Origin: an uncultured Clostridia bacterium
Lineage (GTDB): Bacteria > Bacillota > Clostridia > Christensenellales > Aristaeellaceae
Direction of reading: 5' to 3'
Assembly: GCA_947166705.1 (NCBI GenBank)
Contig: CAMVFE010000004.1
Span: 1 to 64,000 of the forward strand
DNA: 64,000 bases
The position numbers and the translations under genes were made by a program. The notes under the pieces are model-generated. The model saw nothing but the letters and a program-made list of their open reading frames with translations, was not told the origin of the DNA and did not search any database. Positions 1 through 64,000 of this stretch are shown here, piece after piece. Position 1 is the first letter of the stretch; each line of letters starts with the position of its first letter.

Positions 1-2
1 AG

Positions 3-1433
3 GACGCCGGACGGATCGCCGGCCTGGAAGTGCTGCGGATCATCAACGAGCCCACCGCCGCGTCCCTGGCCTACGGCCTGGACAAGGAAGAGAACCAGAA
101 GATCCTGGTGTACGACCTGGGCGGCGGCACCTTCGATGTCAGCATCCTGGACATCGGCGACGGCGTGTTCGAAGTGCTGAGCACCAACGGCAACACCCGC
201 CTGGGCGGCGACGACTTTGACCAGCGGATCATCGACTACGTCGCGGAGCAGTTCAAGAAGGAAAACGGCATCGACCTGAAGCAGGACAAGATCGCGGCGC
301 AGCGGCTGAAGGAAGCCGCCGAGAAGGCCAAGATCGAGCTGAGCGGCACCACCACCGCCAACATCAACCTGCCCTTCATCACCGCGGACGCCACCGGCCC
401 GAAGCACCTGGACGTGACGCTGACGCGCGCGAAATTCGACGAGCTGACCTCGGATCTGGTGGATGCCACCATCGAGCCCATGCGCAAGGCGCTGAAGGAT
501 GCCGGCCTGACCGTGGACCAGGTGAACAAGGTCATCCTGGTGGGCGGCAGCACCCGGATTCCCGCCGTGCAGGACGCGGTGAAGAAGATTACCGGCAAGG
601 AGCCCTTCAAGGGCATCAACCCCGATGAATGCGTCGCCATCGGCGCGGCCATCCAGGGCGGCGTGCTGGCGGGCGACGTCAAGGACGTGCTGCTGCTGGA
701 CGTGACGCCCCTGAGCTTGGGCCTCGAGACGGAGGGACATATCTTTACCCGCCTGATAGACCGGAACACCACCATCCCGACCAGCAAGAGCCAGGTGTTC
801 TCCACCGCCGCGGACGGGCAGACCACCGTGGAGATCAACGTGCTCCAGGGCGAGCGCCAGATGGCTTACGACAACAAGAGCCTCGGCCGCTTCCAGCTGA
901 CCGGCATTGCGCCCGCGCCCCGCGGCGTGCCGCAGATCGAGGTCACCTTCAGCATCGACAACAACGGCATCGTGAACGTCTCCGCCAAGGACAAGGCAAC
1001 CGGGCATGAGCAGCAGATCACCATCACGGCCAGCACCAACCTGACCGAGGAGGAGATCAACCAGCGCGTGAAGGAAGCCGAGCAGTACGCGGAGGAGGAC
1101 AAGAAGCGCCGCGAAGAGGTGGAAACCCTGAACCGGGCCGACAGCCTGATCTACGAGACGGAGAAGACCCTGCGGGACAACGGCGACAAGCTGTCCGATG
1201 AGGATAAGAGTGCTGTGCAGAGCGAAATCGACGCCTTCAAGAAGGTCCGGGAGGGCAACAACGCCGCGGAGATCAAGAACGCCATGGAGGGCTTCACCCA
1301 GAAGGTTTACCAGGTCTTCGGCAAGCTGTATCAGCAGCAGGCCGGGGAGCAGCAGGGCCCCATGGGCGGAGCGCCGGAAGCCGGCAGCATGAATGACGAC
1401 GGCAGCGTGAACGCCGACGGCAGCGTGGAATAA
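3..1433 (+). CDS. dnaK: Chaperone protein DnaK (Hsp70), 5' end missing
   Basis: ATP-dependent cytosolic Hsp70 chaperone that folds proteins together with DnaJ and GrpE. The reading frame is open from base 3, so the gene runs off the left edge and roughly the first 130-140 residues are absent. Visible signatures are [12 protein letters not shown], the phosphate-binding [10 protein letters not shown], and [13 protein letters not shown] of the nucleotide-binding domain. The interdomain linker [13 protein letters not shown] and the substrate-binding beta domain ([12 protein letters not shown]) follow, then a helical lid. The C-terminus ends in a Gly/Met/Asp-rich tail with two DGS(V) units rather than a typical acidic EEVD-like tail. 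dnaJ follows after 94 bases, the usual Firmicutes order. Identity is certain; only the N-terminus is unseen. Confidence 0.98.
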
Positions 1434-1455
1434 GCCGTACATGAAAGCGGAGGAC

Positions 1456-1502
1456 CACCGGAACCGGCCCGCCCCTTCCCAGGGACGGGCCGGATTCCGG
1501 TG
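1456..1502 (+). promoter_or_regulatory. Large GC-rich hairpin between dnaK and dnaJ
   Basis: CACCGGAA (1456-1463) pairs with TTCCGGTG (1495-1502). Inside it CCGGCCCG (1464-1471) pairs with CGGGCCGG (1486-1493), leaving a single bulged A at 1494. This gives a 16-bp stem beginning 22 bases after the dnaK stop. No T-run follows, so it is not a classical intrinsic terminator. It may stabilise dnaK mRNA or partly attenuate read-through to dnaJ, which would give more DnaK than DnaJ. The fold is seen in the sequence; the role is inference. Confidence 0.6.
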
Positions 1503-1527
1503 ATTTCCCATACAGAGGTGATGTGGT

Positions 1528-2664
1528 TTGGCAGAGAAGCGTGATTACTACGAGGTGCTGGGGGTCAGCAAGAACGCCACGGACGATGAGATTAAAAAGG
1601 CTTATCGAAAAAAGGCGAAGGAATGCCATCCGGACCTGCATCCCAACGACGAGGAGGCCGTCAAGCACTTTGCGGAGCTGAATGAAGCCAACGAGGTGCT
1701 CAGCGATCCGGACAAGCGGGCGCGGTATGACCAGTTCGGCTTCAACGACCCCATGAGCGGCATGGGCGGCGGCGGGAATCCGTTCGGCGGCGCCGGATTC
1801 GATTTCGGCGGTATGGGCGGCATGGGAGATATCTTCGACCAGCTGTTCAACGGCGGCATGGGGACGCGCACCCGGGCACAGGGCCCCGTCCGGGGCAACG
1901 ACCTGCAGTATGAGCTGCGGATCACCTTCGAGGAGGCGGCCAAGGGCTGCGAAAAGAGCTTCGAGATCAACCGGAGCGAGCTTTGCGACACCTGCAAGGG
2001 TACCGGCGCGAAGCCCGGAACCAAACCCTCCACCTGCGCGGCCTGCCACGGAACGGGCCAGATCCGCTCCTCCGCGGGCTGGATGACCACGGTCCGCACC
2101 TGCCCCACCTGCGGCGGTACCGGCAAGGTGATTACGGACAAATGCACGGGATGCGGCGGAAGCGGCCGCATCCGGAGGAAACGCACCGTGAAGGTCAAGG
2201 TTCCCGCGGGAATCGACCACGGCCAGACCATCATCATGAACAACCAGGGAGAGCCCGGGCTTCGCGGAGGTCCGAACGGCGATCTCTATATTACCGTCAG
2301 CGTACGCCCGCATAAGGTTTTCCAGCGGGATGGATACAATCTGCTGCTGGAATTCCCGATCAGCTTCATTACCGCCGCCCTGGGCGCGGAGGTGGATGTG
2401 CCGACGCTGAGCGGTCCCGTCAAGTTCCGGATTCCGGAAGGAACCCAGCCCGGAACCGAATTCCGGATCAAGGGCGCCGGCATCCAGATGCTGCGGGGAA
2501 GCGGCAAGGGAGACCTCATTATGCGCGTAAAGGTGGAAATCCCGAAGCGGCTGAACAACCGCCAGAAGGAGCTTCTGCGGGAATTCGAAGGAACGACCTC
2601 CGACAAGGAATACGAAGGCCGGAAGGGCTTTATGGACCGCGTCAAGGATCTGTTCAACGGCTGA
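1528..2664 (+). CDS. dnaJ: Chaperone protein DnaJ (Hsp40)
   Basis: Co-chaperone that binds unfolded protein and stimulates DnaK ATPase activity. The 378 residues show every DnaJ domain in order. The J domain has the HPD motif at residues 34-36 (ECHPDLHP). A Gly/Phe/Met-rich linker follows, then the zinc-finger region with four CxxCxGxG repeats (CDTCKGTG, CAACHGTG, CPTCGGTG, CTGCGGSG), and then the C-terminal substrate-binding and dimerisation domains. Length is normal for the family. The start is a TTG codon: it gives the canonical MAEKRDYYEVLGV N-terminus and has an AGAGGTGAT ribosome-binding site at a good distance, while no in-frame ATG fits. It is probably transcribed with dnaK, with the hairpin at 1456-1502 in between. 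Confidence 0.97.
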   Translation: MAEKRDYYEVLGVSKNATDDEIKKAYRKKAKECHPDLHPNDEEAVKHFAELNEANEVLSDPDKRARYDQFGFNDPMSGMGGGGNPFGGAGFDFGGMGGMGDIFDQLFNGGMGTRTRAQGPVRGNDLQYELRITFEEAAKGCEKSFEINRSELCDTCKGTGAKPGTKPSTCAACHGTGQIRSSAGWMTTVRTCPTCGGTGKVITDKCTGCGGSGRIRRKRTVKVKVPAGIDHGQTIIMNNQGEPGLRGGPNGDLYITVSVRPHKVFQRDGYNLLLEFPISFITAALGAEVDVPTLSGPVKFRIPEGTQPGTEFRIKGAGIQMLRGSGKGDLIMRVKVEIPKRLNNRQKELLREFEGTTSDKEYEGRKGFMDRVKDLFNG

Positions 2665-2672
2665 TGTTCGCC

Positions 2673-2712
2673 AGGAACGCACAGCGAAAGGGAGCTGTGC
2701 GTTCTTCTCGTA
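2673..2712 (+). terminator. Intrinsic terminator after dnaJ
   Basis: GAACGCACAGC (2675-2685) pairs perfectly with GCTGTGCGTTC (2694-2704) around an 8-base loop. Two more pairs extend the stem to 2673 and 2706. It begins 9 bases after the dnaJ stop, and a pyrimidine-rich TTCTCGTATT follows. The U-tract is short, but position and stem strength fit the end of the dnaK-dnaJ transcript. Confidence 0.75.
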
Positions 2713-2741
2713 TTCAGAAAGAGATTCTTCCATGTCTTGAT

Positions 2742-2759
2742 TATGCATTTTTATGCAGA
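2742..2759 (+). promoter_or_regulatory. Candidate ArgR operator (ARG box)
   Basis: TGCAT-TTTT-ATGCA (2744-2757) is a perfect inverted repeat matching the ARG-box pattern TGnATnnnnATnCA known for the ArgR/AhrC arginine repressor. It ends 6 bases before the -35 hexamer of the argC promoter. A second, imperfect palindrome, TATGCGC-AAATA-GCGTATA (about 2772-2790), lies across the spacer and -10 region. Two sites around the promoter of an arginine operon fit arginine-dependent repression. The repressor gene is not in this window. Confidence 0.6.
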
Positions 2760-2763
2760 TAAA

Positions 2764-2792
2764 TTGACATATATGCGCAAATAGCGTATATT
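2764..2792 (+). promoter_or_regulatory. Sigma-A promoter of the arginine operon
   Basis: A perfect -35 TTGACA (2764-2769) and a -10 TATATT (2787-2792) are separated by 17 bases. The expected start of transcription is about 2799, giving a leader of roughly 40 bases before the argC start. This is one of the clearest promoters in the window. Confidence 0.85.
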
Positions 2793-2837
2793 AATGCATG
2801 TCCGCAGCAGCGGCGCGGGCTGAGGGGGAGGTTCATC

Positions 2838-3764
2838 ATGACCCAGGTGTTTATCGACGGCAGCGCAGGGACGACGGGCCTGAGAATCCGGGAAAGGCTG
2901 GAGGGCCGGGAGGATCTGGAGCTGATTACGCTGACGGAGGAGAACCGGAAGAATCCGGAAGCCCGGAGGGATGCCCTGAACCGGGCGGACGTCGCCTTCC
3001 TCTGCCTGCCGGACGACGCGGCCGCGGAGGCGGTTCGGATGGTTCAGAACCCCGATACCGTCATCATTGACACTTCCACCGCCCACAGGACCCGGGAAGG
3101 CTGGGTTTACGGATTCCCGGAGATTGGAAAGCAGCGGGAGCTGATCCGGAAGGCCAAGCGCATCGCGAATCCCGGCTGCCACGCGAGCGGCTTCATCGCG
3201 CTGATCGCCCCGCTGATTCAGGCGGATGCCATCCGGAAGGACGTGATCCTGAGCTGCTTCTCGCTGACGGGTTATTCCGGAGGCGGAAGGAAGATGATCG
3301 AGGAGTACGAGAAGCCGGACCGGAGCCCCCTGCTGGACGCGCCGCGCCAGTACGGGCTTTTCCAGACCCACAAGCACCTGAAGGAGATGACGGCGGTGCC
3401 CGGTCTTCAGAATCCGCCGGTCTTCTGCCCGATCGTCGCGCCCTATTACGCGGGCATGGAGGTCACGGTTCCCCTCTCCTGGGCGGATACCTGGCTCAGG
3501 CCCGAGACGGCGCTGGAGATCTATGAGCGGGCATACTTCGGGGAGAAGATGATCACCGTGGCGGAGCGCCCGGACGAGAGCGGTTTCCTTTCGGCCTGCG
3601 CTTACGCGGGAAGGGACAGCATGGAGATTTCCGTCTGGGGAAACGAGGACCGCATGGTGCTGACCGCCCGGTTTGACAACCTGGGGAAGGGAGCGTCCGG
3701 GGCGGCGATCCAGAACATGAACCTGGCGCTCGGAAAAGAAGAAACGACGGGACTGGTGAGGTAA
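2838..3764 (+). CDS. argC: N-acetyl-gamma-glutamyl-phosphate reductase, type 2
   Basis: Catalyses the NADPH-dependent reduction of N-acetylglutamyl phosphate to N-acetylglutamate semialdehyde, the third step of arginine synthesis. The 308 residues match the shorter type 2 ArgC family. An N-terminal nucleotide-binding GSAGTTGLRI sits at residues 8-17. The catalytic cysteine is Cys114 in IANPGCHASGF, and DTSTAHR forms part of the semialdehyde dehydrogenase fold. The ATG has a strong GGGGAGG ribosome-binding site. It is the first gene of the argC-GNAT-argJ-argB-argD operon, behind a consensus promoter with an ARG-box-like operator. Confidence 0.95.
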   Translation: MTQVFIDGSAGTTGLRIRERLEGREDLELITLTEENRKNPEARRDALNRADVAFLCLPDDAAAEAVRMVQNPDTVIIDTSTAHRTREGWVYGFPEIGKQRELIRKAKRIANPGCHASGFIALIAPLIQADAIRKDVILSCFSLTGYSGGGRKMIEEYEKPDRSPLLDAPRQYGLFQTHKHLKEMTAVPGLQNPPVFCPIVAPYYAGMEVTVPLSWADTWLRPETALEIYERAYFGEKMITVAERPDESGFLSACAYAGRDSMEISVWGNEDRMVLTARFDNLGKGASGAAIQNMNLALGKEETTGLVR

Positions 3765-3770
3765 GAAGGC

Positions 3771-4226
3771 ATGGTGACCTATTTTCCCATGACGATCGGG
3801 GACTACGACGAGGTGCACGCCCTGTGGATGACCATCCGCGGCTTCGGCATCCGCTCCCTGGACGATTCCAGGGAGGAGATTGAGCGCTTCCTGCGCCGGA
3901 ATCCGACCACCAGCGTCGTGGCGCGGGTGGACGGCGAAATGGCGGGCTCCATCCTGTGCGGTTCCGACGGACGCCAGGGATATCTGTACCACGTCTGCGT
4001 AAAGGAGCAGTTCCGCCGTCAGGGCATCGGCACGAGGATGGTCGGCTACTGCATGAAGAAGCTGCGGGAGGAGGGCATCAACCGGATCGCGCTGATCGCC
4101 TTTCCCCGGAATGACGTCGGCAACGCGTTCTGGAAGACGATCGGATGGAAGAAGTCCGACGCCAATTACTATGAGTTTTCGCTCAACGAGCGGAATATCA
4201 CGCGCTTTATAGGAGAAGAAGGATGA
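3771..4226 (+). CDS. GNAT-family N-acetyltransferase in the arginine operon
   Basis: A 151-residue Gcn5-related N-acetyltransferase that should transfer acetyl from acetyl-CoA to an amine. Acetyl-CoA motif A is visible as RRQGIG (residues 82-87), after the beta strand YLYHVCVK. The C-terminal strand region around NAFWKTIGWKKSD is also typical. It begins 6 bases after argC and overlaps argJ by four bases (ATGA), so it is translationally coupled to the operon. That position suggests a role in N-acetylglutamate supply, a task argJ can also perform. A stand-alone N-acetylglutamate synthase role is inference; it could equally acetylate a different substrate. Confidence 0.85.
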   Translation: MVTYFPMTIGDYDEVHALWMTIRGFGIRSLDDSREEIERFLRRNPTTSVVARVDGEMAGSILCGSDGRQGYLYHVCVKEQFRRQGIGTRMVGYCMKKLREEGINRIALIAFPRNDVGNAFWKTIGWKKSDANYYEFSLNERNITRFIGEEG

Positions 4227-5470
4227 GCATTCAGAGCGTTTCGGGCGGCGTGTGCGCCGCCAGGGGATTCCGGGCCGCCAGCTGCGCGGCCGGGATCAGG
4301 TACCAGGGCAGGACGGATATGGCCATGATCTTCAGCACCGTGCCCTGCACCGCGGCGGGAACCTATACCAGCAATGTCGTCAAGGCCGCGCCGGTGCTCT
4401 GGGACAGGGAACTGACGGAGAAGGGCGCGGAGATCCGGGCCGTGGTGGTCAACGCGGGGATAGCGAACGCGGCGACGGGAAGCGAAGGGCTCCGGCTCTG
4501 TGAGGAAACGGCGAAGGCGGCCGGGCAGGCGCTGGGGATCCCGGCGGAGTCCGTGCTGCTGGGATCCACGGGCGTGATCGGCCCCCAGCTTCCCCTGGAC
4601 CGGCTGGCCGCAGGGATTCAGCAGATGGCCGGCAGCCTCGAGGCGTCGGATGAAGCGGCGGAGGCGGCCAGCAGGGCCATCATGACGACGGATACGGTCA
4701 ACAAACAGGAGGCCGTGGCCTTCGAACTGCCGGCCGCGGACGGGAAGGGCATGGTCACGGTGCGCCTTGGCGGCATGAGCAAGGGCTCGGGAATGATCCA
4801 TCCCAACATGTGCACCATGCTGGCCTACCTGACCACCGACTGCGCGGTGGACGGTGCCCTGCTGGGAAAGATGCTCCGCCGGGTCGTGAAGGATACCTTC
4901 AACATGATCACCGTGGACGGGGATACGAGCACGAACGATACCCTGCTCGTGCTGGCCAGCGGGCTCGCCGGGAACGCACCGCTTCTGGAGGGCAGCGCTG
5001 CGGCACGGCTTTTCGAGGAAGCCCTTTATACCGTGTGCAGGAAGCTGGCCATCCGGATGGCGGCGGACGGAGAGGGCGCCACGCGCCTGATCGAATGCCG
5101 GGTCATCGGGGCGGACACGCGGGATCACGCCCGCAGGCTGGCCAGGTCCGTCGTGGGGTCGAGCCTGGTCAAGGCGATGGTGTTCGGAAAGGATGCCAAC
5201 TGCGGAAGGATCCTGTGCGCGCTGGGCTATGCCGGGGTGGATTTTGATCCCGCGCGGATCGAGGTTCTGATGGAGAACGACCGGGGACGGATCTGCTTTT
5301 ACCGGGAGGGCCGCGTGCTTGACTTCGACGAGGAAAAGGCCTCGGATATCATGAACGGGGACCGGGTGAGCTTCCTGTGCGATATGAAGACGGGACCGGC
5401 GGAGGCGACCGCCTGGGGATGCGACCTGACCTACGATTATGTGAAGATCAACGGCGATTACCGGAGCTGA
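4223..5470 (+). CDS. argJ: Glutamate N-acetyltransferase / amino-acid acetyltransferase (ArgJ)
   Basis: Transfers the acetyl group from N-acetylornithine to glutamate, and in bifunctional forms also from acetyl-CoA, closing the acetyl cycle of arginine synthesis. The protein (415 residues) is made as a precursor that cleaves itself before a catalytic threonine. Here the site lies in SKGSGMIHPNMCTML, with Thr198 the likely nucleophile. The preceding residue is Cys197, where many homologues have alanine. Other family signatures are VVVNAGIANAATG (about 75-87) and VDGDTSTNDT. It overlaps the GNAT gene upstream and is followed within 14 bases by argB. Whether it also uses acetyl-CoA cannot be told from sequence. 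Confidence 0.95.
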   Translation: MSIQSVSGGVCAARGFRAASCAAGIRYQGRTDMAMIFSTVPCTAAGTYTSNVVKAAPVLWDRELTEKGAEIRAVVVNAGIANAATGSEGLRLCEETAKAAGQALGIPAESVLLGSTGVIGPQLPLDRLAAGIQQMAGSLEASDEAAEAASRAIMTTDTVNKQEAVAFELPAADGKGMVTVRLGGMSKGSGMIHPNMCTMLAYLTTDCAVDGALLGKMLRRVVKDTFNMITVDGDTSTNDTLLVLASGLAGNAPLLEGSAAARLFEEALYTVCRKLAIRMAADGEGATRLIECRVIGADTRDHARRLARSVVGSSLVKAMVFGKDANCGRILCALGYAGVDFDPARIEVLMENDRGRICFYREGRVLDFDEEKASDIMNGDRVSFLCDMKTGPAEATAWGCDLTYDYVKINGDYRS

Positions 5471-5484
5471 GGGGGATCAAGGAA

Positions 5485-6348
5485 GTGCAGCAGTTTACGA
5501 ACGCGGAGCGGGCCGAGGTGCTGACCCAGGCCCTGCCCTATATCCGGCGGTATGCCGGACAGGTGGTGGTTGTCAAATACGGCGGGAACGCCATGATCAA
5601 CGAGCAGCTGAAGCAGCAGGTGATGGAGGACATCGTCCTGCTCTGGCTGATCGGCATCAAGGTCGTGCTGGTTCACGGCGGCGGCCCGGAGATCAACGAG
5701 ATGATGGGCAGGCTCGGCAAGGAGCCCGTCTTTGTGGACGGGCTGAGGGTCACGGACCGGGAGACCGTGGATATCGTCCAGATGGTGCTGGCTGGGAAGA
5801 TCAACAAGACGCTGGTCAACCTGCTGGAAATGAAGGGCGGAAGGGCGCTGGGCATCTCCGGCATGGACGGGCGGCTCATCGAGGCGAAGATCCGGGACGA
5901 GAGGCTGGGCTATGTCGGGGACATCGTCCGGATCCATGTGCGGCCGGTTCAGGACCTGCTGGAGAAGGGATATATTCCCGTAATCTCCACCATCGGGTGC
6001 GACCGGGAGGGAAACGCCTACAACATCAACGGGGATACCGCCGCCGGACAGATCGCCGGCGCGCTGCAGGCGAAACGGCTGATCCTGATGACCGATATCA
6101 ACGGGATCCTGCGGGACAAGGAGGATCCCTCCTCCCTGATCCCCGAAATGACGCTCGGGGAGGCGAAGCAGCTCTGCGAAAGCGGCGTGGTCTCCGGCGG
6201 CATGATTCCCAAGCTGAACTGCTGCATCGACGCCATCCACGCGGGCGTGCAGAACGTGGTTATCCTGGACGGACGCGTCCCCCATGCCATTCTGATGGAG
6301 CTGCTGACCAACGAAGGCGCGGGCACCTGGATCAAAGGAGAGCAGTGA
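5485..6348 (+). CDS. argB: Acetylglutamate kinase
   Basis: Phosphorylates N-acetylglutamate with ATP, the second step of arginine synthesis and the usual control point in organisms with an acetyl cycle. I place the start at GTG 5485, 9 bases after a GGGGG ribosome-binding site that follows the argJ stop; this gives 287 residues. Lys31 in VVVVKYGGNAM binds ATP, and HGGGPEIN (from residue 64) binds substrate. About 25 residues precede the first strand and look helical (QFTNAERAEVLTQALPYI). Such an N-terminal helix is known in hexameric, arginine-inhibited kinases and absent from the insensitive E. coli enzyme, so feedback control by arginine is likely. The argD start is one base after its stop. 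Confidence 0.95.
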   Translation: MQQFTNAERAEVLTQALPYIRRYAGQVVVVKYGGNAMINEQLKQQVMEDIVLLWLIGIKVVLVHGGGPEINEMMGRLGKEPVFVDGLRVTDRETVDIVQMVLAGKINKTLVNLLEMKGGRALGISGMDGRLIEAKIRDERLGYVGDIVRIHVRPVQDLLEKGYIPVISTIGCDREGNAYNINGDTAAGQIAGALQAKRLILMTDINGILRDKEDPSSLIPEMTLGEAKQLCESGVVSGGMIPKLNCCIDAIHAGVQNVVILDGRVPHAILMELLTNEGAGTWIKGEQ

Positions 6349-6349
6349 G

Positions 6350-7510
6350 ATGACGATCAGAGAACTGGATCAGGCCTATGTGGCGCATACCTATAACCGC
6401 TTTCCCGTGGAAATCGTATCCGGGAAGGGCTCCGTCTGCCGGGACAGCGGCGGGAAGGAATATATCGACATGGGCACCGGCATCGCGGTGAACACCTTCG
6501 GCTACGCGGACGAGGCGTGGCAGAGGGCAGTGGCGGAGCAGGCCGGGAAGCTCCAGCATACTTCCAACCTTTATTATACCGAACCCTGCGCCAGGCTGGC
6601 GGAGATGCTGTGCCGCCGCACGGGCATGTCCCGGGTCTTTTTCAGCAATTCCGGCGCTGAGGCGAACGAATGCGCGATCAAGACGGCGCGGAAATGGGCG
6701 GCGGAGCATCTGGGCCCGGAGTATTCCACGGTGATCACCCTGCGGAACAGCTTTCACGGCCGGACACTGACCACGCTGGCGGCTACCGGCCAGGAGCATT
6801 ACCATGAGCTTTTCCGGCCCCTGACGCCGGGATTCGTCCACGTGGATGCCGGGGACGCGGAACAGCTGGAGCGGGCTTTCCGGGAAAACAAAGCCGCGGC
6901 GCTGCTGATCGAATGCGTCCAGGGCGAGGGCGGCGTGGTGCCGCTTTCCCGGGATTACGCCGCGGAGGCGGAGCAGATCGTGCGGGAGCACGGCGCGCTG
7001 CTGATGGTGGATGAGGTGCAGACCGGCAACGGCCGAACGGGCACCCTGTATGCCTACGAGCAGTACGGGCTGAAACCGGATGTGGTCAGCACGGCCAAGG
7101 GGCTGGCCGGCGGGCTTCCGCTGGGAGCGACGCTGCTGGGCGAAAGGGTGAAGGACACCCTGGGATTCGGGGACCACGGTTCCACCTTCGGGGGAAATCC
7201 CGTCTGCTGCGCGGCGGCGCTGAGCATCCTGAGCAGGCTGGATGAAAATCTGCTGGCGGAGGTCCGGGAAAAGAGCGCATACCTGGTTTCGGCACTGCGG
7301 GCCATGCCGGGGGTGAAGGAAGTGACGGGCCTGGGCCTGATGCTGGGCATCCGGACGGAAAAGCCCGCGGCGGACGTGGTGGCTGCCTGCCGCGAGCGTG
7401 GCGTGCTCTGCCTGACGGCCAAGGATAAGGTGCGGCTCCTGCCGGCGCTGAACATCCCCATGGAGCTGCTGGAGAAGGCGGCGGAGGTTCTGAGGGAAGC
7501 CGTGAAGTAA
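6350..7510 (+). CDS. argD: Acetylornithine aminotransferase
   Basis: PLP-dependent class III aminotransferase that converts N-acetylglutamate semialdehyde to N-acetylornithine using glutamate. The 386 residues match the family length. Lys250 in VVSTAKGLAGG should form the Schiff base with PLP. MVDEVQTGNGRTG carries the conserved Asp that holds the PLP ring nitrogen, and HGSTFGGNPVCCAAA is the usual signature near the C-terminus. It is the last gene of the operon. The later genes argF, argG, argH and carAB are not in the window, so the operon makes acetylornithine and ArgJ then yields ornithine. Confidence 0.96.
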   Translation: MTIRELDQAYVAHTYNRFPVEIVSGKGSVCRDSGGKEYIDMGTGIAVNTFGYADEAWQRAVAEQAGKLQHTSNLYYTEPCARLAEMLCRRTGMSRVFFSNSGAEANECAIKTARKWAAEHLGPEYSTVITLRNSFHGRTLTTLAATGQEHYHELFRPLTPGFVHVDAGDAEQLERAFRENKAAALLIECVQGEGGVVPLSRDYAAEAEQIVREHGALLMVDEVQTGNGRTGTLYAYEQYGLKPDVVSTAKGLAGGLPLGATLLGERVKDTLGFGDHGSTFGGNPVCCAAALSILSRLDENLLAEVREKSAYLVSALRAMPGVKEVTGLGLMLGIRTEKPAADVVAACRERGVLCLTAKDKVRLLPALNIPMELLEKAAEVLREAVK

Positions 7511-7520
7511 AATCAGCCTG

Positions 7521-7538
7521 CGGGGAGGGAACTCCCCG
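7521..7538 (+). terminator. Short hairpin after argD
   Basis: CGGGGAG (7521-7527) pairs perfectly with CTCCCCG (7532-7538) around a GGAA tetraloop, ten bases after the argD stop. The following bases are AAAAAGGG, not a T-run, so termination on this strand is doubtful. The hairpin may protect the 3' end or only attenuate, and the next gene could be partly co-transcribed with the arg operon. Confidence 0.4.
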
Positions 7539-7568
7539 AAAAAGGGATGGAAAGGGAGAAGGAACAAA

Positions 7569-10500
7569 ATGAGACGCTTATTCTGTATGATTCTTGCTGT
7601 TTGCCTGGCGGCGGGATGCTTTTCCGCCCTGGCGGAGGGAGAAACCTCCGCAGAGACGGGAAGCGGGATTCCGGAAGCCGGGGAAGTGATCTGCGGCTTT
7701 GAAACGAAGGAGGTCCGGGATTTCCCGCTGGCCGGCGGGAAACTGGTGCTCTTTGAGCATCAGCAGACCGGGGCTCCGCTTCTGTGGATTGCCAACAGCG
7801 ATACGAACAGGGTTTTCCAGATCGGATTCCGGACCAGGCCGCATGACGACATGGGCCTGCCGCATGTCTTTGAGCACGCGACGCTCTTCGGATCGGAGAA
7901 ATACCCTTCCACCAGCCTGTTCTTCAATCTGCTGTATCAGACCTACAACACCTTTATCAATGCCTTTACGATGGACGCGTGCACGGTATTCCCGCTGGCC
8001 TCGCTGAGCGAGGAGCAGCTGCTGCGCCTGGCCGACTATTATGTGGACAGCTGCTTCCATCCGATCATCATGACGGATGAAAGCATCTTCAGGACCCAGG
8101 CGTGGCATTACAAGCTGCCGGATCCGGAGGGCGAACTGTCCTACGAGGGCGTGGTTTACAGCGAGATGACCGGCGCCATGACGCTCGAGCGGACGGCCCT
8201 GGAGAACGCGAACGAGGCCGCGTTCCCGGGCTCCTCGCTGAGCTACAGCTACGGCGGGCTGCCGGAAGCCATCCCGGAGATGACCTGGGAGGACGTCAAA
8301 AACTTCCATAACCTGTACTATCATCCTTCGAACAGCTTCACCATCCTTTACGGTCAGCTGAACAACTATGAAGCGTTCCTGAAGCTGCTGGACGATGAGT
8401 TCCGGAAGTATGAGCGGAAGGAATTCCCCTTCGAGGACAGCGGATATACCCGGATCACGAAGCCGGTTACGGAAAAAATACCCTATCCCATGGCCGCCGG
8501 AACGGATCCGTCGAACCGGAGCTGCGTGACGTATTATATCCTTATGCCCGGCCTGCGGGAGGACGCGGAGCAGGAGAAGGTGATCGATCACCTGAGCCTG
8601 ATGCTGAACAGCCAGAGCTCCGGGCTGCAGCAGAAGATGAAGAAGCGCTTCCCCGCGGCGGCTTTCAGCTGCGGCCGGGAGGTTGCCGGACCGGACGACG
8701 CGATGATGATCCTGGCCACCGGAATGAACGAGGATGACGGCGAAGCATTCCGGGAGCTGGTGGATGAAGCGATCCGGGAGGCGGCGCAGAACGGATTCTC
8801 CGAAGAGGAGGCCGACAACATCATGACCGCGCAGCGGATTTCCTCCCTGCTGGCGATGGAATCCGGGGACCCCGTGAGTTCGCTGACGCAGAGTTTCATG
8901 TACAATTACGCGGTTACGGGCAATCCTTTCGAATATCAGGAACAGCGGGAAGCCCTGAAGCTGATCGCGGAGGAAAACAGGACGGGCGCCCTGAAGGAGG
9001 CCGCGGCCAAGTGGCTGGCCGGGAATCCGCTCTATACCCTGACGACCACCTATCCCGCTCCCGGAGAGAAGGAAAAGCAGGACGCCGCGCTGAAGGAAAA
9101 GCTGGCGGCGGTCAAGGCCGGCATGACGGAAGCGGAGCTGCAGGAAATCATTTCCGCGGGCGCAGAGGCGCCGAAGCAGGAAGACACTTCCGCAATGATG
9201 GCAGAAATCAAGGCGGTCGGCGCGGCGGATCTTCCGGAAGATTACCGCAGGTATGAACTGAGCGACGCAACGGATGAAAACGGCATCCGCTTCGTGGGCG
9301 CGGAGGCCGCCGTGGAGGGAATCGGACAGCCGATGCTCCTGCTGGACGCGGCGGCGCTGCCCCAGGAGGATATTCACTGGATGAAGCTGTTTACGCAGCT
9401 TCTGGGAAGCCTGGATACGGATACCCACACGAAGGAAGAGCTGGATGTTCTGACCGGAAGGTATCTCTACGGAAATGAATTCAATGTCAACATTCTGGAA
9501 GCCAGGGACAACACGATCCACCCCTACCTGAGCGTCAACTGGATGGCACTGGACGAGGATCTGGCCAGGGGATATGAGCTGGCGGAGGAGCTGCTGTTCC
9601 ACACGCAGTTCACGGATACCGCGCGGCTGACGGAGGAGATTTCCGCCCGGAAGACCGAGCTGCGCAGCCTGATCAACGGCGCCAGCTACCAGGTCATGCT
9701 GTACCGGGGACTGGCGGACCGTTATCCGTACTACAGGGCCGTCGATTATGTCAACTTCCTGCCGTATTACAGCTTCCTGGCGGAGCTGGAGAAGAAGGCC
9801 GCGGAGGATCCCGGAGCTGTTGCGGAGAAGCTGCGCGAGATCCAGGCGTTCTTCATGAACCGGGCAGGCGCGATCGCGGCCTGTGCCGGTAGCCGGGAGA
9901 CCCTGGAGGCGAACCGTACGCACGCGGAGGCCTTCCTGATGAAGCTGGACAGCAGGGAAGCGGAGAGCGCGGAATGGAACCTGCCGGTTCCCGAGGGAAA
10001 CGAGGCGCTGATCGACGACGGGAATATCCAGTACAACTGCGTCATCGCCACACTGGACGACCTGGGGCTGGAGGAGCTTGATTACGGCCTGGCGGCCGTC
10101 TGCGCGCTGGTGACGGATCAGATTCTGATGCCGGTTCTTCGGGATCAGATGGGCGTCTATACGCCGATGAACCGGGTGATCATGGATAAGGGCATGTATC
10201 TGATCAGCTACCGGGATCCCGGGCTCCGGGCAACCTTTGATGTCTATGCCTCCCTGGCTGACCGGATCGCGGAGCTGAAGACGGACCAGGAGACCCTGGA
10301 CGGATACATCATGAGTTCCTATTCAGCGCTGGCGAAGCCTCAGGGCGAGCTGAACGGCGCGCTCACCGCGCTGAACAACCATCTGAAAGGATACGATCAG
10401 GATCTCAAGCTGCGGTGCATGCGGCAGCTGAAGACCGTGACGCCGGAAACCGTTTCGAAGGCCGCGGAGCTTTACCGCAGAGCCTGGGAGAGCGGCGTGC

Positions 10501-10994
10501 ATTCCACCTCTGGCAGCGCCGCGGCGATCAATGCCGCAGCGGATCTCTTCACCAGCGTCCTGAATCCTTTCGGCGCGCAGGACGTCTCCGGGATGGCGCT
10601 GACGGATCTGCCGGAGGATCATCCGGCTTACGGGGCCGTCCGGTTCCTGTTTGAGAACCGGCTGATGCCCGCGGACGGGGAAAACCGGATCCGCCCGGAT
10701 GAGGAAGCCACGGCAGGAGACACTGCGGCCGTCCTGTTTGCGGCGCTGGGACTCGGCGCAGCGGATGATCCCGCGGGGATGGATACGCTTGCTCAGTACG
10801 GCATCCTGCCCGCGGGCGCAACGCAGGAAACGCCCCTGACCCGGACCCTCTACGGCCAGGTGATCGCCGGCCTTGGCGCGGCCCTTGGCCAGCAGCTTCC
10901 CGTTGAGGACATGGGCGAGCACGGGGAAAGCGTCATGACCCGGGGCGAGATGGCCCGGAGCCTGGCGCCGCTGTTCGGATACGCGGGAGAATAA
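7569..10994 (+). CDS. Exported M16C (PreP-like) zinc metallopeptidase with SLH-like C-terminus
   Basis: A 1141-residue M16C-family peptidase, a type that degrades peptides inside a closed chamber. The N-terminus is a signal peptide (MRRLFCMILAVCLAAGCFSALAEG); cleavage after SALA is likely, and the AAGC is only a weak lipobox. The inverted zinc motif HVFEH gives His99, Glu102 and His103. Glu199 in VVYSEMTG, exactly 100 residues later, is the expected third ligand. The middle part fits the M16C-associated region and the inactive second half. From about residue 1014 the sequence changes to SLH-like repeats (HPAYGAVRFLFENRLM, then a second weaker unit to the end). That would tie the enzyme to the cell wall. 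Intracellular and organellar relatives lack both export and SLH parts. The ATG has AGAAGGA upstream. Confidence 0.88.
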   Translation: MRRLFCMILAVCLAAGCFSALAEGETSAETGSGIPEAGEVICGFETKEVRDFPLAGGKLVLFEHQQTGAPLLWIANSDTNRVFQIGFRTRPHDDMGLPHVFEHATLFGSEKYPSTSLFFNLLYQTYNTFINAFTMDACTVFPLASLSEEQLLRLADYYVDSCFHPIIMTDESIFRTQAWHYKLPDPEGELSYEGVVYSEMTGAMTLERTALENANEAAFPGSSLSYSYGGLPEAIPEMTWEDVKNFHNLYYHPSNSFTILYGQLNNYEAFLKLLDDEFRKYERKEFPFEDSGYTRITKPVTEKIPYPMAAGTDPSNRSCVTYYILMPGLREDAEQEKVIDHLSLMLNSQSSGLQQKMKKRFPAAAFSCGREVAGPDDAMMILATGMNEDDGEAFRELVDEAIREAAQNGFSEEEADNIMTAQRISSLLAMESGDPVSSLTQSFMYNYAVTGNPFEYQEQREALKLIAEENRTGALKEAAAKWLAGNPLYTLTTTYPAPGEKEKQDAALKEKLAAVKAGMTEAELQEIISAGAEAPKQEDTSAMMAEIKAVGAADLPEDYRRYELSDATDENGIRFVGAEAAVEGIGQPMLLLDAAALPQEDIHWMKLFTQLLGSLDTDTHTKEELDVLTGRYLYGNEFNVNILEARDNTIHPYLSVNWMALDEDLARGYELAEELLFHTQFTDTARLTEEISARKTELRSLINGASYQVMLYRGLADRYPYYRAVDYVNFLPYYSFLAELEKKAAEDPGAVAEKLREIQAFFMNRAGAIAACAGSRETLEANRTHAEAFLMKLDSREAESAEWNLPVPEGNEALIDDGNIQYNCVIATLDDLGLEELDYGLAAVCALVTDQILMPVLRDQMGVYTPMNRVIMDKGMYLISYRDPGLRATFDVYASLADRIAELKTDQETLDGYIMSSYSALAKPQGELNGALTALNNHLKGYDQDLKLRCMRQLKTVTPETVSKAAELYRRAWESGVHSTSGSAAAINAAADLFTSVLNPFGAQDVSGMALTDLPEDHPAYGAVRFLFENRLMPADGENRIRPDEEATAGDTAAVLFAALGLGAADDPAGMDTLAQYGILPAGATQETPLTRTLYGQVIAGLGAALGQQLPVEDMGEHGESVMTRGEMARSLAPLFGYAGE

Positions 10995-11086
10995 GGAAAA
11001 GGAACCGAAGCGCTCCATCCGGCCCGGAAAAAGAGAAATTACGAACAATCTGACATAATATGAAGGATTCTTCATCAGTCCGTTTC

Positions 11087-11123
11087 GTCCCCGGCTCCGC
11101 CGGGGACTTTGCTTTGCTGTTTT
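11087..11123 (+). terminator. Intrinsic terminator after the M16 peptidase gene
   Basis: GTCCCCGGC (11087-11095) pairs perfectly with GCCGGGGAC (11099-11107) around a TCC loop, followed by TTTGCTTTGCTGTTTT. A strong stem with an interrupted T-rich tract is typical of a factor-independent terminator. It separates the peptidase gene from the giant surface-protein gene. Confidence 0.75.
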
Positions 11124-11262
11124 CACACAAATGGATGCATTACGTAGTTTGGTATTTCTCCGAAGCGCCATAACCGACCTGAGTCGAGCAAGAACTGTCA
11201 GATAAAAAGAAAAATAATTGAAATGATTTTGAAATAAATTCACCGAACAACCCCTTGGAGTG

Positions 11263-11291
11263 TTGTTTTTCAGGACAAATTCTGATAAAGT
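11263..11291 (+). promoter_or_regulatory. Possible promoter of the giant surface-protein gene
   Basis: A weak -35 TTGTTT (11263-11268) and a -10 TAAAGT (11286-11291) lie 17 bases apart, and TGA directly before the -10 (11283-11285) gives a TGn extension. Transcription from here would start near 11298 and include the whole hairpin leader (about 170 bases). Neither hexamer is strong, so this is the best candidate rather than a firm call. Confidence 0.4.
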
Positions 11292-11332
11292 ATTTACATC
11301 CCGTCTATCACGATACCCTTTTTGGCCATAAA

Positions 11333-11422
11333 GCCCGAAAATCGGGCATCCGGCAGGCAGAACCGCGCCTGTCGTGTTTGGGCATCCCCGGAACAGGGAT
11401 GTTAAGAAGGTCCCCGGGGGAC
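11333..11422 (+). promoter_or_regulatory. Structured 5' leader with four consecutive hairpins
   Basis: Four stems follow one another just upstream of the giant gene. GCCCGA/TCGGGC (11333-11347) has an AAA loop. GGCAGGC/GCCTGTC (11352-11373) has one G-U pair. CATCCC/GGGATG (11383-11401) and GTCCCC/GGGGAC (11410-11422) complete the row. CCCCGG at 11386-11391 could instead pair with CCGGGG at 11414-11419, so the last two stems have a mutually exclusive alternative. The ribosome-binding region GTGGGG at 11457-11462 could also pair with a CCCC stretch of the leader. I compared it by eye with c-di-GMP, ZTP and TPP riboswitch patterns and found no match. The stems are seen; a regulatory role is inference. 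Confidence 0.5.
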
Positions 11423-11470
11423 GGGAAACGGCAATCGATAATCACCATCAGGAATAGTGGGGTTAAGGAT

Positions 11471-14400
11471 ATGGAAATTCGGCATCGCAGGATTCTTTCT
11501 CTCGTCAGCGCTACGGTGATGTTCTTCTCGAACATGCCTTTATCCGTGTTTGCGGAGGAAGGGGCGGAAATCCCCGAATCTGTCATGGAGGAAGCCTTTA
11601 CCGGAGAGGTTCCGGAGGCTCCGGCTGCGGAAAAACTGGTGCCGAAGCAGGCCCGGGAGGAAGCGCCGGCGGCGCAGAATCCGGAACCGGCTCCCAGAGC
11701 GGAGACTCCCGTTCAGGAAGAGCCCGCGCCGCAGCAGGCTGAAGCCCCGGGAAAGGAAGAGCCCGCGCTGCAGCAGGAAGATGCTCCGGCAAAGGAGGAA
11801 TCCGCGCCCCAGCAGGCTGAAGCTCCCAGACAGGAGAGAGCTCCGGAAAGCCGGACCGAACAGAAGCCTGCCGAAGAGCAACAGGCGGCACCGCGGCAGG
11901 CGGATGCTCCCTCCGTTCAGCAGGATGCTCCCAAAGAAGCTTCCGAACCTCGGAAGGTTTCCGCCGCGACGAATACTCCGATTCCGCTGCCTGAGATCCT
12001 GCCGGACGCGGAGATGGCGGTTGGAGATGAAACGGAGCTGCAGCTTCCGGCGTATGGAAGCGTCCTGGTGAAGCTGAATGTCCGGAAAACCGCGGATATC
12101 ATCATCAGGACAACCGGCGTACCGGTCTGGATGGACGCAAAGCAGGAGGACGGCAGCTCGTCCCGTTATCTGCCGGACGAGCAGGGCCTGATGAACGCAT
12201 CCTTCAAAGCGAAGGCGGGAATCTGGATGCTGACCTTTGCGGCCCAGCAGCCCGGAGACAGCGGGAAGCTGACCGTTGAGGTCCTGCAGGATGTTCCGGA
12301 AGAGAAGCCTGAAGCTGCCAAATCGGAGCCTGCGGAAGTGACGGAAGAAGTACAGGACGAAGTTCCGGCGGAAGAAGCAGGGGAGAGCGAAGAGACCGAA
12401 GTAACTGAAGAGACCGAGGATATCAAGGAAACCGAAACAACCGAAGAAACCGAGGAGACCGGAGAAACCGAGGAAACCAAGGAAACCAAGGAGTCTGAAG
12501 AAACCGAGGAGAGCGGGGAAACAAACGAGACTGAACTGGCCGAAGAAACTGAAACAACCGAAGAGACTGAGGAATCCGAGGAGACCGAAGAGATTGAGGA
12601 AACTGAGGAGACTGAAGAGATCGAGGAGACCGGGGAAACAAACAAGACTGAACTGACTGAAGCAACTGAAGCAACCGAGGAAACCGAAGCAACTGAAGCA
12701 ACCGAGGAGACTGAGGCAACCGAGGTAACAGAAGAAACTGGGGAAACCGAAGAATCAGAAGAAACAGAAGAGACCGGGGAAGCCGAAGCATCCGAAGCAC
12801 CCGAAGAGACTGAGGAGCCCGGCATCGTCGCGCTGACGGAAGAACAGCTGAATGTGACGCCGATCACCGGCGGTTCCCTGGACAGCCTGCTGGCGGAGGT
12901 CGGCCTGACCGCCGAAAAGACAGAGAAGCTTTCCGGCCCGATGAAGCTGCGCAGCAGGAATGCCGCTGCCGCGCCTGAAAACGGAAGTGTTACGGAATAC
13001 GCGGCTTTCGAAATCGAGCCGAAGGATGAGTACCTGACCGAAAACGGCACCTATCGGGTGACCGTGTCTCTGGACAGCATCAATCTGAATGACCGGATTC
13101 CTGAAAACGCGAAAATCACGGGGATCAATTACGCGCTGTATCATATTGCCTCCGCGGAGGGCGCAAACTTTATCCGGGAGACCCTTGTGCCCGAAGTGGA
13201 CGACGCGGGCCATATTCTGCGCGCATTCACATTCGAGACGGGTTCTTTCTCTCCGTTTATCCTGCGGTATACGGTGGAATTCCATTTCGGGGACGCGGAA
13301 GCGGTGATCGAAGGCGGAACGCAGATTCTGCTGTCCGACCTGATCCGCCTGCTGGATATCCGGGATGCCGAAGGCCGGCAGATCGACGTTCAGCGGGTTG
13401 AGTCCGTCGAATCCTCCGACGGTAATCTCGTGTCCGCGGAGGAGGTTTCCGGCACGGTTTCCGTGAACGGTACGGATACGGATGCCGGACGGAAGGATTT
13501 CCTGCTGACCAGCAAGGCCCCCTTCACCAGCGCGGAACAGCTGATTCTGCATCTGGCGGAAACGGAAGATCAAGAAGCGGAAACTGTGGCGGTCGGGCTT
13601 ACGGACGAGCAGGGCGAAGTCTATTCCCTGAACGACGAAAGAGCGACAGTGGAGGTATATGCAGCATCCTCCACCAGCAACCTGGCCCGGAACGGCCAGA
13701 TCAGCCTGAAGCTTGATTTTGACCTGACCGGAGACGCGCTGGACGCGGCGAAGGAATGCTACCATGTGGAAGCCATCAGCGCGGAGAAAACGCGGAAGGT
13801 CTACGACATGGTTTACGACCTTTCCGACGCGATTAACGGAAACGACGCCCTGCTGTCCGGGCTGATGAGCGGCAGCGGGGATATTATGCAGAACGGTTAC
13901 TCCGTGGGATCCTACGAGGTCTCCGGGGACAAGATCTATCTGCATCTGTTCGGCGGCACCGGCATGGACGAAGATACCACCCGTGCGTTCGGTACGGTGT
14001 CCTTCAGGGCCAGTTTTGACGAATCCAAGGTCGGAAACCGGGAAAGCGCCGATTTACGGTTCCCCGGATCCGAGGAGCCTGTTCCGGTTACCTTCGAGCC
14101 CTTCCAGTACAGGGACGGCTCCAAGAACGCGGAAAGCGGAACCGTCACGATTTATCCGGAACAGTATGAGAAGCGGAACGGCATGCAGGTATACTACATC
14201 CAATATACGGCTGTGCTGGAGCAGAAGGTCGGACTGGAGAACGTGACCTTCTGGGACACCATCGAGGACGCGTATCAGTATCTTGACCCGGACAGCGTCC
14301 GGGTGGACGGAGCCCCCGTGACACCCAGCGTGGACAACAAGACCTTCACCGTGTCCGCGGGCAGCCTGACGGCCAACACGCCGAAGATGGTAACATACCG

Positions 14401-17400
14401 CACCTTTGTCACGAAGGACGCCGTGGATGCGGCCGGCGGATCGATCAGGCTTTCCAACAGCGCCAAGTGGAATTCTCTGGGGTCCGGGGATATTCCCGGC
14501 GGGCGCGCGGACGTCAGTGTGACCACCGGCAAACCCGACGGCGGCAGCAAAAGCGTGACCGCCAAGGACGCCTCCGGGAACGACCAGACCGGAACCAACC
14601 TGAGCATCAAGACCAGGGAAAACGATACGGACATCCATGTTCTGACCTATACGCTGAATATCAGCGAGCCCTATCCGGCCGCGGATCTGACGCTGACGGA
14701 CACCTTCGGTTCCCTGCAGAGCTTCGACAGCTCCTACGGCGTCGTGATCACCAGACCGGACGGCTCCACGGTGCAGGTTCCTTCCAGCAGTCTGACGGTC
14801 AGCGGAAATCAGTTTGTGCTGAATCTCGATGAAGCGCTGGGCGGACCGATCCAGGCCGACCAGAATTACAAAATCACCTATCAGACCACAACCACCGCGA
14901 AGGGCGAACAGATCGACAACAGCGCGAGCTGGGAGATCGACGGGCATTCCGGCCTGCCCGGGGGGAATACGAGCGTGGCCTTTACGGAACCCGGCGTGAA
15001 GCCCGGCACCAAGACCGCCGTGGGCAGCAAGGTGATGGAGGTCAGCGGGGCAGGACCTTATCGGATCAAATGGCAGCTGGTGATCAACGAGGACTTCGTG
15101 AACGCTCCCGGCAGCCTGACGCTGACCGATACCTACGGGAGCTATCAGTCCCTGGTGAAGAATACGCTGGAGATCGCGGACCGGAACACCTGGAATACCT
15201 ATAAAATCGGAACGGATTTCCCGGACAGCCTGGTCAGCGACCAGGGCGGAAGCTTCCGGATGGATCTGGTCCAGGTTCTGGATGCCGTGAACAGCCAATA
15301 CGCCTATCAAACGATTGCACTGGCTCCCAACAAGGACTATGTCATCACCTATGAGACCGAAGTGGACGCGGAGACCCTTGAGAGCGCGGGGCATGATCTG
15401 ACGGCCGTGAATACCGCGGCCTGGGTTATGGACGGGAAAAACATCCCCGGCGGCGAGGACTCCGTGGAAGTGAAGCACCTGAGCTATGTCCCCGGAAGCA
15501 AAGCCTGGTCCCGGAAGGACGGAACCCAGTACACGAAAGTGGACGGGAATCAGGCGCTGATTCACTATACCCTGACCATTCAGGAACCCGCCGCCATGAC
15601 GCACGCCGTGCTGACGGATACGCTGCGCGGAAATCAGACCATTCCCGCGGACGGCAGCATCACCGTCAGGGGAAGCGACGGAACGGAAGTCACGGTGAAC
15701 GCCGCTTCATATTTCAACGCGGAAACGAAGACCCTGACCATGGATCTTGCCCAGGCACTGGCGGATCAGGGCAGCTTCAGGGCCGACGTAACGTATACCG
15801 TGGAATACGATGCCCTCGTGTCCCTTACGGACGGACGCGCAGACAATATCGTGAATTCGGCGGAGTGGAACCTGACTGGAACGGACGGCTATACGGAGGG
15901 CGTGGACGGCGGAGAGAACGGTCCCGGCACACTGACGGAAGAGAAGTTCAGCCCGGGCACCAAGACCATGACCGGCATTACGGACAGCCAGGGCGGCGCG
16001 CTGAAGCAGAACGGTACCGCCTGGGTCTCCGCGGGGGAGCCTCCCTATACGCTGAACTACGAAATCCGGATCAACGAGGACAGAACGCCGACCGAAAGCG
16101 CGGTGCTGACGGATACATACAGCGAGTTTGAAAGCATCGTGCCCGGAAGCGTGAAAGTGATCATCGGCAGCGGCGACGGCGCGAAGGAGCTCAGCGGCGT
16201 GACGATAACGGACAATCCGTCCGAACACAGCTTTACCCTGAACCTGATGGCTGTGCTGACCGCGCAGGGCCTGACATTCCAGCCCAAAACGGATTACACG
16301 GTCACGTATCAGACGACCACCGGCACTTCCTATTCAGAGAGCGATACAAATAAAATCATCAACAGGGCCAAATGGACCTTTGACGGAACGAATCAGCCCG
16401 AATCGACCACCACCACGGTGATCAGGAAGGGCATGAAGCTGAAGAAAACAGTTGAGTATACGCGTGATGCCGAATCCGGAGCTCCGGGATACGGCGGAAC
16501 AGCGGCCTATATCATTACGGTCGGAGAAGCGGGAAAAGAAATTCCGGCGGATTACACGGTCACCGATTATCCGCTGCCGCTGCAGATGTGGTCCGCACAG
16601 GACAGCGTGAAGCTGACGGTTACGGCCGCAGGAGCAGGCCGCATTTATACGATTCAGAACAGCCAGGATAGCTTTGGCGAATTTACCTACAGCCACGCGT
16701 ACAACCAGGGGAACGTGTTCTATTCCGGGACCCAGGACAGCAACAGCCCCCGGTTTACCTTCAAGTTCAAAGAGAATACCACCGGCCCCGTGACGATGAC
16801 CTTCACCATGGATGTTGTCAACGCGGCGCAGGCCAAGGCCGCCGGGATCTTCGGCGACAAGGATGTCACCAACCGGGTGACCGGAAGCGACGGTACGGAA
16901 AGCGAAACGTCTTTCCCCATCGGACTGCCGGAACGGAAGGCGGCCAAGGTGGAGAAGGCATTCTCCGAATTCAATTCCCAGACCGCGGTATCTTCCTGGT
17001 CCGTGCTGGTGACGCCTCCGAACGGCGAAAGCCTGGAGGACTATGAGCTGGCGGACGACTGGAACAGATTCTCCACCATTTCGGCGGAGGACGCGGAAAC
17101 CTCCGCCAAAAAGGGTACGGATTTCAGCGGCTTTAAGGTGACATCCAAGGACGGCGGTACGGTCTACGCGGAAAACACGGATTACGCTGTCACCAACGGA
17201 TACGGAAGCTTTACGCTGAAATTCCTGAATAACAGTATCACAGATCCCGTGAAGGTGACCTACGAGCTGGCCTATCCCTCCTGGGATTATGCCGTCGGCA
17301 GCGACATCTACATGCAGAACCATGTCAAAATCACCGGGGCCGGACAGACCAGCCCGGATGATGAAGACACCGCGGAAGGCTCCTACGAGAACACCGATCT

Positions 17401-20400
17401 GCCGATGGAAAAGACGGTGACGGGATCCGAGAAGCCCTGGGACGCCGCGCCGACCGACCCGGCCCGGACCTACTCATTCAGGATTGCGGTCAACCCCAAC
17501 TGGGCGGATATTTCCTCCCCGAACGGAATTACGGTCACCGACGTGCTGCCGGCCGGCATGGAGCTGGTGGACGAGCAGCATGGGGAGAACTATGCCGCGC
17601 AGGGGATCTCCGCGCCGCGGGTGCGAGTGTCCGCCAACCAGGGCGGACTTCAGGGATACTACGAAGTGACGCAGAGCGGGAACACCTGGACCCTGGCGCT
17701 GGAAGACGTCAGGCTGAATACGAAGAACGCCGAGATCTATTACAAAGCCCGGTTCACGGACGAGGAATACGCCCGCCTGAAGAACCTGACCACCGGCGTG
17801 GAGCAGAAGTATATCAACACCGCGACCGTGAGCGTGCCCGGGACGAAGCGGACCGCCACGGATACGGCCACGGTATCCTATCAGTATCAGAACGGCGTGC
17901 GCAAGGAGGACATTTCCGCCCGGGACACGACCGAAGTCGAGTACGTCATCTATGTCAACGAGGACGGACGCACCCTGAACGAGGGGAACAAGCTGGTTCT
18001 GACGGATAACATTTCCACCAAGCTGGAGCTGAACAAATCCACGGTGCGCGTCTACCGGAAGGGGACGAGCCAGTTTGTAGCGGCGGACGTCAGCTACGAC
18101 GGCGACAGCCGGAATCTGACCATCAGCGTGCCGGACCGCACACCCGTCGAAGTGCATTTCAAGGCCCGCCTGCTGAGCGCGGACGCGATGGAATATGTCA
18201 ACGGCGTGACGCTGACCGGCCAGGGAAGCTTCTACGACGAGGTGTCGAAGGAGCACAGGCTGACTGAGAGCGGCGCGGAGATTCATACGGAGAGCAAGGG
18301 CAAGATCTTCCTGGAAAAGATCGACGCCAACAGCCTTTCCAGGACCATCTCCGGAGCGAAGTTTGAGCTGTACAAGGTTGAATTCAACACTGAAACGGGC
18401 GTACTGAAACCGTCTGACAGCAGCGAGCCCATCGCCACCGCGGTATCCGACAGCCGCGGCCGGGTGGAATTCAGCAATCTGAGCTATACCGGCGTGGTAC
18501 CTCAGGATCAGGTTCCCCTCAAATATCCCGAATTACAGGTGGAGGGCACGCAGGATTCCGGAGCCGCGTTCCCCTATATTTATTACTGGATTGAAACGGA
18601 AGTCCCCGCGGACAGCGGCTACGTGATCGGCAACAACGCCAACCCGCACTACTTCCTGGTATATCACGGGAAGGAATCGAATACGAATCCCTACTATGTG
18701 GAAGCCAAGCGGATTGACGAGCTGGTTCAGAACGCGAACGGCATCCGGGTCAATTCCGCGCTGGAAGGCTACTCCTGGAACGTGACCAACAGCAGGGACA
18801 AGAACTTTACGGTCAGCAAGAGCTGGGTCGGAAAGGACGGGGAGGCGAAGACGGAAGACCTGCCCGAGTCCATCCGGGTGACGCTGTACCGCAGCGACGC
18901 TCCCGAAACGCCGTTCACGGCGGAGGGGGTCGAGAACCCCGTCACCGTGACCGTCGGGGCTTCCGGCGCCTGGACCTACACCTGGCGCGGACTGCCCGCC
19001 CTGGACGCGAACGGGGAGGAGTATACCTATACCGCGAAGGAAACGGATGTCCTGGACGCCGACGGAAACAGCGTGACGGCTTCCTGGGCGGCCAGCTATC
19101 AGAGCATCGGCTCCGACTCCGTGACGATCACCAACACGGAGCTGGACGAAGGAACCATCGAAGCCTCCAAGATCTGGAACGACAACTTCAACAGGCTGCT
19201 CAAACGGCCCGAAAAGATCACCTTCACGCTTGAAAAGAGCACGGACGGCGCCACCTGGGAGCAGGTCGGCGAACCCGTTTCCGTTACCGCGAAGGAAGAA
19301 TGGAAGCACGTCTGGAAGAATCTGCCCGCTGAAGAGAACGACAGCCCCGTAACCTACAGGGTGATCGAGGACGAAGTTCCCGGATATAAGGCGGACCAGG
19401 CCATTCAGGTGATCGAGGGTGGCCGGGGCACCGCCGCGTTCACCAATACGCTGACCAGCGACAACGTGACGGCCGTCAAGCAGTGGGTGAACGCGGATGG
19501 AACCGGGATCTGGCCGGACGGCGCAACCGTGGAGCTGGAGTTGGTGAAGCAGATTACCGATCCGGCGACCGGAGCGGTCACGACGACCGAACTGACCGGG
19601 GAAAGCATTCCGGCCGCCTATCAGACGCCGGAGGGCGAAGGAGCGGAATGGCGGAACATCATTGAACTGAACAGCGGGATGACCCGGGCGACCTGGGAGA
19701 ATCTGGATCCGCTAGGTGAAAACGAAGCCTACGCCGTACGGGAGATTTCCGTCAACGGGCAGCCGGTGGCCGACGGGGCCGTGACCGCGGACGGCAAGAC
19801 CTACGACGTATTCGTGACGCCGGTGCTGGGCGGAAAAGCCACGGTGACCAACGCGGAACGCGTCAGCGTCCGGGCCGACAAGAAATGGTATCAGGGATAC
19901 GATGAAATCACGGATCAGGATCATCAGTTCATTTTCGACGGCGAGATTGACGGCACGCATTATTCCTTTACCTATAAGCTGTCGGATCTGCGCGTGGTGA
20001 CCCGGCTGCGCCGCTACAGGGACGGCGCTCCGGATGCTTCCTTCGACGCGGATCCCCTCGGCGCGCCCATGACCATCCACGGCGGAGTGAATGAAGCCGC
20101 GGTGCTCGGCCAGATCGAATTCAACGCGGACGGAACGGTGGACCAGAGCTCCGGCTCCGGCCATCCCATGGTTTCCGGCAGCTATCAGCAGACCGGCGCG
20201 TGGGAGTATACCTGGTCCAACCTGCCGAGCGCCGGACTGGATGACCAGGGCAATGTGTTCCGATACACCTATGCCCCTGAGGAAATCGGCGTCTACATCA
20301 GCCGCGGCGTGGTGAGCGCGGCCACGGGCCTCAACATGTACGCGGATGTGACGGCTGATTTCGTTACCTCCGTGGACGGCACGACCATGAAGAATGTCGC

Positions 20401-23400
20401 GACGGAAACCGTGCAGATTGAGGCGGAAAAGGCATTCCCGGCCGGCCTGCCCGCCGATTCCATGCCTCACGCTGTGCAGTTCACGCTGTATCGGAAGAAC
20501 GTCTCCGGGGATACCTATATCAACGGGGAGGCCTACAGCAAGGTGACGGCGGATGCCTCCGGCACCCCGATCACCAATCCCGCCGTGCTGATGCCCGGGG
20601 AAGCCGTCACGGAAGGGGAGATCCTGACCTGGGGCGTGAAAGCGCTGTGGGAAAACCTGGCCAAATACGATCAGGACAGCAATCAGATCAGCTACTACGT
20701 GAAGGAAACCGGCGTTTACTACGATGACCCGGACTACCTCAGCGAGGCCACGGTCTGGGCGGATCCGGACGCCATTTTCACCGTCAGCGACGGTACGGTT
20801 TCCATCGGAAACGACAATACCGGCAGCCTGACCATCACCAATGAGCCCGTGTCCGTGGACGTGCCGGTGAAGAAGGAATGGGAAGACTTTGCCGACACCG
20901 ACGCCGACTGGAGCGCGGTTGTCCGCCTGCAGTGGGCGAAGTGCGACCTGGAGACCGGGGAGGTCATCAGCGACTGGCTTGACGTTCAGCCCGTGCAGGA
21001 GATTACGGTCACTAAGACCATGATGTCCCAGGCGGATCAGCCCGCGGAAAGCGCGGCGAACCTGGCAGCCCGCACCTTTGCCGGTCTGCCGAAGTTCGGC
21101 GCGGATGAGAACGGAAACGTCTACCGCATCCAGTACTCCGTCGAGGAAATGTCCTACATTCTCAGGGACGGCGGCGTGACCTATACCTATCAGTATCCAA
21201 ACTCCTACAATACGGACGATGAGAGCAGGCAGTACACCGTATACTTCCCGCACGACGCCGGCGAGCTTTCCGGAGAAGACGGCGATTATCACATCGATAT
21301 ATCCAACGCGCTCAAGAACGTCACCAACAAGAGCTATATCAACCTGCACCTGGAGAAGCTGTGGCAGGGCGGCAATCCGACGGATTCCGACGCCTACGCC
21401 CGCTTCACGGTCAGACGGTACTTCCATGACGAATACCGCGACACCAGCCATATGACCGCGGAGGATCTGGAGGCCGAACCGATCACCATCACGCTGTACG
21501 ACCAGCTGGAAGGCCGCGTGATCAATACCATTTCCGTCCGGCCGAATGTCGGCGTAAGCATCGCCGCCACCTTCGCACCGCATACGGACGGCCGAAAGGA
21601 AGTCAGCTACGCCGTCGGCAGCCCGAGCGGCGCGCGGAGCACCATCTATTCCAGCTGGTACAACGCCGGTATCGAAACCGTCCGCTCCGGCATGATGTAC
21701 TTCACTGAGGACACGACGCTGTATATCACGACCGCCATCACGGGTATTCTGGCCGGCGACAGCCTGAGCGGAATCAAGCTGGTGGATACCCTGCCCGGCG
21801 GCAGCGCCTCGCAGCGCGACAGCTCTTACGTGGGCCCCGTGATCACCCTGAACAGCGGAAACAACTGGTCCAGCTCCTTCGCGGGACTGCTGCAGCGCGA
21901 AACCCGCGGCGGCAGCGACGTGGACGGGCAGGAAACCGTCCGGGTCTACGAATATTACCTGGAAGAGCTGGAATCCAGCCCCTCCGGCTTTGCCGCGAAG
22001 TTCTATCACGGCCGGAGCCTGACGGAGGACAATGTGACCAGCCAGATGGAGGACGGCGATGTGGAGAACCGCATCACGACCTCCGACGACATCACCGCCT
22101 ACAATACGGAAAAACAGGTGATGAAGGTCACAAAAGTCTGGCGCGGCGTGCCGGATACGACGGGTTATCCCACCGTCACCCTGCAGCTCTGGCAGGGATG
22201 GGCGAACGGGGACACCGTCTCCATCAACGGCGGAGACAGCTGGCAGTATACCCGGGAGGACGGAACGGCCTACATCATTACGCTGCCCACCAGCAAACCG
22301 GCGGAATTTGAAGGCACCCAGATTGAATGGGCCGCGAGGCCGGAAGCCTGGACCTACGAGATTCCGGAGCAGCTGCCGGAAACCAGGCCGGATCCCTCCA
22401 ATCCCTCCATTCTGCGCCAGGTCGGCTACTTCCTCAAGGAAGAACCTTCCTCCGGGGAAAACTGGAGCTTCTACTATTACAGCAACAGCAACGGGAAACG
22501 CACCAACTCCCTGAACCAGGGCGGCGCGGCCGGTATCGTCGGAAGTACCGGCGAGCTGAGCGTGACCAACCAGATGGGCCAGTATACCCAGATGGATCTG
22601 AAGAAGCAGTTCTTTGATCTGACCTCGGCCGGAGCCTGGGACGATATTACGGCGCGGATGCATGTGAATGTGCTGCTCGGCTTCAAGGTGATCCGAAAGG
22701 TCTACGCCGAAGACGGCGTGACGACGCTGGAGGACTGGAAAGACTACAGCGACGAGATGGTCGTCGGCTATTATAACGGAAACGCAGTCGGCAACAACAG
22801 AGGGAACGGCTTCTTCCTTGAGAGCGGCGGCGGAAACTGGCATTTCCGCATCCGCGACCAGAAGGATCCGAACAGCGCCTCCTCGGATTTGATCGGCCTT
22901 CCCGTGAACGGCTATTATGTGAATGCGGAAGGTCAGTCCGTCAAGGCGACCTATCAGTATTCCTTCCGTGAAACAGGCGTATATAAGCCCACCGCCGTGA
23001 GCGGCACGATTCCCGGAAGCAACCTGGGACTGGTCACTTCCTGGACGGAGCATGACTGGGACTGGTATTCCTCCATTGTGCCGGGCGATCTGTACAAGGA
23101 ACTTTACGGCAATGGACAGATGGCGTTCCACGGCCAGAATGGAGACCGCATCGCGAACTTCAAGGCATCCGACCTCACCATTCACAAGGAATGGGTCGGC
23201 GAGCCCGACGCGCAGGAGGTTTATGTCAAGCTCTACCGCTACAGCGAAGCCGACGACATCGAAGACTTTACGATGACGATTGCCAGGGCGATCCGCGAGG
23301 GGAGAGCGCACGGGCGCGACTGGCAGGGATACCTGGGCAAGCAGGATCTGAGCGCCATTGATCTGACGAACGGATGGTTCGTCCTGAAAAGCTCAAACAA

Positions 23401-26400
23401 CTGGGAGGTTCCGATCACCGTAACCCGGGCTCTGCTGGGCAACCTGAACGAAACCGGCTACTATCACTACTACATCGAAGAGGTCGGATACAAGAAGGAC
23501 GGCGTCGTAGTCCGCGATACCGCGCAGGTGAAAAAGACCTACAAACCGCGCTACGACAAGTGGCTCGGAACCGCAGAGGGCGGCGGCTGGGGCGGAGCGC
23601 CCGTCAGCGAAGGCAAGGCTGCTGAGATCAAGATCGGCGCCAAGGGCGAGAACAAGCTGATGGTCATCAACTCCACCGAGCCTTCCACATCCTACCATAT
23701 CCAAAAGGCCTGGGCGGACGGGAAGTATCCGACCGACGGGACAAAGGCCGTGATCGAGCTCCAGCAGCGGTATCGCTATGAGAAGACGGAAGACGGTACG
23801 GTCTATGTCTGGAAGAACGAAAGCGGAAAGAATATCAACAACGAAGCGGATTATCAGGATGCTTCGAACTGGACGACGGCGGAGGAAGCGGCGGAGTCCT
23901 CCTGGCTGGTCGACTGGCAAGGCCAGGAGAACGAAGACGCGCCCGGCGTGATTGTGCTGCCCATCGAGGGAAAGACCGGTGCGGAAGCCTACGAGTATAC
24001 CTGGGAAGGCCTTAACGTGCTGAAGCGGCTGACCGCAGAAGGCGAAGTGAAGGCCACCCTGTACTACCGGGCCGTTGAAACCAGCAGCGTTGACTGGAAC
24101 AATCCGATGCTCGAAGGCGTCGGCACCATGCAGAGAGCGGCGGAGGATGTGACGCTGGAGGGCGGAACCATCACGAACGAGGACAAGAAGCTGGACAAGC
24201 TGACGGTTTCCAAGAAGTGGGCGGTCAACGGATCCGAGGTTGAGAACTGGCCGGCAGGATACGATATCGCTTACCGCATCGTCCGGCATGCCTATCTGGT
24301 GGAAACCGACGCGGAAAAGACCGGACGGAGAACGGAAGTGACCGCCGCCGTCACGGGCAGGGAGGTCGAAATCAACCAGAGCGGGGATAATGCTGCCCTG
24401 AAGGCGCCGGAAACGGTGTTTACCTCTGACAAAAACAGCAGCAGCCTGAACGCGGAACGCCCGAGCTATACCTATGACTTTGAGGAGAATCCCGTCAGGG
24501 GCGGCCGGTGGACCGTAACGGAGACGGAAGCGGCCCTGCCCATGAACGAAGCGGCGGGCGTGGAAGCCGGACAGACCTATACGGTCCGGTATGTCTATGA
24601 AGTGATCGAGGATAACGCCCAGTCCGACAAGGGTAATGAAGCCTATGTGTTCTCCGGTGTCGCGATTGCCGAAGAAACGGAAACCGAAGGCGTTACGACC
24701 GCGTCCGCGGAGCTGACGAATGAGCTGGATGAGACCGAAATCGTCGTCGAGAAGAAGTGGACGAAGGACGGAGCCGCTTCGGATGCCTGGCCGGAAGGCG
24801 CTGAGGTTGCCTTCACGGTCAGCCGGACCGCTGCCATTCCGGACAAGGGAACGCTGGGAGACCCCTATACGAAGAAAAACATCTATTCTTCCAGCGAGGA
24901 AGATTCCGACACCAATATCAAAGCCGCGGATCAGAAGGTCATTATCCCCGGACTGCTGAACACCGGCAAGTATGTGACCGGCGATACGCTGACGGAGGAG
25001 GAAGCGGCACTCGGCCTGGAACCGAATACTGAGTATCAGGTGAACTATACCTATACCGTGACGGAGGATCCGGAGAACAGTATTTCTCCCGCGCAGGGCT
25101 ATACCTATCAGGAGGTGACCGCCACCGTGACGGCGGACGGAGCCCCCGTGAAGGACGGCCAGGTTGTGTCTGAAGATACGGAAGGAGCGCATACCGATGA
25201 TCTGTATACGCTGACCAACGACTACACCGAGATAACGGTTAAAAAGCAGTGGCGCAAGGCGGCTGACGAAAACGCGGCAGACGAAAACGCGGAAGAACAG
25301 ACATGGACGAATATCGAATGGCCGGAAGGTTACACCGTCGGGTATAAGATTATCGCGGAAATCTTCGTGGATTCCGTGAAGGTCGGCGAAGAGGTGAAGT
25401 ATACCTCTTCCGTGGCCGGGGAAACGAATCTGACGGCTGACCGGCAGCAGTATACCGTGTCCAATCTGCCGACCAGGGGTGTCTGGACGGCAGGGGATAC
25501 GCCGGCCATGACGGATGCATGGCGCGATGGCTATATCAGCAAGAATATCATCAAGGACAAAACTTATCCGGTTACCTATCGGTACCGCGTGGAAGAAGCT
25601 ACAGAGGAAGATGAAGCCGGTTCCACCAAACCGACTGACTCTGACTTCATCTTCAGGGCGGTGAAGGCTGTCTTCGGTGAAGGCGTCTATACCATCAACA
25701 ATGATCTGACGCAGATCAAGGTCAGGAAGGAATGGACCAGCCAGGATACCGGTTCTCAGGTGGGCGTGAAGCTGTATGTTTCCAAAACGAAGCCCGGCCA
25801 GACCGGAGTGATCAATCTGAATATCAGCATGTCGGACGTGTGGAAGGACGGCACCATCGAGCCGGACACCTACACGATTCCGGTCATCGTTGAAGGAACA
25901 GACGGATCCAGGTATCAGGTGAATCTGAACAAGGACAAGCCGACCGCCAAACTGACTGTCGACAAGTACGGAGAAGCGGCGGAGGATCAGCAGATCATCA
26001 TTTATACTGTTTCTCTCGGAACGCCTACCGGAACGACAGATGCTTCCTTTATCAGTCCGCAGACCGGAGATACACTTACAGTCAGCGCCAACGATGCGAA
26101 CGTGGTTGTGCAGGCGAAAGGCAAGACGCCTTACAACGCAAGCATCAGGGTATACAATCAGAATTATACCGGTACGATTACTATTTCAGCTGAGAACGCA
26201 GTTTACAATACATCTTATCCAGACGATTGGGAACCCATTTCTAATAGCTGGACCAATGGGTCAACAGTTGCACAAGGAAACAGCACGACATTAACAAACC
26301 TTATCGCTGGGAAGACCTATCGCATTAAATTCCAAGGTATGACCAATAATTCACTGCCAAGTCACACTGTTTCAGGTGGTACATTGAGCGCTGAAGAGTT

Positions 26401-29400
26401 GTGGAATCAGGACCGCCGCCTGACCATCGTAGCAGGTGTAGGCGAGAATGTTATTACTTTCTCGCAGCCTGAGGAGATTAATGTCAATGTTTCTGTCAAC
26501 AGCTGGAATGGGGGAAGCGTACCTTCCAGTGGCCAGATCAATTACACTATAAAGAGGGAATCTGATCAAGCGGTCGTCAAGACTGGCCAGCTGACCCAGA
26601 ATAATAGCTGGGCTGATTCCAACATAAAGCTTCCTAAACTGGAATCCGGAAACTATTATATTGAGTATTCCGCAGGCAATAATATTCAGTCGGCTGAACC
26701 AAACGGAGATTCTGTTTTTGCAGGAAACAGTAACAAAGATCTATATGTTAAAGCAACTGGTCAATCTTCATCTGGAGATACTGTAACATTTACTATACAA
26801 GTTGATACGTGGAAAACTGGAAATGATGTCTACAATGGTAATGTTACTAATCCGCCTCAAAACAGTAATGGATATATTACTGTTGAAATTCGAAACAATA
26901 ATAATCCAGCTATCGTTTATGACACTCTTCATCTGAACGCAGCTAATGAGTGGAAAGCGACAAGTATAAGCATAAATAAAAAGGCGGACCAATATAACGA
27001 TACACATATAAACATTGTACTTATTGTTGACGGTAGCATTGTGAAACAAGCGATTGGAGGAGGATATTATTCAGCAAACGTTGCAGGAAGTAATATAACT
27101 GTATCGCTGACTGCAGCATGCGGAAATGCAAGCGGTTTTATTAAACCCAAAATGATTCGAGCATCTGAGAATCGATATTTCAAAACAAGAAACAATCAGA
27201 GAACAAATACATTATTGTTAATGGATTCTGCTCCAGCTCTAAATACGAACACATATACGCTTGATGATATCTCTCTTGGTGAAGAATCCAATAATATGGC
27301 GATCGTCGGCAAGAGCGGACTGCCGACAGATGCAATTGAATTAAAACAAACAGATGAAACCGGTGAATATGTCACAATCTCCGGCGTGTATGAGAATGGG
27401 GAATATATTCTCAATAATACAAACAGCTGGGAGCATCTGTGGAATGATCTGCCGAAGACGGATGAGAACGGGAATCCGCTGTACTACTACGTGATTGAAA
27501 CCAGCGCAGTTGGCCCCGGAAGCAACGTCAAGGCCATCTACAACCGGACACCCGCTACAGCGACAACGCCGGAAACCATTACCATCTCGGATGAAATTGA
27601 AAACGAACAGAAGTACGGCGATCTGCTGGTGACCAAGCAGATGTCCGGCGTGACAAAGGCTCATTGGGATAAAGAATTCAAATTCACCGTGCAGAACGGT
27701 CAGGGCGAATACCTGAGAGATAACGGAAGCGGCAACGCGCCGACCTGGCAGGCCGGATCCTATGAATGGACCATTACGCCAGAGACCGCTGTTAAGTTTG
27801 AACACCTTCCGATCGGCAGCTATGTGCTTGCGGAAACGACGAACGGCAGGACGCTGAAATGCTACACTTTCAACGAAATGGAAAGCGTCACAGCCACCAC
27901 CGCGGCCGGCATACGGGTGACGGAATTCAACACTGCAGACGCGCCGGCGACCTTCCAGTTCAGAAACGTCTACGAACCTGAAACCACCAGCGTCACGGTG
28001 ACTAAGGCATGGGTACCCGCCGCGCCTGAAGGAGCGGAGGTTACCTTCAAACTTTACCAAAATGGCGTCCCCTACAAAATTGCTGACAAAGAAGTGAAAA
28101 TCATACTTGATGGCGAGCCTGATCAGGACGGGGAAATTTCTCCCTGGAAGGCGTCGTTCAGGGGCCTGCGGAAGTATGATGACGACGAACAGCCGTATGT
28201 TTACACCGTGAAGGAAGCCGATTACTCCGGCACCACCTGGGGACACAACTACAAGGTTGTCTATCCGGACGGAAAGACAGAGAAATACGGCACCACCGAA
28301 TACGCGGAGCATAACGATACCATCACCAACCAGCAGGATAAGGGCGCGGTGAAGGTGACCAAGAAGGTGACCGGAGACCAGACCAGTCTGCCGGACAGCT
28401 TCATTATCACTGCGACCGTCACCAAGGCCGGCAGCACAAAGACGATTACCCTGCAGAACAGCATAGCCTATCCGATCCTGAATCAGACAGCGAGCGCCAA
28501 TGAGGACCTCGCCAACGCCGAACTGATCCGGGATGGGAACAGCTATACCTGGGAAATTTCCAACCTGGATATCGGATCGCACGTCGAATTCGCTGAAGGC
28601 GGCGCTGAGATGGCCGGATACGAGCTGACCGCGACACCCGCGGACGGAAAGGTCAGCGCGGAGGTTGCCGAGACGACGCAGGAAGCCGTGATCATCAACA
28701 ATTACAGCGAGCTGCCCGGCAGTCTGAAGATCCGCAAGACGGTTTCCGTGAACAACGAAACCAGCGGCGACGTCTTCGACACAAACAAGAGCAAACTGAC
28801 CGGAACCTATACCTTCACGATCGAAAGCGTTGCGAGGGACGCGGAGGATCCGACAAAGGCCGCGGTCACCAGAACCGCGAAGATCACCTTCGCAAACGGC
28901 GCAGCCACTTCGGCGACCATAGACGATGAAACGGCTGAACTGACGGAAGGCGAGCTGATTATCCCCGGACTGAAGGCCGGAACCTATACGGTCAAAGAAG
29001 AAAGCCCGACCGACGGAACCAGCCTGATTCTGGCTGCGGGAGAGACCAACCCGAAGACGCTGACCGTGACCAGGGGAGATACCGGCAGCATTCAGACCGC
29101 CGCGTTCCGGAACAACCGGAATGTCGGATCCGTCAGCGTGAAGAAACTACAGAAGGTCAACGGCGAAAACATTGAACTGAACGGAGGAGAAACTCCTGAA
29201 ACCTTCTACGTCGCGCTGTTCAGCAATTCCGCACCGAACACGCCCATCGAAGGCATCCGTGAAATCCGGCATAACGGGACGGTGACCTGGGAGAACCTGG
29301 AGCCGGGCCGGTATGAAGTATACGAGATGACTTCCGGCGAGGAAGACGCCCGCCGCGTGGGCCAGGCGATCGGCGTGTACACGGTTACGATCACTCAGCC

Positions 29401-32400
29401 CGATCCGGATGATTCCTCCAGGAGCATCGAGCGGAACACGATCGTGCTGCCGGATGAAGCAAACGCGTCCGTGACCGCGACAGTTATCAACGACCAGGAG
29501 CTGACCGACGTTGAGCTGACGAAAAACTGGGACGACAGCAATAACGCTTCCGGCCACAGGCCGACCGCTGAACAGTTTGCGGGCATCGTCCACCTGATGG
29601 CGGACGGCACCGAGCTGACGACTGGGTCGCCTGCGCTGACGGCCGGGACGGAGGAGGGTTCCTGGACCGCCGCCTGGGCGAACGGCACGGTGACCGCAGA
29701 AATCAGGGACAACGGAGACAATACCTACACGGTTACCTGGAAGGAGCTGCCGAAGAACGACCAGGGCAGAGGCATCTACTACACTGTGAGCGAGGACGCT
29801 GAAGCGCTCGCCGCGATGGAAGGAACCGGAGAATACTACACCGCCGGCGCGGTTACCGAAGGCACGAAGAAGACCGAGGACGGCAGGACGATTCCGGCCT
29901 TCTCCGTAACCAACATCCATAAGAAGGGGAGCCTGCGGATTTCCAAGGAAATCTACCGCAACGGGGTAAAGGATACCACCGCGAACGGGAAGTTCCACTA
30001 CGGCGTATACCTTTGCGGCAGCGACGGAACGCCGATCACGGAGGGCGAACCGGCGAAGCTTGCTGCGCCTGTGGCGACCGGCGCGATCGTGATGGGCAGC
30101 GGAACGACCGCCACCGTCAGCGGACTGGATGCCGGCAACACCTACGTTGTGTACGAGCTGACCGATGATCCGGAAAAGGGCGGAACGCCGATTCAGAACA
30201 ACGAAACCGGCGAGATCAACGGAGTGACCTATCTGGTCGGTTACGATTACGGAACGGGCCGCACCAACGCCGTGACCGCCGCCGACAGGACAACCGGAGT
30301 GACCATTACCAACAGCTACGCGGAGGCTTCCGTGGAGGTCACGAAGCATCTGCTGGGCCGCGGATGGACGATGGACGACGCGTTCAGGTTTACGATCAGC
30401 GCGGCGGACGGAAATCCGGCGGGAGCGGCACTGCCTGATCCCGCGGTGATCGAGATCAGCGCTTACGACCGGACGGCTGACGCGGCGAAGAAGAAGGCCG
30501 CCTTCGGGGCGATCCGGTTTGTCAGCCAGGGCACTTATACCTTTGAAATCACAGAGACTACAGCGAGCGGGACGGATTACACCTGGCCCGATTCCGTGAC
30601 GCTGACCAGCCCGGCCGAAAACAAGGCGGTCGTGACAATTGGAGTGACCGAAGACCCGGCAACGGGAAAACTGAAGGCCGCAGTGCAGTCCATCACCATG
30701 GACGGCGCCTCCGCGGACGCGGCGCTGTTTACCAACACCTACAGCGCGGAAGGCAGCGTTCCCTTCGAGGCCGCGAAGAAGATGGTGAACGGAACGCTGA
30801 GCCAGGCTTATACCATCAGGCTGACCCAGGTGACCGGAAACAACCAGACCACGCCCGTCGCCGCGGATAAGGCCGTGATGACCACCGGCGAGCGAGATGC
30901 GAAACAGAACGTCAATACCGTCAGCAAGATCACGGAGGTTTCAGAAAAAACCAACGACGTGGTGGACTTTGGCGCGGTCAGCTTCCTGGTGAACGGGGAA
31001 ACCGACCAGACCGGGACCTACTGGTTCATGATGGAAGAGGAACTGCCGGAAGGCGTTTCCTCCACCGGTGTGAAGGACGGCATCAAGTACGACACGCATA
31101 AGACCTGGATCCGGGTCACCGTGGAGGATCTGGATCGGAACGGCAAGCTGACCGTCACCAAGACTGTGAACGGCGTCGACACGGTATATGTCGGCGGCGT
31201 ACGGCAGGGAGAAGGAGAGACCGCGCCCGACGCGACGTTTACAAACGAGCAGCTGGTCAATATCGAAGCGGAGAAGACCTGGAAGGACGATCAGGGGAAT
31301 ACGATCAACGAGACCATCCGGAACGCTTCCGTGACCTTCACGCTGCAGCAGAAGGTGAAGACAGAAAGCATCTGGACCAACGCGCCGGTGGCTCCCGTCA
31401 CCGTGACGGACAAGCCCTGGGAGGCAACCTGGACCGGACTGTCGAAGTACCTCAATTCGGACGAGAGCAGGGAGCTTGAATACCGGATCATCGAAACAAA
31501 CGCCAAAGTGAACACCGTGGACGATATCACGCCGACCGACGAGGCCAGCACCGTGAAGACGGTGGGAGACTTTGGCACTGACACGGAGCATGTTATTCCG
31601 ACGGGATCAGCCGCGTTCACCAACACCCTGCCGAAGACGGAGCTGACCGTGGACAAGCAGTGGGTCAACGGCCTGGACGACAGCTGGCCCGTGGGCGTGG
31701 AGAAGGTCTCCGTGTCCCTGCTGGCAAACGGCCAGCAGGTGAAGGATCCGGCGGACGGGACGAAGGACTGGGTCAGGGAGATTACGCGCCGCGCGATAGA
31801 CGGGACGAATCCGGTTGCCTACGAATCGGTACCGGTGACCTTCGAAGACCTGCCGAAGTACGACGAAAACGGCGCGCCGATCGAGTACAGCGCCGGCGAG
31901 ATCCTGCTGACCTATGTCGACGGCCGCACTGCCAGCGCGGCGGATTCCGACTACGTTTCCGACAGCGTCATGACTCGCGTGGGCGGGAAGGACACCGTCA
32001 TCATCACGAACATGAAGGTCGAAGACCGGTACTGCGTGGCCGTGACCAAGTACTGGAACGACAACCATGACGCGCTCGGCCTGCGCCCCGACAGCATCAG
32101 GGTGCGGCTGATCGCCACGGTGAAATACGCGAATCCGGAAAGCGGCGAGGAAGAAAACCACCTGGTGAAGGAGTATCCCATCCGGACGCTGACGCCTGCC
32201 ATGGGCAAGACGGAAGGCGAAACCTACAACAACTGGACCTATATGGAAACCGGCATCCCCGCCAAGGATGAGAGGAACCGCGCGATCGAATACAACTGGT
32301 ACGAGGTTGTGGACGAGAACGGGACGGAGAAGCTGATCGGCAAGGAACAGACGTATCTGGACGGCGAGGGACACGAGCACAGCATCGGCGGCGGTGTAAT

Positions 32401-35400
32401 GACCCTGAAGGGCCTGACCTATGCCTCCGACTTCAGCTCCGTGCAGTGGCGGAAGGACGATACGACCCAGCCCACCCTGGTGACCAAGGTAGTCAACACC
32501 CCGGTCACCGCCGAGGCTGTGATTCCGGTGGAGAAAATAGTCACAGGCATTTCTCCCGACGCGGATGAGGAATTCATTATCACCATTACGGAAGATATTC
32601 CGGAAGAAGGAAAGAACCCGGACGACAAGTCCTCGATCGAGGCGGACACCCTGAAACTCACGAAGGGCGAGCACGGAAGCTTCCGGATTCTCCATTACAA
32701 TCTGCCGGGAACCTATACCTATACCATTTCCGAGACCGCCGGAACAACAAAAGGCATGGCCTATGACAACAACGAATATACCGTGACGGTGACGGTCGCC
32801 CGCAGCGAGGACGGGAAGACCCTGACCGCGACGGCGAAGTCAGCGCTTGGCGAACCGGCGGAGGAGACCGTGCTGTCCGATCAGGAAGGAAAGCGCGTGG
32901 TCATCACCAACGTCTACGAGAGCCCGTTGACCCGCGTGACGGCGACGAAGGTCTGGGACGACGCGGACAACAAGGACGGCCTGCGGCCGGACATCGTGTT
33001 CACGCTGAAGGGAACCTATACCTACGTGGACGACAACGGAACCACCGTCATCGGAACGGTGAACATCGCCGATACGAAGGACAGTGAAGGAACCGCGCAG
33101 ACGGCCGCGAAGACCATCTATGCCTATGTGCGGGATTCGGCCGGGAACCCGACGGCAAACCTGAACGGTGACCTTACCGCCGAATGGGTCAACCTGCCCG
33201 AGTATGTCGACGGCCACAGGGTGACCTATATCGTCGAGGAGACCGCGGCACAGGGGCAGAGCCTGGATACCTACATCTCCGTGAACACCGGGCTTACCTG
33301 GAACGAGGACGAAAAACGGTGGGAGATTACCTTCACCAATACCCTGAAGGCCAACATGCTGAAGCTGTACAAGGCGTTCAGCTTCAACGGAAAGCCCGTG
33401 GACGTGAACAGCCTGACGGAGGACGAGAAGGCAAAGCTGAGCTTCACCATCACCACCGCCATCGGCGCCGGCGCGGAGGCGAAGAAGTATTACGTCGCAC
33501 GCGATACCGCCACTTCCGCGGAGGACGGCAATATCCACGGCAAATACGCGAAGCTGATTGAATATACCGGAGAGGCGCCCGCGAAGGCCAGGTTTACCTA
33601 CGCTGATTTCAGCGACGGCATGCTGGTGCTGGAGCGGCTGCCCTACGGCAGATACACCATCACGGAGAACGATACCGGCATGATTTACGGTTACACCTGG
33701 AGCGGGGCGACCTGGCAGGTGAACCGGAGCGGCGCGGTTCAGAACGCGGAGCTGACGGACGGAGAAGTCACTGCGGTTAATGTGGATTCCGCCGAACTGA
33801 AAGACGGAGACTTCACGCAGGTCTTCTTCACAAACGCATATACGGAGGACCTCGGCGCGCTGAAGGTGACGAAGCTTGTCACCGCGACGAGCAACGGAAC
33901 CGATATCACAGGCACGGCGTCCGAAATCACCGGAAGGACCTTCCGCGCAGCGGTTTACGCCTACCTGAAGGGCGGCCGGATGGTCGACAAGGTCACGGAA
34001 GGCGCGGTGAAGACCTACTTTGCAACCAACGGTGAACCGCTGGCGGATACCGATGATCAGGTCTCCAATAAGAACAAGTGGATCGAGCTGACGAAGGATG
34101 GCAGCCAGCTGTGGCTGAACCTGCCCGCCGGGACCTACTACGTCGAGGAAGAGGACGCGGCCGTGACCGGCTGGGACCTGACCAAGACGATTAAGGTCGC
34201 CGGGACGGAGATCAGCACCGCCGGCACGGCCGTGGCCACGGCGAACACGGCATCGCAGCCTGTGGACGTGAAGATCAGCAACGACTATGACCGCCAGGTG
34301 GGCACCCTGACCGTCGCCAAGACGCACAGCGGCGTACCTTCCGGAAGCGAAGGCACCGAGTATCAGTTCACCGTCACGGACGCGGACGGACAGTACGTAT
34401 CCGCAGCCGCGGAGAGCGGGAACAATACGTATGCCTTCGCAGGATTCAGCACGGCGGAGACGCTGTACGGCGTCACGGCCGGAGACGAGAACAAGGTGAC
34501 CTTCACCGGCCTGCCGATCGGCACGTATACCGTGACGGAGAAGAATCCGGAAGGGCTGTACACCAACTACACCCTGATCGTGGAGGGAGACGTGCGCGCG
34601 GGCGAGACCGGGAGCACGACAACCGGCACGGCGGCGCTGGCAAAGAATGGCGAAAAGACCGTCAGACTGAGCAACAACTACCGCCAGGACAAGGGCGCCG
34701 TCAAGGTCACGAAGACCGTGACCGGCGCTCCGGCGGATCAGGAGAGCAAGATCTTCCATATCGGCCTGAAGGACGGCAGCGGCCAGTTTGTGAAGGCGGG
34801 CGGTTCGGTCACCGTGAAGAACGGGGAGAACGACGCGGCGGCCGGTACGGATTCCTTCGTCGGGTACTATGAGGTGAAGGCCGGCGAGAGCCTGATCTGG
34901 AGCGGCCTCGAGATCGGCACATACACCGTTGAGGAAGCGGGAACGGAAGCGAACGGGGACGCCTGGATCACCGGTTATACGCTCACCGTCACCGGCAGCG
35001 GAACGGCGGTGCAGACGGTCAGGGATCAGACGACCGAAGCTACCGTGGTCAACAGCTACGACCAGGATGTGGGCGAGCTGACCATTACCAAGCGTTTTGA
35101 GATTACCGGCGGGGCGACCATCGAAGAGCTGGCCCTGCTGAACAGCCTGAAGTTCCACGTGGCCAGCAAGGAGGGTACGCCCGCCTACGCCCGCGATATC
35201 TATCTGAGCCAGTTCACCTGGCTGAAGGAAGACGGTACCGAAACCACGAATCCCGCGGAAGCGAAATCCTTCCGGTACGTGATCGGGAACCTGCCCGCCG
35301 GCAGTTACACGGTGACGGAAACCGGCGCGGACGGCGTGATCGCGGATTACACGCTGACCGCCGTGAAGGTGAACGGCGAGGAAGCCGACCTGACGAAGGA

Positions 35401-38400
35401 GCTCACCGGAGAGGGAAGCTTCGGAAAGAACGGCCGCGACACCGTTGCCTTTGAAAATGACTACGCGCTGGACCGCGGCAGCATCACCGTCACGAAGCAG
35501 GTGGCCGGCGCGCCCGCGTCCGAAGCGGAACACATCTACTACATCGGCCTGAAGAACAGCGAGGGCCGCTTCATCACCGCGGAGGATCCGATCACCGTGA
35601 AGGCGTTCACCACGACGGAGCGGGATGACGGCATTGGTGGAAAGCAGACCGTCACAACGGAGGAGAACGCGGAGAGCCAGACCTTCGACGGCGCGGCATA
35701 CTACAAGGTCCGGGACGGCCAGCAGCTTAGGTGGGCCAGCCTGCCCGTCGGAACCTATACGGTTGTCGAATACGGCACGGAACTGGCGCCCACGGAGCCC
35801 GGATCCGCCAACATCCGGGATTATACCCTGACCGTTTCGGGGAACAACCAGACCGTGGCCCTGGCGAAGGACGGCGCCGAGCAGGCGGAAGTGACCAACA
35901 GCTACGAGCCGGACTTCGGATCCCTGACGATCGCCAAGGAATGGTGCGGCGTACCCGCCGGCGCGCTCGCGTATAAGAAAAACGCATCGGACGAAGCCGT
36001 CAATCTGCTGGGCGCGCTGAAGGTGACCGTAAGGAACGCGGAAGGCAGGTATGTAAAGGCGACGAACGGCATCGTGGACTATGATGCGAACGGCGTTCCC
36101 TCCTTTACCGACACCGCGGATGAGATCATCATCACCGACGGCCGGAATACCACCGTCAGCAATCTGCCCATCGGCACCTACACCGTTACGGAAGTGAACG
36201 GCAGGACGCTGCTGACCGCGGTGAACCATGAACTGGTCTCTGCGGCCGTCAATGAGATTCCCGCGGCTGACCTGAACAACATTTCCGGCACGGCGGACAC
36301 CACCAAGGGCGGGAACAGCACCATCGTCCTGAAGAACAACTATCGGGAGATCCGGGGCAGCCTGAAGATTGAGAAGCAGTTCAGCTTTACCCCCGAGCTG
36401 ACCGGCAGCGCCGATCTGGCTCACCTGGCCTTCCACGTGACCGGAAAGAGCATGGTCAACGGGGCGGAAGAGACGGTCTATGACGAAACCTATTACCTGA
36501 TCAATTTCGAGGGGCCGACCGGCGGTAAGTACACACTGGAACTGACGGATCTGCCCCTGGGCACGTACACGGTGACCGAGGACACCACGGGCGTGACGGT
36601 GAAGCAGTATACGCTGACTGCGGCTACGCTGACCGTGAACGGAGCGGATACGCCCACTGCGCTTGACATTACCGACGGCAAGGTGAAGGAAGCGGAAGGG
36701 AAGACCGCAGGCGGCAGCGCGGAGATCCGGATCAATGACGCCGCAACGGCTGACACCGATGAATCCACCGCGACTTTCGCCTTCGAGAACAAGTACGAGC
36801 ACGACAGCGGCGATCTCGCGATCCGCAAGACGCTGATCGGCGCCATCGGCAGCGAAGAGACGGAGATGGAATTCATCTTCACCGTGAGGCTGAGCGACAG
36901 GAGCCTGACCGGACCTTACGCCGCGAGCCTGAAGACCGGGGATGGCGAGGCGAAGGCCTACGGAACCGGCATTGCCTTCAGCGACGGGAAAAACACAACG
37001 CCAATCAGACTGAAGCATAATCAGACCCTGACCATTCAGGGCCTGCCCGCCGGCGTGACCTACTCCGTCACGGAAGCCGAGGACGCCGATTACACGCTGA
37101 CGGATATGCAGCACAGCAACGGCACGATTGAAAGCGATCCCGTGACGGCTGAATTCGTGAACACCCGGAAGACGGGCGAGCTGAAGGTCACCAAGACCGT
37201 GGTGAGCAGCGACGCCAACGACCGGACGAAGGAATTCACCGTGACGGTCACGCTGAAGAACGGCGGGACGGCGTTTGCCGGGAAGACGGTCCGGGTGAGC
37301 CGCGGAAGCGGAGAGCCCGAGGATGCTGCGACAGACACGGAAGGCAGACTTATTTTCAACGATGTGACCGACGGAGACAGTATTGTCATCACGGGCATCC
37401 CGATCGGCCTCAGGTACAGCGTTGAGGAAACCAACGCGGACGGATTCACCGTGACCTATAACGGAGAGACGGAGCTGAAGGACGCCGTGATGGCCGCGAA
37501 GGTCGAGGCGGAAATCCTCAATAAAAAGAACGAAGGCTCCATGGCGGTCACCAAGCAGGTCAGCAGCAAGGTCAATGCGGATCTGACCAGCAAGGAATTC
37601 ACCTTCACGATTACGATGAAGGATGCCTCCGGAAATGCAGTTGTCACGGCATACGATTCAGCGGACAGCGACAGGCCGGTCAGCGGTTTCTTCTACGGTA
37701 CGCTGACCAAGCCCGGATATCAGGATTCCACCCTGACGAGATCCCGGGAGATCGTGTTCAACAGCCAGGGCGAGGCTACCATTACCCTGAAGCACAATGA
37801 GACCATGACCATTGACGGGATTCCCGCGGGATATACCTACACGGTCAGGGAGGCCCAGGCGGATAACTTTGAGACCGCATCCACCGGGGACGTGGAGAAT
37901 ATCACCATCGCCAGGGACGAGACCAGGTCCGCGGTATTCACCAATACGCGCATCAACGCGCCGCTGACCATTGACAAGACGGTTATAAGCGACGTCAAGG
38001 CCGAGCAGACCGCGGAGTACCCGTTCACGGTGCGGCTGCTGCTGGGCCATGAGGTGCTGAGCGGAACCTACAAGGTGGATTATTACGATCAGAAGACCGG
38101 AGAGGTGACGCGGGAGAACGTGGATGTTGCCTTCAACGACGGCGAGGCGGTGATCCTTGTGAAGGGCGGCGGCAAGGCCGTCATCAAGGAAATTCCCGTC
38201 GGAGCCAGCTTTACCATCACCGAACAGACGGACAGCGTATTCGAAAGCGAACGGACCGATTCCAGCGGGAACGTGATGCTCAAGGACGGCGTCACGGCTT
38301 CCTTCAAAAACACCCGGAAGAAAGGAAAGCTGGACGTCGGGAAGACCGTCATTTCCGCCAACGGCGCGGACAAGACCCAGGAATACAGCTTCACCGTCGA

Positions 38401-41400
38401 GCTGCAGAACAGCGACGGCTCGTACGCGCAGATCGGCGCCGAAGGAGCGGAAGGCAAAACCTACGGCGGAATGACCTTCAGGACGAAGGAAGTGACCGTC
38501 GGGGAAGGCGCGGAGCCTGTGACGGAAACCAGGACCATCGCGGAATTCAAGCTGGACGGCAGCAACCGGAACACGATTTCCGCGACCGACCTGCCCGTGG
38601 GACTGAAGTACATCGTCACCGAGACGGACAGCAAGGGCCTCGTCTGCACGCAGACCGGCGAAATCGGCTCCATCAGCGGCGGAGACAATAACCGCGCGAA
38701 CTTCACCAACACCCGCGTGGACAGCGGACTGATCGTCAGCAAGAGCGTCGTTTCCGAACTGGACAGGGACAAGACGAAGAAATTCAGTTTCACGGTTACG
38801 CTGTACGATCCGCAGCAGAACAACACGCAGCCGCTTGCAAACAGGACCTATCACTACATCAAGCGGAGCATGGGAGACGATCCGGATGAGGGCGGCACCC
38901 TCACCACGGACAGCGAAGGAAAGTATCAGTTCACGCTTTCCGACGGAGAAATCCTGATCATTGAAGAGCTGCCTACGGACGCCAGGTATACGGTCCGGGA
39001 GACGCCTGACAACGACTTTGTCACAACCAGCCTGGGAGAAAACGGAACGATCCGCGCCAGCGCGAGCCTGGCAGAATTCGTGAACACCAGGAAGTCCAGC
39101 GAACTGATTCTGAAGAAGCTGGTGGAGAGCCCCATCGAGGCGGACAGAACCAGAACCTTCACCTTCAACGTCAAGCTGTACGATCTGAAGGATCACAACG
39201 CGGCAGACACCGAAGAGAACCGAAACTATCTGAAGGCCTACATCGCGGGCAGATACTTCAACGGCGCTGCCGGCGCGAACTTCTACGTCATGGCGGGCGA
39301 GGATCATACGCTGACGCTGGACGGAATTCCCGCCGACGTGCATTATCTGGTGACCGAGAATCCGGGAACGGACGGCCGCTTCACCATCACGGGACAGACG
39401 GACACGGAAGGCGTCACCGAGGCCAGGGTATCGAATACCCAGACCAACGCAAAAACGGCTGCCATCACCAACAAGCGCACCTCCAACCAGATGAAGATTT
39501 CCAAGACGGTGAAGAGCCCGGACGCGAATGACCAGGGTACCGAGTTCAGCTACACCATCGTGTTCAACGAGTCCATTACGGAGGACTTCCCGATCAGCGA
39601 CATCGTCGGCACCGTCGGCGGCGACAGCGTTTCCGAAAACGAGCCGAAGGTTCTGCAGGTGCAGTCCGGACGCGCGAAGGTCACCCTGAAGGGCGGAAGC
39701 TCGATGACGATCAACGGGCTCCCGACCGGCATGACCTACACCGTGATCGAGGCTCCGAACAGCAGCTTCACCGCGGATGAAGCGGAGAAGACCGGGCAGA
39801 TCGGGAATGAAGGCATCGCCTCCGCGGCCTACACCAACACCCGCGTGCCTGGGAAGCTGATCGTGAAAAAGACCGTCGACAGCGTCATTCCCGAAGACCT
39901 GACCGACAAGGAATTCACATTCAACGTGACCTTCAGCAAGGCGCTGAAGAGCAATGACACGGCGAATGATCCCTACTGGCAGCTGATCAGCTTTGAGAAG
40001 ACTACAGCCAGCGGGACGGAGACGGATTATGCCATCGACGGAAACAGCAAGACGTTCACGCTGAAGCACAGCGAAACCATGACCATTTCCGGCCTGCCCA
40101 CCGGCGTGACCTATACGGTGGCCGAGCAGACCGAGAACGGCTTCAGGACGACCAAAACCGGCGAACACGGAACCATCACAACGGTGGACTCGCAGGCAGA
40201 ATTTACCAACACCCGCGAGACCGGCGCGCTGGTCATCACAAAGAAGGTGAACAGCGATGTGGCCAGGGACAGGGACAATGATCTGACGAAGTTCGACTTC
40301 AGGGTGGAACTGAGCGATCCGGGCATTACCGGAACCTACGGAGACCTGATGTTCTCCAGGGAAGGCGAAGGAACGGAAGCGAAGGCCGTGGCCGAATTCC
40401 AGCTCGGAAACGGGGAGAAGAAGACCGTGACCGGCCTGCCCGGCAACGTGACCTACAAAGTGATCGAGACGCTGACAGGGAATCAGACCGGGATCTTCAC
40501 GCAGACATCCACGGGCCAAACCGGACCGATCGTGAACAACGCGACCGCGAACGCTGAAGTGACGAACACCCGAAAGACCGGAAACCTGGAGATCAGCAAG
40601 GCCGTCGTCAGCGACATCGAGGCCGACAGGACCCAGGCCTATACCTTCGACGTGACGCTGATGGCCGACGGCGTGCCGGTTTCCGGCACCTACAGCGGCA
40701 TTACCTTCGGAGAGAACGGAACAGCCGCCGTCACCATCTCCGGCGGCCAGACGCTGAAGCTTACGGGCCTGCCGGTCGGGACGGCCTGGACGGTCACGGA
40801 GCGCAAGCCGGCCAACTTTACCGCGCGGGTATCCGTCAACGGTGAAACTGCGGTGACCAGCGACCAGGGAGGCGGAACGATCAGCACAGGGACGTCGACC
40901 GCGGCCTTCACCAACACCCGGGAGAAGGGCAAACTCATCCTGCAGAAACAGGTGAACGGCGGCGTCGGCGAGGAGCTGACGAGAAACTATACCTTTGAGA
41001 TCCATCTGGACGCGGATATCGACAAGACCTACGGAGACGTACAGTTCCAGAACGGATATGCTTCCGTGACCGTGGCGGGCGGCCAGAGCAAAACCATCGA
41101 CGGCCTGCCCGTGGGAATTGATTACCGCGTGACGGAAAGCGCCGCCTCGGCGGAAGGCTTTGCCGTCGCGTACACGAATCAGGCCGGCACGATCACATCC
41201 GGCACCGCCGGAACGACCGTCATCGTCGAAAACACGCATGAGAAGGGCAGCCTGTCCGTCGACAAGGCGATGTTCATCAACGATGAGAAGATGGAGAAGA
41301 ATTCGGGAACCTACCAGAACAAGAAATTCTATATCCAGATCAGCACGGTTCTGGCGGACGGTACCTGGTATGTAACCGGCAGCAACGGTACGCTGAAGAA

Positions 41401-44400
41401 GGCGGACGACGCGACGCTGACGGCCGCGGAAAAGACGCATGCCGTCGCGTACAAGGATTTCGCCTGGACAGTCAGCAATCTGCCGGCCGGAACCTACACG
41501 ATTACCGAGGTCGCGGACGCCGCAGGCACGGCGGTCAGCGCGGGCAATATGAGCATCAATCATATGGACTATATCCCCGCGCTGTCCAGGACGACAGAGA
41601 CCGCGGAGGTCGCGGCGAACGCAACCGCCGGCGCCATGCTGGTGAACAAGTACACCAGGGGACAGTTCTGCATGGCCGTGACCAAGCAGTGGCTGGTGAA
41701 CGGCAGCGTGAGCGAAGCCAACGACAGCCTGACCGTCGGCGCCGCCCTGTTCCGCGGCATCCGGGACACGGCCTCCGGAGAGATCAGCTGGGAGACGGAA
41801 CCGGTCTACACAAAGGAGCTGAAGAAAGAGAACAACTGGTCCGCGGTGGCGGCGGGCATGGAACGGATGAACGAAGCCGGCATCCCGTACGCGTACGAAT
41901 GGCGTGAAGGCACCCTCAGCGGCAGCACCTTCACGGAGGGCGTTCCGGCGGGATGGGCGAAGGGAAAGAACCAGACCGTCGAAAGCAGGAGCGCCTCCAG
42001 CGCAGTCGGAGAGGATGAGAATCTGATCATCCTGACGAAGATGACCAACAGCCGGATCGACGCGGAAATCCCGGTTCAGAAGGTCATGACCGGCAGTCCG
42101 TACACCGGCGGCAAACCCTTCGAGGTGAAGCTGGCCAGAAAGAGCGGCACCGTTGAGGGCGATACTTCCGAGATCGTGAACGATACCCTGAGCCTGAAGC
42201 AGAACGAGCAGGGAACCTTCACGATCGAAGGAATCACCGTGCCCGGAACCTACATCTACGAGATCACGGAAACCAAGGGAAGCGTGCCCGGCATGACCTA
42301 TGACAGCGCCAAGAAGGAAGTTGCCATTACGGTGGGCTGGAACACGGACGAGCCCGCGGGTACCCGGCTGACGGCCTCCATCGTACCGGACGCGGCGGAC
42401 GGCCCCGTGCAGGTGACCAACGAGTACAGAACCGGAAAGCTGACCGTCATCAAGGAAGTAAAGAGCCCGCTGGCCGGGGACCTTGCGGAAGCCTTTGCCT
42501 TCACGGTGGAGCTGAAGCACGGCGGCCAGGCGCTGAACGGCCAGTACGGAGGATTCGTTTTCAAAAACGGAAAGACCGAAATCTGGCTGAAGCACGGCGA
42601 GCAGGCCGAGCTTACGGATATTCCGTTCGGAACGGAATACAAGGTGACGGAGGCGGAAAACAGCCGCTACGTGGCTACGATCGGCGGCATGGAGAAACGG
42701 ACGGCCGAGGGTACCATTCAGGACGGCACTTCGGATGTTTCCGTGACCTTCACGAACGCGCGGAAGCTGGGCGAGCTTGCGGTCAGCAAGACGGTTCAGT
42801 CCAGCCGCGCGGCCGACCTGACGCGTGAATACAGCTTCACCGTCCGGCTGAGCGAAAAGATTACGGGAAGCTTCCCAGTGAAGGTGAACGACGCGGCGGA
42901 TGCTTCGGAAACGGTGAGCTTTGACGAAGGAACAGCCACCCTGAAGCTGAAGCACGGAGAAAAGAAGACCATCCTGAAACTGCCCGCGGGAGCCATGTAT
43001 GAGGTGACCGAGGCAGAAACGGCCGGCATGACCTCCGCCCTCACGAACGCCGCAGGCACGGTCGCCCAGGGCACGGCGGTGAACGTTGCCTGCACGAACT
43101 ACGGCACAGGCATCCTGAAGGTGAAGAAGAGCTTCTCCGACAATGTGAAGAACATGGACGCGGTGAGGGATCTGGAATTCACCATCACCGGACCGGACGG
43201 CTTCACGCCCGTGACGGTGAAGTACAGCGCGTTCACGGACGGCGTCTACACCCTGAACGAGGTGCAGCCCGGCCGCTACAACGTGACGGAAAAGGACGCC
43301 ATCGGCCTGATCGCCGACTACACGCTGGACGCGGACAGCACCCTCAGCGGGGCGGCTACCGTACAGGCGGGAGAGACGGCTGAGATCGCACTGACCAATA
43401 ACTACACAGAGGACCTGGGCAGCCTGGTGATCCAGAAGGCCTTCTGCGGCGTGCCGAAGGATAATACGCCGTGGAACGAAGAAAAACTGGCGGACCTGAA
43501 GTTCACTGTCACGGGTCCGAACGGATACAGCAGGGAATTCGGGTACAGCGACCTGACCGCGACAGTCACGGACGAGAGCGGCAACCTGATCCGGATGCTG
43601 ACCATCCCGAACCTGAAGCCCGGCACCTATACCGTGAAGGAGAGCGGCGCGGAGGGCATCGTGACCGGCTACACGCTGAACGCGGCCACGTCGGTGACCG
43701 AAGGCTCGGCCGCGGTGGTGAAGAACGGAGAAGCCACCGCCGTGCTGAAGAACAACTATACGCGGGATGTCGGCCAGCTGCAGCTGAAGAAGACCTGGGA
43801 CATCACCGGTGTCACCGAAGTGCCGGACAGCGCGAAGAGCGACCTGCGCTTCGTGATCACCTCGGATGATGTGGCGGACTTCGAGCCCCTGACGGTCTAC
43901 TACGCTCAGTTCGCCGGCAGCGACACCTATACGGTGAAGGATCTGCCCATCGGCACCTATACGGTGACTGAATATGACCAGAAGGGCCTGCTGGCCGGCT
44001 ACGGATATCAGCTGATCCGGAGCGAGATCACGGCGGGCGGAGAGACGAAGACCGTTCAGGCCGCCGCGGCCGACGCGGACTTCGCCGGCGCCGCGGCAGT
44101 GAAGAAGGGCGAAACCTCCGCCGTTGAAATGAAGAACGTCTACCACGAGAAGAACGGCGGACTGACCCTGAAGAAGACCTTCGAGGGCGTTCCGGAAGGC
44201 GCGGATACCGACGGCCTGAAGTTCCTGGTGACCGGTCCCGAAGGCTACCGGTGCGAATTCGAATTCAGCGCGTTTACCGACGGAATCCTGCGCATCGACG
44301 GCCTGAAGGAAGGCGCCTACACCGTGAAGGAGACCAACGCGGAGGGCCTGATCGCCGGTTACCGGCTGACCGCGGGCTCCGTGACGGAAGGAAGCGCGGA

Positions 44401-46120
44401 AGTGACGGAAAACGGCGCGGCCGGCATCGAGCTGAAGAACAGCTACGTACCGGACGAAGGCGCGCTCCGGATCGACAAGGCCTTCACCTTCAGCGGCACG
44501 GCGCCGGACGCGGATCTGACAGGCCTGACGTTCACGGTGACGGGACCCGGCGGATATACGAAGACCTTCACCTACGGCGAGATGACGGACGGTTCGATCA
44601 CGCTGAGCGGACTGAAGGCCGGAGAATACACCGTGAAGGAAACCGGCGCCGAAGGGCTGATCGCCTCCTGGACACTGGCTGCGGGCAGCGTGACGGAAGG
44701 CAGCGCCGAAGTGAAGTACGGAAAGACCGCGAAGGTGCTCCTGACGAACAACTATGACGAACAGACCGGCAGCCTGAAGATCACCAAGACCTTTACAGGA
44801 AACCTGCCGAAGGACGCGGATACCTCCTCCCTGATTTTCCAGATCAGCGGACCGGGCGGATTCAGCCGCACTGTGACCTACGGCAGCTTCACGGACGGCA
44901 GCTATACGCTGCGGAATGTGCCCGTCGGCACCTACAGCGTGAAGGAAACCAACGCGGATACCCTGATCGCGGGCTACCAGCTTCAGGCGGACAGCGTTAC
45001 GACCGGGCGCGCGGCCGTGACGGACGGCGGCACAGGCAGCGTCGCGCTGAAGAACCATTACGACAAGGGCCTGGGAAGCCTGACCATCGAGAAGAGATTC
45101 ACGGGCTTGCTGGCCAGCGATATGGAGAACGCATCCCATCTGCTGTTCCGTATTCTCGGACCGGAGGGATACGACGAGACAGTTGAATACGCTGCCTTCA
45201 GCAACGGCCGTCTGACCCTGGAGAACCTGGTTCCCGGACAGTACCTGGTCTACGAGCTGAACGCGGGCGTGCTGGCGGCGAACCTGACCCTGAGGGAAGA
45301 CTCGGTCACCGCCGCGCAGGCCGCGGTCGAACTCAACAAGAATGCTGTGGTTGAGCTGACCAACCGCTACACGAATTCCAACACCTCCGTAGTGATCTAC
45401 AAGGTCTGGAACGATGTGAACAACAAGGACGGATCCAGACCCGCAAGCGTGAGAGCGACGCTGAGCAACGGCAACGGCAACGTGGCCACCGTCACGCTGA
45501 ACGCGGCCAACAACTGGATGGCGGAGATTTCCGGCCTGCCGCTGTACCGCGGAAACAATCTGATCCGCTACAGCTGGACAGAAGAATCCGTGCCGGGCTA
45601 CGTGCTGACGGATCAGAGGACGAGCGGCAACTCGACCGTTATTACGAACACCCACATACCGGAGCTGGTGAGCACCACGGTCATCAAGATCTGGGACGAC
45701 AACAACGACGAGGCGCATCTGCGGCCGAAGACGCTGCGGGTCACGCTGAGCAACGGCTCAACCTACAGGCTGAGCGAGGAGAACAACTGGAGCGTGACGG
45801 TGAATAACCTGCCGAAATACAGAAACGGCGAGGAAATCCATTACACCTGGAGCGAGCAGAGCGTGCTGGGCTACACCCAGTCCCAGACGACGGCGGCCGG
45901 GAACGTGACGGTATTCACGAATACCTGCAGGCTGTTCACACCTCCGGAGACGACGCCGCCCGGACCGACACCTCCGGGAACGCCTCCGGGAACCGTGCCG
46001 CCGCAGGAGGGAACGCCGCCGCTGCCCGGCAACCATGTACCGCTGTATATCCTGCAGGAATACGGCACGCCGCTGGGCGTTGAGGTCATCATCAACCATG
46101 TGGGCGACTGCTACGAATAA
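11471..46120 (+). CDS. Giant secreted multi-domain Cna-B / SpaA-type surface protein
   Basis: One unbroken frame of 34,650 bases encodes about 11,549 residues. I start at ATG 11471 because it opens a clean signal peptide, cleaved after residue 28 (SVFA|EE). Order: Pro/Glu/Ala-rich segment (about 29-170), Thr/Glu repeat (300-452), an N-terminal domain (453-876), about nine head modules resembling isopeptide-forming adhesin domains (877-2274), one SpaA-like module (2275-2444), and about 63 B-type modules (2446-11487). Most modules open with a V-K-x-W-type strand and close with Y-T-V-x-E plus an Asn-containing strand. This is the Lys/Glu/Asn layout known to form internal isopeptide bonds. Several modules are of FctA/Spy0128 type, for example at 30326 and 32512. 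A Pro-rich stretch and the tail INHVGDCYE end the protein; LPXTG, SLH and a membrane helix are absent. It is likely a very long adhesive or structural fibre. The ligand cannot be read from sequence. Confidence 0.93.
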   Translation: MEIRHRRILSLVSATVMFFSNMPLSVFAEEGAEIPESVMEEAFTGEVPEAPAAEKLVPKQAREEAPAAQNPEPAPRAETPVQEEPAPQQAEAPGKEEPALQQEDAPAKEESAPQQAEAPRQERAPESRTEQKPAEEQQAAPRQADAPSVQQDAPKEASEPRKVSAATNTPIPLPEILPDAEMAVGDETELQLPAYGSVLVKLNVRKTADIIIRTTGVPVWMDAKQEDGSSSRYLPDEQGLMNASFKAKAGIWMLTFAAQQPGDSGKLTVEVLQDVPEEKPEAAKSEPAEVTEEVQDEVPAEEAGESEETEVTEETEDIKETETTEETEETGETEETKETKESEETEESGETNETELAEETETTEETEESEETEEIEETEETEEIEETGETNKTELTEATEATEETEATEATEETEATEVTEETGETEESEETEETGEAEASEAPEETEEPGIVALTEEQLNVTPITGGSLDSLLAEVGLTAEKTEKLSGPMKLRSRNAAAAPENGSVTEYAAFEIEPKDEYLTENGTYRVTVSLDSINLNDRIPENAKITGINYALYHIASAEGANFIRETLVPEVDDAGHILRAFTFETGSFSPFILRYTVEFHFGDAEAVIEGGTQILLSDLIRLLDIRDAEGRQIDVQRVESVESSDGNLVSAEEVSGTVSVNGTDTDAGRKDFLLTSKAPFTSAEQLILHLAETEDQEAETVAVGLTDEQGEVYSLNDERATVEVYAASSTSNLARNGQISLKLDFDLTGDALDAAKECYHVEAISAEKTRKVYDMVYDLSDAINGNDALLSGLMSGSGDIMQNGYSVGSYEVSGDKIYLHLFGGTGMDEDTTRAFGTVSFRASFDESKVGNRESADLRFPGSEEPVPVTFEPFQYRDGSKNAESGTVTIYPEQYEKRNGMQVYYIQYTAVLEQKVGLENVTFWDTIEDAYQYLDPDSVRVDGAPVTPSVDNKTFTVSAGSLTANTPKMVTYRTFVTKDAVDAAGGSIRLSNSAKWNSLGSGDIPGGRADVSVTTGKPDGGSKSVTAKDASGNDQTGTNLSIKTRENDTDIHVLTYTLNISEPYPAADLTLTDTFGSLQSFDSSYGVVITRPDGSTVQVPSSSLTVSGNQFVLNLDEALGGPIQADQNYKITYQTTTTAKGEQIDNSASWEIDGHSGLPGGNTSVAFTEPGVKPGTKTAVGSKVMEVSGAGPYRIKWQLVINEDFVNAPGSLTLTDTYGSYQSLVKNTLEIADRNTWNTYKIGTDFPDSLVSDQGGSFRMDLVQVLDAVNSQYAYQTIALAPNKDYVITYETEVDAETLESAGHDLTAVNTAAWVMDGKNIPGGEDSVEVKHLSYVPGSKAWSRKDGTQYTKVDGNQALIHYTLTIQEPAAMTHAVLTDTLRGNQTIPADGSITVRGSDGTEVTVNAASYFNAETKTLTMDLAQALADQGSFRADVTYTVEYDALVSLTDGRADNIVNSAEWNLTGTDGYTEGVDGGENGPGTLTEEKFSPGTKTMTGITDSQGGALKQNGTAWVSAGEPPYTLNYEIRINEDRTPTESAVLTDTYSEFESIVPGSVKVIIGSGDGAKELSGVTITDNPSEHSFTLNLMAVLTAQGLTFQPKTDYTVTYQTTTGTSYSESDTNKIINRAKWTFDGTNQPESTTTTVIRKGMKLKKTVEYTRDAESGAPGYGGTAAYIITVGEAGKEIPADYTVTDYPLPLQMWSAQDSVKLTVTAAGAGRIYTIQNSQDSFGEFTYSHAYNQGNVFYSGTQDSNSPRFTFKFKENTTGPVTMTFTMDVVNAAQAKAAGIFGDKDVTNRVTGSDGTESETSFPIGLPERKAAKVEKAFSEFNSQTAVSSWSVLVTPPNGESLEDYELADDWNRFSTISAEDAETSAKKGTDFSGFKVTSKDGGTVYAENTDYAVTNGYGSFTLKFLNNSITDPVKVTYELAYPSWDYAVGSDIYMQNHVKITGAGQTSPDDEDTAEGSYENTDLPMEKTVTGSEKPWDAAPTDPARTYSFRIAVNPNWADISSPNGITVTDVLPAGMELVDEQHGENYAAQGISAPRVRVSANQGGLQGYYEVTQSGNTWTLALEDVRLNTKNAEIYYKARFTDEEYARLKNLTTGVEQKYINTATVSVPGTKRTATDTATVSYQYQNGVRKEDISARDTTEVEYVIYVNEDGRTLNEGNKLVLTDNISTKLELNKSTVRVYRKGTSQFVAADVSYDGDSRNLTISVPDRTPVEVHFKARLLSADAMEYVNGVTLTGQGSFYDEVSKEHRLTESGAEIHTESKGKIFLEKIDANSLSRTISGAKFELYKVEFNTETGVLKPSDSSEPIATAVSDSRGRVEFSNLSYTGVVPQDQVPLKYPELQVEGTQDSGAAFPYIYYWIETEVPADSGYVIGNNANPHYFLVYHGKESNTNPYYVEAKRIDELVQNANGIRVNSALEGYSWNVTNSRDKNFTVSKSWVGKDGEAKTEDLPESIRVTLYRSDAPETPFTAEGVENPVTVTVGASGAWTYTWRGLPALDANGEEYTYTAKETDVLDADGNSVTASWAASYQSIGSDSVTITNTELDEGTIEASKIWNDNFNRLLKRPEKITFTLEKSTDGATWEQVGEPVSVTAKEEWKHVWKNLPAEENDSPVTYRVIEDEVPGYKADQAIQVIEGGRGTAAFTNTLTSDNVTAVKQWVNADGTGIWPDGATVELELVKQITDPATGAVTTTELTGESIPAAYQTPEGEGAEWRNIIELNSGMTRATWENLDPLGENEAYAVREISVNGQPVADGAVTADGKTYDVFVTPVLGGKATVTNAERVSVRADKKWYQGYDEITDQDHQFIFDGEIDGTHYSFTYKLSDLRVVTRLRRYRDGAPDASFDADPLGAPMTIHGGVNEAAVLGQIEFNADGTVDQSSGSGHPMVSGSYQQTGAWEYTWSNLPSAGLDDQGNVFRYTYAPEEIGVYISRGVVSAATGLNMYADVTADFVTSVDGTTMKNVATETVQIEAEKAFPAGLPADSMPHAVQFTLYRKNVSGDTYINGEAYSKVTADASGTPITNPAVLMPGEAVTEGEILTWGVKALWENLAKYDQDSNQISYYVKETGVYYDDPDYLSEATVWADPDAIFTVSDGTVSIGNDNTGSLTITNEPVSVDVPVKKEWEDFADTDADWSAVVRLQWAKCDLETGEVISDWLDVQPVQEITVTKTMMSQADQPAESAANLAARTFAGLPKFGADENGNVYRIQYSVEEMSYILRDGGVTYTYQYPNSYNTDDESRQYTVYFPHDAGELSGEDGDYHIDISNALKNVTNKSYINLHLEKLWQGGNPTDSDAYARFTVRRYFHDEYRDTSHMTAEDLEAEPITITLYDQLEGRVINTISVRPNVGVSIAATFAPHTDGRKEVSYAVGSPSGARSTIYSSWYNAGIETVRSGMMYFTEDTTLYITTAITGILAGDSLSGIKLVDTLPGGSASQRDSSYVGPVITLNSGNNWSSSFAGLLQRETRGGSDVDGQETVRVYEYYLEELESSPSGFAAKFYHGRSLTEDNVTSQMEDGDVENRITTSDDITAYNTEKQVMKVTKVWRGVPDTTGYPTVTLQLWQGWANGDTVSINGGDSWQYTREDGTAYIITLPTSKPAEFEGTQIEWAARPEAWTYEIPEQLPETRPDPSNPSILRQVGYFLKEEPSSGENWSFYYYSNSNGKRTNSLNQGGAAGIVGSTGELSVTNQMGQYTQMDLKKQFFDLTSAGAWDDITARMHVNVLLGFKVIRKVYAEDGVTTLEDWKDYSDEMVVGYYNGNAVGNNRGNGFFLESGGGNWHFRIRDQKDPNSASSDLIGLPVNGYYVNAEGQSVKATYQYSFRETGVYKPTAVSGTIPGSNLGLVTSWTEHDWDWYSSIVPGDLYKELYGNGQMAFHGQNGDRIANFKASDLTIHKEWVGEPDAQEVYVKLYRYSEADDIEDFTMTIARAIREGRAHGRDWQGYLGKQDLSAIDLTNGWFVLKSSNNWEVPITVTRALLGNLNETGYYHYYIEEVGYKKDGVVVRDTAQVKKTYKPRYDKWLGTAEGGGWGGAPVSEGKAAEIKIGAKGENKLMVINSTEPSTSYHIQKAWADGKYPTDGTKAVIELQQRYRYEKTEDGTVYVWKNESGKNINNEADYQDASNWTTAEEAAESSWLVDWQGQENEDAPGVIVLPIEGKTGAEAYEYTWEGLNVLKRLTAEGEVKATLYYRAVETSSVDWNNPMLEGVGTMQRAAEDVTLEGGTITNEDKKLDKLTVSKKWAVNGSEVENWPAGYDIAYRIVRHAYLVETDAEKTGRRTEVTAAVTGREVEINQSGDNAALKAPETVFTSDKNSSSLNAERPSYTYDFEENPVRGGRWTVTETEAALPMNEAAGVEAGQTYTVRYVYEVIEDNAQSDKGNEAYVFSGVAIAEETETEGVTTASAELTNELDETEIVVEKKWTKDGAASDAWPEGAEVAFTVSRTAAIPDKGTLGDPYTKKNIYSSSEEDSDTNIKAADQKVIIPGLLNTGKYVTGDTLTEEEAALGLEPNTEYQVNYTYTVTEDPENSISPAQGYTYQEVTATVTADGAPVKDGQVVSEDTEGAHTDDLYTLTNDYTEITVKKQWRKAADENAADENAEEQTWTNIEWPEGYTVGYKIIAEIFVDSVKVGEEVKYTSSVAGETNLTADRQQYTVSNLPTRGVWTAGDTPAMTDAWRDGYISKNIIKDKTYPVTYRYRVEEATEEDEAGSTKPTDSDFIFRAVKAVFGEGVYTINNDLTQIKVRKEWTSQDTGSQVGVKLYVSKTKPGQTGVINLNISMSDVWKDGTIEPDTYTIPVIVEGTDGSRYQVNLNKDKPTAKLTVDKYGEAAEDQQIIIYTVSLGTPTGTTDASFISPQTGDTLTVSANDANVVVQAKGKTPYNASIRVYNQNYTGTITISAENAVYNTSYPDDWEPISNSWTNGSTVAQGNSTTLTNLIAGKTYRIKFQGMTNNSLPSHTVSGGTLSAEELWNQDRRLTIVAGVGENVITFSQPEEINVNVSVNSWNGGSVPSSGQINYTIKRESDQAVVKTGQLTQNNSWADSNIKLPKLESGNYYIEYSAGNNIQSAEPNGDSVFAGNSNKDLYVKATGQSSSGDTVTFTIQVDTWKTGNDVYNGNVTNPPQNSNGYITVEIRNNNNPAIVYDTLHLNAANEWKATSISINKKADQYNDTHINIVLIVDGSIVKQAIGGGYYSANVAGSNITVSLTAACGNASGFIKPKMIRASENRYFKTRNNQRTNTLLLMDSAPALNTNTYTLDDISLGEESNNMAIVGKSGLPTDAIELKQTDETGEYVTISGVYENGEYILNNTNSWEHLWNDLPKTDENGNPLYYYVIETSAVGPGSNVKAIYNRTPATATTPETITISDEIENEQKYGDLLVTKQMSGVTKAHWDKEFKFTVQNGQGEYLRDNGSGNAPTWQAGSYEWTITPETAVKFEHLPIGSYVLAETTNGRTLKCYTFNEMESVTATTAAGIRVTEFNTADAPATFQFRNVYEPETTSVTVTKAWVPAAPEGAEVTFKLYQNGVPYKIADKEVKIILDGEPDQDGEISPWKASFRGLRKYDDDEQPYVYTVKEADYSGTTWGHNYKVVYPDGKTEKYGTTEYAEHNDTITNQQDKGAVKVTKKVTGDQTSLPDSFIITATVTKAGSTKTITLQNSIAYPILNQTASANEDLANAELIRDGNSYTWEISNLDIGSHVEFAEGGAEMAGYELTATPADGKVSAEVAETTQEAVIINNYSELPGSLKIRKTVSVNNETSGDVFDTNKSKLTGTYTFTIESVARDAEDPTKAAVTRTAKITFANGAATSATIDDETAELTEGELIIPGLKAGTYTVKEESPTDGTSLILAAGETNPKTLTVTRGDTGSIQTAAFRNNRNVGSVSVKKLQKVNGENIELNGGETPETFYVALFSNSAPNTPIEGIREIRHNGTVTWENLEPGRYEVYEMTSGEEDARRVGQAIGVYTVTITQPDPDDSSRSIERNTIVLPDEANASVTATVINDQELTDVELTKNWDDSNNASGHRPTAEQFAGIVHLMADGTELTTGSPALTAGTEEGSWTAAWANGTVTAEIRDNGDNTYTVTWKELPKNDQGRGIYYTVSEDAEALAAMEGTGEYYTAGAVTEGTKKTEDGRTIPAFSVTNIHKKGSLRISKEIYRNGVKDTTANGKFHYGVYLCGSDGTPITEGEPAKLAAPVATGAIVMGSGTTATVSGLDAGNTYVVYELTDDPEKGGTPIQNNETGEINGVTYLVGYDYGTGRTNAVTAADRTTGVTITNSYAEASVEVTKHLLGRGWTMDDAFRFTISAADGNPAGAALPDPAVIEISAYDRTADAAKKKAAFGAIRFVSQGTYTFEITETTASGTDYTWPDSVTLTSPAENKAVVTIGVTEDPATGKLKAAVQSITMDGASADAALFTNTYSAEGSVPFEAAKKMVNGTLSQAYTIRLTQVTGNNQTTPVAADKAVMTTGERDAKQNVNTVSKITEVSEKTNDVVDFGAVSFLVNGETDQTGTYWFMMEEELPEGVSSTGVKDGIKYDTHKTWIRVTVEDLDRNGKLTVTKTVNGVDTVYVGGVRQGEGETAPDATFTNEQLVNIEAEKTWKDDQGNTINETIRNASVTFTLQQKVKTESIWTNAPVAPVTVTDKPWEATWTGLSKYLNSDESRELEYRIIETNAKVNTVDDITPTDEASTVKTVGDFGTDTEHVIPTGSAAFTNTLPKTELTVDKQWVNGLDDSWPVGVEKVSVSLLANGQQVKDPADGTKDWVREITRRAIDGTNPVAYESVPVTFEDLPKYDENGAPIEYSAGEILLTYVDGRTASAADSDYVSDSVMTRVGGKDTVIITNMKVEDRYCVAVTKYWNDNHDALGLRPDSIRVRLIATVKYANPESGEEENHLVKEYPIRTLTPAMGKTEGETYNNWTYMETGIPAKDERNRAIEYNWYEVVDENGTEKLIGKEQTYLDGEGHEHSIGGGVMTLKGLTYASDFSSVQWRKDDTTQPTLVTKVVNTPVTAEAVIPVEKIVTGISPDADEEFIITITEDIPEEGKNPDDKSSIEADTLKLTKGEHGSFRILHYNLPGTYTYTISETAGTTKGMAYDNNEYTVTVTVARSEDGKTLTATAKSALGEPAEETVLSDQEGKRVVITNVYESPLTRVTATKVWDDADNKDGLRPDIVFTLKGTYTYVDDNGTTVIGTVNIADTKDSEGTAQTAAKTIYAYVRDSAGNPTANLNGDLTAEWVNLPEYVDGHRVTYIVEETAAQGQSLDTYISVNTGLTWNEDEKRWEITFTNTLKANMLKLYKAFSFNGKPVDVNSLTEDEKAKLSFTITTAIGAGAEAKKYYVARDTATSAEDGNIHGKYAKLIEYTGEAPAKARFTYADFSDGMLVLERLPYGRYTITENDTGMIYGYTWSGATWQVNRSGAVQNAELTDGEVTAVNVDSAELKDGDFTQVFFTNAYTEDLGALKVTKLVTATSNGTDITGTASEITGRTFRAAVYAYLKGGRMVDKVTEGAVKTYFATNGEPLADTDDQVSNKNKWIELTKDGSQLWLNLPAGTYYVEEEDAAVTGWDLTKTIKVAGTEISTAGTAVATANTASQPVDVKISNDYDRQVGTLTVAKTHSGVPSGSEGTEYQFTVTDADGQYVSAAAESGNNTYAFAGFSTAETLYGVTAGDENKVTFTGLPIGTYTVTEKNPEGLYTNYTLIVEGDVRAGETGSTTTGTAALAKNGEKTVRLSNNYRQDKGAVKVTKTVTGAPADQESKIFHIGLKDGSGQFVKAGGSVTVKNGENDAAAGTDSFVGYYEVKAGESLIWSGLEIGTYTVEEAGTEANGDAWITGYTLTVTGSGTAVQTVRDQTTEATVVNSYDQDVGELTITKRFEITGGATIEELALLNSLKFHVASKEGTPAYARDIYLSQFTWLKEDGTETTNPAEAKSFRYVIGNLPAGSYTVTETGADGVIADYTLTAVKVNGEEADLTKELTGEGSFGKNGRDTVAFENDYALDRGSITVTKQVAGAPASEAEHIYYIGLKNSEGRFITAEDPITVKAFTTTERDDGIGGKQTVTTEENAESQTFDGAAYYKVRDGQQLRWASLPVGTYTVVEYGTELAPTEPGSANIRDYTLTVSGNNQTVALAKDGAEQAEVTNSYEPDFGSLTIAKEWCGVPAGALAYKKNASDEAVNLLGALKVTVRNAEGRYVKATNGIVDYDANGVPSFTDTADEIIITDGRNTTVSNLPIGTYTVTEVNGRTLLTAVNHELVSAAVNEIPAADLNNISGTADTTKGGNSTIVLKNNYREIRGSLKIEKQFSFTPELTGSADLAHLAFHVTGKSMVNGAEETVYDETYYLINFEGPTGGKYTLELTDLPLGTYTVTEDTTGVTVKQYTLTAATLTVNGADTPTALDITDGKVKEAEGKTAGGSAEIRINDAATADTDESTATFAFENKYEHDSGDLAIRKTLIGAIGSEETEMEFIFTVRLSDRSLTGPYAASLKTGDGEAKAYGTGIAFSDGKNTTPIRLKHNQTLTIQGLPAGVTYSVTEAEDADYTLTDMQHSNGTIESDPVTAEFVNTRKTGELKVTKTVVSSDANDRTKEFTVTVTLKNGGTAFAGKTVRVSRGSGEPEDAATDTEGRLIFNDVTDGDSIVITGIPIGLRYSVEETNADGFTVTYNGETELKDAVMAAKVEAEILNKKNEGSMAVTKQVSSKVNADLTSKEFTFTITMKDASGNAVVTAYDSADSDRPVSGFFYGTLTKPGYQDSTLTRSREIVFNSQGEATITLKHNETMTIDGIPAGYTYTVREAQADNFETASTGDVENITIARDETRSAVFTNTRINAPLTIDKTVISDVKAEQTAEYPFTVRLLLGHEVLSGTYKVDYYDQKTGEVTRENVDVAFNDGEAVILVKGGGKAVIKEIPVGASFTITEQTDSVFESERTDSSGNVMLKDGVTASFKNTRKKGKLDVGKTVISANGADKTQEYSFTVELQNSDGSYAQIGAEGAEGKTYGGMTFRTKEVTVGEGAEPVTETRTIAEFKLDGSNRNTISATDLPVGLKYIVTETDSKGLVCTQTGEIGSISGGDNNRANFTNTRVDSGLIVSKSVVSELDRDKTKKFSFTVTLYDPQQNNTQPLANRTYHYIKRSMGDDPDEGGTLTTDSEGKYQFTLSDGEILIIEELPTDARYTVRETPDNDFVTTSLGENGTIRASASLAEFVNTRKSSELILKKLVESPIEADRTRTFTFNVKLYDLKDHNAADTEENRNYLKAYIAGRYFNGAAGANFYVMAGEDHTLTLDGIPADVHYLVTENPGTDGRFTITGQTDTEGVTEARVSNTQTNAKTAAITNKRTSNQMKISKTVKSPDANDQGTEFSYTIVFNESITEDFPISDIVGTVGGDSVSENEPKVLQVQSGRAKVTLKGGSSMTINGLPTGMTYTVIEAPNSSFTADEAEKTGQIGNEGIASAAYTNTRVPGKLIVKKTVDSVIPEDLTDKEFTFNVTFSKALKSNDTANDPYWQLISFEKTTASGTETDYAIDGNSKTFTLKHSETMTISGLPTGVTYTVAEQTENGFRTTKTGEHGTITTVDSQAEFTNTRETGALVITKKVNSDVARDRDNDLTKFDFRVELSDPGITGTYGDLMFSREGEGTEAKAVAEFQLGNGEKKTVTGLPGNVTYKVIETLTGNQTGIFTQTSTGQTGPIVNNATANAEVTNTRKTGNLEISKAVVSDIEADRTQAYTFDVTLMADGVPVSGTYSGITFGENGTAAVTISGGQTLKLTGLPVGTAWTVTERKPANFTARVSVNGETAVTSDQGGGTISTGTSTAAFTNTREKGKLILQKQVNGGVGEELTRNYTFEIHLDADIDKTYGDVQFQNGYASVTVAGGQSKTIDGLPVGIDYRVTESAASAEGFAVAYTNQAGTITSGTAGTTVIVENTHEKGSLSVDKAMFINDEKMEKNSGTYQNKKFYIQISTVLADGTWYVTGSNGTLKKADDATLTAAEKTHAVAYKDFAWTVSNLPAGTYTITEVADAAGTAVSAGNMSINHMDYIPALSRTTETAEVAANATAGAMLVNKYTRGQFCMAVTKQWLVNGSVSEANDSLTVGAALFRGIRDTASGEISWETEPVYTKELKKENNWSAVAAGMERMNEAGIPYAYEWREGTLSGSTFTEGVPAGWAKGKNQTVESRSASSAVGEDENLIILTKMTNSRIDAEIPVQKVMTGSPYTGGKPFEVKLARKSGTVEGDTSEIVNDTLSLKQNEQGTFTIEGITVPGTYIYEITETKGSVPGMTYDSAKKEVAITVGWNTDEPAGTRLTASIVPDAADGPVQVTNEYRTGKLTVIKEVKSPLAGDLAEAFAFTVELKHGGQALNGQYGGFVFKNGKTEIWLKHGEQAELTDIPFGTEYKVTEAENSRYVATIGGMEKRTAEGTIQDGTSDVSVTFTNARKLGELAVSKTVQSSRAADLTREYSFTVRLSEKITGSFPVKVNDAADASETVSFDEGTATLKLKHGEKKTILKLPAGAMYEVTEAETAGMTSALTNAAGTVAQGTAVNVACTNYGTGILKVKKSFSDNVKNMDAVRDLEFTITGPDGFTPVTVKYSAFTDGVYTLNEVQPGRYNVTEKDAIGLIADYTLDADSTLSGAATVQAGETAEIALTNNYTEDLGSLVIQKAFCGVPKDNTPWNEEKLADLKFTVTGPNGYSREFGYSDLTATVTDESGNLIRMLTIPNLKPGTYTVKESGAEGIVTGYTLNAATSVTEGSAAVVKNGEATAVLKNNYTRDVGQLQLKKTWDITGVTEVPDSAKSDLRFVITSDDVADFEPLTVYYAQFAGSDTYTVKDLPIGTYTVTEYDQKGLLAGYGYQLIRSEITAGGETKTVQAAAADADFAGAAAVKKGETSAVEMKNVYHEKNGGLTLKKTFEGVPEGADTDGLKFLVTGPEGYRCEFEFSAFTDGILRIDGLKEGAYTVKETNAEGLIAGYRLTAGSVTEGSAEVTENGAAGIELKNSYVPDEGALRIDKAFTFSGTAPDADLTGLTFTVTGPGGYTKTFTYGEMTDGSITLSGLKAGEYTVKETGAEGLIASWTLAAGSVTEGSAEVKYGKTAKVLLTNNYDEQTGSLKITKTFTGNLPKDADTSSLIFQISGPGGFSRTVTYGSFTDGSYTLRNVPVGTYSVKETNADTLIAGYQLQADSVTTGRAAVTDGGTGSVALKNHYDKGLGSLTIEKRFTGLLASDMENASHLLFRILGPEGYDETVEYAAFSNGRLTLENLVPGQYLVYELNAGVLAANLTLREDSVTAAQAAVELNKNAVVELTNRYTNSNTSVVIYKVWNDVNNKDGSRPASVRATLSNGNGNVATVTLNAANNWMAEISGLPLYRGNNLIRYSWTEESVPGYVLTDQRTSGNSTVITNTHIPELVSTTVIKIWDDNNDEAHLRPKTLRVTLSNGSTYRLSEENNWSVTVNNLPKYRNGEEIHYTWSEQSVLGYTQSQTTAAGNVTVFTNTCRLFTPPETTPPGPTPPGTPPGTVPPQEGTPPLPGNHVPLYILQEYGTPLGVEVIINHVGDCYE
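12370..12830 (+). repeat. Thr/Glu-rich minisatellite-like coding repeat
   Basis: About 150 codons consist almost only of Glu and Thr with scattered Ser, Gly and Ala, arranged as ETE/TEE triplets. The DNA is a degenerate 6- to 9-base repeat based on GAAACCGAGGA. A 25-base unit starting CGGGGAAACAAAC occurs at 12514-12538 and again at 12631-12655 with one difference, exactly 117 bases (39 codons) apart, which points to an internal duplication. Copy-number change by multiples of three would keep the frame, so this strongly acidic spacer may differ in length between strains. Confidence 0.85.
14100..18290 (+). repeat. Array of about nine head modules in the giant protein
   Basis: Roughly 140-160-residue modules repeat here. 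Each has a strand like LTLTDTFGS or VLTDTLRG, a stretch such as YTVTYQTTT, and an ending with N-x-A-x-W (for example NSASWEIDG, NTAAWVMDG, NRAKWTFDG). The pattern resembles adhesin domains of the isopeptide-forming type near the outer tip of Gram-positive surface proteins. The modules are well diverged at DNA level, so they are not recent duplicates. Being at the N-terminus they would sit farthest from the cell if the protein is held by its C-terminus. Confidence 0.7.
18806..33845 (+). repeat. Classical Cna-B module array (about 30 modules)
   Basis: Thirty modules, most beginning with a VxKxW-like strand: TVSKSWVG (18810), EASKIWND (19160), TAVKQWVN (19470), RADKKWYQ (19870) and so on to TATKVWDD (32938) and LKLYKAF (33356). 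Typical module length is 95-190 residues, longer than the minimal Cna-B fold, so many carry loop insertions. FctA/Spy0128-like units are mixed in at about 30326-30745, 30750-31250 and 32512-32920. Module 15 (from 25710) is interrupted by the AT-rich insert. Borders were read by eye from the repeat starts. Confidence 0.75.
25807..27330 (+). other. AT-rich, Asn-rich block nested inside a Cna-B module
   Basis: The Cna-B module that opens with IKVRKEWTS at 25711 resumes only with NSWEHLWNDLPKTDENG near 27422. About 500 residues of a different repeat lie between. Three related strands recur: ISMSDVWKDGTI (about 25822), VSVNSWNGGSV (about 26488) and IQVDTWKTGND (about 26797). Composition shifts sharply inside: 21 of 60 bases are G or C at 26881-26940 and 22 of 60 at 27001-27060, against 34 of 60 at 24241-24300. 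Asparagine and AT-ending codons dominate from about 26150 to 27420. This looks like a foreign or differently evolving cassette inserted in frame. Confidence 0.75.
33855..45930 (+). repeat. Compact stalk module array (about 33 modules)
   Basis: Modules of about 95-145 residues each open with G-[SAE]-L-x-[IV]-x-K (GALKVTKLV at 33855, GDLAIRKTL at 36810, GKLIVKKTV at 39850, GSLTIEKRF at 45073). They close with a TVxE strand and FTNTR- or LKNNY-like endings. From about 36810 to 41240 they form a homogeneous run of DUF7601-like units containing LKxGxxxTIxGLPxGxxYxVxE. From 43110 to 45370 a second run shares TVTGPxGY and YTVKExxAEGLIA elements. The last two modules (45385-45930) return to the classical Cna-B type with a KxWxD start. 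Confidence 0.75.
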
Positions 46121-46136
46121 GCATCAGGGACTCGGA

Positions 46137-46166
46137 CGCGGTTCGGGGTTTTACCCCCGAACCGCG
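46137..46166 (+). terminator. Perfect 12-bp hairpin after the giant gene
   Basis: CGCGGTTCGGGG (46137-46148) pairs perfectly with CCCCGAACCGCG (46155-46166) around the loop TTTTAC, starting 17 bases after the stop. No T-run follows, and the next start codon is only 31 bases downstream of the stem. It may terminate weakly, protect the end of a 35-kb mRNA from 3' decay, or separate expression of the next gene. Confidence 0.6.
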
Positions 46167-46197
46167 GGCCGGGGAGACGGAGAAAGGAAAGAGAAAG

Positions 46198-48663
46198 ATG
46201 AAAAGCCTGAAAAAGCTTCTGTCCATTCTGCTGGCGCTTTTTCTGACGCTGTCCGCCGCGGGCCCGACCGCATGGGCGGAGGAGACCGGAGAAACAACCG
46301 GGGATGAAAAGGAATACCCGGATGAACTGCGCGTCGGACATACGACCGTCACCAAGGGCGATTTTTTCACGGAGATGTTCGGGAACGATACATCCGACAT
46401 CGATGTGCGTGCGCTGCTGCACGGATACAACCTGGTGAACTGGGACCAGAACCAGGGCGTATATGTCTTCGACGAGAGCGTCGTTGAGAACGTGCTCACC
46501 GTGGTGGACGAGGTGGGGAACAAGACGTATTTCATCGGCCTGTACGACGACCTGTACTATTCGGACGGGACGCCGATCACGGCGTGGGATTACGCGTTTT
46601 CCCTGCTGCTGATGATGAGCCCGGAAATCGAACAGATCGGCGGAAAAATCTACCGCGCGGAGCATATCCTCGGATATGACGAATACATTACCGGGCAGCT
46701 GCCTTACCTGACCGGCGTGGGCGTGCTGGACGAGCACCAGCTGGCGATCACGCTGGACCACAATTTCCTGCCGTATTTCTTTGAAACCGGACTGATGCTC
46801 TGCGTGCCCTATCCGATCTCCGAGATCGCACCGGGATGCAGGGTATATGCCGGAGGGGCGGGGGATCTCGGCAACGGATACGGATACGGCATCCGGATCG
46901 GCAACGCGGATCCGAGCGTCCAGGAACCGATTTACACGGCGGAGCTGCTTGCTGAAACCATAATGAACCCGGACACGGGATACAACAGCCACCCGAAGGT
47001 CGTCAGCGGGCCCTACACGCTGACGGACTATGACTACGAAACCGCGCATTTCCGGATCAACCCGTATTTCAAGGGCGCGTGGGTGAACAACACGCTGCCG
47101 GAGACTTTCCGGTTCGACGAGGAAAGCCTCGGGGGAACGGGCAGCGGCAGCACGGCCGAAAGCCACAGCGGTCCGAACTATATCGAGATGACCCGGGAGG
47201 ATCCGGAAGGAAACGAATACACGATCTATCTGGTGAAGCCGACGATTGAAAAGATCAGCTTCAGCCTGGCCGATAACGATACCGCGCTGGAGGATCTGCT
47301 GAGCGGAAAATTCCACCTGATCAACAAGATGGTCTACGGGCCGACGATTCTGGAGCTGCTGGGCGCAAACACCGCGGCAGCGGTGGAGGAGGAGGCCGCG
47401 GAGGGACGTCTCTACGGGGCGGAAGGCAACCAGAGCGGGGCCGGGAGCCATACGGCCGGACACGCGGAGAAACATGCTGCCGGCGGGACGCCGGAAGGAA
47501 ACGCGGACACGGAACCGGCGGAGGAAACGACCGGCGGGGAGCAGGCCGCGGATCACCACCCGGGTGAGGCGCACGACGGGATGACCGACGACGATCATAT
47601 CCGCTTCCAGAACTACCCCCGCATCGGGCTGAGCTTCCTCACCTTCACCTTTGACTGGCCGACGGTGCACGAGAAGGAGGTCCGCCAGGCCATCGCCTGG
47701 TGCATGGACCGGGAAGGGCTGACGGAGGATTATACCTCCGGGCTGGGCAAGGTGGTGGACGGATATTTCGGCATTGAGCAGTGGGAATACCTGATCTGCG
47801 ACGGCCAGCTCCAGTATCCCATCAACTTCATGGGCGACGAAACCCACACGGAGGAAGACCTGGAAGAATGGAAGAAGCACCGGAACATGTACGCGACCAC
47901 CGAGGAGGAGCTTGAGGAACTGGAAGCGGCATGGAAAATGCTGAAACTGGACAATCTGACGCACTATGAGGTGAACCTGGATAAGGCCAACGCGCTGCTG
48001 GACAGCGCGGGATGGACCCTGAACCGGGATGGAGCGGCCTATCGCCCGGGAACGGACGACGTGCGCTGCAAGCAGATCGACGGCGAACTTGTAGCGCTTG
48101 ACCTGAGCCTCATGTATCCGGAAGGAAACCACATCATCGACACGCTGAAGGAGCGCTTCCTGGACAACCTGGCGCAGGCCGGCATCCGGGTGACGCTTGT
48201 TCCGGCCAGGATGGAGGATCTGCTGAAAAGCTATTACCGGGAAACCGAACGCACGACGGACATGATCTACCTGGCTACCAATTTCCACGTCATCGTGGAT
48301 CCTGCCATCACCTACTCCACGGACCGGACGGCGAACCACCGGATCTGGAACAACACCTATTCGGACGACGAGGATCTGTACTACCGGGCGGTAAACATGC
48401 GCCAGACGGATCCACTGGACGTGTACGACTATGTCTCCAAATGGATATCTTTCCAGGAAAGGTATAACGAGGTTCTGCCGACCATACCGATTTATTCCAA
48501 CCTGTACTTTGACTTCTTCACCTCGCAGCTTCAGAACTACTACATCACGGCGCACGTGACCTGGAGCCAGGCCATCCTGGAATCCTATTTCGGCGAGCCT
48601 CCGGAGATCATGACGCCTTCGGAAGCAGAGGCCGGCGACGGTGAAATGATTATCGAAGAATAA
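46198..48663 (+). CDS. Secreted family 5 extracellular solute-binding protein with His-rich insertion
   Basis: An 821-residue exported protein with a signal peptide (MKSLKKLLSILLALFLTLSAAGPTAWAEE is its hydrophobic start, cleavage after AWA) and no lipobox. Hallmarks of SBP_bac_5 (oligopeptide/nickel-type binding proteins) include YYSDGTPITAWDYAFSL, VSGPYTLTDYDYE, VRQAIAWCMDREGLTEDY and ANALLDSAGWTLNRDG. Between about residues 395 and 467 there is a low-complexity insertion rich in Glu, Ala, Gly and His (DHHPGEAHDGMTDDDH at its end), which normal members lack. The usual OppBCDF permease and ATPase genes are absent nearby. Without a lipid anchor or transporter it may act as a secreted or wall-associated binding protein. 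The ribosome-binding site is AAAGGAAAG. The substrate is unknown. Confidence 0.85.
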   Translation: MKSLKKLLSILLALFLTLSAAGPTAWAEETGETTGDEKEYPDELRVGHTTVTKGDFFTEMFGNDTSDIDVRALLHGYNLVNWDQNQGVYVFDESVVENVLTVVDEVGNKTYFIGLYDDLYYSDGTPITAWDYAFSLLLMMSPEIEQIGGKIYRAEHILGYDEYITGQLPYLTGVGVLDEHQLAITLDHNFLPYFFETGLMLCVPYPISEIAPGCRVYAGGAGDLGNGYGYGIRIGNADPSVQEPIYTAELLAETIMNPDTGYNSHPKVVSGPYTLTDYDYETAHFRINPYFKGAWVNNTLPETFRFDEESLGGTGSGSTAESHSGPNYIEMTREDPEGNEYTIYLVKPTIEKISFSLADNDTALEDLLSGKFHLINKMVYGPTILELLGANTAAAVEEEAAEGRLYGAEGNQSGAGSHTAGHAEKHAAGGTPEGNADTEPAEETTGGEQAADHHPGEAHDGMTDDDHIRFQNYPRIGLSFLTFTFDWPTVHEKEVRQAIAWCMDREGLTEDYTSGLGKVVDGYFGIEQWEYLICDGQLQYPINFMGDETHTEEDLEEWKKHRNMYATTEEELEELEAAWKMLKLDNLTHYEVNLDKANALLDSAGWTLNRDGAAYRPGTDDVRCKQIDGELVALDLSLMYPEGNHIIDTLKERFLDNLAQAGIRVTLVPARMEDLLKSYYRETERTTDMIYLATNFHVIVDPAITYSTDRTANHRIWNNTYSDDEDLYYRAVNMRQTDPLDVYDYVSKWISFQERYNEVLPTIPIYSNLYFDFFTSQLQNYYITAHVTWSQAILESYFGEPPEIMTPSEAEAGDGEMIIEE

Positions 48664-48751
48664 AAAGACCGCGGAAACGGACGGGACGGACAAAGGGCCG
48701 GCTGTTTCCACGTGAAGGCCGCATCCGAAAGATCCGTGACGGGAGCAAAAA

Positions 48752-49126
48752 ATGTTCAAATGTCCAAACTGCGGAGCCCCTGTAACAGGAAATGCCTGCA
48801 TCTACTGCGGGCAGGACTTCAGCGCGCGGCCCGCGGAAACCGCGCGCGGAGAAACCCCGGCGCCTTCCGGGAAGAACCCGGGGGAAGGAACGCGGGAGCG
48901 CGGTGAAAACAACGGGCCGGCGCCGCGGCAGAAGCGGAACGTGCTGGATATAATCCTGATCGTCCTCGGGTCGCTCTGGCTGCTTATGATCTTCGCCGTG
49001 CAGGCGGAACTGAAGTACTGGCACAGCCTGATCGAAATCATGGCCGTGCTGCTGACCGCGTGCCCGGGTATCGTCCTGCTCCTGATCGGGCTGCGCAGGA
49101 AAAAGCCGAAGAGAATGAAAAAATAA
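48752..49126 (+). CDS. Small zinc-ribbon protein with two membrane helices
   Basis: A 124-residue protein with an N-terminal zinc ribbon: Cys4, Cys7, Cys16 and Cys19 in the pattern CPNC-x8-CIYC. A charged, Pro/Gly-rich linker (about 22-62) follows, then two hydrophobic helices (about residues 66-84 and 91-112). The end is very basic (RRKKPKRMKK). The topology suggests a membrane protein with the ribbon and tail inside. No specific function is recognised. It lies between the secreted binding protein and the isomerase gene, 15 bases upstream of the latter, and is probably co-transcribed with it. Confidence 0.75.
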   Translation: MFKCPNCGAPVTGNACIYCGQDFSARPAETARGETPAPSGKNPGEGTRERGENNGPAPRQKRNVLDIILIVLGSLWLLMIFAVQAELKYWHSLIEIMAVLLTACPGIVLLLIGLRRKKPKRMKK

Positions 49127-49141
49127 GGAGACGAGCGGATT

Positions 49142-49960
49142 TTGAAGATCGCGGTGTTCTATGAAAACATCCACGACGGGGTGCAGACGACGGGGCAGAA
49201 GCTGGAAACGGTGCTGGCACGCCTTCACGAGCTGGGGATGGACCTGCTGTACCTTACGCCCGAATCCTGGAAGAGGGACCGGCGGGAGCTGTCCGCGCTC
49301 ATGGAGAAGCTGGATCTCGGAATTGAGGGAATGCACTGCTTCTGCGATTTCCCGGGAGGAACCGGGGACTCCAGCGCCCGGGAGGCGGTCGAACTCGCCG
49401 CCGAAGCGGGGGCGGGAAACTTGCTGATCATTCCCGGAATGTATTCCACCGGGAACACGGAAAAGGACCTGGACCGGATGGTGCAGGGAATCCGGCGCAC
49501 GGTTGAATACGGCGGGACGAAAAAAATGCCGATCCTCATGGAGGATTTCGACGGAATTCTGGCGCCTTACAACTGCGCCGCGGGACTGCAGTACTTCATG
49601 AGGGCCGTCGACGGCCTGGGCTGCGCTTTTGATACCGGCAATTTTGCCATGTTCGGCGAGAATGAGGCGGAAGCCTTCGAACTGTTCGCGGACAGAATCC
49701 GAACCGTCCATCTGAAGGACCGCACCCGCAAACCCCGGCATGAGGGAGATTATCCCTTCCTGTGCGCGGACGGAAAGCCGGTGTATGCCTGCGAAATCGG
49801 CAGCGGATACATCCGTATCGCGGAGATCCTTGAAAGGCTGAAGGGCATCGGATATGGCGGGAATGTGATCGTGGAGCAGTACAGCATCGATCCGAAGCAT
49901 GTCCTGGACGATGCCGCTGCGTCCGTGAAGTGGACGAAGGAACATCTGCAGGGAGCCTGA
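49142..49960 (+). CDS. Sugar phosphate isomerase/epimerase family protein (TIM barrel)
   Basis: A 272-residue member of the xylose isomerase-like / AP endonuclease 2 TIM-barrel family. Such enzymes bind a divalent metal and isomerise sugars or related compounds. Visible strand ends carry likely metal ligands: LLIIPGMYS, PILMEDFDG, CAFDTGNFAMFGE, TVHLKDRTRKP and VIVEQYSID. The start is TTG at 49142, preceded by AAGGAG about 10 bases upstream; the first residues MKIAVFYENIHDG fit the first beta strand. The substrate is unknown and the neighbours give no pathway. A strong terminator follows. Confidence 0.85.
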   Translation: MKIAVFYENIHDGVQTTGQKLETVLARLHELGMDLLYLTPESWKRDRRELSALMEKLDLGIEGMHCFCDFPGGTGDSSAREAVELAAEAGAGNLLIIPGMYSTGNTEKDLDRMVQGIRRTVEYGGTKKMPILMEDFDGILAPYNCAAGLQYFMRAVDGLGCAFDTGNFAMFGENEAEAFELFADRIRTVHLKDRTRKPRHEGDYPFLCADGKPVYACEIGSGYIRIAEILERLKGIGYGGNVIVEQYSIDPKHVLDDAAASVKWTKEHLQGA

Positions 49961-49985
49961 TACGGCACAGGCACGGTAAACTGAA

Positions 49986-50020
49986 AGCCGCCGTCCGAAA
50001 GGACGGCGGCTGAATCTTTT
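49986..50020 (+). terminator. Bidirectional intrinsic terminator
   Basis: AGCCGCCGTCC (49986-49996) pairs perfectly with GGACGGCGGCT (50001-50011) around a GAAA tetraloop, followed by ATCTTTT. It lies between the plus-strand isomerase gene and the minus-strand MATE gene whose stop is at 50034. It probably serves both transcripts, though the T-tract is better on the plus side. Confidence 0.85.
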
Positions 50021-50033
50021 CACGGGACGAGCT

Positions 50034-51461
50034 TCAGCGCCCGGGAAGCTTCGAAGCCCTTCCGGCGCGGCGTGCCGGGGGAGCCCAGCCCTCCAGGGCC
50101 GCCTTTCCTTCAGGCGTTACCGGACGGATCCAGGTTCCCCGGAGCAGATGACGCTGCATGATGATATAGCGGATCGGTTCATCCACGTAGCAGAAGGCGA
50201 AGATCGCCAGGGTCGGCAGTTTCCAGACCATGCCGGAGAGCCAGACGAAGGGGAGTACCATCGCCCACATGAACACGATTTCGAGCACCGTGCCCGTGGT
50301 CGCGTCTCCCGCGGCCCGGAAGGTGTCGTTCTGGGTCCAGTTTCCCATCCGGATCAGGGCTGCCGCCGAGTAAATACAGATCATGCCGAAGGCGATGCGG
50401 AAGCTTTCCCCGTGCATGCCCATCATCCGAAGGATCGGGACGTGGAGCGCGATCAGCAGGATGCCGAGGACGCCGATAAAGGCCTGGCAGAGGTAAACCA
50501 GGCGCCAGGCGCGGCTGTAGGCCAGGTCCGGGCGCCCTGCGCCGACTTCCGTTCCCACCAGAACCGAGGAGGCATTGGAGAACCCGGCGAAGAAGCCGAT
50601 GACCAGCCCTTCCAGGGTCCGGAATACGGCGAGCGCGGCGATCGCTTCCTCCGGCTGGCGGCCCAGCACGATATTGATTACCATATTTCCCAGCCCGATC
50701 AGCACTTCGTTCAGGATGATCGGGAAGCATTTCTTCAGATAGACGCGGATAAAGGCCGCATTCCATCGGAAATGGCGGGAAACCGCGGCCAGGTAAGGAT
50801 GCCGGCTGCGAAGGGCGAGCACCCAGACCACGCAGATATTGACTGCCTGGGCCAGAACCGTGGCCAGAGCGGCGCCTCGGACCCCCAGGGCAGGCGCGCC
50901 CAGATTTCCGAAAATCAGGATCCAGTTCAGAAGAATGTTCGACGCTACGCCGGCAATCGATCCGTAAAGGGGGATACGCACCCTGCCGGTGCACCGCAGA
51001 AGCGACGCCATCGCCATGGAAAAAACCGTCAGCGGATAGCCGAAGCCGACGATCCGCAGGTATTCCACACCGACCGTCCGGATGGATTCCTTGTCCGTAT
51101 ACAGCCGCATGACGGTTTCCGGAAAGCAGACGGCGAGCGTGCCGAAGAGCAGGCCGACGGTCATCATACAGGCCAGCGTCAGGCCGTAGGAGCGGTTGAT
51201 GCCGTCATCATCCTTTGCGCCCCAGTACTGGGAGAAGAAAAGCATGCCGCCGCCGACAAAGCCCCAGTATCCGCTGAACATCAGCGAGGAAAACTGCGCG
51301 CACAGGCCGACCGCGCCGACCTCCGTCTGGCCCAGGGAGGCGATCATCATGGTGTCGACCATGGAGCCGGTTGTGGTCAGCAGATTCTGCAGCGCAACAG
51401 GAACCGCGATGACCGCGACCTTAAAAAGAAAATCCTTCCAGGGGAAACGTTCTTTTCTCAT
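50034..51461 (-). CDS. MATE family efflux transporter
   Basis: A 475-residue multidrug and toxin extrusion family protein, an ion-coupled exporter in the cytoplasmic membrane expected to have 12 helices. Features near the N-terminus are VALQNLLTTTGSMVDTMMIASLG and FFSQYWGAKDDDGINRSYG, the usual Q-x-x-G element between helices 2 and 3. GALGVRGAALATVLAQ-like text lies in the middle, and the second half repeats the fold. The C-terminus is Arg/Pro-rich. It is the last gene of a minus-strand group: a secreted protein (53784) leads, another MATE follows, then this gene after a 64-base gap. The substrate is not predictable. Confidence 0.92.
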   Translation of the reverse strand: MRKERFPWKDFLFKVAVIAVPVALQNLLTTTGSMVDTMMIASLGQTEVGAVGLCAQFSSLMFSGYWGFVGGGMLFFSQYWGAKDDDGINRSYGLTLACMMTVGLLFGTLAVCFPETVMRLYTDKESIRTVGVEYLRIVGFGYPLTVFSMAMASLLRCTGRVRIPLYGSIAGVASNILLNWILIFGNLGAPALGVRGAALATVLAQAVNICVVWVLALRSRHPYLAAVSRHFRWNAAFIRVYLKKCFPIILNEVLIGLGNMVINIVLGRQPEEAIAALAVFRTLEGLVIGFFAGFSNASSVLVGTEVGAGRPDLAYSRAWRLVYLCQAFIGVLGILLIALHVPILRMMGMHGESFRIAFGMICIYSAAALIRMGNWTQNDTFRAAGDATTGTVLEIVFMWAMVLPFVWLSGMVWKLPTLAIFAFCYVDEPIRYIIMQRHLLRGTWIRPVTPEGKAALEGWAPPARRAGRASKLPGR

Positions 51462-51525
51462 GCAATATCCTCAGATATCCTACGCATGGGGATGCTGAAA
51501 GACGGTTCCGTACCGAGGCCGGAAG

Positions 51526-52851
51526 CTACAGGATCCGCCGGAGCGTTCTCTTCCACAGAAAGAGGGAGAAGGGAACGCAGACCAGTTCCGCGATGACGAA
51601 GGCAAGCCAGATCAGATTAAGATTCCCCGCGAACGAAAGGAGCCAGGCAAGCGCTACGGGAAGAACCGCCTGGCGGAGCATCGTGAGGATCATGCTGGGA
51701 GCCGGCATGGACAGGCCCTGCAGGGCAGCCGCGGTGACCAGGCTCGGGATGCAGATCAGCCAGCTCAGCGCCATCAGCCGGACCGCGGGCACGCCGATCG
51801 CCATCATGTGATCCGAGGCGTTGAAAAGGCGCATGACGAAGGAGGGCGCGATTTCCAGAAGCAAAAGGAAGGGCACATAGAACAGCACAGAGTAGATCAT
51901 CGCCCAGCGGAAGGACTCCCGGATACGATCCGGCTTTCTCGCGCCGTAATTATAGGCCGCGATGGGAATCAGCCCGTTGTCGATGCCGTGGACGCCGACC
52001 GTGCACAGCCCCATCATTCTGGAGCAGACGCCGTAAACCGCCACCGCGGTGGAGGAAAAGACCAGGAGAATCGAATTCATGATGACGGTGACGAAGGAGG
52101 TCAGCACCTGCACCAGCGTGGAAGGGATACCGACCCGCAGGATGGCCCGGACATTCTTCCAGTCCGGACGAAGCGTGAAGGAAAAGGGGATTTCCCGATT
52201 CCAGCGGCGGTTAATCCAGATGCCGGCCAGGAGCCCCATAAACTGACCGATCACCGTCGCGATGGCCGCGCCCTTCGTGCCCAGCTGAAAGACAAAGATG
52301 AACACGGGATCCAGAATCAGGTTTGTGACGGAAGCGGCGGAAAGCGTGAAGAGGAAGAGCTTTGACTTCCCGCTGGCGATGACGAAGCGGTCGAATACCC
52401 ACTGCCCCATCTGCCCGAGGGAAAAGAGCATGCAGATGCTCAGGTAATCCCTTCCGTAAGCGGCAATGGCCTCGTTTCCTCCGCTCTGCCAGTCAAAATA
52501 CCAGCGCACGCCGATCAGGCAGGCCGCGGAGATCAGCAGCCACGCGCAAACGGCCAGAAAGATCGCCGCGCTGGCGGTTTTCCTGACCTCGTCCGGCTTC
52601 CTTTCCCCCAGGGCTTTGCTGATCGCCGCATTGAGGCCGACGGCGTTTCCAAGACCCAGGGAGGAGACCAGCACCTGCACGGGCGCCGCGAGGGAGAGGG
52701 CTGTGAGGGCGTCCTCCGCAACCTGGGAGACGAAAACCGAATCCACAAAATTGTACAGCGAATTGATCAGAAGGCTCAGCATCAGCGGAATCCCGGTTTT
52801 CAGAATCAGGCTGCTGACGCGGCTGGTTCCCATGCTGTTTTCAGCTGTCAT
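51526..52851 (-). CDS. MATE family efflux transporter (MepA-like)
   Basis: A 441-residue MATE transporter. The N-terminus MTAENSMGTSRVSSLILKTGIPLMLSLL, followed by a NSLYNFVDSVFVSQ-type helix 1, is characteristic of the MepA/DinF side of the family. GNAVGLNAAISKALGERKPDEV is the loop after helix 2. GLIPIAAYNYGARKPDRIRES is the equivalent point in the second half. It starts 36 bases after the stop of the secreted-protein gene, with GAAAGGAG as ribosome-binding site, so the two are probably one transcript. It is only distantly similar to the MATE genes at 50034 and 53986, so this is not a recent tandem duplication. Confidence 0.92.
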   Translation of the reverse strand: MTAENSMGTSRVSSLILKTGIPLMLSLLINSLYNFVDSVFVSQVAEDALTALSLAAPVQVLVSSLGLGNAVGLNAAISKALGERKPDEVRKTASAAIFLAVCAWLLISAACLIGVRWYFDWQSGGNEAIAAYGRDYLSICMLFSLGQMGQWVFDRFVIASGKSKLFLFTLSAASVTNLILDPVFIFVFQLGTKGAAIATVIGQFMGLLAGIWINRRWNREIPFSFTLRPDWKNVRAILRVGIPSTLVQVLTSFVTVIMNSILLVFSSTAVAVYGVCSRMMGLCTVGVHGIDNGLIPIAAYNYGARKPDRIRESFRWAMIYSVLFYVPFLLLLEIAPSFVMRLFNASDHMMAIGVPAVRLMALSWLICIPSLVTAAALQGLSMPAPSMILTMLRQAVLPVALAWLLSFAGNLNLIWLAFVIAELVCVPFSLFLWKRTLRRIL

Positions 52852-52887
52852 GAGGCTGCTCCTTTCGGGGGATGCATGCAGGGAAGC

Positions 52888-53784
52888 TTATTCAGCGGGT
52901 TCGGCGGGAGCCAGCATGGAGGCGAGGCCGTCCGCTCCCAAAGTCCGATAAAGCGTCACATACATATCGATCGTGTCCGCATAGTCCGGGAATTTCTCCT
53001 TCAGGGCCGCGGCCAGTTCCCCGATATCGAGCTTTTCACCCGCCTGGACTTTCTCAAGGAAAGCCGTCATTTCGGTCAGGATCTCGCCGTATCCCGCGAA
53101 GGGATCCTCCGGCTCCTCCACGGTGCCGTCGGTGTGGAACATCCTGTTATATCCCCATTCCGTGATACCTGCCAGCGCCACGTCCTTTACCACCAGTTCG
53201 CCTTCCGTGCCGTTGTCCTGGGCATCGACATACCGGTCAAAATCCGCATCCACCGTGCAGTTGTAGTCATAGACGCCGAAGCGCAGCGAGAAAACAATGA
53301 TGGGATCGTCTCCCTCGCCCGGCTCGGTACCGTTGCTTCCGATCTCAAAGCCTTCTTCGGTCAGCTGGGCCAGCGTTTTCCCGCACATGGACGCCATTTC
53401 CGCATCCGTCAGGGGCTCGGCCGTGAACACCTCGCTGTAGGCAATCGGCAGGGTCTTTTCATAGTCCTCCACCGCCTGCATGGCCGCTTCATGCTTTTCA
53501 AAGAAATCGTCCGCTTCATAGTCCAGGCTGTCAAGCGCCTCGACCAGCTCATTCAGCTTCTCATCATAAGGGGCCACGCTGCGGTAATACTTTCCGTCCC
53601 TGCGCGTGACGACCGCGATATATTCCCCGTTAACACCGCCGGAAACGACGCGGCCCTCAGCGCTGTCTTCCATCGCTTCGCCCACCGTCGCGTACAGCGG
53701 CGCGCCGGCGCCTTCCTCAGCCAGGACGCCCGAAACCGTGAACAGCAGAACCGCGGCCAAAGCCAGAACAATCAGCTTTTTCAT
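52888..53784 (-). CDS. Secreted protein of unknown function
   Basis: A 298-residue acidic protein with a clear signal peptide (MKKLIVLALAAVLLFTVSGVLAEE, cleavage after VLA). No lipobox and no membrane segment were seen after it. The rest is rich in Glu and Asp, with helical heptad-like stretches (DEKLNELVEALDSLDYEADDFFEKHEA) and a C-terminal helical region. I do not recognise a family. It is the first gene of a minus-strand transcript from a good promoter (53835-53864), ahead of two MATE transporter genes. That could mean a periplasmic-side or wall partner for export, but nothing in the sequence proves it. Confidence 0.75.
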   Translation of the reverse strand: MKKLIVLALAAVLLFTVSGVLAEEGAGAPLYATVGEAMEDSAEGRVVSGGVNGEYIAVVTRRDGKYYRSVAPYDEKLNELVEALDSLDYEADDFFEKHEAAMQAVEDYEKTLPIAYSEVFTAEPLTDAEMASMCGKTLAQLTEEGFEIGSNGTEPGEGDDPIIVFSLRFGVYDYNCTVDADFDRYVDAQDNGTEGELVVKDVALAGITEWGYNRMFHTDGTVEEPEDPFAGYGEILTEMTAFLEKVQAGEKLDIGELAAALKEKFPDYADTIDMYVTLYRTLGADGLASMLAPAEPAE

Positions 53785-53834
53785 CAGAATTCTCCTTCTG
53801 CCTCATTATATGAAACCCGGGATGGCTTCATCCT

Positions 53835-53864
53835 ATTATCATAAGACTTCGGGGAACTTGTCAA
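53835..53864 (-). promoter_or_regulatory. Sigma-A promoter of the secreted-protein/MATE transcript
   Basis: On the minus strand, a perfect -35 TTGACA (53864-53859) and a -10 GATAAT (53840-53835) are 18 bases apart, inside TTATGATAAT. The start of transcription would be near 53828, about 44 bases before the start codon at 53784. Confidence 0.7.
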
Positions 53865-53924
53865 GACTCAAAAAAAGGCGGCGCGAGCGCGGGAACGAAT
53901 AGGGATTTCCCGGGTGTGATACTG

Positions 53925-53951
53925 TTCAAAAACTCCGCGCCGTGATAAAAT
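53925..53951 (+). promoter_or_regulatory. Weak candidate promoter of the plus-strand MATE gene
   Basis: TTCAAA (53925-53930) and TAAAAT (53946-53951) are 15 bases apart, about 35 bases before the ATG at 53986. The spacing is short, so this is tentative, but the gene needs its own promoter because the gene upstream is divergent. Confidence 0.35.
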
Positions 53952-53985
53952 AGATTCCGGCGAAAACAGAAAAGGAGCCAGCGCT

Positions 53986-55431
53986 ATGTCCCTCGCAAAA
54001 AGAATACTTGAACCCGGAGTATCCCTGCCCCCGGAACGCCGCAGATTTTCAGACCGGGCCCTGAAGGCCATGATTGTTCCGCTTGTGATCGAGAACGTCC
54101 TGCAGATGATTGTCGGCCTGGCCGATACCATGATGGCGAGCCATGCCGGCGAAGGCGTGCTGACGGGCGTCGGGCTCGACAACCTGATCATTACGGTATT
54201 TATCTACCTGTTTACCGCGCTGTCCGCCGGGGGCGCGATCGTGGTTTCCCAGTACATCGGAAGCAGGGACCGGGAGAACGCCAACCTTTCCGCGAACCAG
54301 GTTTTCCATATTTCCGGCCTGCTGTCCCTGGCGTGCATGGCGCTGATGCTGGCGTTCGGGCCAGCCCTGATTGACGCGGTCTTCGCATCCAAGTCAGAAG
54401 CGGTCCGGAATGCCTGCAAAAGCTACATGTGGATCGTCGCGCTTTCCTTCCCGGCAACCGCGGTTTACAACGCGGGCGCGGCGGTATTCCGCGCCATGGG
54501 ACAGACGCGCATCACCATGTGGGTTACGCTGGCGGGCAACATTGTCAACGTCATCGGAAACGCCATCGGCGTTTTTGTCCTGCACGCGGGCGCCGCGGGC
54601 GTTGCCTGGCCCACGACGATTTCCTGGTACTTAAACGCCGCCGTTATGACCTGGCTGTGCCTCGGTACCCCGCGGGGGGAGGCTGTGCTGAAGCGCCTGA
54701 AGGCCGAGGTGAAGGCGAAGGTTACGGTCCGCCTGTCCGAGACCCTGCGGCTGAATCCATCCATGGCCGGGCGCATACTCGGCGTCGCCGTACCCAACTC
54801 CATTGAAAACACTCTTTTCCAGGCGTCCAAAGTGGTGATCAGCTTCCTGCTGCTGGCCAACCTGCCTGACATGCATATCGACGCCAACTCCACCGGCCAG
54901 ACCTTCTGGTCGCTGGCGGCCTGCATGGGGACAGCGATGGGGACAGTTTTTATTACGGTGATCGGCCAGTGCGTCGGAGCGGGGGATATGGGCGCGGCGG
55001 ACTGGTATATGCGGAAGCTGACGCGCCTCTCGCTTGTCCTGGCGACCGGGTGGAACATCCTTGTCATGATTCTGTGCCCGCTGCTGCTGCCGCTGTACGA
55101 CCTGCCGGCGGAAACCAAGGGCCTGATTCTGACCGTGGTTGCCATTCACAATCTTTTTTCCGCGCTGGTTCAGCCCTTCTCCGGACCGCTGTCCTCCGGG
55201 CTGCGCGCGGCGGGGGACGTGCAGTTCACCATGTGGGCCTCCATTTTCGCGACGGTTGTCTGCCGGACCTTCCTTTCCTTCCTGCTGGTTCAGTGGATCC
55301 GCTGGCCCGGAGATTATGAAATGGGCGTGATCGGCATCGCCATCGCCATGGTGCTGGACTGGTGCATCAAGGGCACGATGGATATCCTCCGCTTCCGCAG
55401 CGGAAAATGGAAAAACAGGAAGCTCATCTGA
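53986..55431 (+). CDS. MATE family efflux transporter
   Basis: A 481-residue MATE family protein, the third in 5.4 kb. The N-terminal helix contains PLVIENVLQMIVGLADTMMASHAG, the second SAGGAIVVSQYIGSRDRENAN. The first half ends with GAAGVAWPTTISWYLNAA. The second half begins with LGVAVPNSIENTLFQASKVV and includes VITVIGQCVGAGDMGAADW-like text, equivalent to the first-half loop. The ATG is preceded by AAAAGGAG. It is transcribed away from the secreted protein/MATE group and shares only the 201-base divergent intergenic region with it. Confidence 0.92.
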   Translation: MSLAKRILEPGVSLPPERRRFSDRALKAMIVPLVIENVLQMIVGLADTMMASHAGEGVLTGVGLDNLIITVFIYLFTALSAGGAIVVSQYIGSRDRENANLSANQVFHISGLLSLACMALMLAFGPALIDAVFASKSEAVRNACKSYMWIVALSFPATAVYNAGAAVFRAMGQTRITMWVTLAGNIVNVIGNAIGVFVLHAGAAGVAWPTTISWYLNAAVMTWLCLGTPRGEAVLKRLKAEVKAKVTVRLSETLRLNPSMAGRILGVAVPNSIENTLFQASKVVISFLLLANLPDMHIDANSTGQTFWSLAACMGTAMGTVFITVIGQCVGAGDMGAADWYMRKLTRLSLVLATGWNILVMILCPLLLPLYDLPAETKGLILTVVAIHNLFSALVQPFSGPLSSGLRAAGDVQFTMWASIFATVVCRTFLSFLLVQWIRWPGDYEMGVIGIAIAMVLDWCIKGTMDILRFRSGKWKNRKLI

Positions 55432-55434
55432 CCG

Positions 55435-55450
55435 CCGGAACAGCTTCCGG
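55435..55450 (+). terminator. Small hairpin after the plus-strand MATE gene
   Basis: CCGGAA (55435-55440) pairs with TTCCGG (55445-55450) around CAGC, four bases after the stop. There is no clear T-run, so termination would be weak. Confidence 0.35.
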
Positions 55451-55514
55451 ATTATCCGCTTTCAGGCTTTCAGGGGAACACTATACGACCTTTCGGGAAC
55501 CGCTGCCTTCATCA

Positions 55515-55543
55515 TTGCTCCGGAGCTCCGGATATGCTAAAAT
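55515..55543 (+). promoter_or_regulatory. Extended -10 promoter of the deaminase-led gene run
   Basis: TTGCTC (55515-55520) and TAAAAT (55538-55543) are 17 bases apart, and TGC directly before the -10 gives the TGn extension. The region is locally AT-rich. It lies about 70 bases before the start at 55612 and probably drives the following plus-strand genes. Confidence 0.6.
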
Positions 55544-55611
55544 AATTTATTCAGAGATTTCATACGCTGTCCGGGAAACTCCGCCGGACGGAAACGAAGG
55601 AGGAGCGAAAT

Positions 55612-56070
55612 ATGGATAAGTGGGACCAGCGGTTTATGAAGATGACCTACACCATCGCCGAATGGAGCAGCTGCTTCCGAAAGGGCCGGAGCATCGGATG
55701 CGTCATCGTGCGGGACAAGCGCATCATGACCACCGGATATAACGGCGCTCCCGCGGGAATCAGGACCTGCCGGGAAAAGGGAGAGTGCCTTCGCGACCGG
55801 CTCGGGATTGCCAGTGGGACGCGGATGGAGACCTGCTACGCGGTGCACGCGGAGCAGAACGCCATCGTTCAGGCGGCCAAGCTGGGCGTCTCCATTGACG
55901 GGGCGACGCTCTACTGTACGCATCAGCCATGCAGCATGTGCTGCAAGATGATCATCAACAGCGGAATACGCCGGGTCGTATACCGGGAGGGATATCCCGA
56001 TCCCTTTACGCTCGAGCTGTTCGGCGAGGCGGGGGTTCAGCTGGAAAAATATGAGGACCCGCTGGACTGA
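55612..56070 (+). CDS. dCMP deaminase family zinc protein
   Basis: A 152-residue member of the deoxycytidylate/cytidine deaminase family, which typically converts dCMP to dUMP for thymidylate supply. The zinc site is complete: His79 and catalytic Glu81 in VHAEQNAI, and Cys107 and Cys110 in PCSMCCK. GYNGAPAG (residues 42-49) and the extra cysteines at 53 and 59 (RTCREKGEC) are typical of dCMP deaminases, some of which hold a second zinc. The ATG follows GGAGGAG. The family is also used for late-competence (ComEB) proteins. The exact substrate is inferred from the motifs. Confidence 0.88.
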   Translation: MDKWDQRFMKMTYTIAEWSSCFRKGRSIGCVIVRDKRIMTTGYNGAPAGIRTCREKGECLRDRLGIASGTRMETCYAVHAEQNAIVQAAKLGVSIDGATLYCTHQPCSMCCKMIINSGIRRVVYREGYPDPFTLELFGEAGVQLEKYEDPLD

Positions 56071-56117
56071 AGGCACGGAAGATCCCGGAAGAAAAGTCGC
56101 CGGGAGAAGGAGCAGAC

Positions 56118-56891
56118 ATGAAATACCACATCGATACGATTCCCATCTGGGACGCGGCCAAGAAGGACGGAGAATGCCTGCTGTGTGCGCTTGAGCGGCG
56201 GACGGAGCTCGGCGAGGCGGAAAGATACCTGGGCGCGTCCGTGATGGAACCGGATGTACGGATCCGCGTCAACGACCGGGGATTCTGCCGGAAGCATCAC
56301 GCGATGCTGTTCACGATGAGCAACCGGCTGGGGCATGCGCTGATGCTGGAAAGCCACATGATCGAAAACCGGAAGAAGCTTGAAAAGAACTGGGCGGCTC
56401 TGGAAAAGGCCGGGGAACAGCTGCAGAACACGACGATGGGGGACCGGCTGAACGGGAAAGCAAGAAGCGCAAAGGACGCCGTGATATCGGAGGCGAGAAA
56501 GATCCGGGAGATGGCCGGCACGTGCGTGATGTGCGACACCATCGACGAAAACATGCTGCGGTATCTGCACACCTTCTTTGCCCTGTATAAAAACGACAGT
56601 GAATTCCGGAAGAAATTCAACGAGGGAAAGGGCCTGTGCCTGCCGCACCTCGGCCGGCTGGCGGAGGTCGCGGCAGAGGAGCTTGGGCCGAAGGAGCTGG
56701 GAGAGTTTATCCGGACGCTCGCCGAGAACGAACGGAAGAACCTGGACCGGATTCAGGAGGATATCAGCTGGTTTATCAAGAAGTTTGATTACCGTTACGA
56801 AAAGGAAGACTGGAAGAACAGCCGGGACGCCGTGGAACGGACGGTGAACAAGACCCGGGGATGGTGCGTCGGAAAGGAACCGAACGAATAA
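56118..56891 (+). CDS. DUF6062 family protein with paired CxxC motifs
   Basis: A 257-residue protein that I assign to the uncharacterised DUF6062 family. The pattern repeats twice: ECLLC (near residue 20) followed by GFCRKHHAML (near 56), then GTCVMC (near 136) followed by GLCLPHL (near 174). Two internally similar halves, each with a CxxC and a C-x(2-3)-H element, suggest two metal sites or redox centres in an otherwise helical, charged protein. The rest is rich in Lys, Arg and Glu. It lies 47 bases after the deaminase gene and 29 bases before the DRTGG protein. Function is unknown; metal binding is inference. Confidence 0.75.
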   Translation: MKYHIDTIPIWDAAKKDGECLLCALERRTELGEAERYLGASVMEPDVRIRVNDRGFCRKHHAMLFTMSNRLGHALMLESHMIENRKKLEKNWAALEKAGEQLQNTTMGDRLNGKARSAKDAVISEARKIREMAGTCVMCDTIDENMLRYLHTFFALYKNDSEFRKKFNEGKGLCLPHLGRLAEVAAEELGPKELGEFIRTLAENERKNLDRIQEDISWFIKKFDYRYEKEDWKNSRDAVERTVNKTRGWCVGKEPNE

Positions 56892-56920
56892 GCGCGGCAG
56901 CAGAAAGGGAGAGGAAACAG

Positions 56921-57289
56921 ATGACCATCGGAGAAGTCAAGGAGATCCTGGAAGCCAACATCCTGATCGGCGGGGAGCGGATGGACGAACCGGTCGAAAC
57001 TGCGTGCGGAAGCGACCTGATGAGCGACGTGCTGGCTTTCGTCAAGGATAAAACGGTCCTGATTACCGGGCTGATCAATCCCCATGTCGTCCGGACGAGC
57101 GAGATGCTCGACATCACCTGCATTGTGTTTTCCCGTGGAAAACTGCCGAGCGTCGAGATCCTGGAAGAGGCGGAGGACTGCGGAATTACCGTCATGAGCA
57201 CGAAGATGACCACCTATACCGCCTGCGGCGAGCTGTACATCCACGGACTGCCGGGAACGAAGAAACGCGCTGGCGCAAAGGAGGAATAG
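56921..57289 (+). CDS. DRTGG-domain-like protein (first of two)
   Basis: A 122-residue protein resembling stand-alone DRTGG-domain proteins, which often flank hydrogenase-like regulators in Clostridia. The sequence begins MTIGEVKEILEANILIGGE and includes SDLMSDVLAF, VLITGLINPHVVRTSEMLDITCIVFSRG and ELYIHG. I chose ATG 56921, after GGGAGAGG, rather than earlier in-frame codons that lie within the previous gene's coding region. It is followed after three bases by the HATPase gene. DRTGG domains are thought to sense ligands, but none is established for this type. Confidence 0.72.
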   Translation: MTIGEVKEILEANILIGGERMDEPVETACGSDLMSDVLAFVKDKTVLITGLINPHVVRTSEMLDITCIVFSRGKLPSVEILEEAEDCGITVMSTKMTTYTACGELYIHGLPGTKKRAGAKEE

Positions 57290-57292
57290 GGA

Positions 57293-57721
57293 ATGGCCGT
57301 GCTGATGGAAAAGACCTTTCCGGTCCGGGCCGGAGCCTATGAGACGGCGGGCGAGGCTTCGACCACGATCAAGCGGACGCTGAAACAGCTGGGCGTCAGC
57401 GCCGACGTGCTGCGCCACGTGAGCGTGGCCTGCTATGAGGTGGAACTGAACCTGGTGATTCACTCGGACGGCGGAGAGCTGATCCTGCAGGTTGAGCCCG
57501 AGAAGGTGACGCTCATTTCCCGGGATCAGGGCCCCGGGATTCCGGATATCGGGAAAGCCATGACGGAGGGATTCTCCACGGCGAACGAGGAAGCGAGGAC
57601 GCTGGGCTTCGGCGCCGGCATGGGCCTGCCGAACATGAAGCGCAACGCGACGGAGTTTGACATCCAGAGCGAGGTCGGCGTCGGGACGACCATCACCATG
57701 AGCTTCGCCCTGAAGGCATAA
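57293..57721 (+). CDS. Small GHKL ATPase (RsbW/anti-sigma-factor-like kinase)
   Basis: A 142-residue protein with only the GHKL ATP-binding fold. The N box is seen in ACYEVELNLVIHS, the G1 box in SRDQGPGIPDI and the G2 box in GFGAGMGLPNMKR. There is no histidine-phosphorylation domain. This matches anti-sigma-factor or serine-kinase-like proteins such as RsbW and SpoIIAB. It sits between a DRTGG protein and the hydrogenase-like sensor, with AAGGAGG as ribosome-binding site, so it is the likely output element of the cassette. What it phosphorylates or binds is unknown. Confidence 0.85.
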   Translation: MAVLMEKTFPVRAGAYETAGEASTTIKRTLKQLGVSADVLRHVSVACYEVELNLVIHSDGGELILQVEPEKVTLISRDQGPGIPDIGKAMTEGFSTANEEARTLGFGAGMGLPNMKRNATEFDIQSEVGVGTTITMSFALKA

Positions 57722-57811
57722 GCCGGCGGAAAGGGAAGAAAAGCCGGAACCGGTGGGCTCCCGGAGGAAGGGACCTGCACTGCCGGCAACAGAAAAAGGA
57801 AAGCGGTTAGA

Positions 57812-59107
57812 ATGGAAGAGACGAAACGGTTTCACTCCGTGCGGCTTGAGAAGGATAAGTGCCGCGCGTGCACAAACTGCCTGAAGCGATGCCCGACGGA
57901 AGCCATCCGCGTGCGCGGCGGAAGCGCGCATATCATTGACGAGCGGTGCATCGACTGCGGCGTTTGCATCCGGGTGTGCGACTACCACGCAAAGGTGGCC
58001 GTGACGGACCCGCTGAGTATCATCGAAGGATGGAAGTACAGGATCGCGCTTCCGGCACCCAGCCTTTACGGGCAGTTCAAGAACCTGAAGAACATCGGCC
58101 AGCTGCTGAACGGACTGAAGGAACTGGGCTTTGACGATGTGTTCGAGGTGGCACGGGGAGCGGACGTCGTCAGCCGGGCCATTCGGGAACGGCTGAAAAA
58201 ACCGGATATTCCCCGGCCTGTCATTTCCTCCGCCTGCCCTGCGATCGTCCGGCTGATTCAGGTTCGTTTTCCGGACCTGATCGACCATATCGTGGATATC
58301 CGGCAGCCGATGGAGGTCGCTGCGATGATCGCGAAGAAGGAATTCGCGCGGAAGCACCAGGTGAGCGAAAAGGAGATCGGGTGCTTCTTCCTGACGCCCT
58401 GCCCCGCCAAGGTGACGGCGATCCGAAACCCGATCGGGCATGAAAAGAGCGCCGTGGACGGAGCGATCAGCGTGCTGGATATTTACGGGCCGCTGAGCAG
58501 CGCGATGCGCAGGGCGCCGGAGGATGAAACGCTGAAGACATCCTCTGATTTCGGCGTCGGCTGGGCCAGGAGCGGCGGGGAATGCGACGCGGTGTGCCCG
58601 GAAGCGAGCATGGCCGTGGACGGGATTACCAACTGCATCCGGGTGCTGGAGGAGATCGAGGATAACCGCCTGAACGGGCTGGAATTCTTTGAGGGCGCCG
58701 CGTGCACCGGCGGATGCGTCGGCGGGCCGCTGAATTTTGAGAACAACTACGTAGCACGGAACTGGATCCGCAGGCTGGTGGATATCCGGAACGCGGAGCT
58801 GAACGTGGACAACGGGATGATGACCAAATACCAGCTGTATGACAGCAGGCGGATTCAGCCAAACTCCGTGATGAAGCTGGACGACGACCTGCTCGAAGCC
58901 ATGCGCAAGATGGAACGGATTGAGGAGATCTACGCCACGCTGCCGGGTTACGACTGCGGAAGCTGCGGAAGCCCGACCTGCCGGACATTCGCTGAGGATA
59001 TCGTTCAGGGGAACGCCCGGGAGATGGACTGCATCCACAAGATGAAGGAACAGCTGAAGGTCATGGCCCAGCAGATGGTTGATATCGCGGAAACCCAGAG
59101 AGAATAA
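57812..59107 (+). CDS. Putative sensory [FeFe]-hydrogenase-like protein
   Basis: A 431-residue iron-sulphur protein with an H-cluster domain. Two N-terminal [4Fe-4S] sites are complete (Cys17/20/23/27 and Cys46/49/52/56). The H-domain has degenerate motifs: SSACPAI in place of TSCCPxW (Cys142 kept, Ala141 at the proton-relay cysteine), LTPCPAK (Cys197), and ACTGGCVGG (Cys298 and Cys302). All four cluster ligands are thus present. A C-terminal site (Cys382, 385, 390 and a later Cys in MDCIH) resembles the extra [4Fe-4S] domain of sensory groups. There is no PAS domain. The cysteine-to-alanine change is known from sensory [FeFe]-hydrogenases of Thermotoga and Thermoanaerobacter. The flanking HATPase and DRTGG genes support a hydrogen- or redox-sensing role. 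Confidence 0.85.
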   Translation: MEETKRFHSVRLEKDKCRACTNCLKRCPTEAIRVRGGSAHIIDERCIDCGVCIRVCDYHAKVAVTDPLSIIEGWKYRIALPAPSLYGQFKNLKNIGQLLNGLKELGFDDVFEVARGADVVSRAIRERLKKPDIPRPVISSACPAIVRLIQVRFPDLIDHIVDIRQPMEVAAMIAKKEFARKHQVSEKEIGCFFLTPCPAKVTAIRNPIGHEKSAVDGAISVLDIYGPLSSAMRRAPEDETLKTSSDFGVGWARSGGECDAVCPEASMAVDGITNCIRVLEEIEDNRLNGLEFFEGAACTGGCVGGPLNFENNYVARNWIRRLVDIRNAELNVDNGMMTKYQLYDSRRIQPNSVMKLDDDLLEAMRKMERIEEIYATLPGYDCGSCGSPTCRTFAEDIVQGNAREMDCIHKMKEQLKVMAQQMVDIAETQRE

Positions 59108-59127
59108 CCGGAAGGAAGGACAGAACA

Positions 59128-59481
59128 ATGACGGTAAAGGAACTGATTGAGCTGACGGGAGCCAGGGACATGACGCCGGACGCGCCGAAGGACAGGGAGG
59201 TGACCTGCGGATACAGCTGCGACCTGCTGAGCTGGGTCATGGCGCATGGAAAGGCCGGCATGGCATGGATTACGGTGCAGACGCATATGAACGTGATTGC
59301 GGTGGCGAGCCTGATGGAGATGGCCGCGGTCATCATTCCGGAGGATATCGAGATGGAAGAGGCCACCCTGGAAAAGGCCCGGGACGAGGAAATCTGCGTG
59401 CTGCAGAGCGGGAAGACCGCTTATGAGCTGTGCGCGCTGATGGCGCAGGCCGGGCTGCCCGGGACACCCCGGGAGGCATAG
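59128..59481 (+). CDS. DRTGG-domain-like protein (second of two)
   Basis: A 117-residue protein of the same general type as the one at 56921. It begins MTVKELIELTGARDM and contains VTCGYSCDLLSWVMAHG, AWITVQTHMNVIAVASLMEMAAVII and CVLQSGKTAYELCALM. The two copies share layout but little direct sequence identity, so they probably have distinct roles. It starts 20 bases after the hydrogenase-like gene and is followed after two bases by the PHP gene, so it belongs to the same transcript. Confidence 0.75.
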   Translation: MTVKELIELTGARDMTPDAPKDREVTCGYSCDLLSWVMAHGKAGMAWITVQTHMNVIAVASLMEMAAVIIPEDIEMEEATLEKARDEEICVLQSGKTAYELCALMAQAGLPGTPREA

Positions 59482-59483
59482 GC

Positions 59484-60176
59484 ATGTGGGTGGATCTTCA
59501 TATGCACTCCTGCCTGAGCCCCTGCGCAGACGATGACATGACGCCGGCGAACATCTGCGGTATGGCCCATCTGAAGGGCCTGGACGCCATCGCCGTTACG
59601 GATCACAACACGGGAAGGAACCTGCCCTACGTGAAGGAAGCCGCGGATTATTACGGACTGATCTTCATGCCGGGAATGGAGATCACCACGAAGGAAGAGG
59701 TGCACCTGCTGGGTTACTTCACGGATGTCGGAACCGCGGTGAAGGTCGGGGAAATTTTCAGCAGCCATCTGCCCCGGGGCGTGAAGAACCGCCCGGATTA
59801 TTTCGGCAATCAGCTGATCATGAACACGGACGACGAGGTGCAGGGGATCGAGGAACGCCTGCTGATGGGCGCGACCGACCTGAGCCTTCAGGAGTGCACG
59901 GAAATCATCCGGGAACATGGCGGCGCGGCGGTGCCCGCCCATATCAACAGGGGGCACGGACTGCTGGTCAACCTGGGGCTTTTCCCGGAGGACGTGGAGT
60001 TTCCCGTGGTTGAAGTGAGGCCGGAGCTGCCGGTCAACGAAAAGCTGATTGCGGGAAAAAGGCGGCTGTGGTCCTCGGATGCGCATCGGCTGGGAGATAT
60101 CCTGGAGGCGGTGAGCGATCTGCAGACGGACCGCTTTTCCCTGGGAGGGCTGTTTGACGCTGTCAGCGGAAAGTGA
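59484..60176 (+). CDS. PHP-domain metal-dependent phosphoesterase
   Basis: A 230-residue PHP (polymerase and histidinol phosphatase) domain protein. Metal ligands are visible as HMHSCLSPC near the start, TDHNTG around 46, GMEITTKEE around 68, an HI in PAHINRGH, and SSDAHRLGD near the end. I start at ATG 59484, after GGGAGG, because it gives MWVDLHMHS, the canonical first strand; an upstream in-frame start would run through the previous gene. It ends the hydrogenase-sensor cassette. The substrate is unknown; relatives hydrolyse small phosphoesters or nucleotides. Confidence 0.85.
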   Translation: MWVDLHMHSCLSPCADDDMTPANICGMAHLKGLDAIAVTDHNTGRNLPYVKEAADYYGLIFMPGMEITTKEEVHLLGYFTDVGTAVKVGEIFSSHLPRGVKNRPDYFGNQLIMNTDDEVQGIEERLLMGATDLSLQECTEIIREHGGAAVPAHINRGHGLLVNLGLFPEDVEFPVVEVRPELPVNEKLIAGKRRLWSSDAHRLGDILEAVSDLQTDRFSLGGLFDAVSGK

Positions 60177-60206
60177 TAGGATGACGCTACGAAGGAGGGA
60201 CGCGGA

Positions 60207-61079
60207 TTGCAGAGCATGACAGGGTGCGGCACCGGGCGCGCGGCCGGGAACGGATGGGAGGTTACCGCCGATCTGAAGACGGTAAACCACCGGTTTCTGG
60301 ATATCAGCCTGAGGCTGCCCCGGAATCTGATTTTTCTGGAGACCCCGGCGAGGGAGAAGATCGGGATGCGCGTGAAGCGCGGGCATGTCGAGGTCTTCCT
60401 GAATGTGAAAAATACCGAGGAGGGCGCGCAGGAGGTTCAGACGGACCTGCATCTGGCCCGGGCCTATGCCGAGGCGGCGCGGAAGATCAGCGAGGCCACC
60501 GGGGAGGAAAACCGGCTTGGACTGAGTGCGCTGATGGAAATGGAAGGCGTCGTGACGCTGGCGGAAAGGGAAATGGATCAGGAGACTGTCAGCACCCTGT
60601 GCGCGGAAGCACTTGAGGCGGCACTCGGACAGCTGAATGATATGCGGACCCGGGAAGGGGAGCATCTTCGCGAAGATTTGCGGATTCATCTGGAGAAGGC
60701 CGCGGAGCTGCGGGAACGGATCCTGGCGAGGGCGCCGACGGTCGTGGCCGATTACCGGAGCCGGCTTGAGGGACGGCTGCAGCAGCTGGGCGTGAACGGC
60801 GCGGATCCTCAGCGGATTGCCCAGGAAGTAGCCATTCTCGCGGACCGCTGCGCCATCGACGAGGAGCTGGCGCGGCTGGAAAGCCATATTCTTCAGATGA
60901 GACGGTATCTGGAGGCGGAAGGCGAGATCGGGAAAAAGATGGACTTTCTGATTCAGGAGATGAACCGGGAAGCCAACACCATCGGTTCCAAGGCTTCCGA
61001 CGCGGAGATCGCGCAGCGGGTAGTGGACCTGAAGAGCGAGATCGAGAAAATGCGCGAACAGATTCAGAATGTGGAGTAA
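60207..61079 (+). CDS. yicC: YicC family endoribonuclease
   Basis: A 290-residue YicC/YloC protein with an N-terminal YicC-like domain and a C-terminal DUF1732 domain. The start is TTG 60207, giving MQSMTGCGTG, which fits the family's usual xRSMTGFGR beginning; GGAGGGACG precedes it. VKTVNHRFLDISLRLP lies near residues 27-42, and the C-terminus contains GKKMDFLIQEMNREANTIGSKA, the strongest signature of the family. Relatives are hexameric RNA-degrading enzymes. It opens the conserved block yicC-remA-gmk-rpoZ-coaBC. Confidence 0.95.
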   Translation: MQSMTGCGTGRAAGNGWEVTADLKTVNHRFLDISLRLPRNLIFLETPAREKIGMRVKRGHVEVFLNVKNTEEGAQEVQTDLHLARAYAEAARKISEATGEENRLGLSALMEMEGVVTLAEREMDQETVSTLCAEALEAALGQLNDMRTREGEHLREDLRIHLEKAAELRERILARAPTVVADYRSRLEGRLQQLGVNGADPQRIAQEVAILADRCAIDEELARLESHILQMRRYLEAEGEIGKKMDFLIQEMNREANTIGSKASDAEIAQRVVDLKSEIEKMREQIQNVE

Positions 61080-61082
61080 GGA

Positions 61083-61337
61083 ATGCGGCTGATCAATATC
61101 GGATACGGAAATTCGGTGACGGCGGAGCGCATCATCGCCGTTACGGCGCCGGAGGCCTCGCCCATCCGCAGGATGGTACAGGACGCCCGGGACCGGGGAC
61201 GCGTGATCGACGCGACCTGCGGACACAAGACGAAGGCCGTCATCATTATGGACAGCGATCACATTGTACTGAGCCCGCTGATGCCTGAGACCATCGCCGG
61301 AAGGCTGAATCCCCGAAAGGAGCCAGATTTGAAATGA
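61083..61337 (+). CDS. remA: RemA-like DUF370 regulator
   Basis: An 84-residue DUF370 protein with the family sequence LINIGYGNSVTAERIIAV and SPIRRMVQDARDRGRVIDATCGHKTKAVIIMDSDHIVLSPL. In Bacillus subtilis RemA is a DNA-binding activator of biofilm-matrix and osmoprotection genes. It starts three bases after yicC and overlaps gmk by four (ATGA), so translation is coupled. It could be relevant to surface structures elsewhere in the window, but no link is shown. Confidence 0.93.
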   Translation: MRLINIGYGNSVTAERIIAVTAPEASPIRRMVQDARDRGRVIDATCGHKTKAVIIMDSDHIVLSPLMPETIAGRLNPRKEPDLK

Positions 61338-61936
61338 AGGAAACGAGAAAAGGGATGCTCCTGGTTATCTCCGGGCCTTCGGGCACGGGAAAGGGAACGC
61401 TGGTGGAGAGGCTGCTGCAGCGGGATCCCAGTTTCTGCTTCTCCGTCAGCGCCACTACGCGGGAACGGCGCAAAAATGAAATCGACGGCGTGCACTACCA
61501 CTTTATTTCCGAGGAAGAATATGATAAACTGGAAAAGGAGGACGCTTTTCTTGAACGCGCCACCGTGCACGCGCACCGGTACGGCACGCTGAAAAGCGAA
61601 GTCTACGGCCGGATGGACCGCGGGCAGAACGTACTGCTGGACATCGATCCCCAGGGCGCGCGGACCGTGATGGAGAAGGAACCGAACTGCGTGAGCATCT
61701 TCATCCTGCCGCCCAGCTATGCCGAGCTGAAGGTGCGCCTTCATACCCGGAATACGGAAAAGCCGGAGGAGATCGAGAGAAGGCTGAAAAATGCCCGGGG
61801 TGAGATCGAACAGATGAACAGGTATCGGTACCTGATTGTGAACGACGATCTTGAACTGGCCTGCGATCAGCTGTTTGCCATCGTCCGGGCGGAGAAGCAG
61901 AATTCCGTGAGGTATTTTCCGGAGATCGGGGAATAG
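61334..61936 (+). CDS. gmk: Guanylate kinase
   Basis: Phosphorylates GMP to GDP with ATP. The 200 residues match the usual length. The P-loop is ISGPSGTGKGTL near the N-terminus. SVSATTRERRKNEIDGVHYHFIS is the GMP-binding signature, and DIDPQGARTVM and FILPPSYAELKVRL follow. It overlaps remA by four bases, the standard Firmicutes arrangement. Confidence 0.97.
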   Translation: MKETRKGMLLVISGPSGTGKGTLVERLLQRDPSFCFSVSATTRERRKNEIDGVHYHFISEEEYDKLEKEDAFLERATVHAHRYGTLKSEVYGRMDRGQNVLLDIDPQGARTVMEKEPNCVSIFILPPSYAELKVRLHTRNTEKPEEIERRLKNARGEIEQMNRYRYLIVNDDLELACDQLFAIVRAEKQNSVRYFPEIGE

Positions 61937-62019
61937 GCGCGGAGGTATCCGCAGGCATCCACCCCGCGGCGACGCGGGCAAAGACTTATTGCAGAAAGAG
62001 AAACAGGAGGAAACCCGAA

Positions 62020-62232
62020 ATGTCCATTGTAGATCCCAGCGTACTGGAGCTTCTGAACCATGCCGACAGCCGCTACGCCCTGGTCGTCGAGGCGAGCAAG
62101 AGAGCCCGGGAGATCGTGAGCGGCAGCGTGCCGGCTATCAACGCCGAAGGCATGAAGCCTCTGAAGGTGGCCGTTGAGGAGATCAACCGCGGACTGCTGA
62201 CCTACGAGAAGCCCGCGGAAGAGGAGCAGTAA
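62020..62232 (+). CDS. rpoZ: RNA polymerase omega subunit
   Basis: A 70-residue omega subunit, which helps fold and assemble the beta' subunit. SRYALVVEASKRAREI is the conserved core, and PLKVAVEEINRGLLTY the second helix. The ATG follows AGGAGG. The 83-base gap after gmk has short GC-rich inverted repeats but no clear terminator. coaBC begins one base after its stop. Confidence 0.94.
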   Translation: MSIVDPSVLELLNHADSRYALVVEASKRAREIVSGSVPAINAEGMKPLKVAVEEINRGLLTYEKPAEEEQ

Positions 62233-62233
62233 T

Positions 62234-63442
62234 ATGGATCTGACCGGCAGACAAATCGTGCTGGGCGTGACGGGAGGCATAGCCGCGTACAAAAGCGCGG
62301 ATCTGGTCTCCCGTTTGCGGCATCTGGGGGCAGGGGTTCATGTGATCATGACCCGGAACGCTGCGGAATTCGTTTCGCCGCTGACCTTTCAGACGCTGAG
62401 CGCCAACCAGACCGTGACCGATACCTTTCAGGCTCCGGAATACTGGAATGTCGAGCATGTCGCGCTGGCAAAGCTGGCGGATGTTTTTGTCATCGCTCCG
62501 GCTACTGCGAACATCCTGGCCAAAATGGCGCATGGGATCGCGGACGATATGCTGAGTACGACCGTGCTCGCGACGAAGGCGCCGATTCTGGTGGCGCCGG
62601 CGATGAACACCGGCATGTGGACGGCGGAGGCGACCCGGGCGAACATGCGCATCCTGGCGGAACGCGGCGTCCATGTGATCGGCCCGGGAAACGGCCTGCT
62701 TGCATGCGGCGACAGCGGGGACGGGCGCATGAGCGAACCCGCGGAGATCGTGGAGGCCATCGGAAGCATCCTGACGGCCCGCAGGGATCTGGAAGGGCTG
62801 AAGGTTCTGATCACAGCCGGCGCAACCCGGGAACGGCTGGATCCCGTGAGATACCTGACGAATGATTCGAGCGGGAAGATGGGCTTCGCGCTGGCTGAGG
62901 CCGCCCGCGACCGGGGCGCCGAGGTAACCCTTGTGAAGGGAAGCACCACCGCGGCCGTGCCCGCAGGGGTCCGGATTGTTCCGATCGAGAGCACGGAGGA
63001 CCTGCTCGCCGCCATGCAGAAGGAGGCGCCGGAGCAGGACATTATCATCCAGGCGGCCGCGCCCGCGGATTACAGGGCCAGGGAAACAGCCCCTGAAAAG
63101 ATCAAGAAGAAGGCGGGCGAAGACCTTATTCTGCAGCTGGTCGAGACGCCGGATGTAGCCCGGGAAATCGGCCGGAACAAGCGGAAGGGACAGATCCTGA
63201 TCGGTTTTGCGGCAGAGACGGAAAAACTGAAGGAAAACGCCGTCCGAAAGCTGGACCGGAAAAACCTGGACATGATTGTGGCCAACGATGTAACCCTGCC
63301 GGGAGCCGGCTTCGGGACGGACACGAATATCGCTTCGCTGATTACGCGCGAGGGTACGGAAGACCGTCCGCTGCAGAGTAAGAGGGCACTGGCGGAGGAC
63401 ATCCTGGACCGGGCGGTTCTGATGAGAAGGGCACAGGGCTGA
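62234..63442 (+). CDS. coaBC: Phosphopantothenoylcysteine decarboxylase / phosphopantothenate-cysteine ligase
   Basis: Bifunctional enzyme that joins cysteine to 4'-phosphopantothenate and decarboxylates the product to phosphopantetheine, in coenzyme A synthesis. The 402 residues cover both parts. The N-terminal FMN-binding CoaC half has GVTGGIAAYKSADLVSRL, the active-site His in WNVEHVALAKLAD, PAMNTGMW and the Cys loop LLACGDSGDGRM. The C-terminal CoaB half begins near residue 192 with VLITAGATRERLDPVRY and NDSSGKMGFALAEAA. In many Firmicutes priA comes next; here the following genes are on the other strand. Confidence 0.97.
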   Translation: MDLTGRQIVLGVTGGIAAYKSADLVSRLRHLGAGVHVIMTRNAAEFVSPLTFQTLSANQTVTDTFQAPEYWNVEHVALAKLADVFVIAPATANILAKMAHGIADDMLSTTVLATKAPILVAPAMNTGMWTAEATRANMRILAERGVHVIGPGNGLLACGDSGDGRMSEPAEIVEAIGSILTARRDLEGLKVLITAGATRERLDPVRYLTNDSSGKMGFALAEAARDRGAEVTLVKGSTTAAVPAGVRIVPIESTEDLLAAMQKEAPEQDIIIQAAAPADYRARETAPEKIKKKAGEDLILQLVETPDVAREIGRNKRKGQILIGFAAETEKLKENAVRKLDRKNLDMIVANDVTLPGAGFGTDTNIASLITREGTEDRPLQSKRALAEDILDRAVLMRRAQG

Positions 63443-63478
63443 CCTGACCCTACGGACAGGGCGGATCAGCCCGGAAAA

Positions 63479-63844
63479 TCAGTCGGCTACCGTCTGATCA
63501 AAGGGAAGATCCAGCGCGTTCGCGCCGTCCGTCCAGAGCCTGTCCAGATGATAGAAGGCGCGCTCATCCCGATGGAAGAGGTGGACGATGATGCTGCCGT
63601 AATCCAGGACGGACCAGCGGCCTTCCTTGCTGCCTTCGGAACGCCTCAGGGCCACGCCTTCCCGGGCCATGAGCTCGTCCACGTCCTCGGCGAGGGCTGT
63701 GACCTGGGCGGCCGTGCGGCCGGAGGCGATGACCATGTAATCGCAGAGGACGGTGAGATGGCCCACCTTCAGGGCGGAGATTTCCCCGGCCTTATGGTCG
63801 TAGAGGGTCTGGGCGATTTTGAGTACCAGTTCCTGATCCTGCAT
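63479..63844 (-). CDS. rsfS: Ribosomal silencing factor RsfS
   Basis: A 121-residue RsfS/Iojap protein that binds ribosomal protein uL14 and blocks subunit joining when nutrients are low. The core is CDYMVIASGRTAAQVTALAEDVDELM, followed by EGSKEGRWSVLDYGSIIVHLFHRDERAFYHLDRLW, both typical. It starts 15 bases after the stop of yqeK, the common nadD-yqeK-rsfS order of Firmicutes. It converges with coaBC across 36 bases that contain only a weak CCCT/AGGG stem. Confidence 0.95.
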   Translation of the reverse strand: MQDQELVLKIAQTLYDHKAGEISALKVGHLTVLCDYMVIASGRTAAQVTALAEDVDELMAREGVALRRSEGSKEGRWSVLDYGSIIVHLFHRDERAFYHLDRLWTDGANALDLPFDQTVAD

Positions 63845-63859
63845 CCTGCGTTACCTTCC

Positions 63860-64000
63860 TTATTGATTAATTCCGCTCCGCGCTTCCGGGAGCGTTTTCA
63901 GCCAGGCGATGGTTTCCTGCGTTCGTGGATGGAGATATTTACCGCGGGAACGGACGAAGGAAGCCGTTCCCTCCAGACTCAGCAGAAGCGCGCCTTCCAG
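63860..64000 (-). CDS. yqeK: YqeK-like HD phosphohydrolase, C-terminal fragment
   Basis: Only the last 46 codons are inside the window; the gene enters from the right edge on the minus strand and stops at TAA (63862-63860). The visible end contains GKYLHPRTQETIAWLK, which resembles the C-terminal helix of YqeK proteins, where L-H-P-x-T is common. YqeK homologues hydrolyse Ap4A. Position directly upstream of rsfS supports the call. The catalytic HD residues are outside the window, so this rests on a short sequence plus gene order. Confidence 0.7.
   Translation of the reverse strand: MEGALLLSLEGTASFVRSRGKYLHPRTQETIAWLKTLPEARSGINQ

Follow-up and report, generated by a model that had tools for sequence, protein, structure and literature searches.

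A giant gene for a stalk of isopeptide-type modules, its conserved C-terminal tail and a linked OppA-like gene in an uncultured Clostridia bacterium

The giant gene and its modules

The window (the whole stretch of DNA that was analysed, 64,000 nucleotides) lies on contig C4 of a source genome of 2.18 Mb in 73 contigs, estimated to be 71% complete. It holds a giant gene followed on the same strand by a gene for a solute-binding protein (SBP), with the following features:

11471..46120, + strand: giant stalk gene, 11,549 aa (open frame, with Pfam matches along most of its length)
11471..11554 (aa 1-28), + strand: signal peptide of the non-lipoprotein type, read from the sequence, with a putative cleavage site
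11555..12940 (aa 29-490), + strand: Pro/Glu/Thr-rich N-terminal region (sequence; no Pfam match)
14054..18256 (aa 862-2262), + strand: head of nine CnaA/D2-like modules (Collagen_bind PF05737, E 2.4e-11; K, D and N positions by eye)
18317..45922 (aa 2283-11484), + strand: 64 prealbumin-like modules (SpaA, Cna_B, FctA, DUF7601, DUF5979; tiling, shuffle controls and Pfam)
26000..27400, + strand: low-GC insert of ~1.4 kb in the 16th module (down to 34% GC; module 16 measures 626 aa)
36827..41233 (aa 8453-9921), + strand: compact stalk, a DUF7601/DUF5979 run (Pfam)
45242..45922 (aa about 11258-11484), + strand: last modules, nearest to the collagen adhesin B repeats (1d2p/1d2o by profile and Foldseek)
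46031..46117 (aa 11521-11549), + strand: conserved C-terminal tail, ...YGTPLGVEVIINHVGDCYE (sequence comparison; model pLDDT about 52-57)
46121..46197, + strand: gap of 77 bases between the giant gene and the SBP gene (strong hairpin without a T run)
46198..48663, + strand: linked OppA-like SBP, 821 aa, no lipobox

The frame from 11471 to 46120 on the forward strand comprises 11,550 codons including a single terminal stop, all in register and within a window containing 0 N, which bears out the preliminary description of one unbroken 34.65-kb frame for a protein of ~11,549 residues. A TTG at 11255 would extend the frame upstream; the ATG at 11471 was retained as the start since a signal-peptide-like sequence, MEIRHRRILSLVSATVMFFSNMPLSVFA, begins there. 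The genes 5′ of the giant comprise arginine biosynthesis matches and an M16/PreP-type peptidase, and those on its 3′ side are the SBP gene, one gene without a family and MatE transporters. In bins of 1000 codons the GC3 of the giant gene was 0.76-0.83 for 9 of the 12 bins, similar to the SBP and M16 peptidase genes (0.78 and 0.79, respectively), and was lower in bins 1, 5 and 6 (0.68, 0.69 and 0.59, respectively). The most similar pair among the 64 prealbumin-like modules is 53.5% identical, so that collapse or expansion of repeats during assembly is unlikely. It is highly improbable that the long frame is an assembly artefact: the genome is fragmented and incomplete and the low-GC stretch could be a join, but the frame stays open through that stretch, the modules are no more alike than stated, GC3 is even in most bins, and further giant frames bear the same tail (one of 6,051 aa in the source genome and two in relatives, of 6,119 aa and of 6,147 aa, the 6,147-aa frame coming from a two-contig assembly). 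The insert itself is in frame and rich in Asn, Ser and Thr within the Cna_B-like module 16, neither NCBIfam nor Pfam gave a family for it, and it was probably acquired.

We counted 73 Ig/prealbumin modules in the stalk, nine CnaA/D2-like ones by eye and 64 of Cna_B/SpaA/FctA/DUF7601-like type, a total which mixes rule and judgement since the motif boundaries were hand-edited and the head units were picked by eye; it agrees with the about 70 modules given in the preliminary description. When the giant protein was compared with Pfam in twelve pieces, all four families that had been named beforehand (Cna_B, SpaA, FctA and DUF7601) were found, as well as Collagen_bind and DUF5979, and no family was found in pieces 1 and 5 (aa 1-1000 and 4001-5000). 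The Pro/Glu/Thr-rich region within the first piece is less repetitive around aa 165-270. The compact stalk matched PF24547 in two 1000-aa pieces, with E 5.1e-85 over 7 stretches and E 1.4e-115 over 8 stretches. Such tandem modules of Cna_B/FctA/SpaA/DUF7601 type place the protein among the isopeptide-type fibrillar adhesins.

Module boundaries were set by a motif made of an Asn strand, a short linker and a Lys strand. This raw motif occurred 66 times, against a mean of 5.9 (maximum 13) in shuffled sequence; 8 matches were removed as doubles or misplaced and 5 boundaries were added by hand to give the tiling of 64 units, so the presence of K and N in all 64 modules is partly by construction. 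A Glu motif was found at the expected place in 62 of the 64 modules, against a shuffle mean of 9.5 (maximum 21), and the nine head modules, picked by eye, have the D and N motifs. Judging from the sequence only, and with K and N partly given by the tiling, the Lys/Asn/Glu (or Asp) residues required for an isopeptide bond are in place. By sequence, an internal Lys-Asn isopeptide bond would be possible in most modules.

A profile built from the C terminus of the giant protein and 56 related ones matched the B repeats of the S. aureus collagen adhesin Cna (1d2o, E 6.5e-50; 1d2p, E 4.9e-99), the modules in the predicted structure of the last 300 residues are confident (pLDDT mostly 93-98), and a Foldseek search with that model ranked the Cna B repeats first. 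Among solved structures these repeats thus come nearest to the last modules, by profile as well as by fold, and the idea of a single giant stalk of isopeptide-type modules stands. Unlike Cna, the window gene has about 73 modules and a different C terminus. With modules of a typical 3.5-5 nm each, the stalk, if straight, would be about 250-350 nm long.

The C-terminal tail and the linked SBP gene

The last module is followed by a Pro/Gly/Thr-rich linker and then by the tail, which, like the linked SBP gene, was overlooked in the preliminary description. In the model of the last 300 residues the tail is predicted to be unstructured (pLDDT about 52-57). Its end is probably flexible, although low pLDDT at a chain end can stem from a shallow alignment instead. 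When the source genome was searched with the last 59 residues, the same ending was found on four other ORFs (two on contig C43 and two on C25), among them the 6,051-aa frame; an ORF on C18 ends in a degenerate form, and a Cna_B ORF on C39 ends without the tail. A broad tail model matched 9 of 297 genomes of the order, all within one family (six of the same genus and three of other genera), and an earlier tail model run over 391 genomes of the class matched the source genome only, plus three matches at E 0.006-0.008 that we took for chance. NCBIfam returned 0 families for the last 149 residues of the giant or for one companion protein, and no description of the tail or of the tail-SBP pair was found in the open-access literature, covered mostly by listings at title and abstract level.

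The partner belongs to SBP family 5 (OppA-like), both by a PF00496 match and by the family-5 fold, and its sequence profile and fold match the OppA/AppA peptide-binding proteins 9p48, 1xoc and 3drf. Taken with the stop and start codons that bound it, the gap between the two genes folds into a hairpin with a minimum free energy of -34.7 kcal/mol (ViennaRNA), which may set unequal expression of the tail and SBP genes. When 36 further tail-SBP gaps were folded, some had GC-rich hairpins that were equally strong and some had weak ones.

In order to evaluate the linkage from the SBP side, named genomes were searched with an SBP alignment and without use of the tail. This gave 80 loci, the best 80 of 171 relatives, which are not independent of each other; three of them (L064, L095 and L101) had too little upstream sequence and were left out. 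A tail-bearing gene lies directly upstream of the SBP gene in 76 of the 77 testable loci, 67 by a strict pattern and 9 as variants judged by eye (L069, L070, L076, L078, L091, L097, L103, L129 and L130), the sole exception being L082. The titles of the 80 loci are mostly those of Clostridia or Clostridiales MAGs, many from ruminant guts according to the isolate name; the remainder are a few Christensenellaceae (also Christensenella sp. UBA4379), Oscillospiraceae and one with a Bacteroidia label. The source genome has three SBPs of this subfamily, and the gene for each immediately follows a Cna_B gene that carries the tail or the degenerate version of it. In the genome-wide searches, where SBP numbers per genome are lower bounds, all 9 tail-positive genomes fall within the 12 SBP-positive ones, and the other three have tail-like ends upstream of the SBP (GECFE in G010 and G214, ADCLE in G058). 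Seen from the tail side, the nine genomes gave 36 tail matches, of which three weak ones fell outside the 33 examined. An SBP gene comes next in 20 of these 33, the window giant among them. The 13 others include the two G079 giants and the 6,051-aa frame of the source genome. The pairing is therefore one-sided, near-universal from SBP to tail and looser from tail to SBP.

For the comparison of the tails themselves, 73 C termini of at most 300 aa each were drawn from the 80 loci, with seven loci excluded (the three at contig edges, the tail-less L082, L086 as too short, and L106 and L113, which duplicate the tails of L072 and L109). Gly at position -5 and an acid at -1 are found in all 73, an acid at -4 in 72 and Cys at -3 in 66, and the commonest form at the carboxyl end reads Y-x-T-P-L-G-x(4)-I-N-H-V-G-D-C-F-D. 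Among 31 tails the codons vary while the residues are kept. The families in the 73 C-terminal pieces were Cna_B (55), DUF11 (13), DUF7507 (11), MucBP (9) and others, so the tail is common to Cna_B, DUF11 and MucBP proteins and, as described below, to three sortases.

A functional Opp transport system would have a lipobox on its SBP and an adjacent permease; a lipobox is absent from the window SBP, and the neighbouring genes scanned include no permease. No OppB-like permease was found in the flanks of the 80 tail-type loci, a search that used four OppB queries, all taken outside the order, together with seven positive controls, four of them the queries' own loci. The nearest outside SBPs, in all seven cases examined, are lipoprotein-like, adjoin an OppB permease and have no tail, and the genes upstream of ten SBPs outside the subfamily do not carry a tail either. 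Unlike OppA/AppA, then, the window SBP and most of its kin combine the lack of a lipobox and of a neighbouring permease with a tail gene upstream. A lipobox-like string is present in 5 of the 72 testable tail-type SBPs (L084, L089, L125, L131 and L141; 8 of the 80 were too short) and is convincing by eye in L089 and L131 only. It is also absent from 7 of 10 other family-5 SBPs of the genus, and both counts weaken lipobox loss as specific evidence. A disulphide between the tail Cys and the SBP was likewise not supported, since the SBP cysteines 214 and 502 are retained in 8 of 8 rows with a Cys-less tail (83 rows kept from 99 sources after 16 were filtered out, 2 of those kept being without an upstream gene).

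In a tree of 56 SBP rows, whose bootstrap was not settled, 41 of the 42 tail-type SBPs group together at 88/95, on a branch that was not starred, and L180, with the tail end ADCLE, sits with the outgroup; a single origin of the tail-type SBPs is plausible. Many tail-type SBPs have an acidic end, often F plus acids (e.g. 48570-48660 in the window), that faintly resembles the tail end. Stops were reported inside four SBP profile matches (G284:C1:3148893-3150920, G097:C43:2305-4302, G079:C8:15270-17129 and G214:C4:118174-120225), where overrun of the match is likelier than decay because open frames of 664-741 aa are given.

Anchoring signals and sortases

Read from its sequence, the C terminus of the giant protein has no LPXTG, no membrane helix and no basic end. 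The 73 related C termini have neither LPXTG nor a hydrophobic segment, with no hydrophobic window in the last 60 residues, and the chain ends two residues past the Cys. The tail thus departs from the MYXO-CTERM/PEP-CTERM-like plan of a motif followed by a membrane helix and a basic end. The lack of LPXTG and of a C-terminal membrane segment also gives indirect support to the earlier view that the stalk is not a sortase-polymerised pilus. Pilin and pilus-sortase genes were not among the scanned neighbours (the M16 peptidase, SBP, family-less and MatE genes).

No sortase was found in the source genome at its 71% completeness, and all five other genomes of the genus that were examined encode sortases, 2-7 each. 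We therefore rejected the idea of a genus without sortase in which the tail acts as replacement. In three genomes of the genus a sortase-MucBP protein itself terminates in a variant of the tail (QVGICAE, QAGICAE and QIGICLE in G284, G097 and G254, respectively) and an SBP gene lies directly 3′ of it, with a PF00496 match in G284 and G254 and alike by eye in G097. These tail-ending proteins are:

L205:1663-2934: sortase-MucBP protein preceding an SBP gene
L206:1415-2686: sortase-MucBP protein preceding an SBP gene
L177:4092-5399: sortase-MucBP protein preceding an SBP gene

A small tail protein and an SBP lie beside a sortase in G097, G284, G254 and G179, and in G097, G284 and G179 these are followed by an LPSTG pilin and a gene that by eye resembles a signal peptidase. 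Since the sortase has its own membrane segment, a tail on it is easier to understand as a docking site than as an anchor.

A possible docking role for the tail

The explanation we favour, which we would put at even chances as a whole, is that the giant gene encodes a single, extremely long fibrillar stalk in which about 73 modules are stacked, that the last 17-29 residues of this stalk would be a flexible docking peptide and not a sortase signal, and that the downstream gene encodes a peptide-binding protein of OppA type that is secreted and has lost its ABC transporter. The peptide cleft of the SBP would clasp the tail of the stalk, as well as the tails on other surface proteins, and this clasp would retain, assemble or organise the tail proteins at the envelope. 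The proposal draws on the gene linkage, on the portability of the tail and its low-confidence, presumably flexible end, on a fold known from peptide binders and on the lack of a transporter context. It supposes that the SBP binds the tail, that this binding could hold the stalk, that the SBP may derive from the OppA of a transporter and that the isopeptide bonds would form, and action in trans must also be assumed because 13 of the 33 examined tail genes have no SBP next to them. Co-inherited neighbouring genes need not touch, the absence of a lipobox is not specific to tail-type SBPs, and docking offers no explanation for how most of the SBPs attach to the cell. In its broader form, we propose with slightly less assurance, and tentatively, a dedicated docking system in Christensenellaceae-like gut bacteria, in which a linear C-terminal tag and an OppA exapted off its ABC transporter would serve not only giant isopeptide stalks but also proteins of the mucin-binding type and even a pilus sortase.

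The alternative that survives best, unlikely as it seems to us, is that the tail is a C-terminal sorting signal for envelope attachment, perhaps via the Cys at -3, with the SBP as a helper such as a chaperone; the recogniser would be an enzyme or secretion component of unknown kind. The invariant Gly -5 and acid -1, the frequent Cys, the portability of the tail between protein architectures and the tail genes without an SBP next to them could all be explained in this way, and a precedent for a Cys-bearing C-terminal sorting tag exists in MYXO-CTERM, which according to the excerpted text of PMC11980579 combines a conserved Cys with a membrane helix and an Arg-rich end, and which a CPBP protease cleaves. 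The tail resembles this MYXO-CTERM/myxosortase system, as excerpted there, in that many surface proteins bear it as a short tag in which a Cys is conserved. However, it has neither membrane helix nor Arg-rich end and its linked gene is an SBP, 7 of the 73 tails lack the Cys, the tail also terminates a sortase, and no processing enzyme was seen beside the pair among the 25 families listed of 69 (68 downstream ORFs).

We find it more doubtful still that the SBP scavenges or senses peptides, being displayed together with adhesins and sharing their operon for physiological reasons, the tail binding some other target such as the cell wall. The fold is indeed that of peptide binders, and soluble SBPs may be normal in these genomes because the other SBPs there are mostly without a lipobox. 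Yet the pairing follows the tail whatever the type of adhesin, at 76 of 77 loci and across several architectures, the ten SBPs outside the subfamily lack an upstream tail, and no permease was found near any of the 80 loci. An ordinary sortase-anchored giant adhesin with the tail as decoration has very little probability: sortases occur in all five other genus genomes examined and LPSTG pilins in pilus loci with a tail-SBP pair of their own, but the C terminus of the giant already contradicts such anchoring, the 73 related ones have no LPXTG or hydrophobic segment, and no sortase was found in the source genome, incomplete as it is.

To our knowledge, bacterial surface attachment relies on a membrane segment, a lipid, a wall-binding domain or a tag-cutting enzyme. 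If the docking explanation is true, the holding of a peptide tag by a nutrient-binding protein retired from its former role would be a further anchoring principle and would account for the retention of LPXTG-less giant stalks in these gut bacteria. We think that the conserved tail with its linked SBP is a more novel part of the locus than the giant size. The preliminary description had called proteins of such size very rare in bacteria, which was overstated: the excerpted text of PMC10619420 reports a Mobiluncus mulieris giant adhesin of 7,651 aa with 51 cross-linked Ig-like domains, the cross-links being demonstrated by mass spectrometry and crystals, and its Discussion refers to an adhesin of 1.5 MDa that has about 120 Ig-like repeats. 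Size alone is therefore not a new kind. Judging from the same excerpts, both proteins are single-gene stalks of many Ig-like domains, with cross-links demonstrated only in M. mulieris, whose adhesin has a putative TED domain at its N-terminal end and, by implication, an LPxTG anchor, since the second-largest protein is called "also" LPxTG-anchored (PMC10619420). The window protein differs from the adhesin described there in being longer, in its Cna_B/DUF7601-type modules and in its conserved tail without LPXTG, and its stalk of about 73 modules exceeds the 51 domains of that isopeptide adhesin.

LPXTG and other sorting domains are common companions of isopeptide domains in the excerpted text of PMC12617251. 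The extracellular Giant1-5 proteins of Apilactobacillus kunkeei, of 3,000-8,000 aa and without predicted membrane segments, have SH3b-like C-terminal domains that are proposed to bind the wall, according to PMC12863079; unlike them as described there, the window protein has isopeptide modules and a linear tail in place of SH3b-like ends and other repeats.

A second shared C-terminal pattern, roughly Y-x-W-(R/K)-x-x-V by eye, is often found on proteins near or upstream of the tail giants (L042:787-3384, L049:9672-11636, L052:3537-6950, L175:704-3778, L181:10967-13063, L182:12703-14667 and L209:3295-5871), and these proteins are a possible third member of the gene cluster. The tail genes of G179 (L049-L052, L209 and L210) have near-identical repeats, seemingly in shifting frames, unlike the window gene.
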